Shown piece after piece: positions 1 to 64,000 of a DNA stretch of 64,000 nt (the first letter of the stretch is position 1; every line of letters starts with the position of its first letter). The DNA lies in contig JAQOTA010000050.1 of the NCBI GenBank assembly GCA_029532415.1, positions 310,001 through 374,000 on the forward strand. The letters are read 5' to 3'. The translations under genes were made by a program, and so were the position numbers. This DNA comes from Marasmius tenuissimus (Eukaryota > Basidiomycota > Agaricomycetes > Agaricales > Marasmiaceae). The notes beneath the pieces were generated by a model. It did no database searches and was not told the DNA's origin. It saw only the letters and a list, made by a program, of their open reading frames with translations.

Positions 1-1443
1 TCCGTCTGTAAGGAATGGTTAGAGTTGCAGGAGTGGATACGCGGGAATCAAACCCAACATCAGAAGGACAGCACTTGGGAAGAGTACGTTTGTCTTCTAT
101 GCCCCCCTTAGCGGATTACGCTGATCCCAGACATTCAGAATTGTTCAAAGGCTTCACAGAGAAGGATGGAGCAAAGGGGCCATCCAGCATTCTGGGCTCC
201 GACACGATCCCGTTATAGAGAAATACCTCTCAGCTCCCCTAAGCGAACGTGGTACGTGTAACGTCCCGGCAGCTGTAGCCCTACTGCATTCTAATGCTAA
301 AACCTTCGCAGGTTGGGGGTACATGAAGTCGAGGCTGACTTCGACCTTACAGAAGTCTAGTATTCAGCATCTATACCGGCTCAGGCAGACACGCTTTGGT
401 ATTCTCCTAGAGGCTTTGGAAAAGTGGCGACAAGCGAATACCTACGCCTTTCTCGTGCCACCGGTCTATACCGTTGCTATGTTGCCACCGTTCCGCGCTG
501 TAATAGAGGACCTTCCTCTCGACGCGCCCGAGGATGAGTCGATCTTCGAGGAGGCCCTCTCGAAGCTACCACAGATGTTGGAGGAATGGAATGCCGAGCG
601 TACCCAGGAAGTGCTACGTGCCTTGCAAAAACACCAACCAGAGGCCACCGAAGCAGACCTCCACAACTGCACCTCGCTCTTCAGATGCTCGAAATGCCGT
701 AGCCTAACATACGCGTACCCCGGGATCCTTGCGCATTCATGCTTTTCGCATGGGATACCAGAAGCGGACCAGCCCGACTGGTGGAAAGCCGGTCCCGATA
801 GACCGTCCTCTGGCTTGACGTTTAAGAGCACATGGGAGCGCATGTGGCGTATTGACTGGGATGATTCTGAGCCAGCCGAATCCAGCGGTATAGAGATCGA
901 CCAGGAGGGTGTGGAAGTGCTCAAGAACATTGCGGCGATGCATAGACTTGATTCCTCTACGATGACGATTGACGACATGTTCTTTCGGGGCCCGCAGGTG
1001 AAGTGCCTCACGAAGAAGTGTAAAAAGGACAAGGAAGTGCCGTGGTATGGAGCGGTAAATTCTCTGGAATCATCTTCGCTATTAGAATTCGTGACTAAGT
1101 AATCTCGTTGTAGGTTGAATTCCACCGGGACTGCAGGCTTCGTGCTATCGAGAAGGAACTGCTCAACGACGAGGATGAGTGGCGGAGGCAAAACGAGTTT
1201 ACGGGCCACGACGTGAAGCCGTGGTATCTGTGCAAACTGTGCCCGTGGAGATCCCGGTTCGAGCGTCTGGAGGACCATTTGGTGAAGGAGTACGTCTCGA
1301 CTGTCTCTCCTGCTTTTCTATTTGCTTATGGAGAGAACCCTAGTCATGATTTAGAAGAGGTCGAAAATATCACACGAGAGCATTGGGAGTACTCTCCATT
1401 GACGAACGTGACCCTCGGTTGGGAGGGTGATCCTTCGCATTAA
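1..1443 (+). CDS. F-box-family zinc-finger protein, 5' part outside window
   Basis: This is the C-terminal part of a gene whose F-box region would lie upstream of base 1. It aligns with the genes at 41340-43657 and 47732-50071. The main exon (about 312-1071) carries PPFRAVIEDLP, then a CSKC...HSC zinc-finger-like module. An intron follows (GTAAAT donor about 1072, TTGTAG acceptor about 1114). The last exons give a CKLC...H module and an NITREHWEYSPL tail after a GTACGT...CCCTAG intron (about 1294-1344), ending with TAA at 1441-1443. Inferred role: substrate adaptor of an SCF-type ubiquitin ligase, by analogy with its F-box paralogues. The joins upstream of base 312 do not keep frame with obvious splice sites. 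The 5' part is therefore either mis-spliced here or decayed. Confidence 0.6.
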
Positions 1444-1845
1444 TGACCTCAAACGCCGTTGCGACGTTGCGAACCTGGGTTTTCCTTGAACCAAGCATGG
1501 AATCAATCAACCATTGACCGTCATGGCCTATTTCTGTAGTTCCGTTGTCTTTTTGTGTAGCTGTGTAATGCTACACAATCTATGTGTATGTACTTGAACG
1601 ATTATAACTTCTTCTCAGGTTTTACTACGTCGCTGGTCCTGATTGCAGTTGTAGATAAGATTAGATCAAAGCCTTTTCGGCAACTACGCGAGCTGAATTA
1701 CAAAAAAGCGACTTTACCAGTCACCACCATCACAAGATCCTCGTGTACATTTTCTAATACTCTTTATTTCGTCGCCTTGCACTTATTTCCCACATCTTGC
1801 TTTTAGCCACTACGAGAACGATCCAGAGACTATAATCCAGGCACA
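1444..1845. other. Intergenic region
   Basis: This stretch holds the 3' flank of the truncated F-box-family gene and the promoter of the MYND gene. Pyrimidine-rich runs (CTTTATTTCGTCGCC, TTTCCCACATCTTG) lie just upstream of the ATG at 1846. No ORF here is supportable. Confidence 0.5.
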
Positions 1846-3957
1846 ATGTCGCAAGTGAGCGATGCTTTACGGGAAGAACTACCAATCCGCAACCTTCCCT
1901 ACTTCGCCAAGGCCCTATCTCGACTCCCGACAATCAGCAGCACGCTCGAACAAGTACGGAGAATCGGAAATCCTACCCATTCTATAGATATCTCCCATCC
2001 GGATACCAAAACTTTGAACGCTATCGAAGTCATCGGAGCTCTAGCGTGCCACATGCAAGCCAAGGGATCGCTGACGGCTGCGTTCGCACGGAGGCACTGG
2101 TCCACATTTTTTAGCCGATGGATCAAATTTCTCCTCGAAAAGTTCATCCTCGTCGAGCCTCAAAACAGCCCGAACACTCCTCAAGGGGTTGATGCCGTGG
2201 AACACATCTTGACTGGAGTCCCTATCTTCCTGTCTTTCCCTGAAGATGGGGCCGCTGATGAGATCATCGCCGTCGTCAGCGCGTCTCCGTATCTTCTACA
2301 TTTGGTTTCTCAGGTTTGGTGCAAGACCATCGATACGAGCCACCATACTTGGGGAACATGGACGATAGCATTGGGTATCGTCGTCGCAGGATCACATCCT
2401 CAATATACACCTCCACAGATTCGAGACCCCTCTACTCCTACTCTATACCGGGCGAAGCAGGGAAATCTAGGCGAGATTCTATCCCGACACATCTCTCACG
2501 AGGCTCAGCGGCTCCCAACGATGGATCTTCGCGATCTTGGCTATTTCAAGATGTTCATGATGGTAATCTGCCAGCCACGATGTTTCGACACAGAACACCC
2601 TACGATGCTACACAAAAATTTGCAGTATAGCGTTCCTGCTTACGTTGCGGTTCTGCGCGGTTTGCTGCACAAGCGGAAATCGCTACGGAATGCTAGTATC
2701 GATGGGAGGGAATGTACGGATGCCCAACAGATCGCGATGCCTATAATGATCTCCCTTAGCGAACCACGTATGCACGATCCATATCGTGTTCGCGAGATGT
2801 TGAAGGATGGATTAATAGAGGCGATCTTCAAAGCGTATCCGTGCTTCTTCTTGAACACGGCCGCAGCGGAGCCTACCGTGGGCGACCCGTTTGGCAATTG
2901 TGCTGTAGGGATAATCGAGCTCATTTCGAAGTATCTTGGCTACAGCTCCGTCCTTCGACAGTTCTTAAGGACCGTCAAGAAGATCACAGACGCACCCGGA
3001 GATTTAGAGGGTAAAGTCAGAGGGAAATCAAGCGCCATTTGGAGCTCCTGGGAAGGGGCGAAGGCGAAGGCGAACGGATTCTATCGTCTCTACCAGAATG
3101 TGAAAGAAACAGGCATGTGTAGCTCAGAGGAGGTATGAATGTCCACTTCGTTTGACTTGTGTCATGTTTGATGCTCATTTACCTTTAAAATATTTAGTGT
3201 CGCACACATCAGGTTCTGCCAGCTGAAGAACTCCGTCAGCTGCAATTCTCCCGCTGTGTGGGATGCTTGACTGCGGTTTATTGCTCGCGTGGCTGCCAGA
3301 AGGCTCACTGGATAACTGTGCATCGAGAACGATGCTCTCAAACAGCCAAGATACTTCAGGGTGAGTTGTTCTTACTTAATCATCATCGCTATCAATCTGA
3401 AAGGGCACCCAGACGGGATGGGCATCGTTGTCCCCTACCATGACTTCAAGTTGTGGCAGAAGTGGATTGACCTGTATATCTCCCGCAACGCCGAGTACAT
3501 TATGGCGGCGCATCGGAGATACATATCCTCCAACCGAACCAATCCCTACATTCAGAACGGATCGAAGAATCCAATTCTCATTCTGGATTTCGATCAGCCA
3601 CGCATCCCCGCTCCTGTGGACTGTGTAGAGTGGACTGACCCAGTAACGCTACTGACGAGGAAACGGGAACAGTATGGGTTGACGAACACGGGCCAGGTCG
3701 AACGCTATAACCAAAAATGGGCTGAACCAACAGTCAACGAACGCAATGTTCTGGTAATGGCAATCTTTTCTCGGAATGACAAATTCCCGTTCCCTTGCCA
3801 GGCTTTGGTGGAGTTCCCTCTAAGAAATAGGGAGGTGAAGTCGATTGAAGTCGATGGAATTAGACATGGTAGAGTCGGCAGGGCAGAAACGCAGTATGAG
3901 GTCTTTGAGCGAGATATCTTGAATCCGCGGCCTCTCGGATCTCCGATGTACATCTAA
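1846..3957 (+). CDS. MYND zinc-finger protein
   Basis: Three exons are visible: 1846-3132, 3198-3360 and 3404-3957, with introns GTATGA...TTTAG and GTGAGT...AAAG. The first about 430 residues have no domain I recognise and look helical. The MYND finger spans the first intron: CSSEEC before and across it, then RCVGCLTAVYCSRGCQ and HW...H....C, which gives the usual C-x4-C / C-x2-C / C-x3-C / H-x-C ligand set. The C-terminal about 190 residues start HPDGMGIVVPYHDF and are unknown. MYND fingers usually bind proline-rich partners. This layout, with a long N-terminus and a late MYND finger, is common in Agaricomycete families of unknown function. The start is the first ATG of the long frame. Gene call secure, role unknown. 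Confidence 0.88.
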
Positions 3958-4265
3958 AGTCCGGATATTCGGAAGATCATTGTACGATATCATCGTTCGA
4001 TCAGATTGCTGTAACTTTGCTGTAACTTCGACTGCTTGCCACTGAAAGATGGGGCCAAGTATAAGTATGACTCAGATCTCGAAGAAAGCGCGGTATACAC
4101 TGGATCTAGATATTACAGTGATGTTGGTATATAAGCTAGAGAAGAGGTACGTAGTATATATAGTGATGGCAGGACAAGAGCAAAAATTGAAGGAATGCAT
4201 ATAACTATCATCGACATCCAACTCGAAGTAGACATGAGTTCCCGAGTTCCTGGTGGCCATATCGC
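3958..4265. other. Convergent 3' flanks
   Basis: This stretch lies between the ends of the MYND gene (+) and the MARVEL-like gene (-). It is rich in TATA/GATAT tracts, including an alternating GTATATATAG stretch near 4153. No gene is seen. Confidence 0.4.
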
Positions 4266-5009
4266 TCAAACGGAGGGCTTGGGTGGTGGTGGTGGCCCTG
4301 CAGCCCTGCTCGACGACCTTCCATGCAAAGTCGTAGTCAGCCCGCCATGTTCCCAGCTAACTCGTGAGCTGACGGCGATAATAGCAGTAAGGGTAATCCA
4401 GCCAAGCCAAGCAAAAGCAAGTAACGCAGAGAGAACTCTACAAGGTTCGAATTGTTGACACCATTCGAGGCCGCCCCAGATGCTAGACGCAGCCGCAGCG
4501 CCGCCAAGCCAAAGCAACCACAAAATCATGAGTGCGATGAGCTCAGCTCGATAGGTCCGGATGTAAGGATTCAGTGTGTCTCTGAAGTAGAGATACAGCC
4601 TATCAGTCGAGTGCGATATTAGTGTCAATGATTCGAGAGTGAAAAAGGGGGACTTGCATGAAGCCAGACCACAACATTGCAAGGAGCGTTGTCACCAGCA
4701 ATTCGACAACTGCCGGGTCTGTTAGATTGGCCCAGCCAGGCGACGTCAGTTCCGCGACTTCACGAAGCTGGAGAATCGCTCACCATAGAAGTCAATACCA
4801 CGATTCAACGGGTCTCCAAGTGGCAAATTCGTCGTATAGTTGATCCTAGCTGCACATAATGCGAAGAGTATGAAAGAGAAGAGAAGCTGCAATCAAGAGG
4901 AGCGTCTTTCAGCATTTTTTTGAAACAAAGAAACGGGAAGAAGTGAAATATATCTCACCAGGACGATATACAACCAGGATCGAAGGCTAATCAGGTCGAT
5001 TCTATCCAT
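4266..5009 (-). CDS. MARVEL-like four-TM membrane protein
   Basis: Four exons join in frame into a 182-residue protein: 4959-5009, 4784-4886, 4658-4718 and 4266-4599. Four hydrophobic segments are visible: LLLFSFILFALCAAR, VVELLVTTLLAMLWSGFM, LIALMILWLLWLGGAAAAS and VLSALLAFAWLGWITLTAIIA. The third segment, with its WLLWLGGAAAA pattern, resembles fungal MARVEL-domain proteins, which sit in membrane microdomains. A cytosolic tail ends in a polyproline run. The paralogue at 31289-32087 shares the fold and intron positions. The intron between exons 3 and 4 starts GCAAGT rather than GT; the paralogue has GTGAGT at the same place. Family assignment is by pattern, not by search. Confidence 0.75.
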
Positions 5010-5329
5010 GATTCTATCCTTCGTCGCCCGCCTTCGTCGAACAAATTATGGTGGTCGTGATCAGAGAGCAAGAAATATCGACTCCAATGCACATTCGTGC
5101 CTCACAAAGGCCATGACGACAACGGTAACCACGCGATAATCCGATTATTCTCCATGAATGACCTTGGTGCCCACGTATCTCAGGAACATCTTTCAACTGC
5201 ACCCGACGCAACAGTGGTCACCAAGGTCGCAGTCGGACCGGCCCAGGTCTCTATTCCTTCAGTGAGTAAGATAGTCTCGTTTCTAGCGCACTAAGTAGCG
5301 GAAACGGGAGAATGATGAAGATGATATAT

Positions 5330-5770
5330 ACGAGTTGGGGACGAGTGTTATACAGGGTTTTGCATAATTCTTCGGAGGTCGACTGCTGATACTCTTTATT
5401 TGTTTGGCTCGCAATTCAGTTAACTCAATTAGAACCCTGAGGGGCTCCGGGGGAGATCTGTGGGCAGAAACAGCGCGAAGCTCAGGTTTTTGCCACTTCC
5501 AAGCTGTGATTCGTGTTCATAAGCAAAGCAATATGGCCCTGGTCAAGTTCTGGAGCGAGGGTTAGTCGAAGCGCGGTCCAATGCCGCACCCCGCGAAATG
5601 CGCTCAACATTCGCGTTGGGCGTCTATCGTTGCTGTTTCTCGTCGCCAGGCCCCGAAATTTCGTCAGGGATTGATTTTTCAATTGAGTTTTGAGCCAAAC
5701 AAACAGGGATTTCTGGAGAGTGACCTCCGAAGAATTATGCAAAACCCTGTATTCGAGTCAACCAACTCGT
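5330..5770. mobile_element. MITE-like element with imperfect terminal inverted repeats
   Basis: The left end (starting ACGAGTTGG at 5330) recurs inverted at the right end (CCAACTCGT ending 5770). A perfect 30-bp block, TACAGGGTTTTG...CGGAGGTC, lies at 5351-5380 and inverted at 5722-5751. A further block, TGTTTGGCTC at 5401-5410, is inverted at 5692-5701. The similarity covers roughly the outer 100 bp of each end. There is no coding potential. It looks like a non-autonomous DNA transposon. No clear target-site duplication is seen, so the exact ends may be off by a few bases. Confidence 0.65.
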
Positions 5771-6443
5771 GCTTTATCTGAATTGTGGGCTTTGCCGGAG
5801 GCGGGCACGGGCCGGGAAAATGTGCGCATGATTTGCACGTGATCCGACGCGTCGCGAAAGGACGCCAAACACGGCCTGGGCCAACCTGAGCGCTCGGGGC
5901 ACCAAACAAACGGGCTGAGGGGAAGATGGACGCAGGAGCCAACAGGCGAGACGGACTGACGCGTCATGCTCATGATGACAGGTCATGGATAATCTAAAGA
6001 TAAGATAAGTGCGCTATCTCACTCGCAATCTTATCCTACGATTGTAGGCTCGTGCCTCGCCTCAAATCTCGGAGCTGAGGAGCTCCTCAAGTTGTCCTCA
6101 AGTTGCAGTCTGGCATGCTGCAGACCACATAACTATAACGATTTAGGCCGCGGTGATAGCTTGAATCAATAGTCCAGAGACTCCATCGAAATCTACGGGT
6201 TGGTGGCGGTTCGAGAGAAAGGCAGGTAAGTAGTCGAATCAAAGACGTGTCATGTGTATCTATGGTCGGACCACGTGATCAGACGCGTCTTGTTACGCGA
6301 CTCAGACTCTGACGAAGAGGACATTGCAATGCCGTAGCTGTCTCGATAGCATATCGACTAGGTATTAATTCCGTGGTAAAAACCCATAAAGTCAAAGATA
6401 TGAGAACAGGAGAAGAGGAGTCAAAAGAAACGATATTGTGTTT
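5771..6443. other. Intergenic region
   Basis: This stretch lies between the MITE-like element and the 3' end of the first pseudokinase-Arm gene. It contains GATAAGATAAG repeats near 5999 and GGAGCTGAGGAGCTCC near 6070. No gene is supported. Confidence 0.4.
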
Positions 6444-9400
6444 TCATTCTTCAGGCACTCCGACCTCAAGCGGGCAGGGAGGGTAGAAATCTGGACACCC
6501 TCCACTCCAGTTATGTGCCATTGCCGTTTTGGCTGTTGCTACAAAGCGATATCGCCCATCAGCAGGAGCTTCTCGTCAGCCGTAGCGAAATCAGTGCTTA
6601 CCAGCGTTTCGTGAAAATAAATTTCCCGTAATGCTCGTTATTGCCAGTGTACATGCCTTGTTGACCTCTGGACTTCCATTCGTTGAGACCGTCCTGAGTA
6701 TATCAATGCCTCCGGCGTTCACAATTTCTTTCCGAATCGCAGCTCCTCCCACATCACCAAGCAGACTCACAGCCAACGCCAACTCCACATGTACATCGAA
6801 GCAATATTCTTCTGCTGCTGCTCTGAGAGCAGCGAGTAAGGAGTCCACAGCTCCGGCTTCGACCAGCGCTTTCCTTGTCGTCCCACCCCACTCAGCACAG
6901 CTAAACCTCTGTATTGCGAATCCAAATGAACCCAGTGGGTAGACGGCTTCAGGAGGTAAAACCGTCGGAAGGCGAGCGAGACCTTTGGCGATATCAGCAT
7001 CGAGGAGAATTTTGGCCATGTCGCTACTGTTTGGTCTCATCAAGCACCCTACGGCTCTTGCACTCCAATGAAGCACGCTTGGTTCCGTGGAATTTCTGAG
7101 GTGATAGGCGAGAAGGTCGACACATCCAGCCTTGGCGAGGGCTTTGGCTTGCTTGATTGATCGAGCCATTCTCGCCATAGCGTAGAGACTACAGGATAGA
7201 GCATCGGAGCTCAGAACGTGGGCCTGCGTCGCGAGTCGAAGGTGAGTTGCTATGGCCGGAATAAAACCCATCGAGGCCATATACTCCGCCAGTCCGTCAG
7301 ACTGGATCAGTGTACCCATGCAGTACATTGATAGATTCGGGACGAGGGTATCGAGTTTCGACATCGTGCGAAGAAGTAAGGAGACCAAATCAAGCTTGAT
7401 GAGTGCTTGTGCGACTTCGGGGGTCCTGCAAATCCGGTTTAAACACCAAATAGCAAGCGCCTCGATCTCGTCCGTAGGCGATGAGCGAGCCAATTCGATC
7501 AGAATCACGGCTGTACCGGTTCGATATATCGTGTTTGCGCTGATGGAATCATGTCTGCAAGCATAAGATCAAAATGGACCCTTTGATCAAGGCAAAGCTG
7601 TGATCAGAACGTACGCAAGGGAGCCCAAAGTGATCAAAACCAACTCCACTCCATAATCATCCGCCGCTCTTGTCCTGAGTAAGTGTATCAAAAGGGGTAC
7701 AGCACCCGAATTGACAAGTTTGAACGCCTCCTTGTCGGACTCCAGAGCGCCTTCGTAGATTTTGATCAAATAACCGTCGACGGTTTCCCTTTTTCTCCCT
7801 TCTTTAACTTCTGCGTGGAGAGCCTGTACGAGAAGAAGGGAGCTGGGTCGGCCTACAAGTCGCGTAAGAATAACAGCTGTGTGTGTCACATAGATGGAAC
7901 GACCTACCACTCGAAGAGGTCTTGATACTCGGCTGGCTTTTCGACCTCCCAGATACATGTGATGGTGCTATAGACATCTCGTCCAAAGTCTCGAGGTCTG
8001 ACATCCCAGCCGAAGGCAAGGAGTAATTGTGAACATAGTGCCTATGGACTGGCGTTGAAGCCTGCGGCGAACCGAAGCCCCGTTGAGACTCCTCCCACAC
8101 CCGGGTGGACTCAAACCTTGAAACCGCTGGAAGCCCGCGAACGAGGTCACTCTCAATGTTCGAGAAACTACTTGCCGTTCGTGGAGGCGTGTAATACCGA
8201 GTCGGTGTGCTCTCATCGCTCGAATCCACTGAGAATTGTTGACGAAGTGCGGGTGCTGAGTGTGGGATTGGGATTGGAATTGGGCGATGGATCGAGGGTT
8301 GCCGGGAAGATCCTGCAAGTGGCAAGGTTACGATCGGCATCTTGATCGATGAAGAAAAAACTACTCACTAAGAGCGGGAGGCGGTGATAATATCGTGGTC
8401 TTCGGCGCGATTACGAGTGGTTCCACTGACGTTTGAGGCGTAATTGGGGAGCGTCGCTTCCCTCGGCTGCTCGAAGATGTGGCTGCGGATGACGACGAGG
8501 CCGAGCTTGACATTGTGCGTGTATGTATGAGAGCGTTCCGTAATGCAGTGGAAGACTGGATGCCCATTTCCTCCTGCAAAGCATCGAAGTCCACTTCGCT
8601 AGGGGGGTTAGGCTCGCTGGTGACTGTGGCGTAATTATGGTACCGTGGTGAGGGTTGGGGCTCTTCGACCTCGGGAGGTGCCGAGTCATCGTATGCGGGA
8701 GGTCCGGAGACGTACGATCCCACAGAAGCCGGTTGAGCCTGACGGCGATTGGGTCGTGGAGGGCCATCCATCCTGTCAAAATCCTCTGGATTAGGCGTGT
8801 TTCTCTCGTCTGTTTGAACCGAATTAGTGTTCAGCCGGAATGGTTGGTCGACCAGTTCGTGCGTGCTTACCTTCTCCCTGATAAGCATCGTCATCAAAGT
8901 CTTGCCACATCTCTAGAATGATTTCGAAGCTTGGTCGGAGACGAGGCTCTCTTGTCCATGCTTCCTCTATGATACTCCAGACTCTGTCAGTGAGTCCGTT
9001 TCTCTGCCCGGTTTCCGTATCGGGACGGTCGGGACGAGCGCCTTCCAGTACAACCAAACGGTAGATTCTCTTCTCTGATAGAACACCCCAAGGTAATGCC
9101 GACGAAAATAGCTGCGAGAAAATGGAGTTTTAGCATGGGAGCAGACCAAAGAACCAAGGCACTCGTGAGGATTCCTACCTCATAAGCACACATAGCGAAA
9201 GCAAACACGTCGGATGATTTGGAGGTCACCTGAAGATAGAGTTTAGTACAGGGGTCTAGCCTCTGAGCAATTGAGTTTATGACGCACCCCTTTCCATGCC
9301 TCTGGACTATAATACCTATGTGTATCGGGATTTCGACTAGCTTGAAGCTTAAGCATATCATAGTCGGATACGCAGGCACGGCCGCTAGAGGTTATAAGTA

Positions 9401-10006
9401 TGTTGGAAGGAATCAGGGATCCATGCACAATGCCGTTCTAGATGAAGTAGATGAGCAAGATCTCGGTTGCAATAGCCGTGATACAGTACCGTATGAAGAT
9501 ATTGCATCCCTAGAGCAACATCAAGAATCTATTTAAACATCGGTGAGAATAAACTGACACGGGGGATGTTTACTACATACCAATCGGGAGCGGTCAAGAC
9601 TATCGCGTTCAGCAGTCCACTGTGCAATATTGCCGTTCTCGTGGTAGGGTATAACAAGGAAGGAGTGGTCGTCAGAGCCTGACGATATTCCGTAGACAGT
9701 TAAGACGTTAGGATGTTTGAGATCGCTCCATGCTGTTGAGCACTGTTGTAAGAGCTGGGAAAAGATGAGTTTTGAAACACTGCCATTGACCGTTCCTTCA
9801 CTCACGTCTGGGCGACATTCAGGAAGCAGCCTCTTTATAAGAACCCTCCTTCCGTCCCATGTTCCTTTTGTCATATAGGTCGTTCCTCGAGGAGCATCAT
9901 GCAAAGATGAGCCAGGTCGCGAGTCAAGGAGTATGTCCTCCATGTGCATCGTGCGCGGTAGTCGAGATCGCACAGATGTACCGTGGCCGTGATATTTGGA
10001 GGTCAT
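6444..10006 (-). CDS. Pseudokinase-Armadillo fusion protein (copy 1)
   Basis: This is a multi-exon gene. Its start, MTSKYHGHG at 10006, aligns residue for residue with the start of the copy at 37594. The N-terminal half is a TKL-like kinase fold: GTWDGRRVLIKRLL keeps the beta-3 Lys. The catalytic loop reads VHGSLIPSNILI in place of HRDLKxxN, the metal-binding motif reads SDYDM in place of DFG, and SPEAWKG follows. A catalytically dead kinase is therefore likely. A kinase C-lobe block (SIIEEAWTREPRLRPSFEII) comes next, then a Ser/Pro-rich linker (about 8900-7930). The C-terminal half has Armadillo-type helical repeats (GAVPLLIHLLRTRAADDYG, AIWCLNRICRTPEVAQ). A last exon gives AMAHNWSGGCPDFYPPCPL and a short tail ending with TGA at 6444. 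Probable role: scaffold or signalling regulator (inference). Confidence 0.82.
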
Positions 10007-11030
10007 GGCGATATTTGAGAGAAAAGACCACAAGACCCGAAGCCCCAACAGACATCGCCCCAGCACAACTTGATATCGCTACCGTGGGGGCACAATCTAA
10101 CCCGATGAGAAGGTTGACGGCAGCACCAGATATAGATACAAATCTGCGAGTCCATCAATAGTCTGTGTCTCAAGACCAGGTTGTCTCTTCGCCTTCCATT
10201 CCCAATCGATCCAGCCGGCATCTGAACTCCTAGGTCAGCGGTATGGTAGCCATTCCCAGAATTCTACTGTAATGTGCATAGGGCAACATCGATTTGAGTG
10301 GTCCAAAGGTACAATCGAGGCTCTTGTCCACTGCTGAAGCTAGTCTAAAGCCGTTTAGTACTAGGTGCGTATCATTGACAAAATCAGTTGACTGTTGATA
10401 CGTGATGCTGAGAACGAGATGTAGGGTAGAACACATATGTATGATTTTGATGAATCCTTGATGGGGAGGTGCGCATATTTTGGCACATATGAAAGAGGCG
10501 TTTGGAAGGTCAACATTGCAACTCGCTCGATTCTGGAATGAGATGCTCTTGGCCGTGTTTGAGGTCAAGACAAAGAACTTTCGATTACGGCACTCTGCAA
10601 AAGACTCAGCGGGCCGAAACAAGCCCGTGACTATGGGCGCTTCCGGGCGCTTTGGCTTTGGCTCCCGACCACCACCATTGCCGGCGAGTTAGAGACCTTC
10701 TAGTCTTGTTCAGAGCGATACCGACACGAAGGTCTGCGGAAAATTGCCGCCAATCCTGGAAATGGGTTGCTCGGACCTCGCTTTTTTACCGCTCCGAGCT
10801 CCCAAGCCCACCCAGTATCACTCAATATAAATGGGGTGTTCCTGGGGTGATATCGGCGCTTGACTATTGAATACTCGAAACAGTGAAGTTTCCATGCCTG
10901 ACGGTGAATGGGAGCGTCGTACCCGGGGCGCCTCCTAAGTATATATGAAGCAGTTCATATATTCCTGGACGTCGGATCCACAGGACCGTCATAGCCCCCA
11001 CTCCTTCTTCTCCCCACCTCCACCTTCGCG
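10007..11030. promoter_or_regulatory. Divergent intergenic region, pseudokinase-Arm / DUF2306
   Basis: About 1 kb separates the two divergent start codons. A TATA-like AATATAAATGGGG lies near 10824 and AGTATATATGAAG near 10937, about 90 bp upstream of the DUF2306 start. Short ORFs here show no protein-like features. A shared bidirectional promoter is possible but not shown. Confidence 0.4.
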
Positions 11031-12663
11031 ATGGACCAGCCGCTTCGCTCTCCTCATTTCAGTACTTTCAGTGGTGTTGGGGACGCTGACGAGAAGGCAA
11101 CACAACGAAGCTCATACGTCCTGCGTACACCGTCTCATAGGAATACCCGGTTCAGTTCAATGAGCAATGGCCTCCCAAGCCCTCAGCAACCTTTCATTCG
11201 AGAATCTTATTCAGAACCACCTCCTGCGACGACCTATCGCACAGAAATACCAAAGTCAAACCCCGTTGTATCTACCTATCTGTCGCTCGGTTGGATGTTT
11301 GGTTTTCGAGAGAAATGGAGTCTCTTGTTGTGTGCGTCGTCCAAATCGTTTGATGACCACTGAATCTGAAGGGCTGACGTTTGTTCTGCAGTTTTTATCT
11401 TCCCGGGAGCTCTTCTTGGATTTTGTCTCGCCCGGAGTATGCTCATGGATGCGGGCCAAAAGATGCGTTCGATGACCGTGGCTGGTACGTAGAGTTCTCT
11501 TACCAATCTACACCCACTCAAGTCATATTTCAGGTGAATTTTTCTGGTTCGAAATGCCTCTATACAAGTACAACTATATCATACACATCTGGACGAGTAT
11601 CAGTGAGTTATCCGTTCCTCCGCACTTTGGTGACAACTGACCATTTTCTCCGAAGTTGGAGGGATTTTCTCCGGGGCTCAGTTTGTTCCGGCTATTCGAA
11701 GGGTAAGTCCCGCTATATCATCATCATCCGGTCCAGGCTCTAATGCTGATTGTGGCGCGCTGTCTTTTGGGGTTGACCAATCGTAGAATTATGTTCTCCT
11801 TCACCGCATTAACGGTAAGTCCATGATTCACCCAATCTGATCTTCATTTCCCGCTGAAGTTTCCGCGGCTCGTTAGGCTACTTTGTCATCCTGAGCGTCT
11901 TCATCTCGAATGTGTGCGGTGCCATTGTGACCAGGAGATCATTCGGTGGTGAGCTCAACAGCCAGGCGGTCTACTACATTACGGCCATCATGTCGAATTT
12001 ATCGCTCGTGTGGGCGATCATGAACGTCAAGAGAAACACCAGGACGCACAGGAAGTGGATGATACGTATGTTGGAGCCTTTCCCGACTATCTTTGGTTAT
12101 TCATTCTAACCTTGTGGTCATTAGGCGGTGTCGTTTACTTCTCTGTCGTCATTAGCGCTCGAATCATTGGCCAAGCTGCTCACGCGATCGTCACAGATAT
12201 AGGAAGCTACTACTCTGTGAGTATCTTGTCCGAAGATCGCACGTACCAGGAACGCTGAACATCCCTTTCTGATCAGATTTGGCGGTGCGACGAAATCCTA
12301 TTCGTTCTCCAAGATCTTGGAACCCTCTTGCAAAGATTCCCTCAATGCTCAGATTCCCCCGACTTCCTTTCCAACCCGACATTGTACACCGCTGTTCATG
12401 CCTCAGATAACGAGGGCAAACTTGGATCAGCTTCTGTCTCTCGGGCAACTCAGGGCATGATATTGTGGATAGCGACCCTGATACATGTTGTTGGCGTCGA
12501 AATTTACGTATGTCTTTACTCTTGGTTTAATCATCCTGACAGAAACGCTGACGCCCGCAACCAGCTCCGATGGACAGAGGAGGCGAACTCGAAACGACAT
12601 GGCTACGCACTCGAGCACAAGGACTTTGACCCTGATAGGGATTTGTACAGTGTCCACTACTAG
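11031..12663 (+). CDS. DUF2306-family membrane protein (copy 1)
   Basis: This is a multi-exon gene starting MDQPLRSPHF, with a Ser/Pro-rich cytosolic N-terminus and several hydrophobic helices. Family marks are seen once introns are removed: NYVLLHRINGYFVIL (the intron near 11816-11876 falls inside the RING codon run), AIVTRRSFGGEL, and THRKWMIR. Paired conserved His/Arg motifs of this kind (HRINGY, HRKWM) typify DUF2306, a predicted integral membrane family of unknown activity. The C-terminal exon encodes LRWTEEANSKRHGYALEHKD and ends with TAG at 12661-12663. The paralogue at 32564-34184 has the same exon layout and the same final EIY|LR splice. It is divergent from the pseudokinase-Arm gene upstream and convergent with the next one. 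Confidence 0.82.
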
Positions 12664-12943
12664 CTATCTTTCCTCCTCCATATGGACCAAATCACGACGA
12701 ACGGCACACATGAGCCAGTCCGCACTCTATGTTATTTATTATTATCTCAGTCAAAGGACCTTCTACATATCATTTTACGGGGAATCAAGCGAAGTCAACT
12801 ATTATACACTTCGTAGCGATTACACTTGTCAGATAAGTAAAGTACGTGAACTAGGTAATACAATCCCAATAATTTAGTGAGACGATGTCCGGGGAAGTAA
12901 AGAGATATAGGAAGTAAAAATGAGTGTGTCTATTCGCCAAATA

Positions 12944-15900
12944 TCAGAGGGCAGGGTGGTTGGTGTTCAGGGCAGCCGCCCAGCCACGAGTGCTTGAGTG
13001 CAGTACGAGCGGAGGCTAAATGACAACATGAACGGAATGTCAATCGAGACACCGAGTAGAAATGACCAGGGAGAACGTACCAGCGTGCCTTGTGAAAATA
13101 TTCCCCGATATACTAGTGACGGCCATATTGCAAGTCTTTGCTATCTCGGTTCCTGGTCCAGCGACCATGGCCAGCTTCTTCAAAATCGCTAGCCCACCCG
13201 CGTTCACGATCTCTTTCCGCACTGCAGCTCCACCTACATCGCCAAGGGAGCTGACTGCAAGTGCAAGTTCCGTATGAACAAGGGGACACGGTACGTCAGC
13301 AGCACGTCGTAGGGCCGCTAGCAGCGAATCGACGACACCTGCCTCCACTAGACCCTTCCGAGTCCCGCCACCCCATTCTGCATAGCTGAATCGCTGTATC
13401 GCGAAAGCAAAGCATCCTAGGGGCAGTACCTCATCTGCGGGAAGGACCCGAGGCAAACGGGCCAGTCCAGATGCTACACCCGCTCTCAGCAGTGTCTTCG
13501 CCATCTCCCCATTATTCGGTCTCATTAGACACCCAGCCGCTCGAGCGCCGCACCTCAGTACGTCTGGGTTGTTCGATGTATTGAGATGGTGCGATAGATG
13601 GTGTATGCATCCTCTGTTCGCCAGCTCCTTTGCGATCTTCACAGACCTTGACACTCGAGCCAGTAAGAACAAGGCTGAGCATGTGTCCTCGCTTGGTGTC
13701 CCTAGCTGCGAACATTGTTCCAGGTAATGAACGACGTCACTCAGGTGCTCGGCACTGGAGAATATCTCGGAAGTGAGATCGCAATGGATGAGATTTCCGA
13801 GGCACCAAGCGGCGTATCGAGCGACGAGGGGACGGCGCTGGCGTTTGCGGATTCCATGCTTTAGGAGGAGTTTTGGTAGGCCGCTCTTGACGAGGGAGGT
13901 GGCGGTCTCGGTGTTCTTGGTTGCTCTGGTGAGGCACCAGGCAGAGAGGGCGGATATGGAATGAGAGGAAGAGAGGAAGAGCTCCATGATGGTGGTGGCC
14001 GCGCCAGTACGTTGCATAATGTTAGACGTTATGGGATCGTAGCTGTCGTGAAATAGATATGAGATGTAAGTAAGACTGCCAACGAGAAAGAGTCATGACG
14101 CACGCTAGAGTCCCTAGAGTTATCAGCACCGGTATCAAGCCTTCCAGCCCCTCCTCCCCTTCGTTTGATCTCGCTTTGAGTATCTTGATAAGGATTGGCA
14201 CTATCCCCGCCGCAACGAATTTTGATGTTGCAGTTTCGGAAGGAGAAGCCTGACGGTATATCTTGACAAGATAGTCGTCGATGAGAGCGTTGTTTTTCTC
14301 GTTCTCCTGAACGACGGACTGAAGTGCTCCTGCCAAAATAACCGGTCCTGCACCGCTGTACACCAAGGTGGAACCTGGAAAACGACAATGGTCAGTCAGA
14401 ACTCTGGAGGATAGAAGCTCGTATCATGGCTGACCTACATCCCTGCTCGGGGAGGCCACTTCCGCGATCGGGCTCATGTTGGTGACTGTAGAGGTGCCTC
14501 GAGTGTCACGATTTCGTCGAGAATGTTCCTCGCTTGTTTGGGTGAGACTTCCTGAGGCAGTCGCTGTTCGCCGAAGCACAGGCTTTGCACTGGAGGATCG
14601 TCCAACCTTAGCACTCGATTCCCGAGCGTGACGAGGAGATTTTGTTGGAGCTTTGGTGGCCGTCACTGATTATCTATCAGATGCATTCTCAGGCGACAAA
14701 AGCTCCCTGCTCACCTGCGTTATCGGCAGTTGACGGTCTACGAGTTTGAGGGAGTACACGTCTTCCTCCAGCATGAGGCATTCGAACAGTCGAAACCTCC
14801 ACTTGCATGTGCGGGGGCGAGGGTGATAAATCGATCGCCGAAGAGGCAGGAGTTGAAGGAGGGTGGGAAGGACTGGCGTGACCAGACTCATGTGGCAATG
14901 AGGGAAGTGGACGGATGCGGATGGAGCCAGGTGTCGTTGGCGAAAAGGGAGAAATTGGAGTTGGGTTAAGGTTTGTGGCTTGATGGGTAGGGGAAAGGCT
15001 AGTGGTGTCGACCTGACTTAGGATAGGCCGACTTACGAGCGAAATGCTGCGCTGTAGGCCCCCTGGAATTATGATCGTAATGGTTTAGCGTTGATCTAAG
15101 AGAAAGAGACATATGACATATTCGGTACAACTTACCGGATTTAACCCAGTCTTCCTCGTCTGGCCACATTTTAACGATGATGTCGAAGGTGGGTCTAAAC
15201 CGAGCCTCCGTGTGCCACGACTCCTCTATTATCCCCCATATTTGGTCCGTGAGTCCAGCAAACAAGCATTGAGAACTACTAGGACGTGATGGTCGGACAT
15301 TCTCAAGTACCACCGAACGATAGATATGTTTTTCGGCAAGATCTCCCCACGGCGGCACGGAACTGAATGCCTAAATTGAGCCCCTCAAACCATCAGAATG
15401 CGGGGAAGTGGAGTTACGTCCAGTTGAGCTCGTACCTCAAAGGCGCACATAGCAAAGGCGTATACATCTGATGGTCTTGATACGGTCTAAAACGCAAATC
15501 AATCAGGTGGTTTCAGGGCCAGACTAGGACGACAAGTGAATGAGGCTCACGCACCCCTTTCCACGCTTCAGGACTGAAGTATCGATGGGCCTCGGTGTCC
15601 TCGTTGACTCCTTCAATCTTGACCATATCATAGTCGGCCACGCAAGCCCGGCCGTCTTCTGCGATCAACACGTCGGTAGTCTTCAGGCCCCCATGAACGA
15701 TGCCCGACTATCAGAATCGGTCAGTGAGAAAGTTCAGAAATCAAGTGATAGATGGAATCAAAACGAACAGAATGCAGGTACTGCATCCCGCAGGCGATGT
15801 CCCTAACCTGAATGGTACGAGAGTTGGTATACAATTGTCGGAGACCGAGGCCAAGAGTTTGCTCACAAGTTGTGGTCGATTTGCGATAAGATTTCGTCGA

Positions 15901-16258
15901 AGATAATCTGCCAAATTTCCTCGCTGATGGTATTCCGACACGACAAAAAGAGGGTCTGCAAATTGGTGCGCGACGCCGAAAATCTTCAACACGTTCGAAT
16001 GGTTCAACTTTGTCCAGATTGTGCCTCGTTCCGCGAGTGCCTGCCCAGTAAAAGAAGGGAGGATGAGTTCTCAAGTGGTTTCTTCAACAACTCCCGACTC
16101 ACCTGAAATGTAGCCGTTCCATCCTGCGACAAGATCTTTACCGCTACAGCTCCCATCTCCTTCCCCTCTCTAACCCAATTCCCCTTGTAAACCCTCCCGC
16201 GTCTATCCACAGCTCGAGTTTGGTCGAGGACCACATCCTCAGGGCGTATAAACGTCAT
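12944..16258 (-). CDS. Pseudokinase-Armadillo fusion protein (copy 2)
   Basis: This is a paralogue of the genes at 6444-10006 and 37594-41133. The start used is ATG 16258 (MTFIRPEDVVLDQTRAVD). The kinase-like half has GRVYKGNW, GAVAVKILSQDG (Lys kept), NHSNVLKIFGVA and IACGMQYLHS. It then has VHGGLKTTDVLI in place of HRDLKxxN and VADYDMVKI in place of DFG, followed by YFSPEAWKG. The C-lobe piece IWGIIEESWHTEARFRPTF matches the other copies. After a Ser/Thr-rich linker (about 15000-14420) the Armadillo half begins near 14366 (VAAGIVPILIKILKARSN) and runs to 13075. The last exon gives ALKHSWLGGCPEHQPPCPL followed by TGA at 12944-12946. This copy is the most diverged of the three. Exon joins in the kinase half are approximate. 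Confidence 0.8.
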
Positions 16259-17452
16259 ATAGACGCCAGAGTCGATGCTGAGGTTGGACGGGGTGGGTTG
16301 TTAGGGTTCATCAAAGAGGTTGACTTGAGTGACGGGAAAGGCAGCCGCAGTTCGAAACCAACCAAACTGTCCTCGTTCGGGTGACGGCGACGAGTTCAGG
16401 GCAATTGTATTCAAAAAACGTGGTCAGGGTCAAAGCGGATGTTGAATTGTATTATGAGGGCGAGTGTGATGACCTGAAGGAGATTAAGTGATGATCAACA
16501 GGGTGACTGGTAAAACGGGGGGTATGACTTCAGAGTAAGACTTGCCAGTTGCGATGCCTACCCGCAGGTCATATATGACCGCGTTCAAAGGTCGAGCCTG
16601 AGATAATATTGGGGCTGAGGGCCCGTAGGCTGTCGGCCTTGAATAGTTTCGCCAATCGAAGAATGAAGCTGGGAACGAAAAATGATGAGATGGTCTAGAG
16701 CAAAATAAATTTGGACGCAGGTTCCCGAGGGTACTTATGTACAACTCGACATTCTACAGCCGCCGGCCCCGATTCTATAGCGACAAAAGGCCGACTAAAA
16801 TAAAGAAAAAGTGGGTAGACCGCTGTGAAAGCGCTAAAGAGAAAGAGACAATAACGGGGAACCTGGACCCCAAACTTCGCCGACAATCCAGATAAGAGTC
16901 TGAGTAAGCAGACCCAGAATGAACGATACCTCGGGTACTCGCCACTAATTCTATCAGTGGAGGGTACCCGGTCCAAAATCGCCAGTAAACTGACAGGAGG
17001 CTGGTGACATGATGTTTGGTGATTCCAAACTCGTACAACGGCGAGGATGTACCGTACCCGCGAGGCGTAAAGACGTCAAGTCAGCATCAACTTACGCCAA
17101 AACCTCTCCCTTGCGAACCACGGCCGCCGTGGCCCGTGGCCTTTGGAATACAGCACTGACCAAGCAACGACACTCAGGGTATGTACGTTTTCCGTCGTAC
17201 GCCGATCGGGGAGATACAACTCTTCAAGTATTTTGCATTCCAGATCGCGTCAAAACGTATTAGATAGAGCCTGAGAAGGTAGACAGACGGTAGTCAGCAT
17301 TGTGAACAGTCAACGCCACATCAAGCCATGTTGCTCACTCTATAATAAAAACGGCAACCGTATCTCGACACCGTAGTAGAACCTGTAATAGAACAGTCAA
17401 TAAACGAACGAATAACAACATAAGATGCGAAAACTTGCCATCAACCCGATCA
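16259..17452. other. Intergenic region without supportable gene
   Basis: This is the upstream flank of pseudokinase-Arm copy 2 and the 3' flank of the proline-rich gene. Short ORFs on both strands have no domain, no splice-consistent extension and no paralogue in the window. Confidence 0.4.
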
Positions 17453-19468
17453 CTACCTCGAAGCTCGCCCTCCCCCACCAGCTCCATCAACACCCATCGC
17501 CCCAAGACCATACGGCGACGACACCCCAACCGACTGAGGACTAGACTCCGCACTCGAAGTCGGAGGTAACGGTACTGTCGCACTCTGTCGATGCCGAGTC
17601 CTCCTCATAATCGGCTGAGGCGCTGGTTGTGATTGTGGTGGTGGTGCTCCCCTCCCCCTCATACCTCGTTGTTGCTGACCATCCCGAATCACAACAGTAT
17701 CATGCGCGAACCGTATCCCCGTAGCCGAAGGATACCCAGTCTCAGGATCCGTATAATGCCACGAACCGTTCGGTGATGGGCTTGGGTAGAGTTCGATCCC
17801 GTGTAAGGGGTAGTTGGATGAAGGATAATATTGGGGTTGGGGGTGGTGTGATTGCGGTGGAGGTTGCGGTGGAAGTGGCTGAGAGTATTGGGGATGGGAT
17901 TGAGGATGGTGAGGGAGATATTCGCCCCGAGGAGCTGGAGGAGGGTGATGGGAAGGTATCCCGAAACCGTTCAAACTCTGGTGTATGAAACCAGGTGGAA
18001 CCTCGTGCATGTGTTGGGCTCCTCCCCAAGGTGTACCGGTATCAGGAGAGCCACCAGCAGACACGGATATTCTTTGGCGGGGAGGCGAGAAAGATTGCCG
18101 GCGTTGCGGTTGAGGGGGCGTACGAGGTAGAGGAACTGGTGTATCCCAAGCGCTGCTTCCAGACGATTGCGCTGATGTATAGTTAGATCTGAGTCGTTGG
18201 AGGCCTAAATCGTCGAGGGAGGATGACATTCGTTCTTCGATTTCAGTATCGTACTCTTCTGGTGTGGTTTGTCCCTGAGCTTGCATCTGGGGAAGCTGGA
18301 TTAGTTTAGAGCTTGGCTCGAGTACAAGCCAACGCACCTCTTCCGACTGATTATGCCCAGCATCTTCCTCTTTCTGACCTGTCACTTGATGTTCTTCAGA
18401 TTGCTAAACGTCGAAATGGAGGTTAGACATTGTGGAACAGACTTGGCTGACATCGAAACGTACCTGCTGAGACGGTGGCGCCTGATTTTCTGGTGGGTTG
18501 CCTTCAGCGGGAGACGGCGTAGGTTCATCCACCGATGCATCCGAAAAGCTTTCTGACGACCGGAGACGCTCTCTAACTTCGCCAATATGATTTGCCGGTG
18601 TTCGTAGTAGTCCAATGTCGGGAGTGTAAGGAGAAGGAGCTGCGGAAACCGAGCCTGAATTCGAATTCGGATCCGTAAACGTCACAACAGGATCCCTCTC
18701 GGGTAATGTCTCCAATTCTTCGTCAAGGAGCATAGGAAGACTCCATTCGACGTGAGGATCCCTAGCCCGAAAAACGGTCTGGTCGGGTTCGTCATCGTTC
18801 GATATCTTCAAGAGAACACGAGCAATGAACTGCCGCCAACCACATTGCAAAAGAACGCAATGGCCGACAGCGGGGGTGTAATAGGAATTGGGAGCTGAGA
18901 ATTTTATCTCTCCGGGCCGGGAATATGACAGGTCTCCGAGATGAACGACCCGTATGATACGAACGAGATAATCGTCCTTGCCCGCCGGCACGATGAAACA
19001 TTTCGAAACACTCAAAGGCGTGTACTGGTCCGGGAAAAGAGCTGATGATCTACTTGGAGGATGATTGGCGCTGCGCGAGGCGGCCGATGAAGGTTGCCAT
19101 GAGGGCCGCGTTTCGGAAGTCGTGGTGTCCTTGGTGGCGGTACTGTTCTCAACGGAGACAGGAAGCGCGGTGAATGAATTGTTTGGCCGATCCAATCGGC
19201 TATTCTGTGTGTCTTCCAAAGGTGCTGTACGTGGTGGGGAGCGCTGGGCGTGGTTTGAGGGGGTCGTCATCTGGTCCTGAGCGACGACAGGTTCCGGCGT
19301 CACATCGTCTTCTGCCCTCAAACGAACGCTCTCCTCCGTGATTGGTGATAGCGGAACTCCAGGTGTAGTAGAAGGTGGAGGTAAAAGGGATAGAGGCTTT
19401 CCTTGGGAATTGCGGCGAGATAATCCCAAGCTGCGTACATAGTTTCTAACACGAGACCTGAATCCCAT
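17453..19468 (-). CDS. Proline/serine-rich low-complexity protein
   Basis: Three exons are visible. Exon 1 starts at ATG 19468 (MGFRSRVRNYVRSLGLSRRN) and ends at a GTACGT donor near 18483. A short exon encodes QSEEHQVTGQKEEDAGHNQS, and a long exon begins LPQMQAQGQ and ends at 17453. The middle of exon 1 holds the only ordered-looking segment: SKCFIVPAGKDDYLVRIIRV, then GHCVLLQCGWRQFIARVLLK. The C-terminal about 270 residues are Pro/Gln/His-rich and end GVDGAGGGGRASR. The basic N-terminus could bind membranes or nucleic acid, but no domain is recognised. A disordered regulatory protein is the most that can be said. Confidence 0.72.
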
Positions 19469-22400
19469 GATGGAAAATGAATAATAAAGAGCCGTAAAAG
19501 TCGTTTAAGAGTCGTTTGATGAGCGTAAAAACCGTTTGAGAGTCGTTCAGAGGACGTAGGAGTCGTCAAGGGTCTATGTGGAGAGAGATGATGGTGGTAC
19601 CATTTTAAGTCCGCGAAGCGCCCATCAGGACCCATAGCCAATAGAATAAAGCCTTCCTAAACGAGACGAGGAAATTTGCCATTCGCCCTGAGGAAAGACC
19701 GTGTTAGAACTTGTTACGACAGCCTTGGAGAATTCTGAGCACTCACACTGAAAACTCTCTGCTGACCCGCTCTACACCAAATCACTGCCGTGGCTCCAGG
19801 TATCCCGCCCTGACGAAGAATGAGTCTTTGAAAGCTGTAGAATGCACCGCGAAGGATAAATTCACTTTCTAGAACATTCGCATCAGCACCTGTAGTCTCT
19901 GTAGAGTGCAAGCGCCAATCAGGGAGGGCTACGACAGATGCACATGGTAGACTCACGGGTCTGCTCTGGGTCGAACTTTCTGAATGCAGAATAAGCCACT
20001 ATGTCCGCAACGATGACCAAGTCCGTGCACTTCGATGCCCAGCCTCACAAAGGTCTTCGAATTTGATCAACTCCGCTTCGAGGGTCACCCAACGGCAAGC
20101 CTTTACAGGATGTTTCAAGAGTTGGTATGAATCGAGCAGAAGATAACTCAACACGCACCTCCATTACAGCAAAAAGTGTATCTTTCCCTTTTGCCCTAGT
20201 GCGTACTCGTGCGTATTCGCATTTTCATCAGCTATTCCTGGACCCCGTTCCAAAACTGGACATATTTGTGAACGTATTTGAGCTGTGAGGATATTTATTC
20301 GCATACTTGGAATTGAAAATCAACGCGATACCTTCGACGATATTGGTAACAAGGCCGTGAACGTTGTTGCAAACTCGGTCATGATGGTAGACGGTTGAGG
20401 AAGAAAACATGTGGCATCAAGCGCCCAAACCACGAATATTGACAACCGGCGGAACGGTGTGCGGCCACGGCCCGTAGCTCGGCAAACATCCATTTTGGAA
20501 ATTTACTTTCCCACATTCCGGCCTTTGTTCTGTTCCTCGACGTTGGGGTAATTCTCTTCAGCCGCATGAAACTGGACCCTGTTTCTACTACTCAGCCTCG
20601 TCGAACTCTCGGTGATTTGCTCTCTACACGCATGAAATCGACTTATCGATGCTCTTCATACCGACCGCGTCAATGCCAACGCACTAATCCAGTTCAGTTC
20701 GACGACAATCTTCAAGACTTTTATCCAACAGCAAATCCATGGTCGTCTAGGAAATCATGACATGCTTCATACTATGAGCAGTAGCACTGACCCAAAGGAT
20801 TCCGCTCAGTGCTCGGCGCATGAGCTCTCAGTTCGGTCGGATATCACATTTGCACGTCCGTGTTTTGGATTTTCACACCCCGGTGTCTGACTCCAGGAAC
20901 ATAGCCCTCTTTCGATATGATATACGTGGCCCGAGTCATCTATTCCTATCCCGAAATCATGGCGTGTCCTGATAATACGCCTCAGTTGGCCTTTGATGTC
21001 GCCTGAGGCACAGGGAACTGCCCAAGTATCTGGCATCAGGAAAACGGTCCAATACTAATTACAAAAATTCCGGCTAATTTTCTATAAGATTTCCCAAAGG
21101 GAAAGTAAAGCGAAATAATTCAGCAAATCCGGTCCCAGGCCCGGCGCTTATGCAACATAGCAAAACTTCCCTGAACTTTTTGCTAACTTTTGAGCAGGTT
21201 TTCAGTAATCCACAGCATTGTAAGAGCGTGCACTCACGCAGAGCCTGCCCGTGAGTATGATTGCGTGTGCCTAGTCATGGCCATTGGCTGCCATCTAATT
21301 GCACCCAACTATCGTGCTAGATACCTTTACATCTCACCCGAGTGGACTCCTTCAAGTATTGACTCTGCAGTCAAAAGAATGAAGGGTATGCTCAACTCAT
21401 AGCCAACATACCTTGTACTAGAGCTATAACACCCCGTTGAACTCCGTGTTCACTTCGCACCCCGATCCCGGTGGAACCAGGGCAAAATACACTCGGAGTG
21501 AGCGCCGCAAGGCCCACGGATGCGTTTCAACTGAACTACCGTGTGAGAACTTATCGGGAAGTGGCGTACAATATAATATGCCAACAAAGGGTCAGGGTCA
21601 TCTGTTCCTTTCTTGTTCTTTGACCCCCATCGCTCACTCACCGACTGGACCTCCCCCCCAACTCAAAGTATGGAGTTTCATACCATCCATGGACATTAGT
21701 TTGGACGTTTTAGGTGCGTTGTGGCTTTGAATTTTGCTCTTGCTTTTCTTGGGCTCTAACTTCTTTCATTTGTGTTTGCGTCACGTAGTCATGTACTATT
21801 AACCAAAGGCCAATACCCAAACACCCGCTTCTCACTTGCACGGGCAACGACCATTGAATTCATACTTCACCGAGGTAGGCCTACATGTTTTCACATCCAT
21901 TCATCCTGTACTCACCGGTCCTTTCTCGAAACAGGTTTCATTGAGTAGAGAAGGACAGTTATACTGGTGCAGCGGTGCTGTGAATGGAGACTTCGGGGCT
22001 GATTGTAGCTGCTTAAGCCTTATGTAGAATGTGTATTTTGACTAGCTAGAAATAATGTGTACAGGCACTGAATGCCTACTGCTACTCAATCTAATTGTTG
22101 CTCTCATTGATATCAAGAAATCCTGGTGAAAATCGGGGAAACCTACCGTAAAGATGTCCTAATTGCCTCTAAGATTGTCGAAATTATCAAAATTGAATTT
22201 TGGACCGCTCAATTTTGATAATTTCGAGAATTCGGGATGGCGGGGAAATTATCAGAATTTCTCCGAGTTTTCGGTAATTAGCGCAAATTACCTGTGGACC
22301 GTTTTCCTGATGGGGACAGCCCGCCACGGAAGAACATCCTGGATATTTGGGACGCCAAGCAACACCACTGGTTCTTGAATCATACACCGGTAAGGTCTCG

Positions 22401-22520
22401 ATTTTCGCGTAACCAGAAATATCTCTCTAATTAGATGCAGTACTACTTGTACAAGAAACAGGACTCGAAACATGAAGAAAACAACAGTCGTAGCCGCGAC
22501 GGAACTCATATTACAACTAC
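19469..22520. other. Gene-poor region
   Basis: This is about 3 kb with only short ORFs that lack domains or convincing splice extensions. Just upstream of the proline-rich gene (about 19498-19565) the motif AGTCGTT recurs several times. An AT-rich perfect hairpin lies at 22179-22226. No gene is claimed here; small or noncoding genes cannot be excluded. Confidence 0.4.
22179..22226. repeat. Perfect 18-bp inverted repeat (AT-rich hairpin)
   Basis: CGAAATTATCAAAATTGA at 22179-22196 is followed, after 12 bases, by its exact reverse complement at 22209-22226. A related sequence, GAAATTATCAGAATTTC, follows near 22245. It may be a transposon remnant or a foldback sequence. It is not followed by a T tract typical of a terminator. 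Confidence 0.6.
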
Positions 22521-22934
22521 TCAAACCCCTGCTTCCCCCTTTTCGTCGACTGGCTCGAAACTGGTCAAAGCCAGACCACCCGCCCACACCATCTCCACTA
22601 CGGCACTCCCAATCGCCGTCAGCTTGACCGTGATCGAGCGTTTGATTTCCTCTTCAGACATTCCGAGAGGGAGAGAATACGATGCGGCATTTTCCTCCAA
22701 GACGTTACACAGACCGAGTTTAGTGAGTGCATATGGGTCGAACTCTATACCAGCATCGCGAGAGTAGCACGTCCCCATGATGAACTCGCCCAAGGGTATC
22801 GACGGGGGGAAGGATCTGGAGTAAAAAGGACGAGGACGCCGAAGTAGAGGATGGTAAATCCTGTAAAAACAGGATCGGTGCTGTAGGCTGCCTCCAGAGG
22901 ACCTGGGACTGTGAGACTTCGGTCTGATAGTCAT
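22521..22934 (-). pseudogene. Fragment of the unknown gene at 28382-30717
   Basis: The frame encodes GEFIMGTCYSRDAGIEFDP and AIGSAVVEMVWAGGLALTSF. These closely match REFIMGTCYTRDSGIEFDP and PIGSAVVEMALAGGLALTSF at the C-terminus of the gene at 28382-30717. Just upstream, another frame reads VPGPLEAAYSTDP, matching VSGPLEKAYNTAP of the full gene. The fragment thus contains a frameshift and lacks the N-terminal 500+ residues. It lies beyond the kinase-less WD40 copy, while the full gene lies on the other side of the kinase-WD40 gene. Confidence 0.78.
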
Positions 22935-23660
22935 ATGCCTTATTCCCGCGTAGGAGTCCTGCCTTTTTACAATCTGGACGGGTTAGAGGGCGTCGGCTGG
23001 TCGATATTCTCCATGGCCTAAATCTTAGCTCGGGTACCCCACCCGTGCGTGTTGTCTCTCGGAGGTTTCCTCCCTCAAAACCTCAGAGTCAAGGACCATA
23101 ATTCTCCCCAAGGATAGACATAAATGACATCCCTCAAGATTGTCGGAAGCCTCCGTTTCTTTGATGCTTCTTTGTCTAATAATTCGCAACGAATTGGGTC
23201 ATGTTACGCCGAGACTGACGCAGATATCATCCTCAATTTCGAATGGATAGCTCTCGAAAGGATAGCTATGTTGACTCCATGCTTCGTTACTTTGGTACGT
23301 CAGGACTCAGCCTTTTGGCCAGTTTATCCGGGCCACAAACAAAAATAGATGTGCAGCACCCTATGGCGTGGACTCGATAATGTGCCAGACATGTGGCTGT
23401 CATTACTCAGTTTTACCGGATCAGCTCACCACTATCTCAAAGTGGGGACCAAATTCACGGGCTTTGCCCGCCTCTACATGGGCGCCGCTTCAGTGGATCG
23501 AGGTCAAACCGGGTATCAAGAAAAGGATCGACATGGTAGCATAGACTAATACTACAGCATCCGATTGGGACGACCCGTCGTCTACGGTTGTCTACTCATA
23601 CATCCACCCCTCAGTCCAACTTGTAACGCCCTATGGGACAAGTCTGAGGTTCAAAATTAT
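22935..23660. other. Intergenic region
   Basis: No supportable gene. Homology to the downstream flank of the kinase-WD40 gene (about 25110-25141) is visible at 23630-23660 and marks one edge of the WD40 duplication. Confidence 0.4.
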
Positions 23661-25030
23661 TCAGAGAGAACGTGATATCTCACATATACGGGCTATCTGG
23701 TCTCCACCAGCGGTAGCTAGTACACCGCCTGACGGGCTGAAATCCAACGCTATGACTGCACTGAAGTTAAATGCACACGGCTCGAGCAGTAAGGAGTAGC
23801 CCACCGGAATTCTTGTGTCCATACAGTGAACATCGCGTGGTGGCAGTCCGCGGATCCCACAAGCGCACCCCACGATCTTTTGACCCAGAGGCGATACATT
23901 CTCCATCCCGCGATATAGCAACGCAAAGGGCATAATCCTGTATCAGTCACACCGTAAGTGGTCGCCGCATGAACGCATACCTTCAAACACACCTTGTGGC
24001 CAACGAAGTTCATCGTACACAGACTTTCATTGAGTCTGTTTCGGTTCGACACGTCCCAGTACTTCAATGTTTTGTCTAAACTTGCACTGATCAGACCCCT
24101 GGCATCGGGTGTAAAGGCCACGCTATAAACGCTGTTCTGATGTCCTTGCAACTGTGCAACGAGCTTCCCCGTCGCTACCTCCCATATTCGAACACAATAT
24201 TCAAGGTAGCCGGCAGCTACGTACCGTCCGTCAGAGCTGAATCTCACGGACGTAACTCCATCGTCGACGTTGAGGGTAGATGAATCGACGAATGTGCTTG
24301 ACGAGCCGTCTATCATGTTCCAGACTCTGACCGTTTTGTCTCCCGATCCGGAGACAAGTAACCTTCCATCAGAAGAGAAATCCACCGAATAGATTCCTTG
24401 GGTGTGGCCATCAAAAATTATCTGGATTCGTCCCTTCTTGATATCCCATATCTGGCAAATTGAAGGGTGTACCAGATGGGTGATAAGGCAACTCACGAAG
24501 CGATACACTCACCCTGACTCTCCTGTCTTCGGCCCCAGTCGCGAGATATTTTCCATCCGGGCTAAAGCATACGCTACGAATGTAAAGGTCTCCAGATCTC
24601 CTAGCAGTTTCATCAACCAGCAAGCTAAAAAACGACCATGAGACTCCGGTGGACACAATACCAAGTAGTCATACCAGAGCTTGGTACCGGTATTCACATC
24701 GTAAACTTGAGCCGTTCGATTGCATCCAGTTGCAACATATTTTCCATCTGCAGAGAAGCGTACACAACAGACAACGCTGGAGAGTTTTCCGCGGGTGTCA
24801 GTCTTGAACTGATCGTAAGGAACAATTATTGTGACGGACCTGTCATGCATAAGATCATGAACAAGGCTAACATCCGATCCCTCTTCCACGCTCGTATTGA
24901 ACAGAGCAAACCAATCTGCACCCTCCTTTTTGAACTCTGGAGGGTATTGAGAAGCGTCAATGCTCTCAGGAAACTCGCCTCTCGAAAGGCTGTGAATGAC
25001 TTCGAGCTGAGAACTGGTGGGGGATTTCAA
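23661..25030 (-). CDS. Tup1-like WD40 protein, kinase-less tandem copy
   Basis: This is a tandem partial copy of the C-terminal half of the gene at 25142-27927. The first in-frame ATG is at 25030, but similarity extends upstream to about 25075 ([13 protein letters not shown]), where it stops abruptly. The N-terminus has [19 protein letters not shown] and [10 protein letters not shown] 63-nt intron (GTCCGT...CTCCAG) then joins to [20 protein letters not shown], the start of a Tup1-type propeller. WD repeats follow: [50 protein letters not shown] and [17 protein letters not shown]. The last repeats need splices I could not join cleanly. Without a promoter or the kinase it may be expressed as a truncated protein or be a young pseudogene. 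Confidence 0.65.
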
Positions 25031-25141
25031 GGAGAAAGAGCAATATTCAGCGTTCTTAAACGGTGGGTGGCCTAGTAATTGACGCCAAACTGCAATACCT
25101 TGGCATAAGAGTGTATCTCCCTATTGGACGAGTCTGAGATT

Positions 25142-27927
25142 CTAATCTATCCGGAGAGAAGGGAAGATCTCACATATACGGGCCTTTCTGTCTGACCCAG
25201 CGGTGGCTAGTACGCCGCCGCCTGAGGAGCTGAAATCTAAAGATTTGACTGCGCTGAAGCTCAAAGTGCACCCTTCGAGCAATAAGGAGCGGCCCACCAG
25301 AGTCCGTGTGCCCATGCAGTAAACATCGCGTGGTGGCAGTCCGCGAATCCCAGAAGCGCACCCCACAATCTTCTGATCCAGAGGCGATCCAATGGCCATC
25401 CTGCGATACAGCGACACAAAGGACATGCTCCTATGACCAGTTACACTGTAAGTGACCGCCGCATGGAAACTTTCAAACACACCTTATGGCCAACGAATTT
25501 CATTGTACACGGACTTTCATTGAAACTGTTGCGGTCCGACACGTCCCAGTACTTCAACATTTTGTCTTCACTTCCACTGACAAGACCCCTGGCATCGGGT
25601 GTAAAGGCCACGCTATACGCGCTATCCCTATTACCTCCTAACCGCCCAACGAGTTGCCCAGTTGCTACCTCCCAGATCCGAAGACAACTGGTCACATAGC
25701 GGGCACTTACATACCGACTGTTCGAATAGCCGGCAGCTATATACCGTCCGTCAGAGCTGAATTTCACAGACGTAACGCCGGTGTTGCCCATAGAGGCGGC
25801 TGAATCGACGAATGTACTTGACGAGCCGTCTGTCATGTTCCAGACTCTGACTGTCCTGTCACCCGATCCGGAAACAAGTAGCTTTCCATCAGAAGAGAAA
25901 TCCACCGATAAGACCTCCCCGCCGTGGCCAGCAAAAATGTTCTGAATTCGTCCCTTCTCGATATCCCATATCTACAAATCGAGGGGTTCATCAGATGGGT
26001 AATAAGGCGACTTACGAAACGATGTACTCACTCTGACCAGCTTGTCCTCGGCCCCAGTCGCGAGATACTTTCCATCCGGGCTAAAGCACACGGTATGAAT
26101 CCAAAGGCTTTCGGCTTTTTCGGCATCTTCATGAAGCAGCAAGCTGTAGGAGAAACAACGTTGAAACTCTAGCAGACACAATGCCGAATAGGAGTTCTCA
26201 TACCAGATCCTGAAACCAATATCTACATCGTAAATTTGGGTCGTTCGATTACACCCGGTCGCAACATATTTTCCATCTGCAGAGAAGCGCACACAACAGA
26301 CAGCGCTGGAGGGTTTATCGCAGAGCGTCAGTCTTGAACTAATCGTAAGGAACAATTATTGTGACGGACCTGTCATGCATAAGATCATGAACAAGGCTAA
26401 CATCCGGTCCCTCATTTACGCTCGGATTGAACAGAGCAAACCAATCTGCACCCTCCTTTTTGAACTCCGGAGGATATTGAGAAAGGTTGATGTCCTCAGG
26501 GAATTCGCCTCTGGAAAAGCTAAGATTGACTCCGAGCTGAGAACCGCTGGGGGATCCCGAGGAGAAAGAGCGATATTCAACGTTCTCCCGTACATGCGTA
26601 AGCAAAGAGTCGCTCCAGTCCACGGCCGCTGCTGCTGACGCGCCCGGAACCATTTCTCCAACGTTCTCGAGGACTTGGATAGCAGTCGGTCTGGACGTTG
26701 GGATCGGATCCCAGCATCGTGTCATAAGAGTCCACATCGCATCTGACAGCCCAAATGTCTCTTGGGGTCTCAGAGGGCACTTCCCTTGTGCTACAGCGAA
26801 CATGACCGCCATGTCGTTCCCCAGTTCAGCAAACGGCAGGAGTCCAGTGAAGATCTGGAGTCAAAATTAAGTTGAGACCATCCAACGAATGCAATACACT
26901 GTTTCGTGCCGCTCACCTCGTAGCAGACACAACCGAAGGAGTACACGTCACTCTCCTTGGACGGTCGCTCGCTGCCAGATAATAACTCTGGGGCTAACCA
27001 TCGCATAGTGCCGGCTGGTCGTGTCGTGGATGTCGTGACTATAAGGCCCTGCGTATCGGCGATACGAGACAAGCCAAAATCTGCGATACACGCTCGCAGT
27101 GAGCCTGTTATGAGAACATTGACGCCTTTCAGGTCTCCGTGCACGATTTTCTCGCTGTGCAGGTAAGCCAACCCAGACGCAACGTCGTGGACCTCGAGAG
27201 GGGTGCATCAACATACTACACACTACTGAGATCAGGCGAGTGACTCACTAGCACATAATGGTCTATATCCTCCCTTTTTGTGGCCTTCATGAATTCAACA
27301 AGGTTGCCGTTCTCCATCCACGGAGAAATCATACATAGCTCGTCGGTGTGCTCGAGTTGATATATGCCAAGGAGAGGCAATAAATTTGGATGTTTCATCT
27401 GGCGCCAGAGAATTGCTTCCCGTTGGTATTCCTAAAATAACGTTGGGTTGGTTGTAACTTGAGACAGTAGCAGATCAACGGCGTACAATCGACAGTTTCT
27501 GCATATCAGAATTGAGGTATACTCTCACCACCTTCAAGCATACGACCTCGCTCGAATGGCCTATAGTTCCCTTCCAGACATCTCCGAACCCTCCAGCGGC
27601 AACTGGATGCTTCCCGATTTTCTTCACGTTTTGGATAGACAAACATGCAGGGTGTAAGCCGGATCTTTTCGATAAATGTAGCATAGCATTGAAGATTGTG
27701 GGGCGTAACTCTGGCGATAGATTTGGATAGTCTACGAGCTTCAACTCTGATGTCGGTTTCCTCCAGCTTCGTCTTGGTGAATAAGTGAGCCTCACCTGTT
27801 GCATACGATCCAGCCATTGTTGAGCAGAATCTCCCTCCTTCGTTAATAAATCCTGCCGCTTCGATTTGTCTGCAAGAACCAACTTCAAGTACTCCTCAAG
27901 ACTCTCCAATTCTGCGTTGGGGGTCAT
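25142..27927 (-). CDS. TKL protein kinase fused to Tup1-like WD40 repeats
   Basis: The start is ATG 27927 (MTPNAELESLEEYLKLVLAD). A helical leader is followed by a kinase domain with an intact-looking set: GGFGDVWKG glycine loop, VVCLKVVR Lys, MKHPNLLPLLG, HGDLKGVNVLI catalytic loop, DFGLSRI, MRWLAPELL and DVYSFGCVCYE. HGD for HRD is usual in this Agaricomycete TKL group. After the C-lobe (RCWDPIPTSRPTA) comes a linker, then [19 protein letters not shown] and [10 protein letters not shown] 64-nt intron leads into [20 protein letters not shown] and a WD40 propeller like that of the co-repressor Tup1. EHVLCVAVSQDGHWIASGSE is a clear late repeat, but its join to the final repeat is unresolved. 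Fusion of a kinase to a Tup1-type propeller suggests a signalling role (inference). Confidence 0.78.
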
Positions 27928-28381
27928 CGATAATTTCCTGGCTTTGAACTGCTGTTGAGAAGCATGAACGACAAGAGAGCAGTGTGACTATCGCTGTCAA
28001 TCCCCGCTCCATGCATTCGGAGTTCGCTTCCCACGCTGTAACTCGCCTCGTGCCAGTCTGAGTGAGGGACTGCCAGGGCTGATTTTACTTTCCTGTACAT
28101 ACCATGTCGACCCAACAGGGTTCTTCATACTCATACGTGATATACCATTTTGAAGCGCCGAAGGAGGTCAGCCTTGGTAGCGGCCACCCAGTCGTCTGTC
28201 CTCCGTTCGCTCAGTTACTGAGTCTTTTGAGTGTGAGGGTATATACATACTATGTACATTTGGCGATCGGTACAGATTTCGGTCCAGTATGGTAAAGCCC
28301 CATGGCTCTCGTATAACACGCAGCGGCCAACATGGTAAGAGGATCGTTCAGAAAGCAGCCGTTGTGGTATCCATCAAAGTG
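27928..28381. promoter_or_regulatory. Upstream region of the kinase-WD40 gene
   Basis: This holds the promoter of the kinase-WD40 gene (-) and the 3' flank of the next gene (-). It contains GTATATACATACTATGTACA near 28238. No gene is seen. Confidence 0.4.
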
Positions 28382-30717
28382 CTAAGTCTCCGCCTTTGCC
28401 GACACGGTTTTATCAACCGGTTGAAAACTGGTCAAGGCTAAACCGCCCGCCAAAGCCATCTCGACTACCGCACTCCCGATCGGTGTCAGCTTGAACGTGG
28501 TCGAACGCTTGTTATCCTCCTCAAATAATAAGGGAGGAAGGGTATACGGCACCGTGTCTTCCTCCAGGACGCTGCATAGGCCGAGTTCGTTGAGCGCACG
28601 TGGGTCAAACTCTATACCAGAATCACGAGTATAGCACGTCCCCATGATAAACTCTCGCACGGCAACGTCAACTGAGGAAGGGGCCTGGGGTCCAGAGAAA
28701 GAGTGGTCGGAAGAGGACGACGTGGAGGAGGGTAGTCGGCTGTGTAACTCGGGAGCAGTGTTATAAGCCTTCTCCAAAGGCCCAGACACTGCGAGGCCTT
28801 GATCCGGTAAACGTATACCAGATCCCTGAAGCTCCGTATGAGCTATATGTCTTCCGACGATATGGAAGTGAGGGAGAAGAATGTTACGCCTGTCATGAAC
28901 AGGTGTAAAGGTCGTTTGGGGGTCGACATCCATCAACATATCCCCGTTCAAGACTTGGTAATAGACGAGTAGGAACATTCGTTCTTCTGTAGGAACGGTT
29001 GGAGTTTCGAAAGGGAAATAACGTTGCGAATAGGGATCGGTCTCTCCGGGCCAAAGTGGAAGTAGCATGAAAAGTGATTCGCGCGGGATACCGCTCAGCA
29101 CATCGCCATCCTTCACGTCAGGAAGCAGACCGGCACTTTCTATCTTTCCCGTTGCCTCCGAAGCCATCCCATCCATACCCTGTTGCTCTCGCTTAGGCGA
29201 TGTCGATCCAACGGGGATATTCGAGGAGGAGATGAAGATAGAGGCGCGGTTCCCAGCTGAAACACTATCCCGGGGCTTGGAGCCGAGGCGTTTCAGTATG
29301 TTGGAATAGAATATTCGGCAGGATCGAAGAGCTGTTCGGGAGTATGGGAGGAGGTCAAGAACACGTTGGGTTCCATAGGCCTTGTGCGAGTCGACGACCC
29401 GAGGCTTTGGGGAAATAAGGATGGGGTCGATATTGGCCTCGTCATCGACTGCCGGATTCGACCTAGAGGTGCAAGGGACTACTTCAGAGAAAGCAGCCCA
29501 CAAAGCTCCTCTACGCGAAGGCTTCTCCGTGGGTGGATCGCTGACAGTATCGTCACCCAGCCCCTTGGCTTCGAACGTCATCATTGATGGCCTGCTCTTC
29601 GCACTGGGCTTCGTCGGGCTCTCCCTTTCTTCAATATCCTCCTCATCCCTATCAGTGTTTATCGACGACATAGCCTGTGCCAATCGTCTCGTGGTCTTCG
29701 TGTTTGTAAACGCCTCTTGGACATTCCTCTGCGCAAGCATTATAACGGTCTTGGACCGGGATGGAGATGATGGGTTCCCCCCGGTACCTCTCGCCCACGC
29801 GCTACGATGATGTCGACTCATAGAGAAGGCGGAAACTTTGGAGTGCTTATGGACGATGATGGCGGGGTGGAGGGGATCATAGCCAAGAGGATGTCGCAAT
29901 AGATGTGAAAGCAGTGGACGTGATCCATCAGCTTGCTCAGGACGAGAGGACAATCGATCGCCTGGTTCTAGATGTGGTGAATGTATCTTTCTGATGACGA
30001 GTCTCTGCTGCGGTGGCTCGCCAGCTTTACGTCCTGAAGTTTGATGGGTTTTGACTGACATCGTCGGGGTCTGAGAATGTGGCTTCCATTCCGAAGACCG
30101 GTGGCTGGTGTTGCTTTTATCTACACAATAGATGGCCGTCAGAACAGGAACAAAAGGAGGCAGGGGGAGACGATACGCACACATATCACCCCTCGACTTT
30201 GTCTCAGCAAGTTCTTTGGTCAAAACCTCCTTCTTCGCTATCCCTATTGCTGACTCTGGCGGACTCCCCTGACCGGATGATTTCGGATAGAATCTTGACA
30301 AGAATTTGCATGGAGCCCTCGAACGCTTCAACCCAACGCTGTCACCGCCAACCTGCGCTCGTATTACGACAAATCGTCCCAACAATGGGTTATTCCAATG
30401 CTCCTGTGAAGGCACTGGCATACCCAGCTGCACCCGACGAGGATTAGGTTCCGTCTGTTCTTTACGAAATGCCCACTCCTTCTGCAGGTTCGAAGATCTT
30501 TGGCTATCCCCAGTGTTCCGAACGAATAGGTCATCATGAGGGAGAAGAGGTTCCTGAGAAAACAAGATGAGAAAGGTTCGAGAGGATACAAAGCGAGACA
30601 CACCAAGTTATTCGTTGGACTCGTCATCTCTGGGACGGTGTTGGCTGAAGCAGCGGAAACGAAACCGGTTTGTTGGTCCAGTTCTCGAGTTGTGTAGACG
30701 ATGTCGTAGTCGTTCAT
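28382..30717 (-). CDS. Large protein of unknown function
   Basis: Three exons fit. The start is MNDYDIVYTTRELDQQ at ATG 30717, with a GTGTGT...CTCAG intron to EPLLPHDDLF. A second intron (about 30122-30178) leads to the main exon, DKSNTSHRSSEWKPH, which ends with TAG at 28382. The first about 400 residues are charged and low complexity (RDEEDIEERESPTKPSAKSR). The C-terminal about 250 residues look ordered: IPRESLFMLLPLWPGETD, FLLVYYQVLN, REFIMGTCYTRDSGIEFDP and AIGSAVVEM-like PIGSAVVEMALAGGLALTSF. No known domain is recognised. The C-terminal block is also found as a broken fragment at 22521-22934, which marks it as the conserved module. Read-through of the introns in one frame can mislead automatic models into starting at 30601. 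Confidence 0.75.
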
Positions 30718-31288
30718 CGTGTCGGAGTGGATGGAGAGGCAGTGTGCACCCGCAGAGACATCGCATGCTGAGTATCAGTGACTTGTGGCTGCACATCTAT
30801 CAACTGCCATCAAGAAAGATGAAGATGCTATACCGATGATAAATATAACGACCCCGGATGAGGCTGTAAACATCTCTCGGTTTTTGTTGATACTTGAGCC
30901 CTTGAATGATATTCTCGAGAACTGAGGGGCATCATTCCAGTTGTTCTCTCCATATTGCCCATCAAGGCCGCTTGACAGTCGTTGGTGCGGTGAAAGTTCA
31001 AGAAAAGAGAACCTTGTGGCACGTGCATGACACCATTGCGAAGGGTCTGTGCGTGGGAATCTGTCAATCTACGGTCCGGCTTGTCCAAACGGGCCGCTCT
31101 CCCTCTTAAAACCGTTGCGACCAACTGCGATCGAAAGCTGACCGCTTCATGGGCGGAGACAGTACGTATACTCGAACATATGTACTTCATATTTTACAGG
31201 GTATCTCGAGGGATGGCCTACTGCTATATCCTGGCCTCTCCCTTCGTGCTGGTATTACTATGCGCATCCCCTTAGCCAGACCGTTTAG
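30718..31288. promoter_or_regulatory. Intergenic region
   Basis: This holds the promoter side of the large unknown gene (-) and the 3' flank of the second MARVEL-like gene (-). Short ORFs show no features. Confidence 0.4.
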
Positions 31289-32087
31289 CTACACTCCAAG
31301 CGATTCTTTCGTGCTCCTTCCAGATCCACTCCTTGCAAGCGGCGCATTCAATCCTCGATATTCCTTCCTCAACTTCAGGTTGACGCCGATCATCGCCACG
31401 AGAGTGGTAAACCCAATCCAACATATTCCCAGGAGGGCTGAGAGAATCTGACATGCTTGGAATTGCTGGCAAGTGGCGATTGCATTGGCCCAAATGTTCT
31501 GTAGAAGGACCACAGATAATTAGCGCGATGAAAAAAGTGACTAGATAGAGAGTGCCTACAGTCGCAGCAGCGGATCCTCCCAACCACAACAACCACACGA
31601 AACCCAGTCCTATCAACTCCTCCCGATAGGTCCGAACTATAGAGTTTGGGTTTTCCTGGAAATACAGGTAAATCCTGTACGTTAAGGAGCAATATGGAGA
31701 GGAACCGGGTGGAATAAGCTGAACTGCAGAATGCCGGAACATAAGCTGATTTACTCACATGAACCCACACCATCCCAAAGCAATAATTGCTGCAACCAGT
31801 AATTCGATGATGACGGGATCTACGCACGAGCACAGGTTGAGATGGAGTCTGGGGGCAATCTGGGGGCCACCTCGCTGTGCAACGGATGCTAACCATAGAA
31901 GTTCCTTCCACCGTTCAAAGTGTCTCCGAGGGGTATATTGAGGGTGTACTGCAGCCGTGTAGCACATAATGCCAGCAGAACGAAAGAGATAAGAAGCTAA
32001 ACGCGATCAGATGTCGTTCATGATGCAGAAAGTCAGAACTCGTACTTGAAGTCCATAGAACGCAATCCGAATGAGAGCCAGCTCCAT
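31289..32087 (-). CDS. MARVEL-like four-TM membrane protein (copy 2)
   Basis: The start is ATG 32087 (MELALIRIAFYGLQ). Exons join as LLISFVLLALCATRLQYTLN, DPVIIELLVAAIIALGWCGF, MIYLYFQENPNSIVRTYREE, LIGLGFVWLLWLGGSAAAT and ILSALLGICWIGFTTLVAMI, ending with TAG at 31289. It is a close paralogue of the gene at 4266-5009, with matching intron positions plus one more intron inside the third TM region (GTAGGC...CTACAG). The intron that begins GC in the paralogue begins GTGAGT here. The tail is Ser/Gly/Arg-rich rather than polyproline. Function by family only: membrane microdomain protein. Confidence 0.76.
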
Positions 32088-32563
32088 AGTAAGCCCAAGA
32101 AGGATGAAGGTAAAACGAAGATAACGCCGCTTGCGGTCGTGGAAGGAGGGCAAGAATCCTCAGGAGGTTTTTGTCTGGCTTCAATGCATGGGAAACTTGA
32201 TGGCGACCATTGACCAGTATCATGGTGGCGACGACCCACAACAACGGGACAACGAGAAGCGCTGGAGTCTGGACCGAGCCTGAAATCTTTATCGGATCCG
32301 GATGAGACCATGCTGGGTGCTTTGATACCGTTTAAAGGCCCCGAAGTAAGTAACAAGGCACCGCAAACATGTTTGATTGTTGCGAAAGCTGATAGACTCG
32401 GCCCACAACAAGCGCTAAGTAACAAGCATCGCAGCTTTGACTCTTGTCCCTTTCGAATTTGACGACTCGACATATTTGGATTCGAGAAAGATATCCAGTA
32501 TACTGTACAGTCCTCGCAAATTACCATGTTCGTTGAGTCCGCTATAAATAAAGTACTCTCCTA
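32088..32563. other. Intergenic region
   Basis: This is the upstream flank of MARVEL-like copy 2 and the 3' flank of DUF2306 copy 2. The minus-strand ORF at 32033-32527 has low-complexity features only and is not called. Confidence 0.4.
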
Positions 32564-34184
32564 TTATAGCCCTCGGGGCAAAGCAGCTTCGTTGAAAAAG
32601 TAATCGGCTTCCTCTTGAGTCGAATTTCGCGGTTGAAGCGTGTGTTGGATCTTTTGATAGTTTGCACGATCGGTGGTTCGTAACTGTAAATCAAGGGTTC
32701 CGTTCAGTCCATAGGGCAATGGTTGGATAAACATGAAAACCTACATAGATTTCGACCCCGACGGTATGAAGAAGTGCCCCAATCCATAGCCCCATTCCGT
32801 GGGTCGCACGGTTACATGCGGCTATTCCCAGCGCCCCTTCGTTCACTGAACAGTGAACGGGTACTATAAGTGTAGGATCGGTGAGAACTCCGCCGGAAAT
32901 GGAGCAAGCAGCGAATTTTTGTTGAAGAGCTCCCGAATCGTTCAGGACGAACAGTACCTCGTCACATTGCCACAGCTAACGAAACGAAACGGGAACAGAG
33001 GATAACGATCAGTGAGCGGATGTTGTTGTCAGAAGCGCACTTACTGAGAAATAAGTGCCGATAGTGGAGATAATGGAGTTTGCAGCCAGCATGATCAATC
33101 GTCCAGTGATGACGATGGAAAAGTAGACTACGCCTCCTGTTGGAATGAATAGGGATGAGCGGGAGAACCCTACACCGCAGGGTGGGAATATAACGTACTC
33201 AGCATCCATTTTCGATGCTTTCTCGTATCCCTCCTGGCATACCAGAACCCAGTGACCAAGGCATAGGTTGACATCAGTGCGAGAGTCCAGTAACCGGATT
33301 GGACGTTCAATTCGCCGCCGAAAGACCTTCTGGTAACGACGGCGCCACCAACGTTGGACACGATGATTGTGGAGAGACAGAAATAGCCTAGAGTTGGCCG
33401 AACTTAGTTAGTCGTTTGGTAAGTGCGATCGCTTTTGACCCTCACCATTGATACGATGAGCAAGCATATAGTTCTGTAGATAAATCAAGGAGTGTGAGTG
33501 CTTGCCATTTGATGAAACGATCTCAATCTCACCCTCCGAAGAGTTGGTAGAAATTGGGCTCCAACGAATATACCCCCAACTATACCCGAGTCGTCGGAGA
33601 ATGAGATGTGTGCTCGGCAGGAGGGAGAAAGGGAAAGTCTTACAGATGCTGAGGAATATGTGTATGATATAGTTGGCCTTGTATGGTTCCCGCTGAAACC
33701 AAAACATTTCACCTAGAACATGGTCAGCAAGTGACGAGGGGATAGTACTCGGGAACATACCCGCAGATGTGAGCTCGAATCTTTTCTTTGTATCCATCAA
33801 AAGGCTTCTCGCAATACAGTACCCCACGAGCGCACCACCGAAGATAATCACTAAGCACAAGGGCGTCAATAATCAACGGGACTTAAAGAGAAAACGGCGC
33901 TACGCACTCAAGACCAGGCTGAGCTTCTCCCTAAATCCAAGCATCCCACTGAGCGAGAAGTATAAGTACCCAAACGTACTGTCTTTCTTTAGAGAAGGAT
34001 AGCGATTGGCCGGATGCGGTTCCTCCCCCGCTGTAGTTTCTCGCTTAGGCAGGGACGGCAGAGGAGGAGGCGGGCTCTTTGGACTCGTCGGCGAGCGAAT
34101 CGTGTATGAGGCCTTCGATACAGTGATTTCCCGGTCATGTTCGGGGCTGCGACTCGAGTACACGGATGGAGTGCTGAGCGACAT
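32564..34184 (-). CDS. DUF2306-family membrane protein (copy 2)
   Basis: The start is ATG 34184 (MSLSTPSVYSSRSPEHDREI), giving a Pro/Ser-rich N-terminus. Hydrophobic segments begin at FGYLYFSLSGMLGFREKLSL. They continue after a GTGCGT...CTTAG intron with IIFGGALVGYCIARSLLMDT. The family marks are LAHRINGYF, AVVTRRSFGGEL and KHRKWML. The last exon encodes LRTTDRANYQKIQHTLQPRN and ends with TAA at 32564. It matches the copy at 11031-12663 in order of motifs and in the final intron, which interrupts EIY|LR in both. The family is predicted to be integral membrane; its activity is unknown. Confidence 0.82.
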
Positions 34185-35416
34185 TGAGAGGGCAGAGTCT
34201 TCGTGAGGGCTAAAGCTAGCTCTGGCTCACGGAGCGGGGGGGAAGTTAATATACACATCCAAGCGCTTCTTTGAACCTAAAGCAACCGGTTAGTCTGGAC
34301 AGGGCAAGAGGGCTTGATTCATGATTTGATGAACAGCGGAGGCTCCTCGCCCCTGTAGCCGAGGCTTTAGTTTGACGTGAACGGGCCAATTTTGGTAGAT
34401 TTTGCCCCAGGGTTGTGGGAACTTGGAGAAAAAAGTTTTAGTGCGAGAATAAATACACAGCATGGATCAGATGCTCTTCTACGCCACTCACAAAGGTCCC
34501 ACTATACATAAATTTCTTCATCCACAGGTGCAGGTGCTTAAAGGCAGTTCGATGGTCCACCGTCTTGGACAGAGTCAGAGATGGTTCGGATTTGAAGACC
34601 CCTGATAAATATCGGGTCCAGAGTTGAACTGGTATGGATCACGGGCGCCGACCGAGTCGGTGAAACCAGCGCCAATTTTTTACAATGTCGTGTCAAGATT
34701 CAGATGAATCACACACACGCCAACGCAGAGTACCATGCCTTCGTTTGACGCCAAAAAGCGCTATTCAGCGCAGTGCAAGACGACAGAGGCGTGCGGGCAA
34801 ATATGCAGAGCTTTGTGCTATTACCTAGATCGAGATTGATTGTTGAGGGGGAGGTGCAAGGCAACTTATATTGAGCTTCGCTGCCATCCAAAGACTTTTA
34901 CTCCGGTTGAGGCCTGAATCTGATCAAAGACGAAGAATGGGTCCAAGCCAATTTCTAGGCGCACGGTTAAGTGTCATTTTGCACCTAGTCCCTGTGATTT
35001 TCTTGACAACTGACTCAGCGTCTTGAATCGGAACCTTTCCGCTGGTAACTGGCCTCGGCCTGCAGGCCGTAGACCTATGCTTCCTAGGGTAACCATATTG
35101 AGATGAGCAGAATCAAGAAGACTGAACCGAGGCAAATGTTTCACGGTCAGTGCACGGTTGTGCAAGGTTGCGGGTTGACCGTTGTCGCACAAAGGAGAAA
35201 AATTGAAAGAAAGAAGACTGAAAGAAGGGATGTCAACCGTGCGACTTTACTATTGCCGGTGCTGGCCTGCCGGCGGGTCTTCAGACGGCAGGCATCAGTG
35301 CTGGAGGGATTTACGACTGCGACGTCGCGTCAATTGCAACTCAACCTCCAACCACCACCATCGTTTCTGTTGGCCGCCTCGTTTTTGTCCTTCATTCACC
35401 TCTTTTTGTTCCAGCT
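34185..35416. promoter_or_regulatory. Divergent intergenic region
   Basis: About 1.2 kb lies between DUF2306 copy 2 (-) and the next plus-strand gene. CT-rich tracts (TCTTTTTGTTCCAGCT) precede the ATG at 35417. Short ORFs lack features. Confidence 0.4.
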
Positions 35417-36775
35417 ATGTCTGAAATGTCCTTTGTGAGACACTCATTCCACATAATCTACTCTAGCGCTAATCATCTATTGCTTACAGATGCAATTTCG
35501 CAACGACTCTGGCTCGACGGACGACTCGCCCTTCGGTTCACCTCTCAATACACCAGCAGATGAGAATGCAGTAATGCTGTTCGACAAACTTGGCCAGCAT
35601 CTCATGGACGAGTATCGAGGCGAGCTTGTGCAGAACAAGGAGCAATCCCTCATTAGCGACAGCTCGATTTCGACCATTCATCTCGCCGACATCTCTAAGG
35701 GTTCCATGAAGAGCGATGGTCATCAACATGAGGCTTACTCGCAGAAAGAAGAGGTACGTCGTGCTTCGATTTATTTCAGGGCGAGTTTTGACGGCGAATC
35801 TGATTGTACAGCAGCCTACCGTTCTGGGTGACACCAATGAGCTCTCGCCCTCTGTCGGATGCCTTTCAGTAGATTGCGACTTATCCTCTTTTGCAACACC
35901 TATCATGGAATCTTCGAACAGCACGATGACCTCGTCTCCTGATATCGATTTCAGTAGTCATCAGAGAGCGTCGGTAAGTTTTCACTTTACTCGCCCAGAC
36001 TAGCACCAACTCACCATCGCCAGAGCCTCTATTCACTTCCGAACGATCCTATCTCCATCTCTCCGGCTATTTCTCAGGCGCAACAAGTGAGTTTGGTTCA
36101 GGTTGTCAAAGACCATGCCTGACGACAGTGTAGCTTTCACAATTAAGCACCGCTTCTGACCCCCTCAACGGCTCAATTGTGAAGCTCAAGAGCTCCGAGG
36201 AAGATCAAGTAGACCCGAAAGAACCAACAAAAGACTTGTCTCAAGCTGTATTGCCACGAAACGCCTCATCAAACTCCAAAAACTCTAACAACGCGATCGA
36301 ACTCACGGCTCTTCTCATACCAGCTCAAGTTCTCTGCTTCTTGCCATGGTGCATCGCTGTCGGCTGCGCTCTTCTACTGTTCCCTAAGCACCTCGAGCAT
36401 GTCGTTTTCACTTCAGGCTATTACTACCCAAACGCTCCTTCTCCAAGTGGTATTCACCGCTTTGCTCATCTCGCAGAATACGCGATCCCACATGTTATGA
36501 CGTTCCTAGCGTTTCTTGTTCTCTCGGTATGGTTCAACATGCCCTTGGGACTCGGGCTGGCGACTCTAGCATTTAGTCAAGGCATGCTTTCGTGGCAGGA
36601 CTTCCGTGAAGATCTTAGCATTCCATTGGGTGAAGATGACAGAATGGCGATCTATTGGATTTTAAAGCGATATGCCTTTGGCGAAGGGTGCTGGGGGATG
36701 CGAAAGGCTGATGATGGTTACTTTATCACGACTGGTGGTGGACCCGAGGGGAACGAAGTTGAGGAAGATGATTGA
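35417..36775 (+). CDS. Two-TM membrane protein of unknown function
   Basis: The start is ATG 35417 (MSEMSF), followed by a GTGAGA...TTACAG intron into MQFRNDSGSTDDSPFG. Further short introns lie near 35754-35811, 35973-36023 and 36088-36133. The N-terminal half is acidic and Ser-rich. The long last exon has two hydrophobic regions, ALLIPAQVLCFLPWCIAVGC and HVMTFLAFLVLSVWFNMPLG, separated by a loop with GYYYPNAPSPSGIHRFAHLA. The C-terminus is an acidic segment ending EGNEVEEDD. No domain is recognised. It lies between DUF2306 copy 2 and pseudokinase-Arm copy 3, and has no counterpart between the matching genes on the left side. Confidence 0.75.
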
Positions 36776-37593
36776 GTTCACGGTCGTTACGTTCATTTCT
36801 CGTTTGTTTCAGATTCAATCGTTTTGTATGTACTCCTTCCTTATCATCATTGCGGCTGTCGTATCTTGTCTCCACTTTTCTTTGCACAACTCATGTAGTC
36901 AAAGCGGCTGGAAACTCAACATAATATTGAATGTTCGACTTCAGTTTGTCAAGTAGATGGTCACATGATTGATGCTGTGTATCCGGCTCGCACAAGCCCG
37001 GCTCCGGTCGAGATTGGGTTTTCCTCGAACCACCATCATATCCGTTGAATCGCTCAGATTGTAAGAGTCCATGGATGTCAAGAACCGGTGTCCTTACAAG
37101 CTACCATACTGTCGTTGATTATGGGAGATTGATCCATCTGTTCGAGTTCTAAATTCTATCAAAGTTCTATAGGTGAGCCTTGCCACCACTCACAGTATTA
37201 CGCCTGCGGAGAGGCTCCGCTGGATCCATCACATTTTCTGAGCCCCGTTTGGGGCGGAGCAACGACCAAGGGGACCTTGTGTGCCCGCATTTACTGGTGA
37301 GCCATTCTCGCTGTCGATCACCATGTTCTCTTTTCTCTGACATTCACATTTAGACTACAGACAGTATCAGAGGTTGAATCTGACAGAGAACGATCCGAGG
37401 CCGGAAAGGTGACTGATTTAGTCTATCGGTCGAAGATACTCGGTGATAGTGACCGGGAACGTCTATACATTCCGGATCTGTCATCGCTTCGTGAGATTGT
37501 GCGTCTTTGGGCGACAAAGATCCGTTGAAAAGATGATGATATGTCCAGGTTCTCTTGGTCCACTTCCCCTTCCTTGCTCGAACGCCGTGTGCC
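36776..37593. promoter_or_regulatory. Intergenic region upstream of pseudokinase-Arm copy 3
   Basis: This holds the 3' flank of the membrane gene and the promoter of the next gene. Nothing else is supported. Confidence 0.4.
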
Positions 37594-40500
37594 ATGGCGA
37601 GGGAGGCGAACAGATATCCTACAGGACAGTCTTCTCGGGAGCAGCGGACTGTTAATCTGACCGAAATTGCCTTCGATTCTTCCTCTTCATCTTATGCCGA
37701 ATCCTCTCGGAAATCCGCTCATATCATCACAGGGACATGGAATGGTACGAGGGTGGCGGTTAAGAGGTTGCTTCCAGAGTGCCGCCAGGATGTGAGTGCG
37801 ATTTTTCCTATAATCCCTACCCTATTCAACTTGGTATCGCCTAGGCTCTATCTCACTCTGCATTGACATGGTACGATCTAAGGCATCCAAACGTCTCGAC
37901 GGTCGTCGCGGTGTCCTCAGCATATGAAGTGCCCGCTTTTGTCGTTTTGCCCTATCACGAGAACGGAAATATGGCGCAATGGACTGCCAGACACGGGTCG
38001 GTTGACCGGGCCAGCTTGGTTAGTTAAATTCAGTTGTCCCATGACCAACTCACTCTCACCAAATTTCTGTTAAGATCTTTGATGTCGTCCTTGGAATGCA
38101 ATACCTTCACGCGGTGAGGGCGTCAAACACTATATCCCCCGAGTTAGAGCATGCTTTGCTCAACTTTATTCCCAGCGCAAAATCATACACGGCTCTTTGA
38201 GGCCGTCCAACATCCTCATCAACTCCAACGGTCGTGCTTGCGTATCAGATTATGATCTGCTCCCCCTTCAAGCCAGTCGTAGTCCTGACGCCTACAAATA
38301 TTATAGTCCCGAAGCGTGGAGAGGCGTACGTGGAGTCTCAAGTGCATCACTCGCTAACACTTTGGTCTGATAGTGGTCTACTTAGATTCTTTCCCGCCCT
38401 TCCGATGTGTTCGCATTCGCTATGTGCGCTTATGAGGTGAGCTATCCATGAGAACCTTCCCACTGTTTCGGTCTGGTCCAGGAACCTGCGCCTGGTGTGA
38501 TCACACGCTCACACATATCGTGCCTACAGCTGTTCTCGTCGACACCCCCGTGGGGCGTTCTCTCGGAGAAACGGGTTTACCGACTAGTGGTTCAGGACAA
38601 TCTTCGTCCTGATCGTCCTGACTCCAAGATTGGCAAAGAGAACGGTCTAGATAGTACCATCTGGGGTATTATTGAGGAGGCGTGGGCGGTGGAGCCCCGT
38701 TTGCGGCCAAACTTTGATATCATCCTCAGAATGTGGCAGAGTCGCTCCGTCGATGGCTCTTCATCGAGCCGAGAAGGTAAGTTGGACTAGTGGATTAGTG
38801 GCGTAGAGTTCGATACTGACATTTCACCTGTAGCACGGTCAAGGCCGAATGCCCGTGCTCCGGCCGTTGACAATGGGCAGCCCTCTCGACTGTATCGCGA
38901 CCGTCTCGAAGAAAGTCCCATCGAGTCATACCATACGTGCCCACCAGCATATTCTCGCGAAGCTTTGGCTCAGGCCGAGAGGTCTGAACCCTCACCGGAG
39001 TACAGTGATTACACCAGGATGACCGGTACCCCCAACCCTCGGGGAGAAACACCGAATCCGGGACCCCACCCATACAAGAAGTCGTCCATTCCCCCTGTTC
39101 CTAAGCAACATGATGGCGTAGGGGCAGACCCATCTATCCATACATCTGGTACGAGGGATATGTCAAGGGCATCTTCTCGTGCAAGAGGCGGAGTACCATT
39201 AGCACTCGTACCAGGATACCGTACCCAAGACAATCGGCGAGAGCCTGATTCCAGTGAGAACCTTTCACTTTTACACCCTCCATGCTAATTACGTTGAACT
39301 AGGGGCACCACCTCACTCTGCACCAGCGAGTCAACAACAGTTCTCCGAAGATGACGTTGCAAGGTCATTAACAGTGGTCCCTCAATCTGCCCCTCCCCTT
39401 CGGAAGCAGTATTCGTTAGACGAAACTACGCCCGGCCGTACTTACTTCACGAACTTCCCGAACGATATGAGATATGCTCTTCCCTCTACTACACCTAGCG
39501 TGGAATCCTCCGGACGGTCGTGGCGAGGTACTCAGATAACTGCCTCTTATTCGGAGCCCTCGGATTCGTACCCCACCAGAGACACGTCAGCCACCCTCGG
39601 TCGACCTCAACCTCAACCTTCCAGAACCGCAAACTGGTCACTGTCGATGTCTCGGAGACCGAGCACGAAACCTTCTGTCGCTGGTGAGTCGATCAGGTTG
39701 TGTCGGCCCCAACTTTGTAGCTCAACTTCACCTAGCACGACCGAGCCCTCATTTCCTTGTCCAGACACTTCAATCTGAGGTCAAGGCAGGCAGGAGGAGG
39801 GAGAGCATTGATGTACATTTGATCAAAATGTACGAATGTGCCGTGGAATCAGATAAGGACGCCTTCAGACTGGTCAATGCCGGAGCTGTACCTCTCCTAA
39901 TTCACCTCCTCAAGACGAGGGCGGCGGATGAATATGGTGTAGAGTTGATCCTGATCACGCTGGGTACACTTGCGTATGTCCTAGGCCCACAGTTTTCTAG
40001 TCAGTTGCATTCTCATCGTATTCCTCGTCGCTCTAGGTATGACCCAGTCAGTGCGAACACGATACATCGAACAGGGACAGCGGCCACCTTGGTCGAGATC
40101 GCGGATTACCCACCCACGCCTGACGTTGGAATCCTCGCTATCTGGTGTCTGAACCGAATATGCAGATCCCCCGAAGTCGCCCAAGGACTCGTCAAACAGG
40201 ATCTCACTGCCATCCTCGTTCGAGCATCCTCTCACTCCGAGCCCATAGTTCGAAACACGGCAATGTACTGCCTCGGAACTCTCATGCAAACCGACGCACT
40301 AGCCGAGTTTATGGCCTCCACAGGCATAGTTCCCATCATCGCCAACCACCTCCGCCTCGCAGCTGCCCCGTTAGTCCCCAGCTCCGACGGACTGTGCTCT
40401 GGTCTATACGCCGTAGCACGGATATCCCGTTCTATCAAGCTCGCCAAAGCTTTCGCCAACACCGGCTGCATCGAATGTCTGGCCTATCAGCTAAGAAATT

Positions 40501-41133
40501 CGACCGATCCAGAGGTGTTGCACTGGGCGGCGAGAGCAGCGGGATGTCTGATGAGACCAAATAGTAATGATATGGCAAAGATCCTTCTGGATGCTGGTGT
40601 CGCTCAAGGGCTTGCCAGATTGCCGACAGTTCTGCCCCAGAGCACTCTCCACCCTCTAGGATCGTTCGGTTTCACGATACAGAGGTTCAGCTGCGCTCAG
40701 TGGGGTGGTGCGACGAGGAAAGCGCTGGTAGAAGCCGGTGTCGTCGATGCACTCTTAGCTGCCCTCAGGGTTGTAGCAGACGAACGGTGTCAGGATGTTC
40801 ATGTGGATCTCGCGTTGGCTGTAAGCCTACTCGGAGATGTTGGTGGTACTGCCATTCGCAAAGAGATCGTGAATGCGGGTGGTATCGACATACTACGAAC
40901 CGTTGGGCAGAATGGCGCGCCAGAGGTTAGCAAGGCGTGTAGGATGGCAGTAACGAGCGTCACGGGGAATGTACTCTCTGGGAATGCAGGTGTGTATCTC
41001 GAACTGTTACCACTACCGCACCGAAGCTGACAATGGTCTAGCGTCTGCTAAAACTGCCCTAGCGCACAACTGGAATGGAGGTTGTCCCGATTACTATCCG
41101 ACATGCCCGCTCACGGTGGAGACATTGCGATGA
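37594..41133 (+). CDS. Pseudokinase-Armadillo fusion protein (copy 3)
   Basis: The start is ATG 37594 (MAREANRYPTGQ, good GCC-ATG-G context). The kinase-like half shows GTWNGTRVAVKRLLPECRQD (Lys kept), LRHPNVSTVVAVSSAY and VVLPYHENGNMAQW. It then has IHGSLRPSNILINSNGRAC in place of HRDLKxxN, VSDYDLLPLQ in place of DFG, and YYSPEAW. The C-lobe piece IWGIIEEAWAVEPRLRPNF is conserved. A disordered linker (about 38780-39690) is followed by the Armadillo half: GAVPLLIHLLKTRAADEYG, AIWCLNRICRSPEVAQ, MYCLGTLMQTDALAEFMAS, AARAAGCLMRPNSND and LAVSLLGDVGGTAIRKEIV. The final exon after a GTGTGT...TCTAG intron gives AHNWNGGCPDYYPTCPL and a short tail, ending with TGA at 41131-41133. It is closest to copy 1. 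No ATP-independent role is known. Confidence 0.84.
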
Positions 41134-41339
41134 ATTATGATGTTCTACGATATGCTACTTACAACGTCAGTACAGTATATACAAAGTTAGGGATAGTAGT
41201 AGTACCTGTATATTTATGGGCTAATGGAAAGGAAACGTATCATGAGTCAAGGTCCAAGTGAACGTAACGTTCGGTAACACAAGAAGGTATGAATTGATGA
41301 GGCGGCAGAACAGGAGCATGAGTGGTTCCGGCATATAGC

Positions 41340-43657
41340 CTAGTTTTCGATCAAAACTGGGTCAGGACCAATGAAAAACACCGTGTCCAAGGGTTGGAAG
41401 TCGCAATATCTCGGTATTTCTGAGCGCCCTCCGGTTATGTTGTGCCTAGGGGAGTGTTCGTCAGTCCAACAAATCAACTCTGACCAAGCAGGTCACTTAC
41501 TCCCCTTCGAGATGCGCTTCCATTGATAGCAGCGTATCTCTCTTGTCGCAAAGTTTGCAGACAAACCAGTCTCTTCGCCGCCCAAATCGAGCGGTACCAG
41601 GGCCATAGCAGTCCAATTCGGTGTCCTCTACAACCGCAGTATCGTCTTGGGAAGCAGGTAAAAACTCGGTGTGTTGCGGCGTATGGTTAGCCTATATGAG
41701 TATCCAAAGCTCAGTTAGCATCGTTCTTTCAGGCAAAAAGGGTACACCATACCGCATAGTTCACGGCCGCCGACCACCTAATGAACACCTTCGCACCGAG
41801 TATCCTTGAGCACTCGACGCATTGTACCAGGGGATTGCGCATCAACATCAACTTCGAGGACGACGTCGAGAAGTCTTGACCAAGCACTTGGCTGAACTCC
41901 TTGGTGACCGCAAGCGCCTCGGTGTGAAGCTGGATTTTGTCAAGGAACAAATCCTGTGGCACTTGCGAGGTGTCGGCACTCCGAATCCGCTCTCCCCAAT
42001 CAATCTTGCTGCGATTGCAACAGCGGTGCGATAGAATGGCAGGGTAGGTGTAGACCGATCTGGGGCATTGAGTGCACGAAAACATTGTCGTACAGAGGAA
42101 GAGGTCCGCTTGCGTGGCTTCAGTTCGATGATCTTGGAGCTTCCTGAGCAGTAACTCCGTCTTGGCCTCGTTCCACGACCGCACTTGCTGCAATAGCTCC
42201 AGCCGCTGAGCCTGAGAAACGTCCAAGATGACATTCGAGGTGATTGGAGGATCCTCGATTCTCGACCGGAAGGGCTCCGAAAGTGCAATGACATCGGCGT
42301 GAGGCATCACTAGACCCAACGGCAGGGTCTTGCTGAAGCCATTCAGGAAGTCGTTCAGAAGACTCCACCGCCGGATAATCTGACCACCTCTAACCCGTTC
42401 CTCGTGGAAATCTCGTGTATTCTCGACGAGGGAATGGATTTTTCTCCAAGCTGTACAAAGGAATGTATCATCACGGCGAACGTATGATGTGGGGAATACG
42501 CTTACCTGCATCTGTTATCGGCTGGCGGCATGCAGATTTGACAGCGGAGCAGTCCCGGAACATCGGGCTCTGGACAACCGCTCGGTGCCAGCCTAGCTCT
42601 TGCAACCTGTTTACTATCCTGAAAAATGGTGCGACTGTTTCAGAAGAGGGGAGAACATGGAGGCAAGGGAGAAGAACTCACTCCTCGTACCGCTGTTCTC
42701 GGGCTGCTCCCAATTCCGCTTCTCGAGACTCCTTGCGGTCCTTATCCCACAGCGAGCATGCCGCGACGGCCTAGAAACAGGGTTTATCTCTCACATAGAG
42801 GTACGATGAGTATCTGCTCACCTCAATCTGTGCATCATGTTCCTTAAGCCTTTCTCGAACCCACCTCTGTTGGTCTTCTGGTGAAAGGCTAACATAGTGG
42901 TTGTACAAATCTTCCGCCGCTTTGTTGGAGTAAATATGTTTGTACTCTATTGAGGAGATCAGTTTCGAGCCACAACTGCGATAGTGGCGTGATTCCTCAC
43001 TCGTAGACCCAGACTTGGAGATTATAATCATGGGTATCGTGACAAAGAGCTTTGACGGCGTATTCTGTACAAACTTGTCTAACTCCTGCGGACCTGAAAA
43101 ACTGGGCCAGGACCTAGTCAGTTGGTGCGTTCTTCGCTGAGGAATCTTCTATACGCACTGTATTCCCTGACATCTTTTACAACACCTCATGAGGGCATGC
43201 CAGTGTATTTGACGGATATTGGTGGCCTTGCAGTACTATAAGGAATGAGATGTCATTTCGTTTCCCTTTCCCAAAGTAAAAGGTAACGTACTCGACAATA
43301 TGTGTCAAATAACAGACTCGCGAATGCTGGTTCGCTCATTCTAAAAATGATACTAGGTACTTCGGACCTTTCTCGAGCCTTTCTCCATGCATGCGAAGCC
43401 GATCTGTCGAGCACAAACTTTCGTATAGTCTTCGTCGTCCTGGATAGCCTCAGAAGATCGTGAGGGTGTAGATAGCCGAATATCTGTGTAAATCGCGATA
43501 CTTGAATGTCAGAGGCGGTTCTAATCCACACAAACATGCAAAGCACCTCGTGAACAACATCCAAAGGTAAATTCTGTATGTTCTCTAGCACACCGCGCGA
43601 TCCTCGTAACTTTCTCGGGCCAGTCGTTTCCTTCGTTTTGAGCCTTTTCGATGGCAT
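41340..43657 (-). CDS. F-box protein with C-terminal zinc-finger modules (copy 2)
   Basis: The start is ATG 43657 (MPSKRLKTKETTGPRK). The F-box core is LPLDVVHE, a 63-nt intron, then IFGYLHPHDLLRLSRTTKTI and ASHAWRKARE. It is followed by a Cys-rich HCNATNIRQI..H..RCCKKC-type module. Downstream exons (42771-43031, 42700-42771, 42511-41729, about 41700-41503 and 41462-41340) carry FSCTQCPRSVYTYPAILSHR, VQCVECSRILGAK and FVCKLCDKR...H, each a probable zinc site. The tail is FFIGPDPVLIEN with TAG at 41340. F-box proteins link substrates to SCF ubiquitin ligases; the zinc modules would be the substrate side (inference). The same exon layout is seen in the copy at 47732-50071. Confidence 0.8.
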
Positions 43658-44246
43658 CTGAGCGTTCGATAAGCAAAACATAAGCTGAACAGAGGGAGTT
43701 TTGTCAAACCTTTACGACGATAAATGTTCGAAGTAGACCGTGATGGTCGTCAAAGGTCAAGATGTTGTGGAGTAGGGTTAGGTCCGAAGCGCTCAATCAA
43801 CCCATCACCTGACCGAATCTCTATTGTGTACAAAAGTGGGTCCATCACTGGCCACTCGCGGCATTCGTCGGACCGAGAATTTTACTCATCGGCAACAATC
43901 TCACGGCTTCTGTTAGGCAAATGGGCTCGGCCGCATAGCAAGTCATTCCAATTTGAAAGCGAGAGCCATCATGTAGTCTAAAAGAGGCTAGAGCCTTCAA
44001 AATATGCTTCTAAGAGATTGCGAAGATCAAGCGAAGATGCAATTCTCTACAGATTCGCGACAAGTTCGAGTCGATTCAAGAAATATGGCTGGCTCAACCC
44101 GAGAAGTTCCTCAATCTCTCATTTCTGATTCAAACCTTCCCACACACAGGTGTAATCCACTTCCATTTTCGGCTCTTCCAAACCATGTCTGCGGGCCAGG
44201 TCAATTGAATGTCAACTCAACTCCGGAATGTCCTCAATAAACCCAC
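43658..44246. promoter_or_regulatory. Intergenic region between F-box genes
   Basis: This holds the promoter of F-box copy 2 and the 3' flank of the divergent F-box copy. The short ORFs here are unsupported. Confidence 0.4.
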
Positions 44247-47200
44247 TCACTTGTGTCGCTGATGCCTCTTCACGGATTTTTCATTCATCACTCGAAGTCC
44301 TTTGCACTGTTTGTCAAGGCAAATGAACTGAGCTTCGTCTGGAACTCTGATCGGCTTGCGTGGGGCCACAGTATCGGTGCCGTCTGGGGAACAGAAAAAG
44401 TCCAACTCCTCCTGAGGAAGGCGAATACTGTGTCTGCATAAATGTAAAAGGGATTCAAGAGCGCGATATAATAGGAATTATAGGATACGCACTCTTCCAT
44501 GACGTGCCGGATCGCTTCAGCACGTTGCACGCCCTGGTCGAGATGACCGGGGCAATGATTACAGACCCAAATGTCCTGCGAATGGCTTGGATAGGTCTCT
44601 CGTCGTTTTACCAAGCTCGCGAAAGGCGATCGTAAGACCTTCCAGTCGTTCCCTTCGCTTGTGTAAGCGACTCGATGAGCAACCTAACCAAAAGAAGTTC
44701 TGAACTCTAGTCCATTAACCAGTGCCGCAGAGATCAAACATACAGCCTCTCGCCAGTTCCAAGCATCTCGTCGAACGATATCTGGACACGATCGACAGAC
44801 AAATCGGGCATCCCTCCTGTCCATATCTTTCGCGGACACCATATACCGATTCAACCCTAGCTCCTCGATGAGCGCACAAACAGCTCGAAACTCATCATGA
44901 GACCATTCTATCCGGAAGGACACGCTTGAATGCAGTCTCAGTGCCATCCAAATGATACACCGGAGGCAAGACCTCAGACGGTAAGTTGACATATCGCCTG
45001 AGAGGCGATAGGTATGGCGATATGCATGGCAAAGACCACCTGAGTTTTTTTAGCCTCGGGATTGGCAAACCATGCCTCAACCATGCGTACCGCCATACAT
45101 ATCGCCTCTCAGGCGATATGTCAACCTACCACCCGAGGTCTTGCCTCCGGTGATAGTGCATGTGTTGTACCACGTCCTCCCAGCCTATAAGACACACTCC
45201 CTGATCGCAAGAGCAGCAAAAGACATTGATTGCGAGTTGCAAAGGGTCGATGTCAGGCGGGAGGTTATCCTTGTTGACATCAATGAAAAGCTTATTCAGC
45301 ATGTGCTTTTTGATCCCTGATACCCAAGACTCGACAAACGACGGGATAAGGTCCTTAGCCTGTTTGACCGCCTCTCGGGCAACGGACGGATTATTGTAAA
45401 TGGGAGCCAGGTTGAGGAGACTGTCAAAGGGATGCATGGTGAACAAGAGCTCGTAGGGAGGCCAGAGTCGTAGAGTGATCGGTTTGAACGTTTTCCGGTG
45501 TTCGTGAATGATGATACATAGAAGCTCCGCACGCTCTCTTATTCGTCGTTACCTGATGCCAGCTTTAACGATTGCGCAATACTCGTTCCGCATTTTTTGC
45601 CAATCTAAAGGAGAGATTTAGTCTTGATAAGCGTCGCAATCAGAAGCAGTTGATGCGAACCAGACTCACTTCTATGAGTCAACGTTGTGCGTCTGAAGAT
45701 ATCTTGATTGAAGTAGACGTAACGCGAGTCGCATTGCCGGCTTATGAGCTCGCGCAGCTCACACTGGACTTCCGCCATGTCAGCCCCTGTAAATCCTTCT
45801 CGACGAAGACGTTTATTAATTCTCTATATCGAAGATAAAGTCAGGAAAGCGATGAATAAGGTCTACCGTTATTAAACACGCACCGTGCGAGCTGATTGTC
45901 AATCTTTCTCTCTTTCTCTGACATGGAACGTCGGTGAATGTCAATAAACCAAGCATTTACTTCACGTGCATGCTGAGTTTAGAGGAAAGTAAGAAGGGGT
46001 ACTGCACAGTGAGAAATAAGGAAGCAACAACTCACTTTCAGCTGCTTGGCGACATAAGTACCTTGAGTTCTTCTGTACTCTTTCATCGCCGATTTCGCTC
46101 CATCGACTCCATTTTCGATGTCAGTTTCTAGGCGAGCACACTCCTTCATCACAGTCTCGAAGTCAGCTCGGACGAAGTGGTCAGGCACAGTATAGCGAGC
46201 AGTGGGTGGTCCGCCTAGTAGCGAGGTGCAGATATATAAAGTAAGTATCGGCAACAGAAACACTGGGAAAGGACAATCTCACAGTGATCAAAAGTCTGCA
46301 GTATCAGATAGTAGTGAACCCGAACATCCACAGGTGGCCTGATCCTAAACAAGCGTTATCCAATCCGTCTTTGCGGCTCGTGGGCTCACTGCATACAAAT
46401 AAAACTCACCTTGAGCGCAGGCAAAGCTTACAAAGTCTCTTTCGAATGACAACGTTAGGTCGGACCGAATCAGATCTCTCGTCGCAGTCCTACCAAGATG
46501 GATGTTCAAAGGACTCAACGAGCGAGTGAGGGTGATAAGATACGTACATCACATTTCTGGGGACCAAACAGCAATCTGGCCCACTCCGAGCCATTCATAT
46601 CAACGGGGCACACGGGTACCGCGGGGTCGGTGGCTGAAGCAAAAGAACTCTTCCAGACGTGCCCGGAGGCCGAAGACGAGAGGAAATCCCTTAGAAATTT
46701 ATTCACTCGGCGAAGCGCGTCAGGGTCAACGGGATGAGCAGCGGATAGTATCTGTAGGGAGCCGTGAATAACCATTGGAGAGCCCGAAGGCCGTTCATTT
46801 GCCTCTTCGATCAATTCCCGAGGTAGCTCCACTAACCTGATCGCGAATTTCTTGAATTTGACCCGCTTCTGTGTACTCCCGCGCACCCAATTCCGAACGT
46901 GTATTGCCGCGAAGTTGACCCCTATATGAAAATGGATTTAGAATACGTGTCAGACGAGGAACAGCCGATACGCACAACATTTCGTTTCCTCTCCAAGTTC
47001 CAAGTTCCGAGAGTACCCCGCCATCTCACCGTCGTCCTCGCCAAAGAATGGCAACCTGTGCAAAAAGAGAGAATTGACCACTCAAAAACCAACCGGACCA
47101 CCAAGTCAGGAAACGCCCTCTACACGATTTTTGACATTGACCTCGTTACTCACATTTCGCCTGATGATCCCGAGTCCGATTCTGGTGAGTTATCGTAGTT

Positions 47201-47412
47201 GGTATCTTTCCAAAATCAGAGTCAACTAGGCAGAAAGCCTCGGCTTCGGGCTCGTCCTCTTCCTCGCCAAACGGAAGTGAGTCGACGTTGAAGAGATACT
47301 GGTGTTCGCGAGCAATAGCCTCCTTGGATGGACAATACGGCAAGCAAGTGAGAAGCGACCAGTTCGTGTCGGGAGAAGTTGAGTAAAAGTCTAAGTCTTC
47401 GTGGGTGCTCAT
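44247..47412 (-). pseudogene. Divergent F-box/zinc-finger gene interrupted by a foldback element
   Basis: The N-terminus at 47412 (MSTHEDLDFYSTSPDT) lies ahead of an F-box-like segment, VELPRELIEE / ILSAAHPVDPDALRRVNKFL / ASGHVWKSSF. Then follow a CKLCLRSR module, TFDHC, and helical exons (FETVMKECARLETDIENGVD; EVNAWFIDIHRRSMSEKERK). Next come CCSCDQGVCLIGWEDVVQHM and, beyond the insertion, FVCRSCPDIVRRDAWNWREA. The last exons give DIWVCNHCPGHLDQGV and FICLDKQCKG...KRHQRHK, with TGA at 44247. At 44958-45152 a foldback element sits in the coding exon and brings a stop codon 6 residues after HYH. Downstream of the site the frame also shifts or needs another intron. It is the most diverged of four family members here. 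Confidence 0.72.
44958..45152. mobile_element. 195-bp foldback (inverted-repeat) element
   Basis: The left arm begins CACCGGAGGCAAGACCTC at 44958 and the right arm ends with its reverse complement at 45152. The two arms stay near-identical for about 60 bp, including the internal palindrome ATATCGCCTGAGAGGCGATA. ATA flanks both sides (44955-44957 and 45153-45155), a likely 3-bp target duplication. Removing the element plus one ATA rejoins the F-box-family frame as HMHYHLDGTETAF. It has no coding capacity and is a MITE or foldback element. Confidence 0.8.
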
Positions 47413-47731
47413 GACGAGTACTAAGAGAAGGATGAGGGAGCCGGCTATATGTGCTCATCGGATGAGGCTAAGGCTGTGTGCACTGTGGGATTCTCCGATA
47501 AGCGAAGATGTCAAGCGAGGATGTAAACGTTCAGTGTTCAACGTTCAACCCTGGTGGGGGGAGGTGGAACGAATCATGAATCAAATAAGAACATGTATAC
47601 TATACCAGCGATACAACACTAGGACAAGTAGTACTTTACCATATATGTGACTGGTAGGAAGCAGAAAGTACAAGAAAGGGAGGTCAAATTACAAGATCCT
47701 AATCTACGAACCATTCGAAGACGTACTATTA
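47413..47731. promoter_or_regulatory. Short intergenic region
   Basis: This holds the promoter side of the interrupted F-box gene and the 3' flank of F-box copy 3. No gene. Confidence 0.4.
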
Positions 47732-50071
47732 CTACCGGGTAACCTGGCGGCCTAATTCCACCGGATCAGGACCTATGAAAAAGGTTGCCTCCAGCGGTCT
47801 GAAGTCATAATCCTCCCGCGAGATTTTACCTATCACGCCATGCCTAATGGATCGAATTATCAGCATCAGTCAAACGAGCTCGAGTTCGAAGCACACGACA
47901 CTCACTCCTCCGAGATATGTTCCTCCAACGGAATCAGGTCATCTCTCCTCTCGCATCTCTTGCAAACGAACCAATCCTTTCGCTTCCCGAACCAATATAG
48001 TACGGAACCATACTCCACAGTGTGCACGATCATACGATCAAACTGCGAAACAGGGAGGTAACGAGTATGTTCGGGCGTATGAGCGTTCTATCGGCGGAGA
48101 AAAACGTAGGGTCAGCCTCTTCCAGAAACTCGCGAAGACCTTAGTAAGTACGTACCACCGAATTGATCGCCGCAGACCACCTCATAAAAACCCTTGACCC
48201 ATCCTCCTTCGTGCAATCAACACACTGAACCATAGGATTCCCCCTCAACATCAACTCTGAACGCATCCCGGTGAGCGGCATCCCAAGTGCGAGTCCGATC
48301 CCTTCCGTCACTGCGTTGGCTTCCGTGTACAACTCGAGCTTCTGAACCGACAAATCGTTCGGTACCGATTTCTTATTACCACCCCCCGAAAGACGCTCTC
48401 GCCAGTCGATGGTACTCATCGTATGACAACGATGGGACAGGATCGCTGGGTAGGTATACACCGCTTTAGGACACCGAGGACAGCGGAATAGCGTCGAACA
48501 GAGGTCCAGATCCCCCTTCGTTGCCTCAGGTCGATGCTCCTGAAGTTTCTCAAGAAGTAGTCCCGTCTTGAACTCGTTCCACGACTGCACCTTCTGGAGC
48601 AAGTCCAGCCGTCGACCTTGAGAGATTTTCAATTTGACCTTGGACGTGATCGGCAAATCTTCAATCATTGTTCGAAAGGGCTCGGATAGGGCAACAATGT
48701 CTGTGTGAGGCATGACGAGACCTAAAGGAAGCTGTTTCCTGAACTCTTCCAGGTATTCGTCGAGGAGGTAGTACCGAGCGGTGGCCTGATCGCCTCTGAC
48801 ACAGTTCTCGTGGAAGTCTCGCATTCTCTCGAACGAAGGGTGGAGGTTTTTCCAAACTGGACAAAAGTAAAAGTCATGAGATTGAGCCCTCCCTCACAAT
48901 GCGGGACGGGCATACTCACCTGCATCCGTTATCGGTTGTGGGTGGGTACCTTTGACATACCCGCTGCCCCGGAAAATAGAACTCTGGACGACGGCTGGGT
49001 GCCAGCCTGACTCTATCAATCGGATCGCTATGCTAGTAAAGACAGAGGGTCCTTTTTAGACATGGACCGTGTTATTAAGTGAGGTACGAAACTCACTCAT
49101 CGTAACGTTCCTCTCGAATAGCTTCAATCTCAGCTTCTCGAGCCTCCTTTCGATCCATATCCCAGATCATACAGGCATCAACTGGCTGAAAACCGGGGGC
49201 GTCAGCCCGCAAATTCGGAGCATGATTAGAGGCCACATACCTTGAAGAGCTTCTCGTCCTCTTCAACCTTTCCTTGCACCCAGTTCTCGCGTTCTCCGAG
49301 TGATATCGAGATATACTCATTGTGTATCTCTTCCGTCGCTTCGATGGAGAACGCTATCTTCGCATCTGCGAACTTTGTGAGATTTTGCGTTGACAGAACC
49401 AAACTACGTCTTCTTACTTTGGGACCCTTGCCGGAACGATACGAATTTAGGAATCGTGGCCACTAGCGGTGAGGGTAGGTCTCTCATAAGGTCTCTCAAA
49501 TCGCCGTAGCTTGCAAAACTAGGCCAGTACCAAGTCAATCAGTATTCCGGACTCGAGGGGTTTTTGCAACGTACTATTTTCCCTGGCATTTCTTGCAGCA
49601 CCTCGTAAGAGCATGCCAGCCGATCTGTCGAATGTTTGTCGCGTTGCAGTGCTATAAAATAGCATCGTTAGTCTAGACCCGTGAACAAAAAACATAATCA
49701 CGCACCCAACAATGTGTGTCAAACAGTAAACTCGCGAACGCTGGCTCGCTCATCGAAGGGATTATTTCGGGCACATCAGACCTTTCTCGAGCTTTTCTCC
49801 ATGCGTGCGCGGCAGATTTGTCAAGAACGAATTTGCGTATCGTTTTCGTTGTCCTTGATAGTCTCAGAAGGTCCTGAGGGTGCAGATAGCCAAATATCTG
49901 TACAAGATACGATGGAGACGTGTCAAAAGGTGATTAAACCAGTAAGAAAAAGTAAAGTACCTCATGAACGACGTCCAGAGGAAGATTTTGAATGTTTTCT
50001 AGCACGCCTCGCGATCCTCTTGCCTTTTTCGGAGCGACTGTGTTCTTGGATTTATGCCTTTTGGGAGGCAT
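47732..50071 (-). CDS. F-box protein with C-terminal zinc-finger modules (copy 3)
   Basis: The start is ATG 50071 (MPPKRHKSKNTVAPKK). The F-box is LPLDVVHE, an intron (GTACTT...TTGTACAG), then IFGYLHPQDLLRLSRTTKTI and AHAWRKARER. Next is an HCNATNIRQIGWHALTRCCK module, then a helical exon (PVDACMIWDMDRKEAREAEI) and the main exon, which reads FRCPRCPKAVYTYPAILSHR and VQCVDCTKEDGSRVFMRW. Two small exons follow: HTPEHTRYLPVSQFD...FVCKRCERRDDLIPLEEH, and HGVIGKISREDYDFRPLE. The protein ends FFIGPDPVELGRQVTR with TAG at 47732. It is intact as far as can be read and is the best reference for splicing the other copies. Inferred role: SCF ubiquitin-ligase substrate adaptor. Confidence 0.82.
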
Positions 50072-50457
50072 TCTGTGCTTTGTAATCAAGATAGACGCCG
50101 AGAGAGAAGAAAAGCCTAGCTATATCTTTCGAGCTTGCTTCAAGAGTCGATGTGCAGGGTTCTGGTATGGTGGTTGTCGATGGACAAGCTAAGCGGTTTC
50201 GACGGAAAGTTGGGACAATCGTGGGGCTGAGTCCATGGACCAGGACCTGTCTCAAATAGGCCTGACGTCACCGGCCATGGTCACCACCGGTAAGGGTCCT
50301 TCATAGATTGAGATCGTACATGCAGCAAAGCTAGCCTAAATATTGAAAAACAAAAAATATTGGTATACAGATATCCGTATACCATTGTCGCGAGCAAACT
50401 AGCCTAGAGGGAATGGTAGGTATCCAGTCATATTGTAAACTTCTCCAAATTTGCCGA
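50072..50457. promoter_or_regulatory. Promoter region of F-box copy 3
   Basis: This includes an AT-rich inverted repeat: GGTATACAGATATCCGTATACC near 50361 is palindromic (GGTATAC / GTATACC). No gene is supported. Confidence 0.45.
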
Positions 50458-52095
50458 TCATGCCAGTGTACCGGGGCTGGTACGCTCGAGTTGACTATCA
50501 TTAGCTGTGGCTGCAAATTCCATCGTACAGATCGTGGAGACTGTCGGCTTCAACGAAGCTACACGTCGAATATGAAGAATAGCGTGACTTGTGAGAACCG
50601 AGTGTAGTACCCGCTCAAAACTGTGGACGGGATGTTCGGATATCAGACACGCAGTTGAGACGGATGAGGCAAACGTACGCGGCCAATAGGTTCACAAGAT
50701 CGCGCTGAGTACCCAATGCAAGAATCAGGAGAGCCTGTCAGGTGGTAATTGGCGTGGATATACGAGCGACTCACTGGAAGAGTGCAAACTACAACTACGT
50801 TGACCACGGAGACCACTAAATGATGTCTAATGTCAGTCCCCTGAGCCATCGTCGGCCATTCGATGTCGATAGCCTATTGCTCACAGAAGATGAGGATGTA
50901 ATAGATTATCCCTGGAGAGACAAAACAGTGTCAGTATTGATGAGTCATGACCAACCAACCGTATCCAAAAATTAACTCGCCATCTCGATATATGGTTTTC
51001 ACGAGTTCGGACTTCCCGCCCATTCGGACTAAATATGTGTGGGCAAGGGTCACTAGTTAGCATGAGTCCGAGCCATTAACAAGAGACCCACAGGCCGAAA
51101 TCCCAGGAATGACCATCATTATCATAGTTCCTGAACGTCTGGTATTCAGTCTTTCAGGTCCACAAAAGAGTGGCAGCCACGTACCAGTGTCGTACACCAT
51201 GAGGAAAATCCAGCACAAGTACAGTACGTCATTCCCGCCTGATATAAAACAACCGCGAAGCTGAGGTAGTGGGGGCACTGAAACTAGGGGAGAGATCAGT
51301 ACCTAAGGGGACGTTGGATTGATGTCAAAGGAGCTAACTCACATTCGGTGGTGTACTTGAAAGAGTTGAAAGAGACAAAACATGGTACCAAGCATCCTAA
51401 GCAAAAGACGAAAATGATTATAGCGGCAGAAATTCTCCGCTCCCATACAGCCCAAAGGCGGACTGCGAGGAGCACTGAATGGCATGACGGGTTTGAGTGC
51501 GGACAACAGGTGTACAAATCAAAAGCTTACCCTCGGAAAGCACAATGCCGATGATATAACTCCCTATAGGTTAGCATCTTAGTTATATCTGAGTGAGACA
51601 GCTGTGCTGGAACGCACATCCACTGATGGTGTAGCTGAAGAAACAGTATCGTGGAGTCAGGTCTTCCTGAAACTCATCTAGCGGACGAAAAGAGTAAGGT
51701 TTATAGAGCACAGACCTCGGATGGTCAGAGTGTCTTACGATAAAGAGTCATCCCTACGGTGTCAACGAACGGGAGATATCTTTGAATAAGATATACAACC
51801 GTCACAAAAGTCCAGTTCTTCCCCCAGACGTGCTTCACCTCTAGGGCCAAGTTGAGAACCACGTCGTACACAAGTATAGTCGAGCTTACGACTAAAAAGG
51901 GCGTTGTGGTCATTGAATCAGAAGTTATTTCCGAGCACCGAATATGATAAAGACGTACCGTCGGCATACTAAGAAGAAGCTTAGACTTCAGCCAATGCTA
52001 ATGTCAGGAGTTGGAAAGGGGCTCACCGCGACAAACTTTTGATGCCATATACTGGTAGTAAGGACTGGGTAGAGTGGTGTCGCAGCGGTACGCAT
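50458..52095 (-). CDS. DUF6533-family multi-spanning membrane protein
   Basis: The start is ATG 52095 (MRTAATPLYPVLTTSIWHQK). About nine exons with short introns are visible. The DUF6533 signature is VVSSTILVYDVVLNLALEVK, HVWGKNWTFVTVVYLIQRYL and PFVDTVGM. Further hydrophobic segments include VLLAVRLWAVWERRISAAII, IFVFCLGCLVPCFVSFNSF, VLYLCWIFLMVYDT, DGIIYYILIFC and LVVSVVNVVVVCTLP. The last exon has FERVLHSVLTSHAILHIR, a typical end for these proteins, and stops at 50458. One splice (near 50830-50885) does not join in frame with an obvious acceptor, so a small lesion or misread intron is possible. The family is abundant in Agaricomycetes; its function is unknown. Confidence 0.78.
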
Positions 52096-53759
52096 CGTCA
52101 CGATGCAAATGGGCGCCAAAGCCGAGCAAAATGAAACACTTTTATTTAAGACATCCGGACGCTAGATCAAAATTCATCAAGATGGCGTATCAGTTGGAAA
52201 CCATCGAGGACGAACAATGCAACCTGATGAGGACACTGACTCTGGGTCAACTCTACATGCTGTTCCCGGTCGTACATGCATGAGATTGATATCTGATGAG
52301 CCCGCACAGCCAACGGTACATAATACTCCACTGGTCTCGATCTCTTTGGCTCACCGTCAGCTCGAGATCCAAATTTTGACCGTCTCCAAGGACACTATAT
52401 TCATCTTCATAATTCCAAGAGTGCCAAGAATTGACCTTGGCGCGACTGACTCGGGATCAATTGAGATACAAAGTCGGGAGATGACATCTAGGCTTCATTT
52501 CAAAGGTCTAAGATCTTGTTGTTCCGAGATTCACTGTCAGGAGGAAGAAGGGCTTTTGGTGTCGGTGACATTAACAAACCATCATCAGCAAAATACCCGA
52601 ATGGTTGTAGGGCCATTTCGTACCTCAATACCTGTTAGGTAGCACGAAATCCGCTGTACCTGGTTGCGAACAGGAACGGACTATGTAACAGTATCAAAAC
52701 TTTTCCAAAATCCGGAAAAAGAGCGAGAATTTGTGAGCACAATACCAGTAAAAAACAATGGATTCGGGTACCTTCTAATGAGTGTTGAGGATGATACCGG
52801 AGAGTGAAGGTTGTTGCGAGTTGTGCAGAGTGTAACGGGCTTCGGAGGTTTTAACCAGTTTTGAGGGAGAGTGCCAGATAGTGGAGGTTGCGGCGAGTAT
52901 TGGAAAATGTCACAAGTACCAGCGGGTGGTAGAGAGAGAGTAACAGACAGTACAGGTTCTCCAGAGTTCTTTGAATGGCCATGCATTTCAATGGGTGTAT
53001 ATATTCACATTCCATCCTCAGATAGTCTATTGAGTATTTGATGATGATGTTGTTGATGATGAGCCGGCATGACGCCTAGTGCAGAGGACTACAACACGGC
53101 TATACTACTACTTACCAGAGAGGATTTTAGAGAGATAGAGGCAAGACGTAGAAGCTCAAGCACACTGTAGATTCAGGTAGAGAACTATGAGCTTATATAC
53201 ATGTAGAGACTATAGTAAATACCATATAAGGACTACAATGAAAATTGTACATATGATCATAAGTGGAAATAATAAATGGAACAATAGTCCCACATAATAT
53301 GATGGTGGGAAGTATGAACCGGGACTTCAGATATACCAGGATCTAATTATAGTCCACAGATTCAACAGTTGAAACTGGACTACCAGATATATGGACCGTT
53401 GTATCAGGCCGCTATTGCGCTTGAAAACAGAACAGTGGTAAAACAATAAGTTTTCGAGCTATTAAGTGCAAAATGGTACCGACGGGACTTGAACTGAAGG
53501 TCTAATATAGCAGTATTACACCGGCGGTGTTACCGTTCTACTACGAGAGCTTAGAAAAAGGAGAGACAAGGATTCGGATATGCCTGACGGGCTACACAGT
53601 AGCTCCCGGAGGAAGTTTTGGAGCACAGAAGAGAATCAAAACTGAGTAGCAAGATAGTGATAGAGGTCTGTGGAATGAGAGAACTCTACTACACTGAGAG
53701 AACTAGTACTAGCTACTGACGGATAGTCTACTAAAGCATCTAGTATCAACGGACACCGA
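52096..53759. other. Repeat-rich region without supportable gene
   Basis: This contains low-complexity runs (GATGATGATGTTGTTGATGATG near 53040) and a tRNA-like sequence at 53474-53551. The plus-strand ORF at 52217-52642 has no domain or paralogue and is not called. Confidence 0.4.
53474..53551 (-). other. tRNA-like sequence, probably decayed or SINE-derived
   Basis: On the minus strand the sequence has a B-box-like AGTTCAAGTCCCG and an A-box-like TAGTAGAACGGTAAC at roughly tRNA spacing, with CGTCGGTACCA at the 3' side. The acceptor and T stems do not pair well, so it is not called a functional tRNA. Confidence 0.3.
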
Positions 53760-54394
53760 TTAGAAGGACTCCGTACTAAAGTTAAGAGAAGCATTGTAAG
53801 GACTAAGTTCGAGACCTGAGAGGTTAGGACTACTGTCAGCCTCTGACGAAGGAGGGGCAGGGTTATTCATCCTTTGAATAGCGTCGGCGGGGTTGTAAAA
53901 GAACATCCTGACGGGAACCGCGTCACGAGGAGTAAGGATAGGAATGGCGTTGAAGATAGCATCAACCCAGGCTCAGGGAGCACCAGGAATAAGTGCTGTC
54001 GAGATAGAAAGGACCCCAATTTCTGCCATTGACTGAGCATACCGGCGGGTCTGTTGGTCAAGGATGTCTGGGAAGGTAGTTTCGTCGGTTTCAGGATAGA
54101 GGTACAAGCCTTCTTGTAATGGGTCAAGTCGAGAGATGGTGTTTTGTAGAAGGGGATTTTCCTGGTTACAAGCCACGTAGAACTGCAACAGTAAGGCAAA
54201 GTAGGCCTCTCGATTGCCAGTACAGAGTTCGTCTAGCTGACGAGCACGTCTAGAGTGTCTCGCTGGTAGGATAACAGCCTTCCCAAAAGGAGGATGGATC
54301 TCTGCGAAACGTTAGGAGATGATTGGTGTAGAAATAAGGGCTACTCACCTTCATAAACTTTGCGGAAGCAGGACAGAATACGGGAGGAATCCAT
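53760..54394 (-). pseudogene. Unknown two-exon gene, copy A, with in-frame TGA
   Basis: The start is ATG 54394 (MDSSRILSCFRKVYE), then an intron GTGAGT...TTCGCAG at the same place as in the neighbouring copy. Exon 2 reads EIHPPFGKAVILPARHSRR, YFALLLQFYVACNQENPLLQ, RRYAQSMAEIGVLSISTALI and PGAP, then TGA (53971-53973), then AWVDAIFNAIPILTPRDAVP to a TAA at 53760. The neighbour reads on through the matching site (PGYSAAW). The TGA is therefore probably a nonsense mutation. No known domain. Confidence 0.55.
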
Positions 54395-54537
54395 GAGATG
54401 ATTGAAGTAGGAAGTAAAACGACCGGCGAAAATAAAAATTTACACCGCCGGAAGCAGAGACTTAAGCGAGGATCGTTATCGATAGAAGTTTTGACCAACA
54501 AGACATATCATTTAACCAGAGCTACAATGGTACTACT

Positions 54538-55071
54538 CTAGTCTAGTATATCGAAGAAGTGGTGTTGTCCTGTGAAAGGGACCGTAGTTCCTTGAGCTAC
54601 ATCCTGAAAGACTTCATTGCACCACGCGGCTGAGTAACCGGGCATGTGAGCCATTACAGTACTAAGGAATCCAGCTCGCATAATAGCATGAGCATATTTC
54701 TCCACTAGAGGAGTAATACGAGTGAGTTTGTTGTAGGAGTCTTCTGAAAGGGCCGTAGGCTCATATAGGAAGGCTTGGGCGCGATCGGCTTCGGATAGGA
54801 AGAAGACTGCCGCCGGGCAAGTATGTCTGGACAACATGAAGTGTTGTAGAAGCAGGGCCATGAAGCCGTCGGGCGTAATGATCGTAGAGCTGAATGAGGC
54901 AAGCCTCCAAAGTCGATGATAGGGAAGATTGCCGGCCATTACTCCGTTGGGGTGAGCAGGGTAGATTTCTATAGAATGGGAAGAATAGACTATTAGAGTT
55001 GGGGTGAGACATCAATATGTCGATCATGACGCACCTTTGTAGAACTCCTGGACTAGTTTGCTACGGGCCAT
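54538..55071 (-). CDS. Unknown two-exon gene, copy B
   Basis: The start is ATG 55071 (MARSKLVQEFYK). The intron GTGCGT...TCTATAG splits a Glu codon exactly as in copy A. Exon 2 encodes EIYPAHPNGVMAGNLPYHRL, DGFMALLLQHFMLSRHTCPA, VEKYAHAIMRAGFLSTVMAH and MPGYSAAWCNEVFQDVAQ, ending FFDILD with the stop at 54538-54540. It is about 155 residues long, has no signal peptide and no recognised domain. The shared pattern with copy A is ALLLQ, then YA-x6-G-x-LS-x2-MA/TA-x2-PG. It lies in repeat-rich DNA near copia elements, so it could be a captured or element-borne gene. Confidence 0.55.
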
Positions 55072-56450
55072 TGCCCGTCGGGCGCATCATCCCAGAAGGA
55101 TAGTGAAGGCATGAGTAAGGAAGGAGTGAGCCTATGAAACAGCGGGATGGAAGAAGACCTGTGGATGAGTCAAGGGCCTAGACCCTATAGTTCCGGGAGA
55201 GCAAGGATGACTGAGCAAGAAAATTGCTAGAGCCAATGAACTGTCTTGGATTGTATGTATAGTTCCGGCAGAATGAGTCAGAACGAGTCGACGGGACTAT
55301 GACCCTCCGGGTAAGAAAACTATAGTCCCGACGGACAAGAATTAGTGGGAAATACTGGTCGACGGGGCACCAATTTACCTCTTCGGGCAATATCCCTGCA
55401 GAAACTCAGAATAAACAGGCAGAATATATAATTGGTACAATAGTTAGTTCAGCGAGTATATAAGGATGTAGGATTTATGTATGTTCCCCAGCAAGTACTA
55501 CCCATACCAGTAGGAAAGTTCGGAACATCTGCCCACACGCACTAGCATAAAAGCAGTATTGTATCCAGATAGAGCATTGCCCGGTTTCTGTAACAAGTAC
55601 CGTGTTCGTAGAGAAATCTAAAGAGTTTGATCAGTATCGAATTGCTTGAGTCGTCTTAAGATCTAAACCATTGTATTGTCGTTAGTCGTGTCGTATTTGT
55701 TGGCCCATCGAGAGGTCTTTCGTTTGTTGTTGTCATATTAGATCCGTCGAGTGGTCTATCGTCAGTCGTCGTCGTTTGAGATCCGTCGAGAGGTCTTCAA
55801 GTCGTTTAAGGCCCGTCGAGTGGTCTATCGCCCATCGAAGTTCGTTTCGAGTCGTTACTATCGTTGTCTTGTCTTTTCCCGCCAAACAACCAGTCTCCAA
55901 GTTTTTCCCGACGGAGTTACCTATTGTTCTGTCTATCCTTAGCAGGGTGTAACCTTTGTCAAGCCGACACATTCCTAGCACTCTCCAGAGTCGTTGAAGT
56001 GTTATTTGCACCCGCACTATTAGTGTATAGTTTAGCTCTTCTATTTACGACGTCCATTACTGCATCTATGCTTCAATTGTTTCACTATGATCTATGCTAC
56101 TCCTAGTCACTCCCGTTATAGTAGCTACAGCCACCTCTGTATAGTATATAAGTAGCTCTGTATCTACGTGCAATACCAGTACTTTTACTACTCTTGTTGC
56201 TGCCTCTAAGCCTATCTCCAGGTGAGCTAGTGTGTCCCATGCTGCCACTGCGTGGGCAGGACCTCTGCCTCAACAGGTTATGGGCCCTGGTGCCCTGTCG
56301 ATGTGCCCTGCGATGGCAGCTCTCTAGGATGTGCACCTTCATTGTGTGCTGCCTATGATGATGCGCTATTGTGGTCATTGCACTCAATAACCATCATGAC
56401 TGCTTAATCACTGTCGTGATGGGCAGACCGTTAACACCAGTTCTGAACCT
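55072..56450. other. Repeat-rich region upstream of copia fragment 1
   Basis: From about 55700 to 55835 the motif CGTCGAG(A/T)GGTCT recurs about four times with uneven spacing. The region could include a degraded 5' LTR of the copia fragment that follows, but no LTR pair was found. Confidence 0.45.
55700..55840. repeat. Degenerate direct repeats of CGTCGAG(A/T)GGTCT
   Basis: Copies read ATCGAGAGGTCTTTCG, GTCGAGTGGTCTATCG, GTCGAGAGGTCTTCAA and GTCGAGTGGTCTATCG, spaced about 33-50 bp. They alternate A and T at one position. No coding role is seen. Confidence 0.55.
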
Positions 56451-59236
56451 GTGAAGTTGACATCTTCATTGATGTTTGACAATGGTGGACTGTGTCCTCA
56501 ACAACAATCGATGGCTATCACCGTTGACTGTGCAGTAATTTCTTTTGTCATTGCCTATGATGATGAACCTATGCTGATTGTTGTTTTGTTACTCCAGATC
56601 GCTATGGCTCCTGTAATGTCTACCTTTATCCCCACCATTGAGGTCTTCAGCGGTGTCAACTGGCGCAAGTGGTCCAAGGGTCTTGGTACCTATGCCATGA
56701 TCAATGAGTTCTACAACCACTACACCAACAACCATCCTGAACCTGATCAACTTGAGAAACCTGCCAAACCAGCAGAACCCCAGCCAACTACTCGCACTGT
56801 CACTGTTCCTGCTTGTGAAGGTGGAGAAGCTACTCGACATCAAGAGACAGTCTCCCCTACAGATGAACAGATGCAGCAGTATGGTAGGGACCTTGAGCAG
56901 TATGCTAAGGATTTGGAAAGGTACGAGAAGGACCATCGACATTGGAAGAAGTATGAATTCAAGGCCATGGGTGCACTATGTGCTACCACTACCATTGCTG
57001 TGCAGAGTATTATCGAGGATGATGATACAGCTTGGAACACTTGGGAGAAAGAAGATCAAGGCTCATTATGGTCAACAGACTTCTGTTTCTGTTTGGGCTG
57101 ACTTCAAGTCGGTCATGGAGTTTCGTTTGTCTGGTGGTAACCCTGTTCCCAAGATTGCCAGACTCAAACTTCTATTCAGCCAACTCTCTGAAGTGCAGAT
57201 CGAACTCTCTACTCTCATCAAGGCCATGCTCCTCCTCTCTATCATTCCACAGTCATGGGCCAATGCTCGTGAATTCACTACCAATGGTAACTCACCAGCT
57301 GAACTTACTTTCGAAGTGGCTCGTGATGCCGTCATTAACCACAGCGAAGCTCGGAAACCTGCTCCTCTCACATTGCGCATTTCTTCTGTTAAGAAGAAGG
57401 ACAAGGACCTGAAGTTTAACCAGCAGTCCAATCCTCCTTCATCGATGTCCAACAATAACAACTAGTCTAATAACAACAATGACCAGAAGAAGACAAACAA
57501 CGGATGTGGCAGGAAGAAGAAGGGTGATTCTCAGGACAACAAGGGTGACTCCTCTCACAAGGGTCATTCTCATATTGCGTCCCTCGCTCATTTGTCCATC
57601 TCTTCACCACCTATCGTCCCTGATACTCCAGCTGTCGTACATCCCACGGACAGATCCCGGGATCCACTCCATATGCAGCATTTCTCTGGTGCTACCTCGG
57701 GTGGTACTGTTTTTGAGAATGCTCAGGCTGCTCACAGTCTTGCCGATCATCTTGGTGTTCCCAAGTATGCCCACGTCCTTGAACCTATGGAACAGGGAAA
57801 TGCGGCTGCTTCCTCTTCCTCCCTGAAGCATCGTATTGATGGTCCCTCCTCCACTTGTCACGAAGTGCTGAGCATCTATCGGAGACGGCAGAGGCAGAGA
57901 GCGGTGGTAGCAAGCTAGGAGAGGAGCAGCGGGCTCGACTCAGGCAGAGATAAGGCAGAACTGGTCCCAACGACAAGTTAGATCTATTGTAGAGAAGGAA
58001 AGCGAAGGAGACTGTACTACTCACCTGGTCCCAACGACAAGAGGTCAAGATGAGGGACCAGGTGAAGACTAGCTAGCTTATATACCTATCCTACGGTCAG
58101 AGCTGGAGTCGGAGTGGCTACCTATGAGTTGTGTATGAGTAAGTATGAGTCAAGGATGAATAAGGAATGAGTTGATATGAGATAATGGGATGGCTGCGCG
58201 ATGTGGGTTAAGGCTGCGCGATGGTGGGTTAAGAAAGGGAGTCGTGAGAAATAAGGATGTATAGTAAGTGACTGTGAGAAAAGGACATGTGATAATCATG
58301 TGAGCAGATGGTGGAGGGAAAAGTGGCGTCTTCATGACACCACTGCTCCACCTGCAAAGTGTACTAAGAGCATCGAGAAGGTTTACGACCTCTATGATTC
58401 TTTCTATGAGGACTCCGACTCTGAATATGGGGATCATATGACGTTGAATGCTATTAACTATTCCTTGCATACGGAGATTGCGAGTGGAAGTGCCATGGAC
58501 ATTGACAGCGAAATTGCAGATGCTGCTGGTTTTTCTGATGATGTTGAGTATGATTCGGTCTCCATTGGATCTGAGGAATCTGACGATGACAGGCAAGTGC
58601 CTTATCTCAGTCTTTCTTCTAACACTGATATGAACCTACAGTGCGCCGCTCTATCAGCTGCCTCTAAACGTAGTAGTTCGAGTATTGTGTCCCTTTTGAA
58701 ATTTGCACAATATATTTGTGATCACTTTGCCACCTGTGCAAATTGTAAGGGAAAGAAGGCGACTGGAAACTCGCAAGAGTGGATCGTCGATTCAGGTGCT
58801 TCATCTATCCTGTCTATTATGTTCCACTTCTATCAATTTGACTTCTCTTGCTTGGAGAATGCTTGCAAGGTGGTCTGCAAGTACGCAGATCATCTAGCAA
58901 ATTGAATTTTTATAACAAGGGTCAATGCCAGTCATTGGTTTCTTACCCGCTTATGCCTGGTCAAACCATCTTTTGGGTTAGCTTGCAGAAAGCCTCTGCT
59001 TGTAGCTTAATGGCCAAGTCAACAATGGATAAAGTTGACTACAAGGTTCTACACAGACATTTTGGACATTGTTCAGACAAGGCTCTGAATAAAGCTTGGA
59101 AGCATACTAAGAACTTCCCGGAATTCGACCGAAAACCAACGAAAACCCGATTATGCCGAAGATGTGCAGAAGGAAAGATGCACTCCAGATTGTTCCCTGA
59201 TTCCATTACTCATGCATTGAAACCCTTCTGGCATTG
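56451..59236 (+). mobile_element. Ty1/copia fragment 1 (gag, broken protease, GAG-pre-integrase)
   Basis: The Gag-like start is probably ATG 56604 (MAPVMSTFIPTIEVFSG). A frameshift near 57065 moves the frame to SVWADFKSVMEFRLSGG, which continues to a TAG at 57463-57465. A foreign insert follows (about 57880-58310). Then comes an acidic region and EWIVDSGASS, the aspartic-protease active site. Immediately after it about 190-230 nt are missing compared with fragment 2. Sequence resumes out of frame (YPVYYVPLLSI, then TGA) and reaches the GAG-pre-integrase motif HRHFGHCSDKALNKA and RLCRRCAEGKMHSRLF before a stop at 59234-59236. No integrase core, RT or LTR is seen. It is dead. Confidence 0.8.
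57880..58310. mobile_element. Foreign insert inside copia fragment 1, solo-LTR-like
   Basis: This sequence has no counterpart in fragment 2. It contains two copies of CTGGTCCCAACGACAAG (about 57954 and 58026) and a tandem GGCTGCGCGATG-TGGGTTAAG pair near 58190-58230. On the minus strand there is a TATA-like GGTATATAAGCTAG. This layout resembles an LTR with an adjoining primer-binding region. Ends are approximate and no target duplication was identified. Confidence 0.4.
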
Positions 59237-59376
59237 ATGTATGTCCTTCGACGACATTGGATCTCAAGGATCCAATGCTCCTCGTTGAGTATAGCGCCTT
59301 GATGGCTGCTTCCTGTGTTGATTAGACGCATGCTGATGCTGTCTTTTCTATATCCAACACCTAACCTCTTACTACT
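59237..59376. other. Junction between copia fragments
   Basis: 140 bp with several stop codons in all frames. No LTR-like sequence is seen, so fragment 2 appears to lack its 5' LTR here. Confidence 0.4.
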
Positions 59377-60816
59377 ATGTTCAACGTTAAGAAATTCTTC
59401 TCCGGTCGCTTCGACGGCACTGGTTTCCGCCAGACCTACCACGGCGAAATGGAAGCTGTAACCAAGGCTCAAGGCCTTTATCATCACCTCACTGGTGTGA
59501 CTAAGAAGTCAACATACCCTCTGGGGGACATCATTTCGACCATTACGGTCACTCCTTCTCCTGGTGCGGCAGCTACACCTGCAGCTGCACCTGCTGATTC
59601 CGATGAGGAACCTGATCGGGCAGACCCTACTGAAGCCCAGATCACGGCGTACAACACCGCGCTGGAAGCATGGGAGGAGAAAGACCTCCAGTTGATGGGG
59701 ATTATCCAGTTGACCTCCACGAAGGAAGTCTTTGAACCTCTCAAGGATATGGACGCTGCTAAAGCCTGGTCCACCATAGTCACCACCTACAGCGAACCCA
59801 CCTTGTCTGCCATTTATGGCGACTTCGTCAAATTGGTGTCCTTCCGGCTTACCACTAGCCATCCCCAGGCTGGCATCGCCAAGTTCAAACACTATATTGA
59901 ACGTCTTGCCGAGGTTGGGGTTGAGCTCCCCGAGTTGATCAAAGCCCTCCTTCTCATCGCAGCTATTCCTCCCGAATGGGACGCCGCTTCCTCCAAGTCC
60001 CTTCATGACTTTGATAGGGATCCTGAGAGCACCAGCGCCCTCACCGTTGCTGACGTTCATGAAGCCATCATGATCGAATACGAGTGCCAGAACCCTCAGC
60101 TTGCCAACTGCCTCTCTGCGGTTAAGCGTGCTGGCAACCGCAAACCATCCTTTGGTCAGCAGCAGTGTCCATTCCAGCAACGTCAGCAGCGTGGACAGCA
60201 GCAACGTGGCCAACAGCGTCAACCACAGCAGCAGCAGCAGCAACGTCCTTCTTCGAACCAAAACAACGGTAAAAAGAAGAAGCAGCAGTGTGGTACCCAC
60301 GGTGGTATCAACCAGCACCAGGGTCCCGGCCACGCCGGCAGTAACAACGGTGGTAACAATCGGTCGCATGGTCATTCTCATCTGGCATCTTATGCCTCCG
60401 TCATAGCTTCCCCCACTCCTATCCGTCCTTATTCCTCGATTACAGACTGCAGGGAACGTATCGTGTTGAACGCAGTCAATAACTCCTTGCGCGCCGAAAT
60501 CGCCAGCGCCCCTCCTGTTCGTGCTATGGGATCACCGCCCCCAGCTCACTTCACCGGTCACTGGGATAAGTCTTGCGACAGCACTGTCCCACAGCCAGCT
60601 GTCAAGAAGAACCCTGCTGCAATGCAGTCCTTCACCGGCTTCAAGCCATCTCAGTCAGTATTTGATGATGTCCGTGGAGCACGTTCCCTTGCTGACAGAC
60701 TTGGTGCCCCCAAGACGGCGCGGTATCTCAAACCCTTCGAACAGATCGTCACGTCTGCCACCAATCATTCGCTCCAGGATTGTATCATGCAGCCTCATGC
60801 GTCTTTGTCCAAGTGA
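59377..60816 (+). CDS. Copia Gag polyprotein (fragment 2)
   Basis: 479 residues from ATG 59377 (MFNVKKFFSGRFDGTGF). The N-terminal half is a Gag capsid-like helical domain with AWSTIVTTYSEPTLSAIYGD, LVSFRLTTSHPQAGIAKFKH and ELPELIKALLLIAAIPPEW. These match fragment 1 (DFKSVMEFRLSGG, LSTLIKAMLLLSIIPQSW). The C-terminal part is Gln-rich (about residues 260-300), then His/Asn-rich. No CCHC zinc knuckle is seen, which is notable for a copia Gag. The ORF ends at TGA 60814-60816. The protease ORF follows in the same frame. Confidence 0.82.
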   Translation: MFNVKKFFSGRFDGTGFRQTYHGEMEAVTKAQGLYHHLTGVTKKSTYPLGDIISTITVTPSPGAAATPAAAPADSDEEPDRADPTEAQITAYNTALEAWEEKDLQLMGIIQLTSTKEVFEPLKDMDAAKAWSTIVTTYSEPTLSAIYGDFVKLVSFRLTTSHPQAGIAKFKHYIERLAEVGVELPELIKALLLIAAIPPEWDAASSKSLHDFDRDPESTSALTVADVHEAIMIEYECQNPQLANCLSAVKRAGNRKPSFGQQQCPFQQRQQRGQQQRGQQRQPQQQQQQRPSSNQNNGKKKKQQCGTHGGINQHQGPGHAGSNNGGNNRSHGHSHLASYASVIASPTPIRPYSSITDCRERIVLNAVNNSLRAEIASAPPVRAMGSPPPAHFTGHWDKSCDSTVPQPAVKKNPAAMQSFTGFKPSQSVFDDVRGARSLADRLGAPKTARYLKPFEQIVTSATNHSLQDCIMQPHASLSK

Positions 60817-61797
60817 GTTCTGGAGGATGATTTGGAAGATGAGGGAGCTGGACGTCCTTCTCCTACTTCTTCTAAACACTCTTGTAGCCTTGATCCTGAT
60901 GAAGATGTAGAGATGGACTGGGGATCTGACGACAGTATGGAAGACATGACCTCTCTATTCGGTAATGAAGTTGACAACGATACTGCCGAAGCTGCAGGGG
61001 TTGAGGACGTCCCGGATGACGTCTCTCTTGGATCTTTCCACGACGACAGGCAAGTTTCGTATTTTGACCTGCTTTCCCAAACTGATACGACCCTACAGCG
61101 ATGCTCACAATTAGTTGGTATCAGTAGTTCGCGGGGTAGTCGTAGTGATCTGGAATCACTTGTATATTATTGTCATGCAATCAGTTCCCACTTCGTGGGG
61201 TGTACACAATGTAAGGGAAAGAAAAGTGTGAACAACGCACAGGGTTGGCTCCTTGATTCTGGTGCCTCCTCTCATTTCACGAATGACTTGAATGATTTTG
61301 CTGAATATGAATCGCTTGATGGTCCTGTCGTAAATACTGCAAATAAGGGCAACCCTATACAGATCAAGGGTAAAGGCACAGTCTTCATTAAGCATAACGT
61401 TGAAGGACATGACGGGAAACTTACTGAGCGCGTTTTGCGTCTCTATCCTGTCTATTACATACCGCAATTGGATATATGTTTGCTATCCATGGGGGAGTTC
61501 CTTCAAGATGGTCTATCAATTCGTGGAAACGCGAAGAAGTTAGCCTTCTACTCATCACAGCGACGACAGTCGCTTGTTTCCTACCCTCATATGCCTGGTC
61601 AAACCATTTATTGGGTACACTCGCGGAAAGCATCTGCTGAGGTTTTAATGGCCAAGTCGGTTGTTTATAACGTTGACTACGATATTGAGCATAGACGCTT
61701 TGGGCATCCATCAGATAAAGCCCTGAATAAAGCTCGGAAACATACGCAAGGTTTCCCACTTGACCTTAAAATGCCTACTAAGAAGACACCTCTAGCA
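60817..61797 (+). CDS. Copia protease and GAG-pre-integrase (fragment 2), truncated
   Basis: This is in the same frame as Gag, separated by one TGA. An acidic spacer (DPDEDVEMDWGSDDSMEDMT) leads to CTQCKGKKSVNNAQ and the protease active site GWLLDSGASSHFT. The retropepsin-like core runs through NPIQIKGKGTVFIKH and VYYIPQLDICLLSMGEFL. A GAG-pre-integrase segment follows: IEHRRFGHPSDKALNKARKH. The frame is cut at 61797 (after KKTPL) by insertion of a minus-strand element. The matching point in fragment 1 continues with CRRCAEGKMH. The remainder is not in the window. Confidence 0.82.
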
Positions 61798-62389
61798 TGA
61801 CCCCAACAAAGTATCTGTTTGAAACTATAAGCAGTTTCTATTGAGCCAGCATAGTTAAATGCACAGTGAGTGATGAGCCAGCATAGTTAAAGTGCACAGT
61901 GGGTATAATGAAGTAAACCTCACATGGGTAATACACAGAGTGTTCTTGTAGTCTTGAGATGCTTGAGAAGAGGTGATAATCGAGTAGATTGTCCTAAGGC
62001 TTAAGGCCTTTTGTCCAGTCTTTTATACATAAGTTTCTGGTACATGTAATGAGTATTACACTAACTGAAACTACTACTAGAAGTAGGTATTCGGCCCTAA
62101 AGGCGTAAAAGACATTAGTACTGTGTAAGTACTTCTACCATGAATGGTAGTATGCTTGGTGAGCATAGTCGTGTTTGCCTCATGTATTGAAGGCTCTACT
62201 TATGCTATTGGATAGTGACTGTCTATAGTGTCATATATGATGAAACTAGATGTACGTAGTAAGATACGTAGACAGAGACGTAGTACTTGCATGAGGACGC
62301 AAGTGTTCTAGAGACGTTAGCTCTATAAATAGTGTGACGCGTAAATAACACGTCAACAGTGTATCACTTGATATCCATCATGTTCAACA
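61798..62389 (-). repeat. 3' LTR of a minus-strand copia element
   Basis: On the minus strand the LTR begins TGTTGAACATGATGG (62389) and ends TTGTTGGGGTCA (61798), giving the usual TG...CA ends. The polypurine tract GTGAGGGGGAG lies just inside the element at 62390-62400. A TATA-like TATAAAAGAC is present. Two 27-28 bp direct repeats (TGAGCCAGCATAGTTAAA) lie at 61842-61868 and 61874-61901. TAGCA at 61793-61797 is the likely target duplication; the other copy would be beyond the window. Confidence 0.8.
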
Positions 62390-62424
62390 CTCCCCCTCAC
62401 TAAGTTCATCATGCAATTATGGAA

Positions 62425-64000
62425 CTAGTGAAATGTTAATCCTAAAGATTGCCTGAGCAATTCGAACTTTGTTCTGCCAAGATTCTTCGTAAGAAGATCA
62501 GCAGGTTGTTTAGCAGTTTCAACGAAATAGATTTGAGTCTTTCCGTGTTCCACTGCTTCCCTGATGAAGTGGTATCGATTGTCGATGTGTTTTGTTCTTT
62601 TATCAGTAGCTTCATTGCTGCTGAGAAAGATAGCGCCTTGGTTGTCGCTAACACATGGAACTGATCGAATAGGGAAGTTCAATTCGTTCAATAACGACTT
62701 CATCCAGCAAGCCTGACGTGTACAATCAGATAGAGCCATATACTCTGCTTCCGTGGATGATAATGCAACCGTTTTCTGTTTCTGAGAGACCCAGCAAACT
62801 GGTGCATTGGCAAGCTTTATGATATATCCAGTCTGTGATCGACGATCATCTTTATCAGTTGCCCAATCAGAGTCAGCAAAGGCAAGTAGTCCTTGGTTGG
62901 ATCTACCATCGTAAATCAGTTCGTACTTTGCAGTATGAACAAGGTATTTCACGATGTAAAGTGCCTTCTGGAGGTGTTCCTGATTAGGATTAGCTCCATA
63001 CTATGACATTTTGATTACAGCAAAGGATATGTCTGGTCTCGTTCCGAGAGCCAAGTAAAGTAATGATCCAATAACCGATTGGAATCTATGCCTAATCTCG
63101 GGATTAACCTCCCCCTGGTTTTGGGTTGGGTTATAGCCTTCTGGCAAAGGCGTATATGCCGTCTTGGCGTTCAGAACTCCGAATTTACGAATTATCTTTT
63201 CAAGATAGTCTCGCTGATCAAGGATCAGTCTGCGATTCTTCCGATCTCGAGTAATTCGCATTCGCAGAAATTCTGTTGGCTCGCCTAGATCTCGGCATTC
63301 CCAGATTTTCATGAATTCGCTTTTTAGTCTGTTGACAAGGTTGCGATCAGGACCCATAAATAAAGCATTGTCAACATAGACGACGGCAATGACCATATTG
63401 CCATTCTTGTTGAAGACATATACGCCAGCATCGGATAAGCATTGTTTGAATCCCAGACATTTCATGGATTCAGTACATTGACGCCACCAGGCACGAGAAG
63501 CCTGTTTTAATCCGTATAATGCTTTGCGTAACCTCCAAACCTTGCTGGAGTCCGTAACGAAGCCTTCAGGTTGTTCCATGTAAATCTCCTCATCTAAGGC
63601 ACCATAAAGAAATGCTGTTTTAACATCTAGCACAGAGATCTCCCAATCTTCAAGTGCTGCTAGTGCCAATAGAAGTCGTACGGTTTCAAATCGTACTACA
63701 GGAGAGAACAACTCGTTATAGTCTATCCCTTGTTTCTGCGGAAATCCTTTCGCAACAAGCCTTGCCTTCTTACAGCCATCAGACTTGATGTCAAATACCC
63801 AGCGGGATTTCACCGCTTTTCGGCCTTTGGGTAGTGTGACCACATCAAAGACGTTTCTATCTTTGAGTGATTGTAATTCCAGTCTGCATGCTGCTTCCCA
63901 AGATGGCCGTTCATCTTTAGGACGCTTCTGGACTTGTTTGTATGTCCATTCACAAACGTTATCATAACTACTGGCTTGAAAACCATATAGTTGATAACCG
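62425..64000 (-). pseudogene. Copia reverse transcriptase-RNase H, with nonsense codon and altered active site
   Basis: The frame is open from the window edge (KRPKDERPSWEAACRLELQS) through RT: KSRWVFDIKSDGCKKARLVA, KGFPQKQGIDYNELFSPVVR, DVKTAFLYGALDEEIYMEQP and YGLKQASRAWWR. The catalytic box reads VVYVDNALF: the second Asp of YVDD is Asn (AAT at 63367-63369). A TAG at 63001-63003 interrupts the frame just before YGANPNQEHLQKALYIVKYL. RNase H follows with AFADSDW, STEAEYMALSD, DNQGAIFLSS and KRTKHIDNRYHFIRE, and stops at 62425. Integrase lies outside. These two lesions make it unlikely to be active on its own. Confidence 0.85.

What the first reader, a model, noticed from the sequence alone, without database searches (positions are those of the whole stretch)
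6444..41133. Family of three pseudokinase-Armadillo fusion proteins
All three copies keep the beta-3 Lys but have HG(S/G)L in place of the HRDLK loop (including loss of the loop Asp) and DYD in place of DFG. All place a disordered linker and an Armadillo-type domain after the kinase fold. The same substitutions in every copy suggest selection for a non-catalytic or unusual kinase, not decay. I know of no described system with this architecture.
Basis: partly seen in the sequence, partly recalled or inferred. Interest (0 to 1): 0.78.

Follow-up and report, generated by a model that had tools for sequence, protein, structure and literature searches.

The report
Mushroom pseudokinase–Armadillo fusion protein family
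Three neighbouring fungal genes each encode a kinase-shaped domain that has lost its catalytic residue but kept ATP-site residues, joined by a long floppy linker to an Armadillo scaffold; relatives occur in many mushroom-forming fungi and some still look like working kinases, so the steps by which a kinase became a scaffold can be traced.

Summary
Genes A (−, 10006..6444), B (−, 16258..12930) and C (+, 37594..41133) each have 11 exons and the same intron-phase series, and encode a TKL-like kinase fold, a disordered linker and an Armadillo solenoid in one protein. C equals deposited Marasmius tenuissimus PM082_004357 (980/980). A fourth copy lies elsewhere in the genome.

The architecture is a conserved family of mushroom-forming fungi. 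Of 106 rows, 17 (all Ceratobasidium/Rhizoctonia) keep HGD, DFG and the Gly-rich loop; 70 lack the catalytic Asp (S36 G20 R11 N3); 19 could not be scored. The 70 keep DFG Asp (70) and β3 Lys/Arg (67 of 67 readable) but no αC Glu (0 of 68 readable). Three unscored rows have Glu for DFG Asp.

Trees favour an active kinase–ARM ancestor with one or two losses of the Asp; DYD arose twice by parsimony. One intact clade still carries an MLKL_N-like bundle.

Best reading: a nucleotide-holding, non-catalytic pseudokinase tethered to an ARM scaffold, comparable to ULK4 or STRAD–MO25. "No described architecture" is wrong (ULK4); the fungal origin looks independent. Function is untested.

The parts
6444..10006 (-). 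Gene A, 995 aa, 11 exons: 10006-9806, 9754-9581, 9528-9490, 9437-9288, 9229-9179, 9111-8871, 8809-8369, 8312-7908, 7852-7615, 7554-6602, 6538-6444
   Evidence: Spliced model; 943/990 identical to P0001 of Marasmius sp. AFHP31
12930..16258 (-). Gene B, 901 aa, 11 exons: 16258-16103, 16040-15867, 15807-15769, 15707-15555, 15486-15436, 15370-15136, 15062-14715, 14665-14435, 14374-14104, 14042-13081, 13015-12930
   Evidence: Spliced model; 863/898 identical to P0062; intron 8 donor GTCAGC is weak
37594..41133 (+). Gene C, 980 aa, 11 exons: 37594-37791, 37845-38018, 38075-38113, 38176-38325, 38386-38436, 38530-38776, 38834-39253, 39303-39683, 39736-39973, 40037-40989, 41042-41133
   Evidence: Spliced model; identical to deposited P0003 PM082_004357, 980/980
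9414..9425 (-). A: HGSL, catalytic Asp replaced by Ser
9357..9365 (-). A: DYD in place of DFG
9827..9844 (-). A: beta-3 motif VLIKRL with retained Lys
15684..15695 (-). B: HGGL, catalytic Asp replaced by Gly
15627..15635 (-). B: DYD in place of DFG (by parsimony arose separately from A/C)
16130..16147 (-). B: beta-3 motif VAVKIL with retained Lys
38188..38199 (+). C: HGSL, catalytic Asp replaced by Ser
38248..38256 (+). C: DYD in place of DFG
37753..37770 (+). C: beta-3 motif VAVKRL with retained Lys
6444..7850 (-). A: Armadillo region (aa 569-995) with conserved C-terminal GGCPD tail
   Evidence: PF00514 40.7 bits; AF2 of ortholog P0001 mostly pLDDT over 90 there
12930..14351 (-). B: Armadillo region (aa 471-901)
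   Evidence: homology to A and C; PF00514 just under cut-off
39738..41133 (+). C: Armadillo region (aa 555-980)
   Evidence: PF00514 30.7 bits

Best explanation
Each gene makes one protein: a TKL-like pseudokinase that should not transfer phosphate in the normal way because the catalytic base is gone, a disordered linker (about 200-290 aa), and an Armadillo solenoid of about nine repeats (my count of helices). The pseudokinase most likely still holds a nucleotide (beta-3 Lys and DFG Asp kept) and acts as a conformational docking switch, while the ARM solenoid grips a partner; together they recruit, place or allosterically set an active partner. Models: ULK4, which binds Stk36 and controls its localization though it is dispensable for Stk36 activation, and STRAD with MO25, which activates LKB1; here both halves are in one chain. 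Shown: gene structure, fusion, folds (predicted), residue losses, conservation, phylogeny. Inferred: nucleotide binding, lack of catalysis in vitro, scaffold role, existence and identity of a partner.
Against: No biochemical data. The Gly-rich loop is degenerate in most of the 70 rows, which could abolish nucleotide binding. Three rows left out of the 70 (P0028 and P0058 Lentinula, P0066 Cylindrobasidium) have Glu in place of DFG Asp, so retention is not absolute. 17 of 105 ARM-region hits lack PF07714 (by eye; 3 of them, P0068, P0079, P0090, still match the kinase C-lobe strongly), so the pseudokinase may be dispensable in places. No partner is known. Activity despite missing motifs is reported for CASK and IRAK2 (PMC2686265, passages).
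Confidence: 0.5

Rival explanations
1. The kinase fold is a slowly decaying passenger; the ARM solenoid does the work and the kinase part adds little.
For: ARM is more conserved than the kinase between orthologs (A vs P0001: ARM 421/427, kinase 260/280; B vs P0062: 424/431, 254/264) and across 50 members (mean identity 0.583 vs 0.49). Relatives without a kinase Pfam match exist (17 of 105, by eye). Progressive loss of Gly-rich loop, alphaC Glu, HRD Asp, DFG Gly and, in three rows, DFG Asp.
Against: DFG Asp 70 of 70 scored rows and G, L and D of HG.L and DFG invariant in 51 non-redundant rows are not what drift gives; AF2 gives a confident kinase fold for P0001.
Confidence: 0.22
2. An unusual but active enzyme that uses another residue as base, or transfers something other than phosphate (as recalled for SelO and SidJ).
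For: Lys and DFG Asp retained; the catalytic-loop Lys is kept in 60 and Asn in 59 of 70 rows; some pseudokinases retain activity (PMC2686265, passages).
Against: The base position is S, G, R or N with no one chemistry and alphaC Glu is lost; the loop Lys is Ile in A and Arg in C, the loop Asn is Asp in B.
Confidence: 0.1
3. Part of a necroptosis-like cell-death pathway: an MLKL-type lineage in which the killer bundle was lost and an ARM scaffold kept, now modulating cell death or allorecognition.
For: The 1078-1168-aa Ceratobasidium/Rhizoctonia members, with intact catalytic motifs, have an N-terminal region whose profile matches a profile of six MLKL_N regions from other kinases (hhalign prob 92.8, E 4e-7; reversed, five column-shuffled and an ARM control 0.1-0.2). 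Of 8 other kinases scanned, 5 carry PF22215 over its cut-off. Nearest solved sequences include RIPK1. Some fungal HELL domains sit in proteins with kinase/pseudokinase domains (PMC12881547, passage).
Against: Window copies have no bundle (no PF22215; kinase starts near the N-terminus). In the bundle-bearing clade Pfam scores it under cut-off (13.5-16 vs 27 bits); against single MLKL_N regions hhalign gives 0.1-78.1; its AF2 model is low confidence; PDB sequence search found nothing. No functional data.
Confidence: 0.12
4. Artefact: separate kinase and ARM genes joined by wrong gene models.
For: In all three copies a stop lies shortly beyond the kinase unless intron 6 is spliced.
Against: Intron 6 has a GTAAG donor and phase 1 in all three copies; deposited annotations from many genera give one protein, though these are predictions too.
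Confidence: 0.02

Closest known systems
ULK4 (PMC10721220, passages)
   Same: N-terminal pseudokinase plus C-terminal Arm-repeat region in one chain
   Different: ULK-family kinase domain (recalled); the present domain is nearest to TKL kinases by sequence. Independent origin is inferred, not tested by a joint tree
STRADalpha with MO25alpha (PMC2686265, passages)
   Same: Pseudokinase with Ser in place of HRD Asp, working with an Armadillo-like helical-repeat scaffold
   Different: Two separate chains; STRADalpha also lacks beta-3 Lys and DFG; target LKB1 known
SCYL1-3 and VPS15 (architecture recalled; only listing seen)
   Same: Kinase-like domain with helical (HEAT) repeats
   Different: Other kinase families; HEAT rather than ARM (recalled)
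ILK, HER3, JAK JH2 (PMC4718504, passages)
   Same: Catalytic base lost, DFG Asp used for nucleotide or cation contact; JH2/HER3 with a Lys-Asp bond in place of Lys-Glu
   Different: Animal proteins with other partner domains
Fungal MLKL_N-kinases / basidiomycete MLKL-likes (PMC9815663, PMC12881547, passages)
   Same: Several outgroup kinases have MLKL_N-like N-termini; one family clade keeps such a region
   Different: Window copies have no bundle and have an ARM solenoid
FslK, fungus-specific TK-related kinases (PMC3937382, passages)
   Same: Kinases close to TK/TKL retained and expanded in Agaricomycetes
   Different: FslK predicted active; paper does not mention Armadillo; relation to the present family not tested

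Membership tests
Protein kinase-like fold | PF07714/PF00069 over curated cut-off | tested here: met
Pseudokinase | Lacks one or more of beta-3 Lys, HRD Asp, DFG Asp | tested here: met
   HRD Asp replaced in A (S), B (G), C (S)
Pseudokinase | No phosphotransfer activity | not testable with these tools
   needs an assay
Catalytically competent kinase | HRD Asp present | tested here: not met
   Absent in A, B, C; 0 of 70 scored rows outside Ceratobasidium/Rhizoctonia
TKL group | Nearest relatives by sequence are TKL kinases | tested here: met
   Best solved chains CTR1 and RIPK1 for A; no formal kinome classifier was run; group names recalled
Armadillo repeat proteins | PF00514 over cut-off / ARM solenoid fold | tested here: met
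ULK4 | Pseudokinase followed by Arm repeats in one chain | tested here: met
   architecture only (PMC10721220 passage)
ULK4 | Kinase domain of the ULK family | tested here: inconclusive
   ULK4 not among the 60 shown of 2387 matches; no tree with ULK4 was made
STRAD | STE20-like pseudokinase with C-terminal WEF motif for MO25 | not tested
   no search for WEF made
MLKL | N-terminal four-helix bundle | tested here: not met
   No PF22215 match in A, B or C (E up to 1); a candidate region exists only in the 1078-1168-aa Ceratobasidium/Rhizoctonia members
FslK | Falls in the FslK clade | not tested
   FslK sequences were not fetched

The most novel reading that the evidence does not exclude
The family preserves the intermediate stages of a kinase-to-scaffold conversion: an MLKL_N bundle plus active TKL kinase plus ARM protein (still present in Ceratobasidium/Rhizoctonia) lost the bundle, then the catalytic base, then in several lineages the DFG glycine, leaving a pseudokinase-ARM scaffold in the other lineages. 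The Marasmius copies would then regulate a fungal necroptosis-like or allorecognition pathway, displaced from the executioner role.
Probability: 0.15. Interest if true: 0.75.

Novelty: new variant of a known kind. Interest (0 to 1): 0.5.

Why it matters
Pseudokinases paired with helical-repeat scaffolds are known from animals (ULK4, STRAD with MO25). Here a similar design comes from a fungal TKL-like lineage, is found in Marasmius, Mycena, Armillaria, Lentinula, Athelia, Cantharellus, Tulasnella and other genera, and has relatives with intact HGD/DFG motifs and, in one clade, an MLKL_N-like bundle. That gives a before-and-after series in which the loss of catalysis can be placed on a tree and its consequences tested. 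My searches of open-access full text (listings cut at 5-20 papers, e.g. 20 of 140 and 20 of 164) showed no paper on it, and two papers on fungal kinases that I searched for the word do not mention Armadillo. Subscription papers could not be searched.

Tried and rejected
Separate-genes reading: rejected on conserved intron 6 and deposited one-chain models. Private-to-this-genome reading: rejected. A single loss of the catalytic Asp: favoured by the kinase tree (node 95/66) and the joint tree (71/31), but the ARM tree joins one active clade to Tulasnella/Botryobasidium (SH-aLRT 80) and that grouping is not rejected (p-AU 0.467); so one or two losses. Neighbour genes as partners: the divergent gene next to A has a paralog next to C, but 6 further matches elsewhere in the genome and no Pfam match in the two exons tested; not used. 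NCBIfam gave only kinase matches far under cut-off. The profile search was dominated by other kinases (2470 hits, best 120 listed). PDB sequence search with the N-terminal region of P0122 found nothing. ULK4, SCYL and STRAD were not among the rows shown; that absence proves nothing. The pseudokinase survey of Kwon et al. 2019 was not held.

Rows dropped: of 106 family rows (91, 13, window A and B; window C is P0003), 19 could not be scored; 7 of these can be read at the DFG position (4 Asp, 3 Glu). P0224 and P0232 were read afterwards (HGS/DCG and HGN/DYE) and are not in the 106. The 17 'intact' rows have alphaC Glu in 13 and Gln in 4. Trees used chosen rows: 58 family and 17 of 27 outgroup candidates; left out were P0151 and P0160 (themselves without HRD or DFG Asp) and P0093, P0138, P0139, P0149, P0161, P0190, P0193, P0196. 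P0138 is a 430-aa Rhizoctonia protein with the same motifs as the intact clade and may be a short relative. Structure 1 used 70 family rows, structure 2 used 35. Taxon and order names beyond those printed by the tools, and kinase group names, are recalled.
Full report
WHAT IS THERE. The window is G000:C7:310001-374000 of a 71 Mb, 70-contig genome. Gene C translates to a protein identical over 980/980 residues to deposited Marasmius tenuissimus PM082_004357, and contig C13 has the same length (538,170) as the contig of another protein of that species, so I take the organism to be M. tenuissimus, a cacao thread-blight fungus (start of abstracts seen in the listing).

I built gene models by hand from splice sites and homology. 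A (995 aa), B (901 aa) and C (980 aa) each have 11 exons; intron phases are 0,0,0,0,0,1,1,1,2,1 in all three, with 7 of 10 introns at the same alignment column and 3 in the loosely alignable linker. Identities over aligned residues: A-C 543/946, A-B 383/858, C-B 369/847. Intron 6, with a GTAAG donor in every copy, joins the kinase to the linker; unspliced, the frame meets a stop soon after in all three. B's intron 8 uses a weak GTCAGC donor; the deposited relative P0062 (863/898 identical) has the same junction with one substitution beside it. A genome search with the ARM region of A gave 11 matches at four loci: A, B, C and one on C13. The last corresponds to deposited P0027 and has 10 exon blocks, i.e. 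it lacks the last intron.

THE KINASE PART. Pfam gives PF07714 over cut-off in all three. The nearest solved sequences to A's kinase region are CTR1 and RIPK1, with ILK further down (60 shown of 2387). Retained in A, B and C: beta-3 Lys, His-Gly-x-Leu of the catalytic loop, DFG Asp, the SPEAW segment. Lost: Gly-rich loop, alphaC Glu, catalytic Asp (S, G, S in A, B, C), DFG Phe and Gly. The Gly after His is not a departure: 16 of the 17 outgroup kinases read HGD and one HAD.

A CONSERVED FAMILY. A full-length search with A listed 91 family members before a sharp drop (E 1e-97 to 1.5e-25; 7,992 candidates scored, 120 of 129 hits listed). A search with the ARM region of P0036 gave 105 hits, the weakest at 3.4e-74 and none between that and 1e-3; only the 7,994 candidates sharing most words were scored. 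By eye, 88 of the 105 carry PF07714. Named sources include Marasmius, Moniliophthora, Paramarasmius, Tetrapyrgos, Dendrothele, Armillaria and relatives, Mycena and relatives, Lentinula, Cylindrobasidium, Athelia, Cantharellus, Tulasnella, Botryobasidium, Ceratobasidium and Rhizoctonia. Relatives of A and B bear gene numbers two apart in Marasmius sp. AFHP31 (PQX77_008932/_008934) and M. crinis-equi (V5O48_006243/_006241), so the A-B neighbourhood looks conserved.

MOTIFS ACROSS THE FAMILY. Of 106 rows, 17 have the catalytic Asp, DFG and the three glycines of the loop, and by their listed names all are Ceratobasidium or Rhizoctonia (alphaC Glu in 13, Gln in 4); 70 lack the Asp (S36, G20, R11, N3); 19 could not be scored. 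In the 70: beta-3 K62, R5, gap 3; alphaC Glu in none of 68 readable (R48); DFG Asp 70; third DFG position G45, D12, S6, A4, C2, E1. Against: three unscored rows show Glu for the DFG Asp (P0028, P0058, P0066). In 51 non-redundant rows and 231 scored columns, DFG Asp ranks 5th in conservation and beta-3 Lys 38th, while the catalytic-Asp position ranks 115th and the alphaC-Glu position 158th. So these members gave up the base and the alphaC anchor and held the two residues that can contact nucleotide or each other, as described for JAK JH2 and HER3 (PMC4718504, passages).

HISTORY. With the trait columns removed, the kinase tree (75 rows) places both Ceratobasidium/Rhizoctonia clades at the base, next to the outgroup; the catalytic Asp changes once (node 95/66). 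The ARM tree instead joins one of those clades to Tulasnella/Botryobasidium (SH-aLRT 80). The joint tree again needs one change (71/31), and the alternative is not rejected (p-AU 0.467). One or two losses are therefore open. A third-position Asp (DYD) needs two changes on the joint tree; the B lineage lies inside a mostly DYG group in both single-domain trees. The kinase-ARM fusion thus most likely predates the loss of catalysis.

AN OLDER ARCHITECTURE. The 1078-1168-aa Ceratobasidium/Rhizoctonia proteins carry about 200-240 extra N-terminal residues, predicted helical at low confidence. Pfam sees MLKL_N below cut-off at about the same place in the three scanned (13.5-16 bits against 27). A profile of nine of these N-termini matches a profile of six MLKL_N regions with probability 92.8 and E 4e-7, against 0.1-0.2 for a reversed, five column-shuffled and one ARM control; against the six regions singly it gives 78.1, 35.8, 23.6, 6.2, 1.2 and 0.1. 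Of nine further outgroup N-termini, five match the MLKL_N profile at 96.8-98.3, one at 90.2 over 40 residues only, one at 65.2 and two at 0.1. Of eight other kinases scanned with Pfam, five carry MLKL_N over cut-off. The window copies show no such match.

HOW IT LIKELY WORKS. I favour a nucleotide-holding pseudokinase used as a docking switch, on a flexible tether to an ARM solenoid that grips a partner. STRADalpha has Ser for HRD Asp and works with the Armadillo-like MO25 to activate LKB1 (PMC2686265, passages). [quoted passage not shown] The partner here is unknown. The ARM part is the more constrained (A vs P0001 421/427 against 260/280 for the kinase; B vs P0062 424/431 against 254/264), which also fits the rival in which the ARM does the work.

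NOVELTY. The architecture is known in animals, so this is a new variant of a known kind: a fungal version from TKL-like kinases, with relatives of intact catalytic motifs surviving. My literature searches (listings partly capped) showed no description of it; the survey by Kwon et al. 2019 was not held and may include such sequences.

Noticed in passing
window 23750-27987 (-): A kinase gene with intact HGDLKGVN and ADFG motifs (Pkinase at 26791-27207) followed by what look by eye like WD40 repeats; a possible active neighbour, not tested as partner.
   Followed up: partly
window 11476-12660 (+) and 32694-33872 (-): Paralogous genes, hydrophobic by eye (exon pieces 45-59% identical), each divergently placed on the 5' side of A and C, so A and C may be parts of an inverted duplicated block; further matches on C6, C35, C3, C34.
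   Followed up: partly
window 23664-25120 vs 25145-26860 (-): Tandem duplication of the WD40-like/kinase-tail region, minus-strand ORF pieces 54-79% identical.
   Followed up: no
window 28385-30607 and 22524-22982 (-): Related ORFs (71% over 82 aa), one of them a 741-codon open frame; function unknown.
   Followed up: no
window 125-1099 (+), 41732-42514 (-), 48144-48893 (-): Three related ORFs (28-55% identical) without Pfam match.
   Followed up: no
window 56701-61797 (+): copia-type gag (PF14223 in 59365-60816) and related ORF pieces: probably retrotransposon copies.
   Followed up: no
C-termini of A, B, C (e.g. 6444-6538): Conserved tail with GGCP and a second Cys after the ARM solenoid across the family; possible cap, metal or disulphide site.
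   Followed up: no
G000:C10:5.12-5.68 Mb: Dense cluster of kinase-domain matches in the same genome.
   Followed up: no
database proteins P0004, P0005, P0007: Family members annotated with extra enzyme domains (PF17389, PF01636, PF00561); probably merged gene models.
   Followed up: no
database proteins P0151, P0160: Kinase-like proteins of Ramaria and Gautieria outside the family with YGxL and SFL at the HRD and DFG places: apparently other agaricomycete pseudokinases.
   Followed up: no
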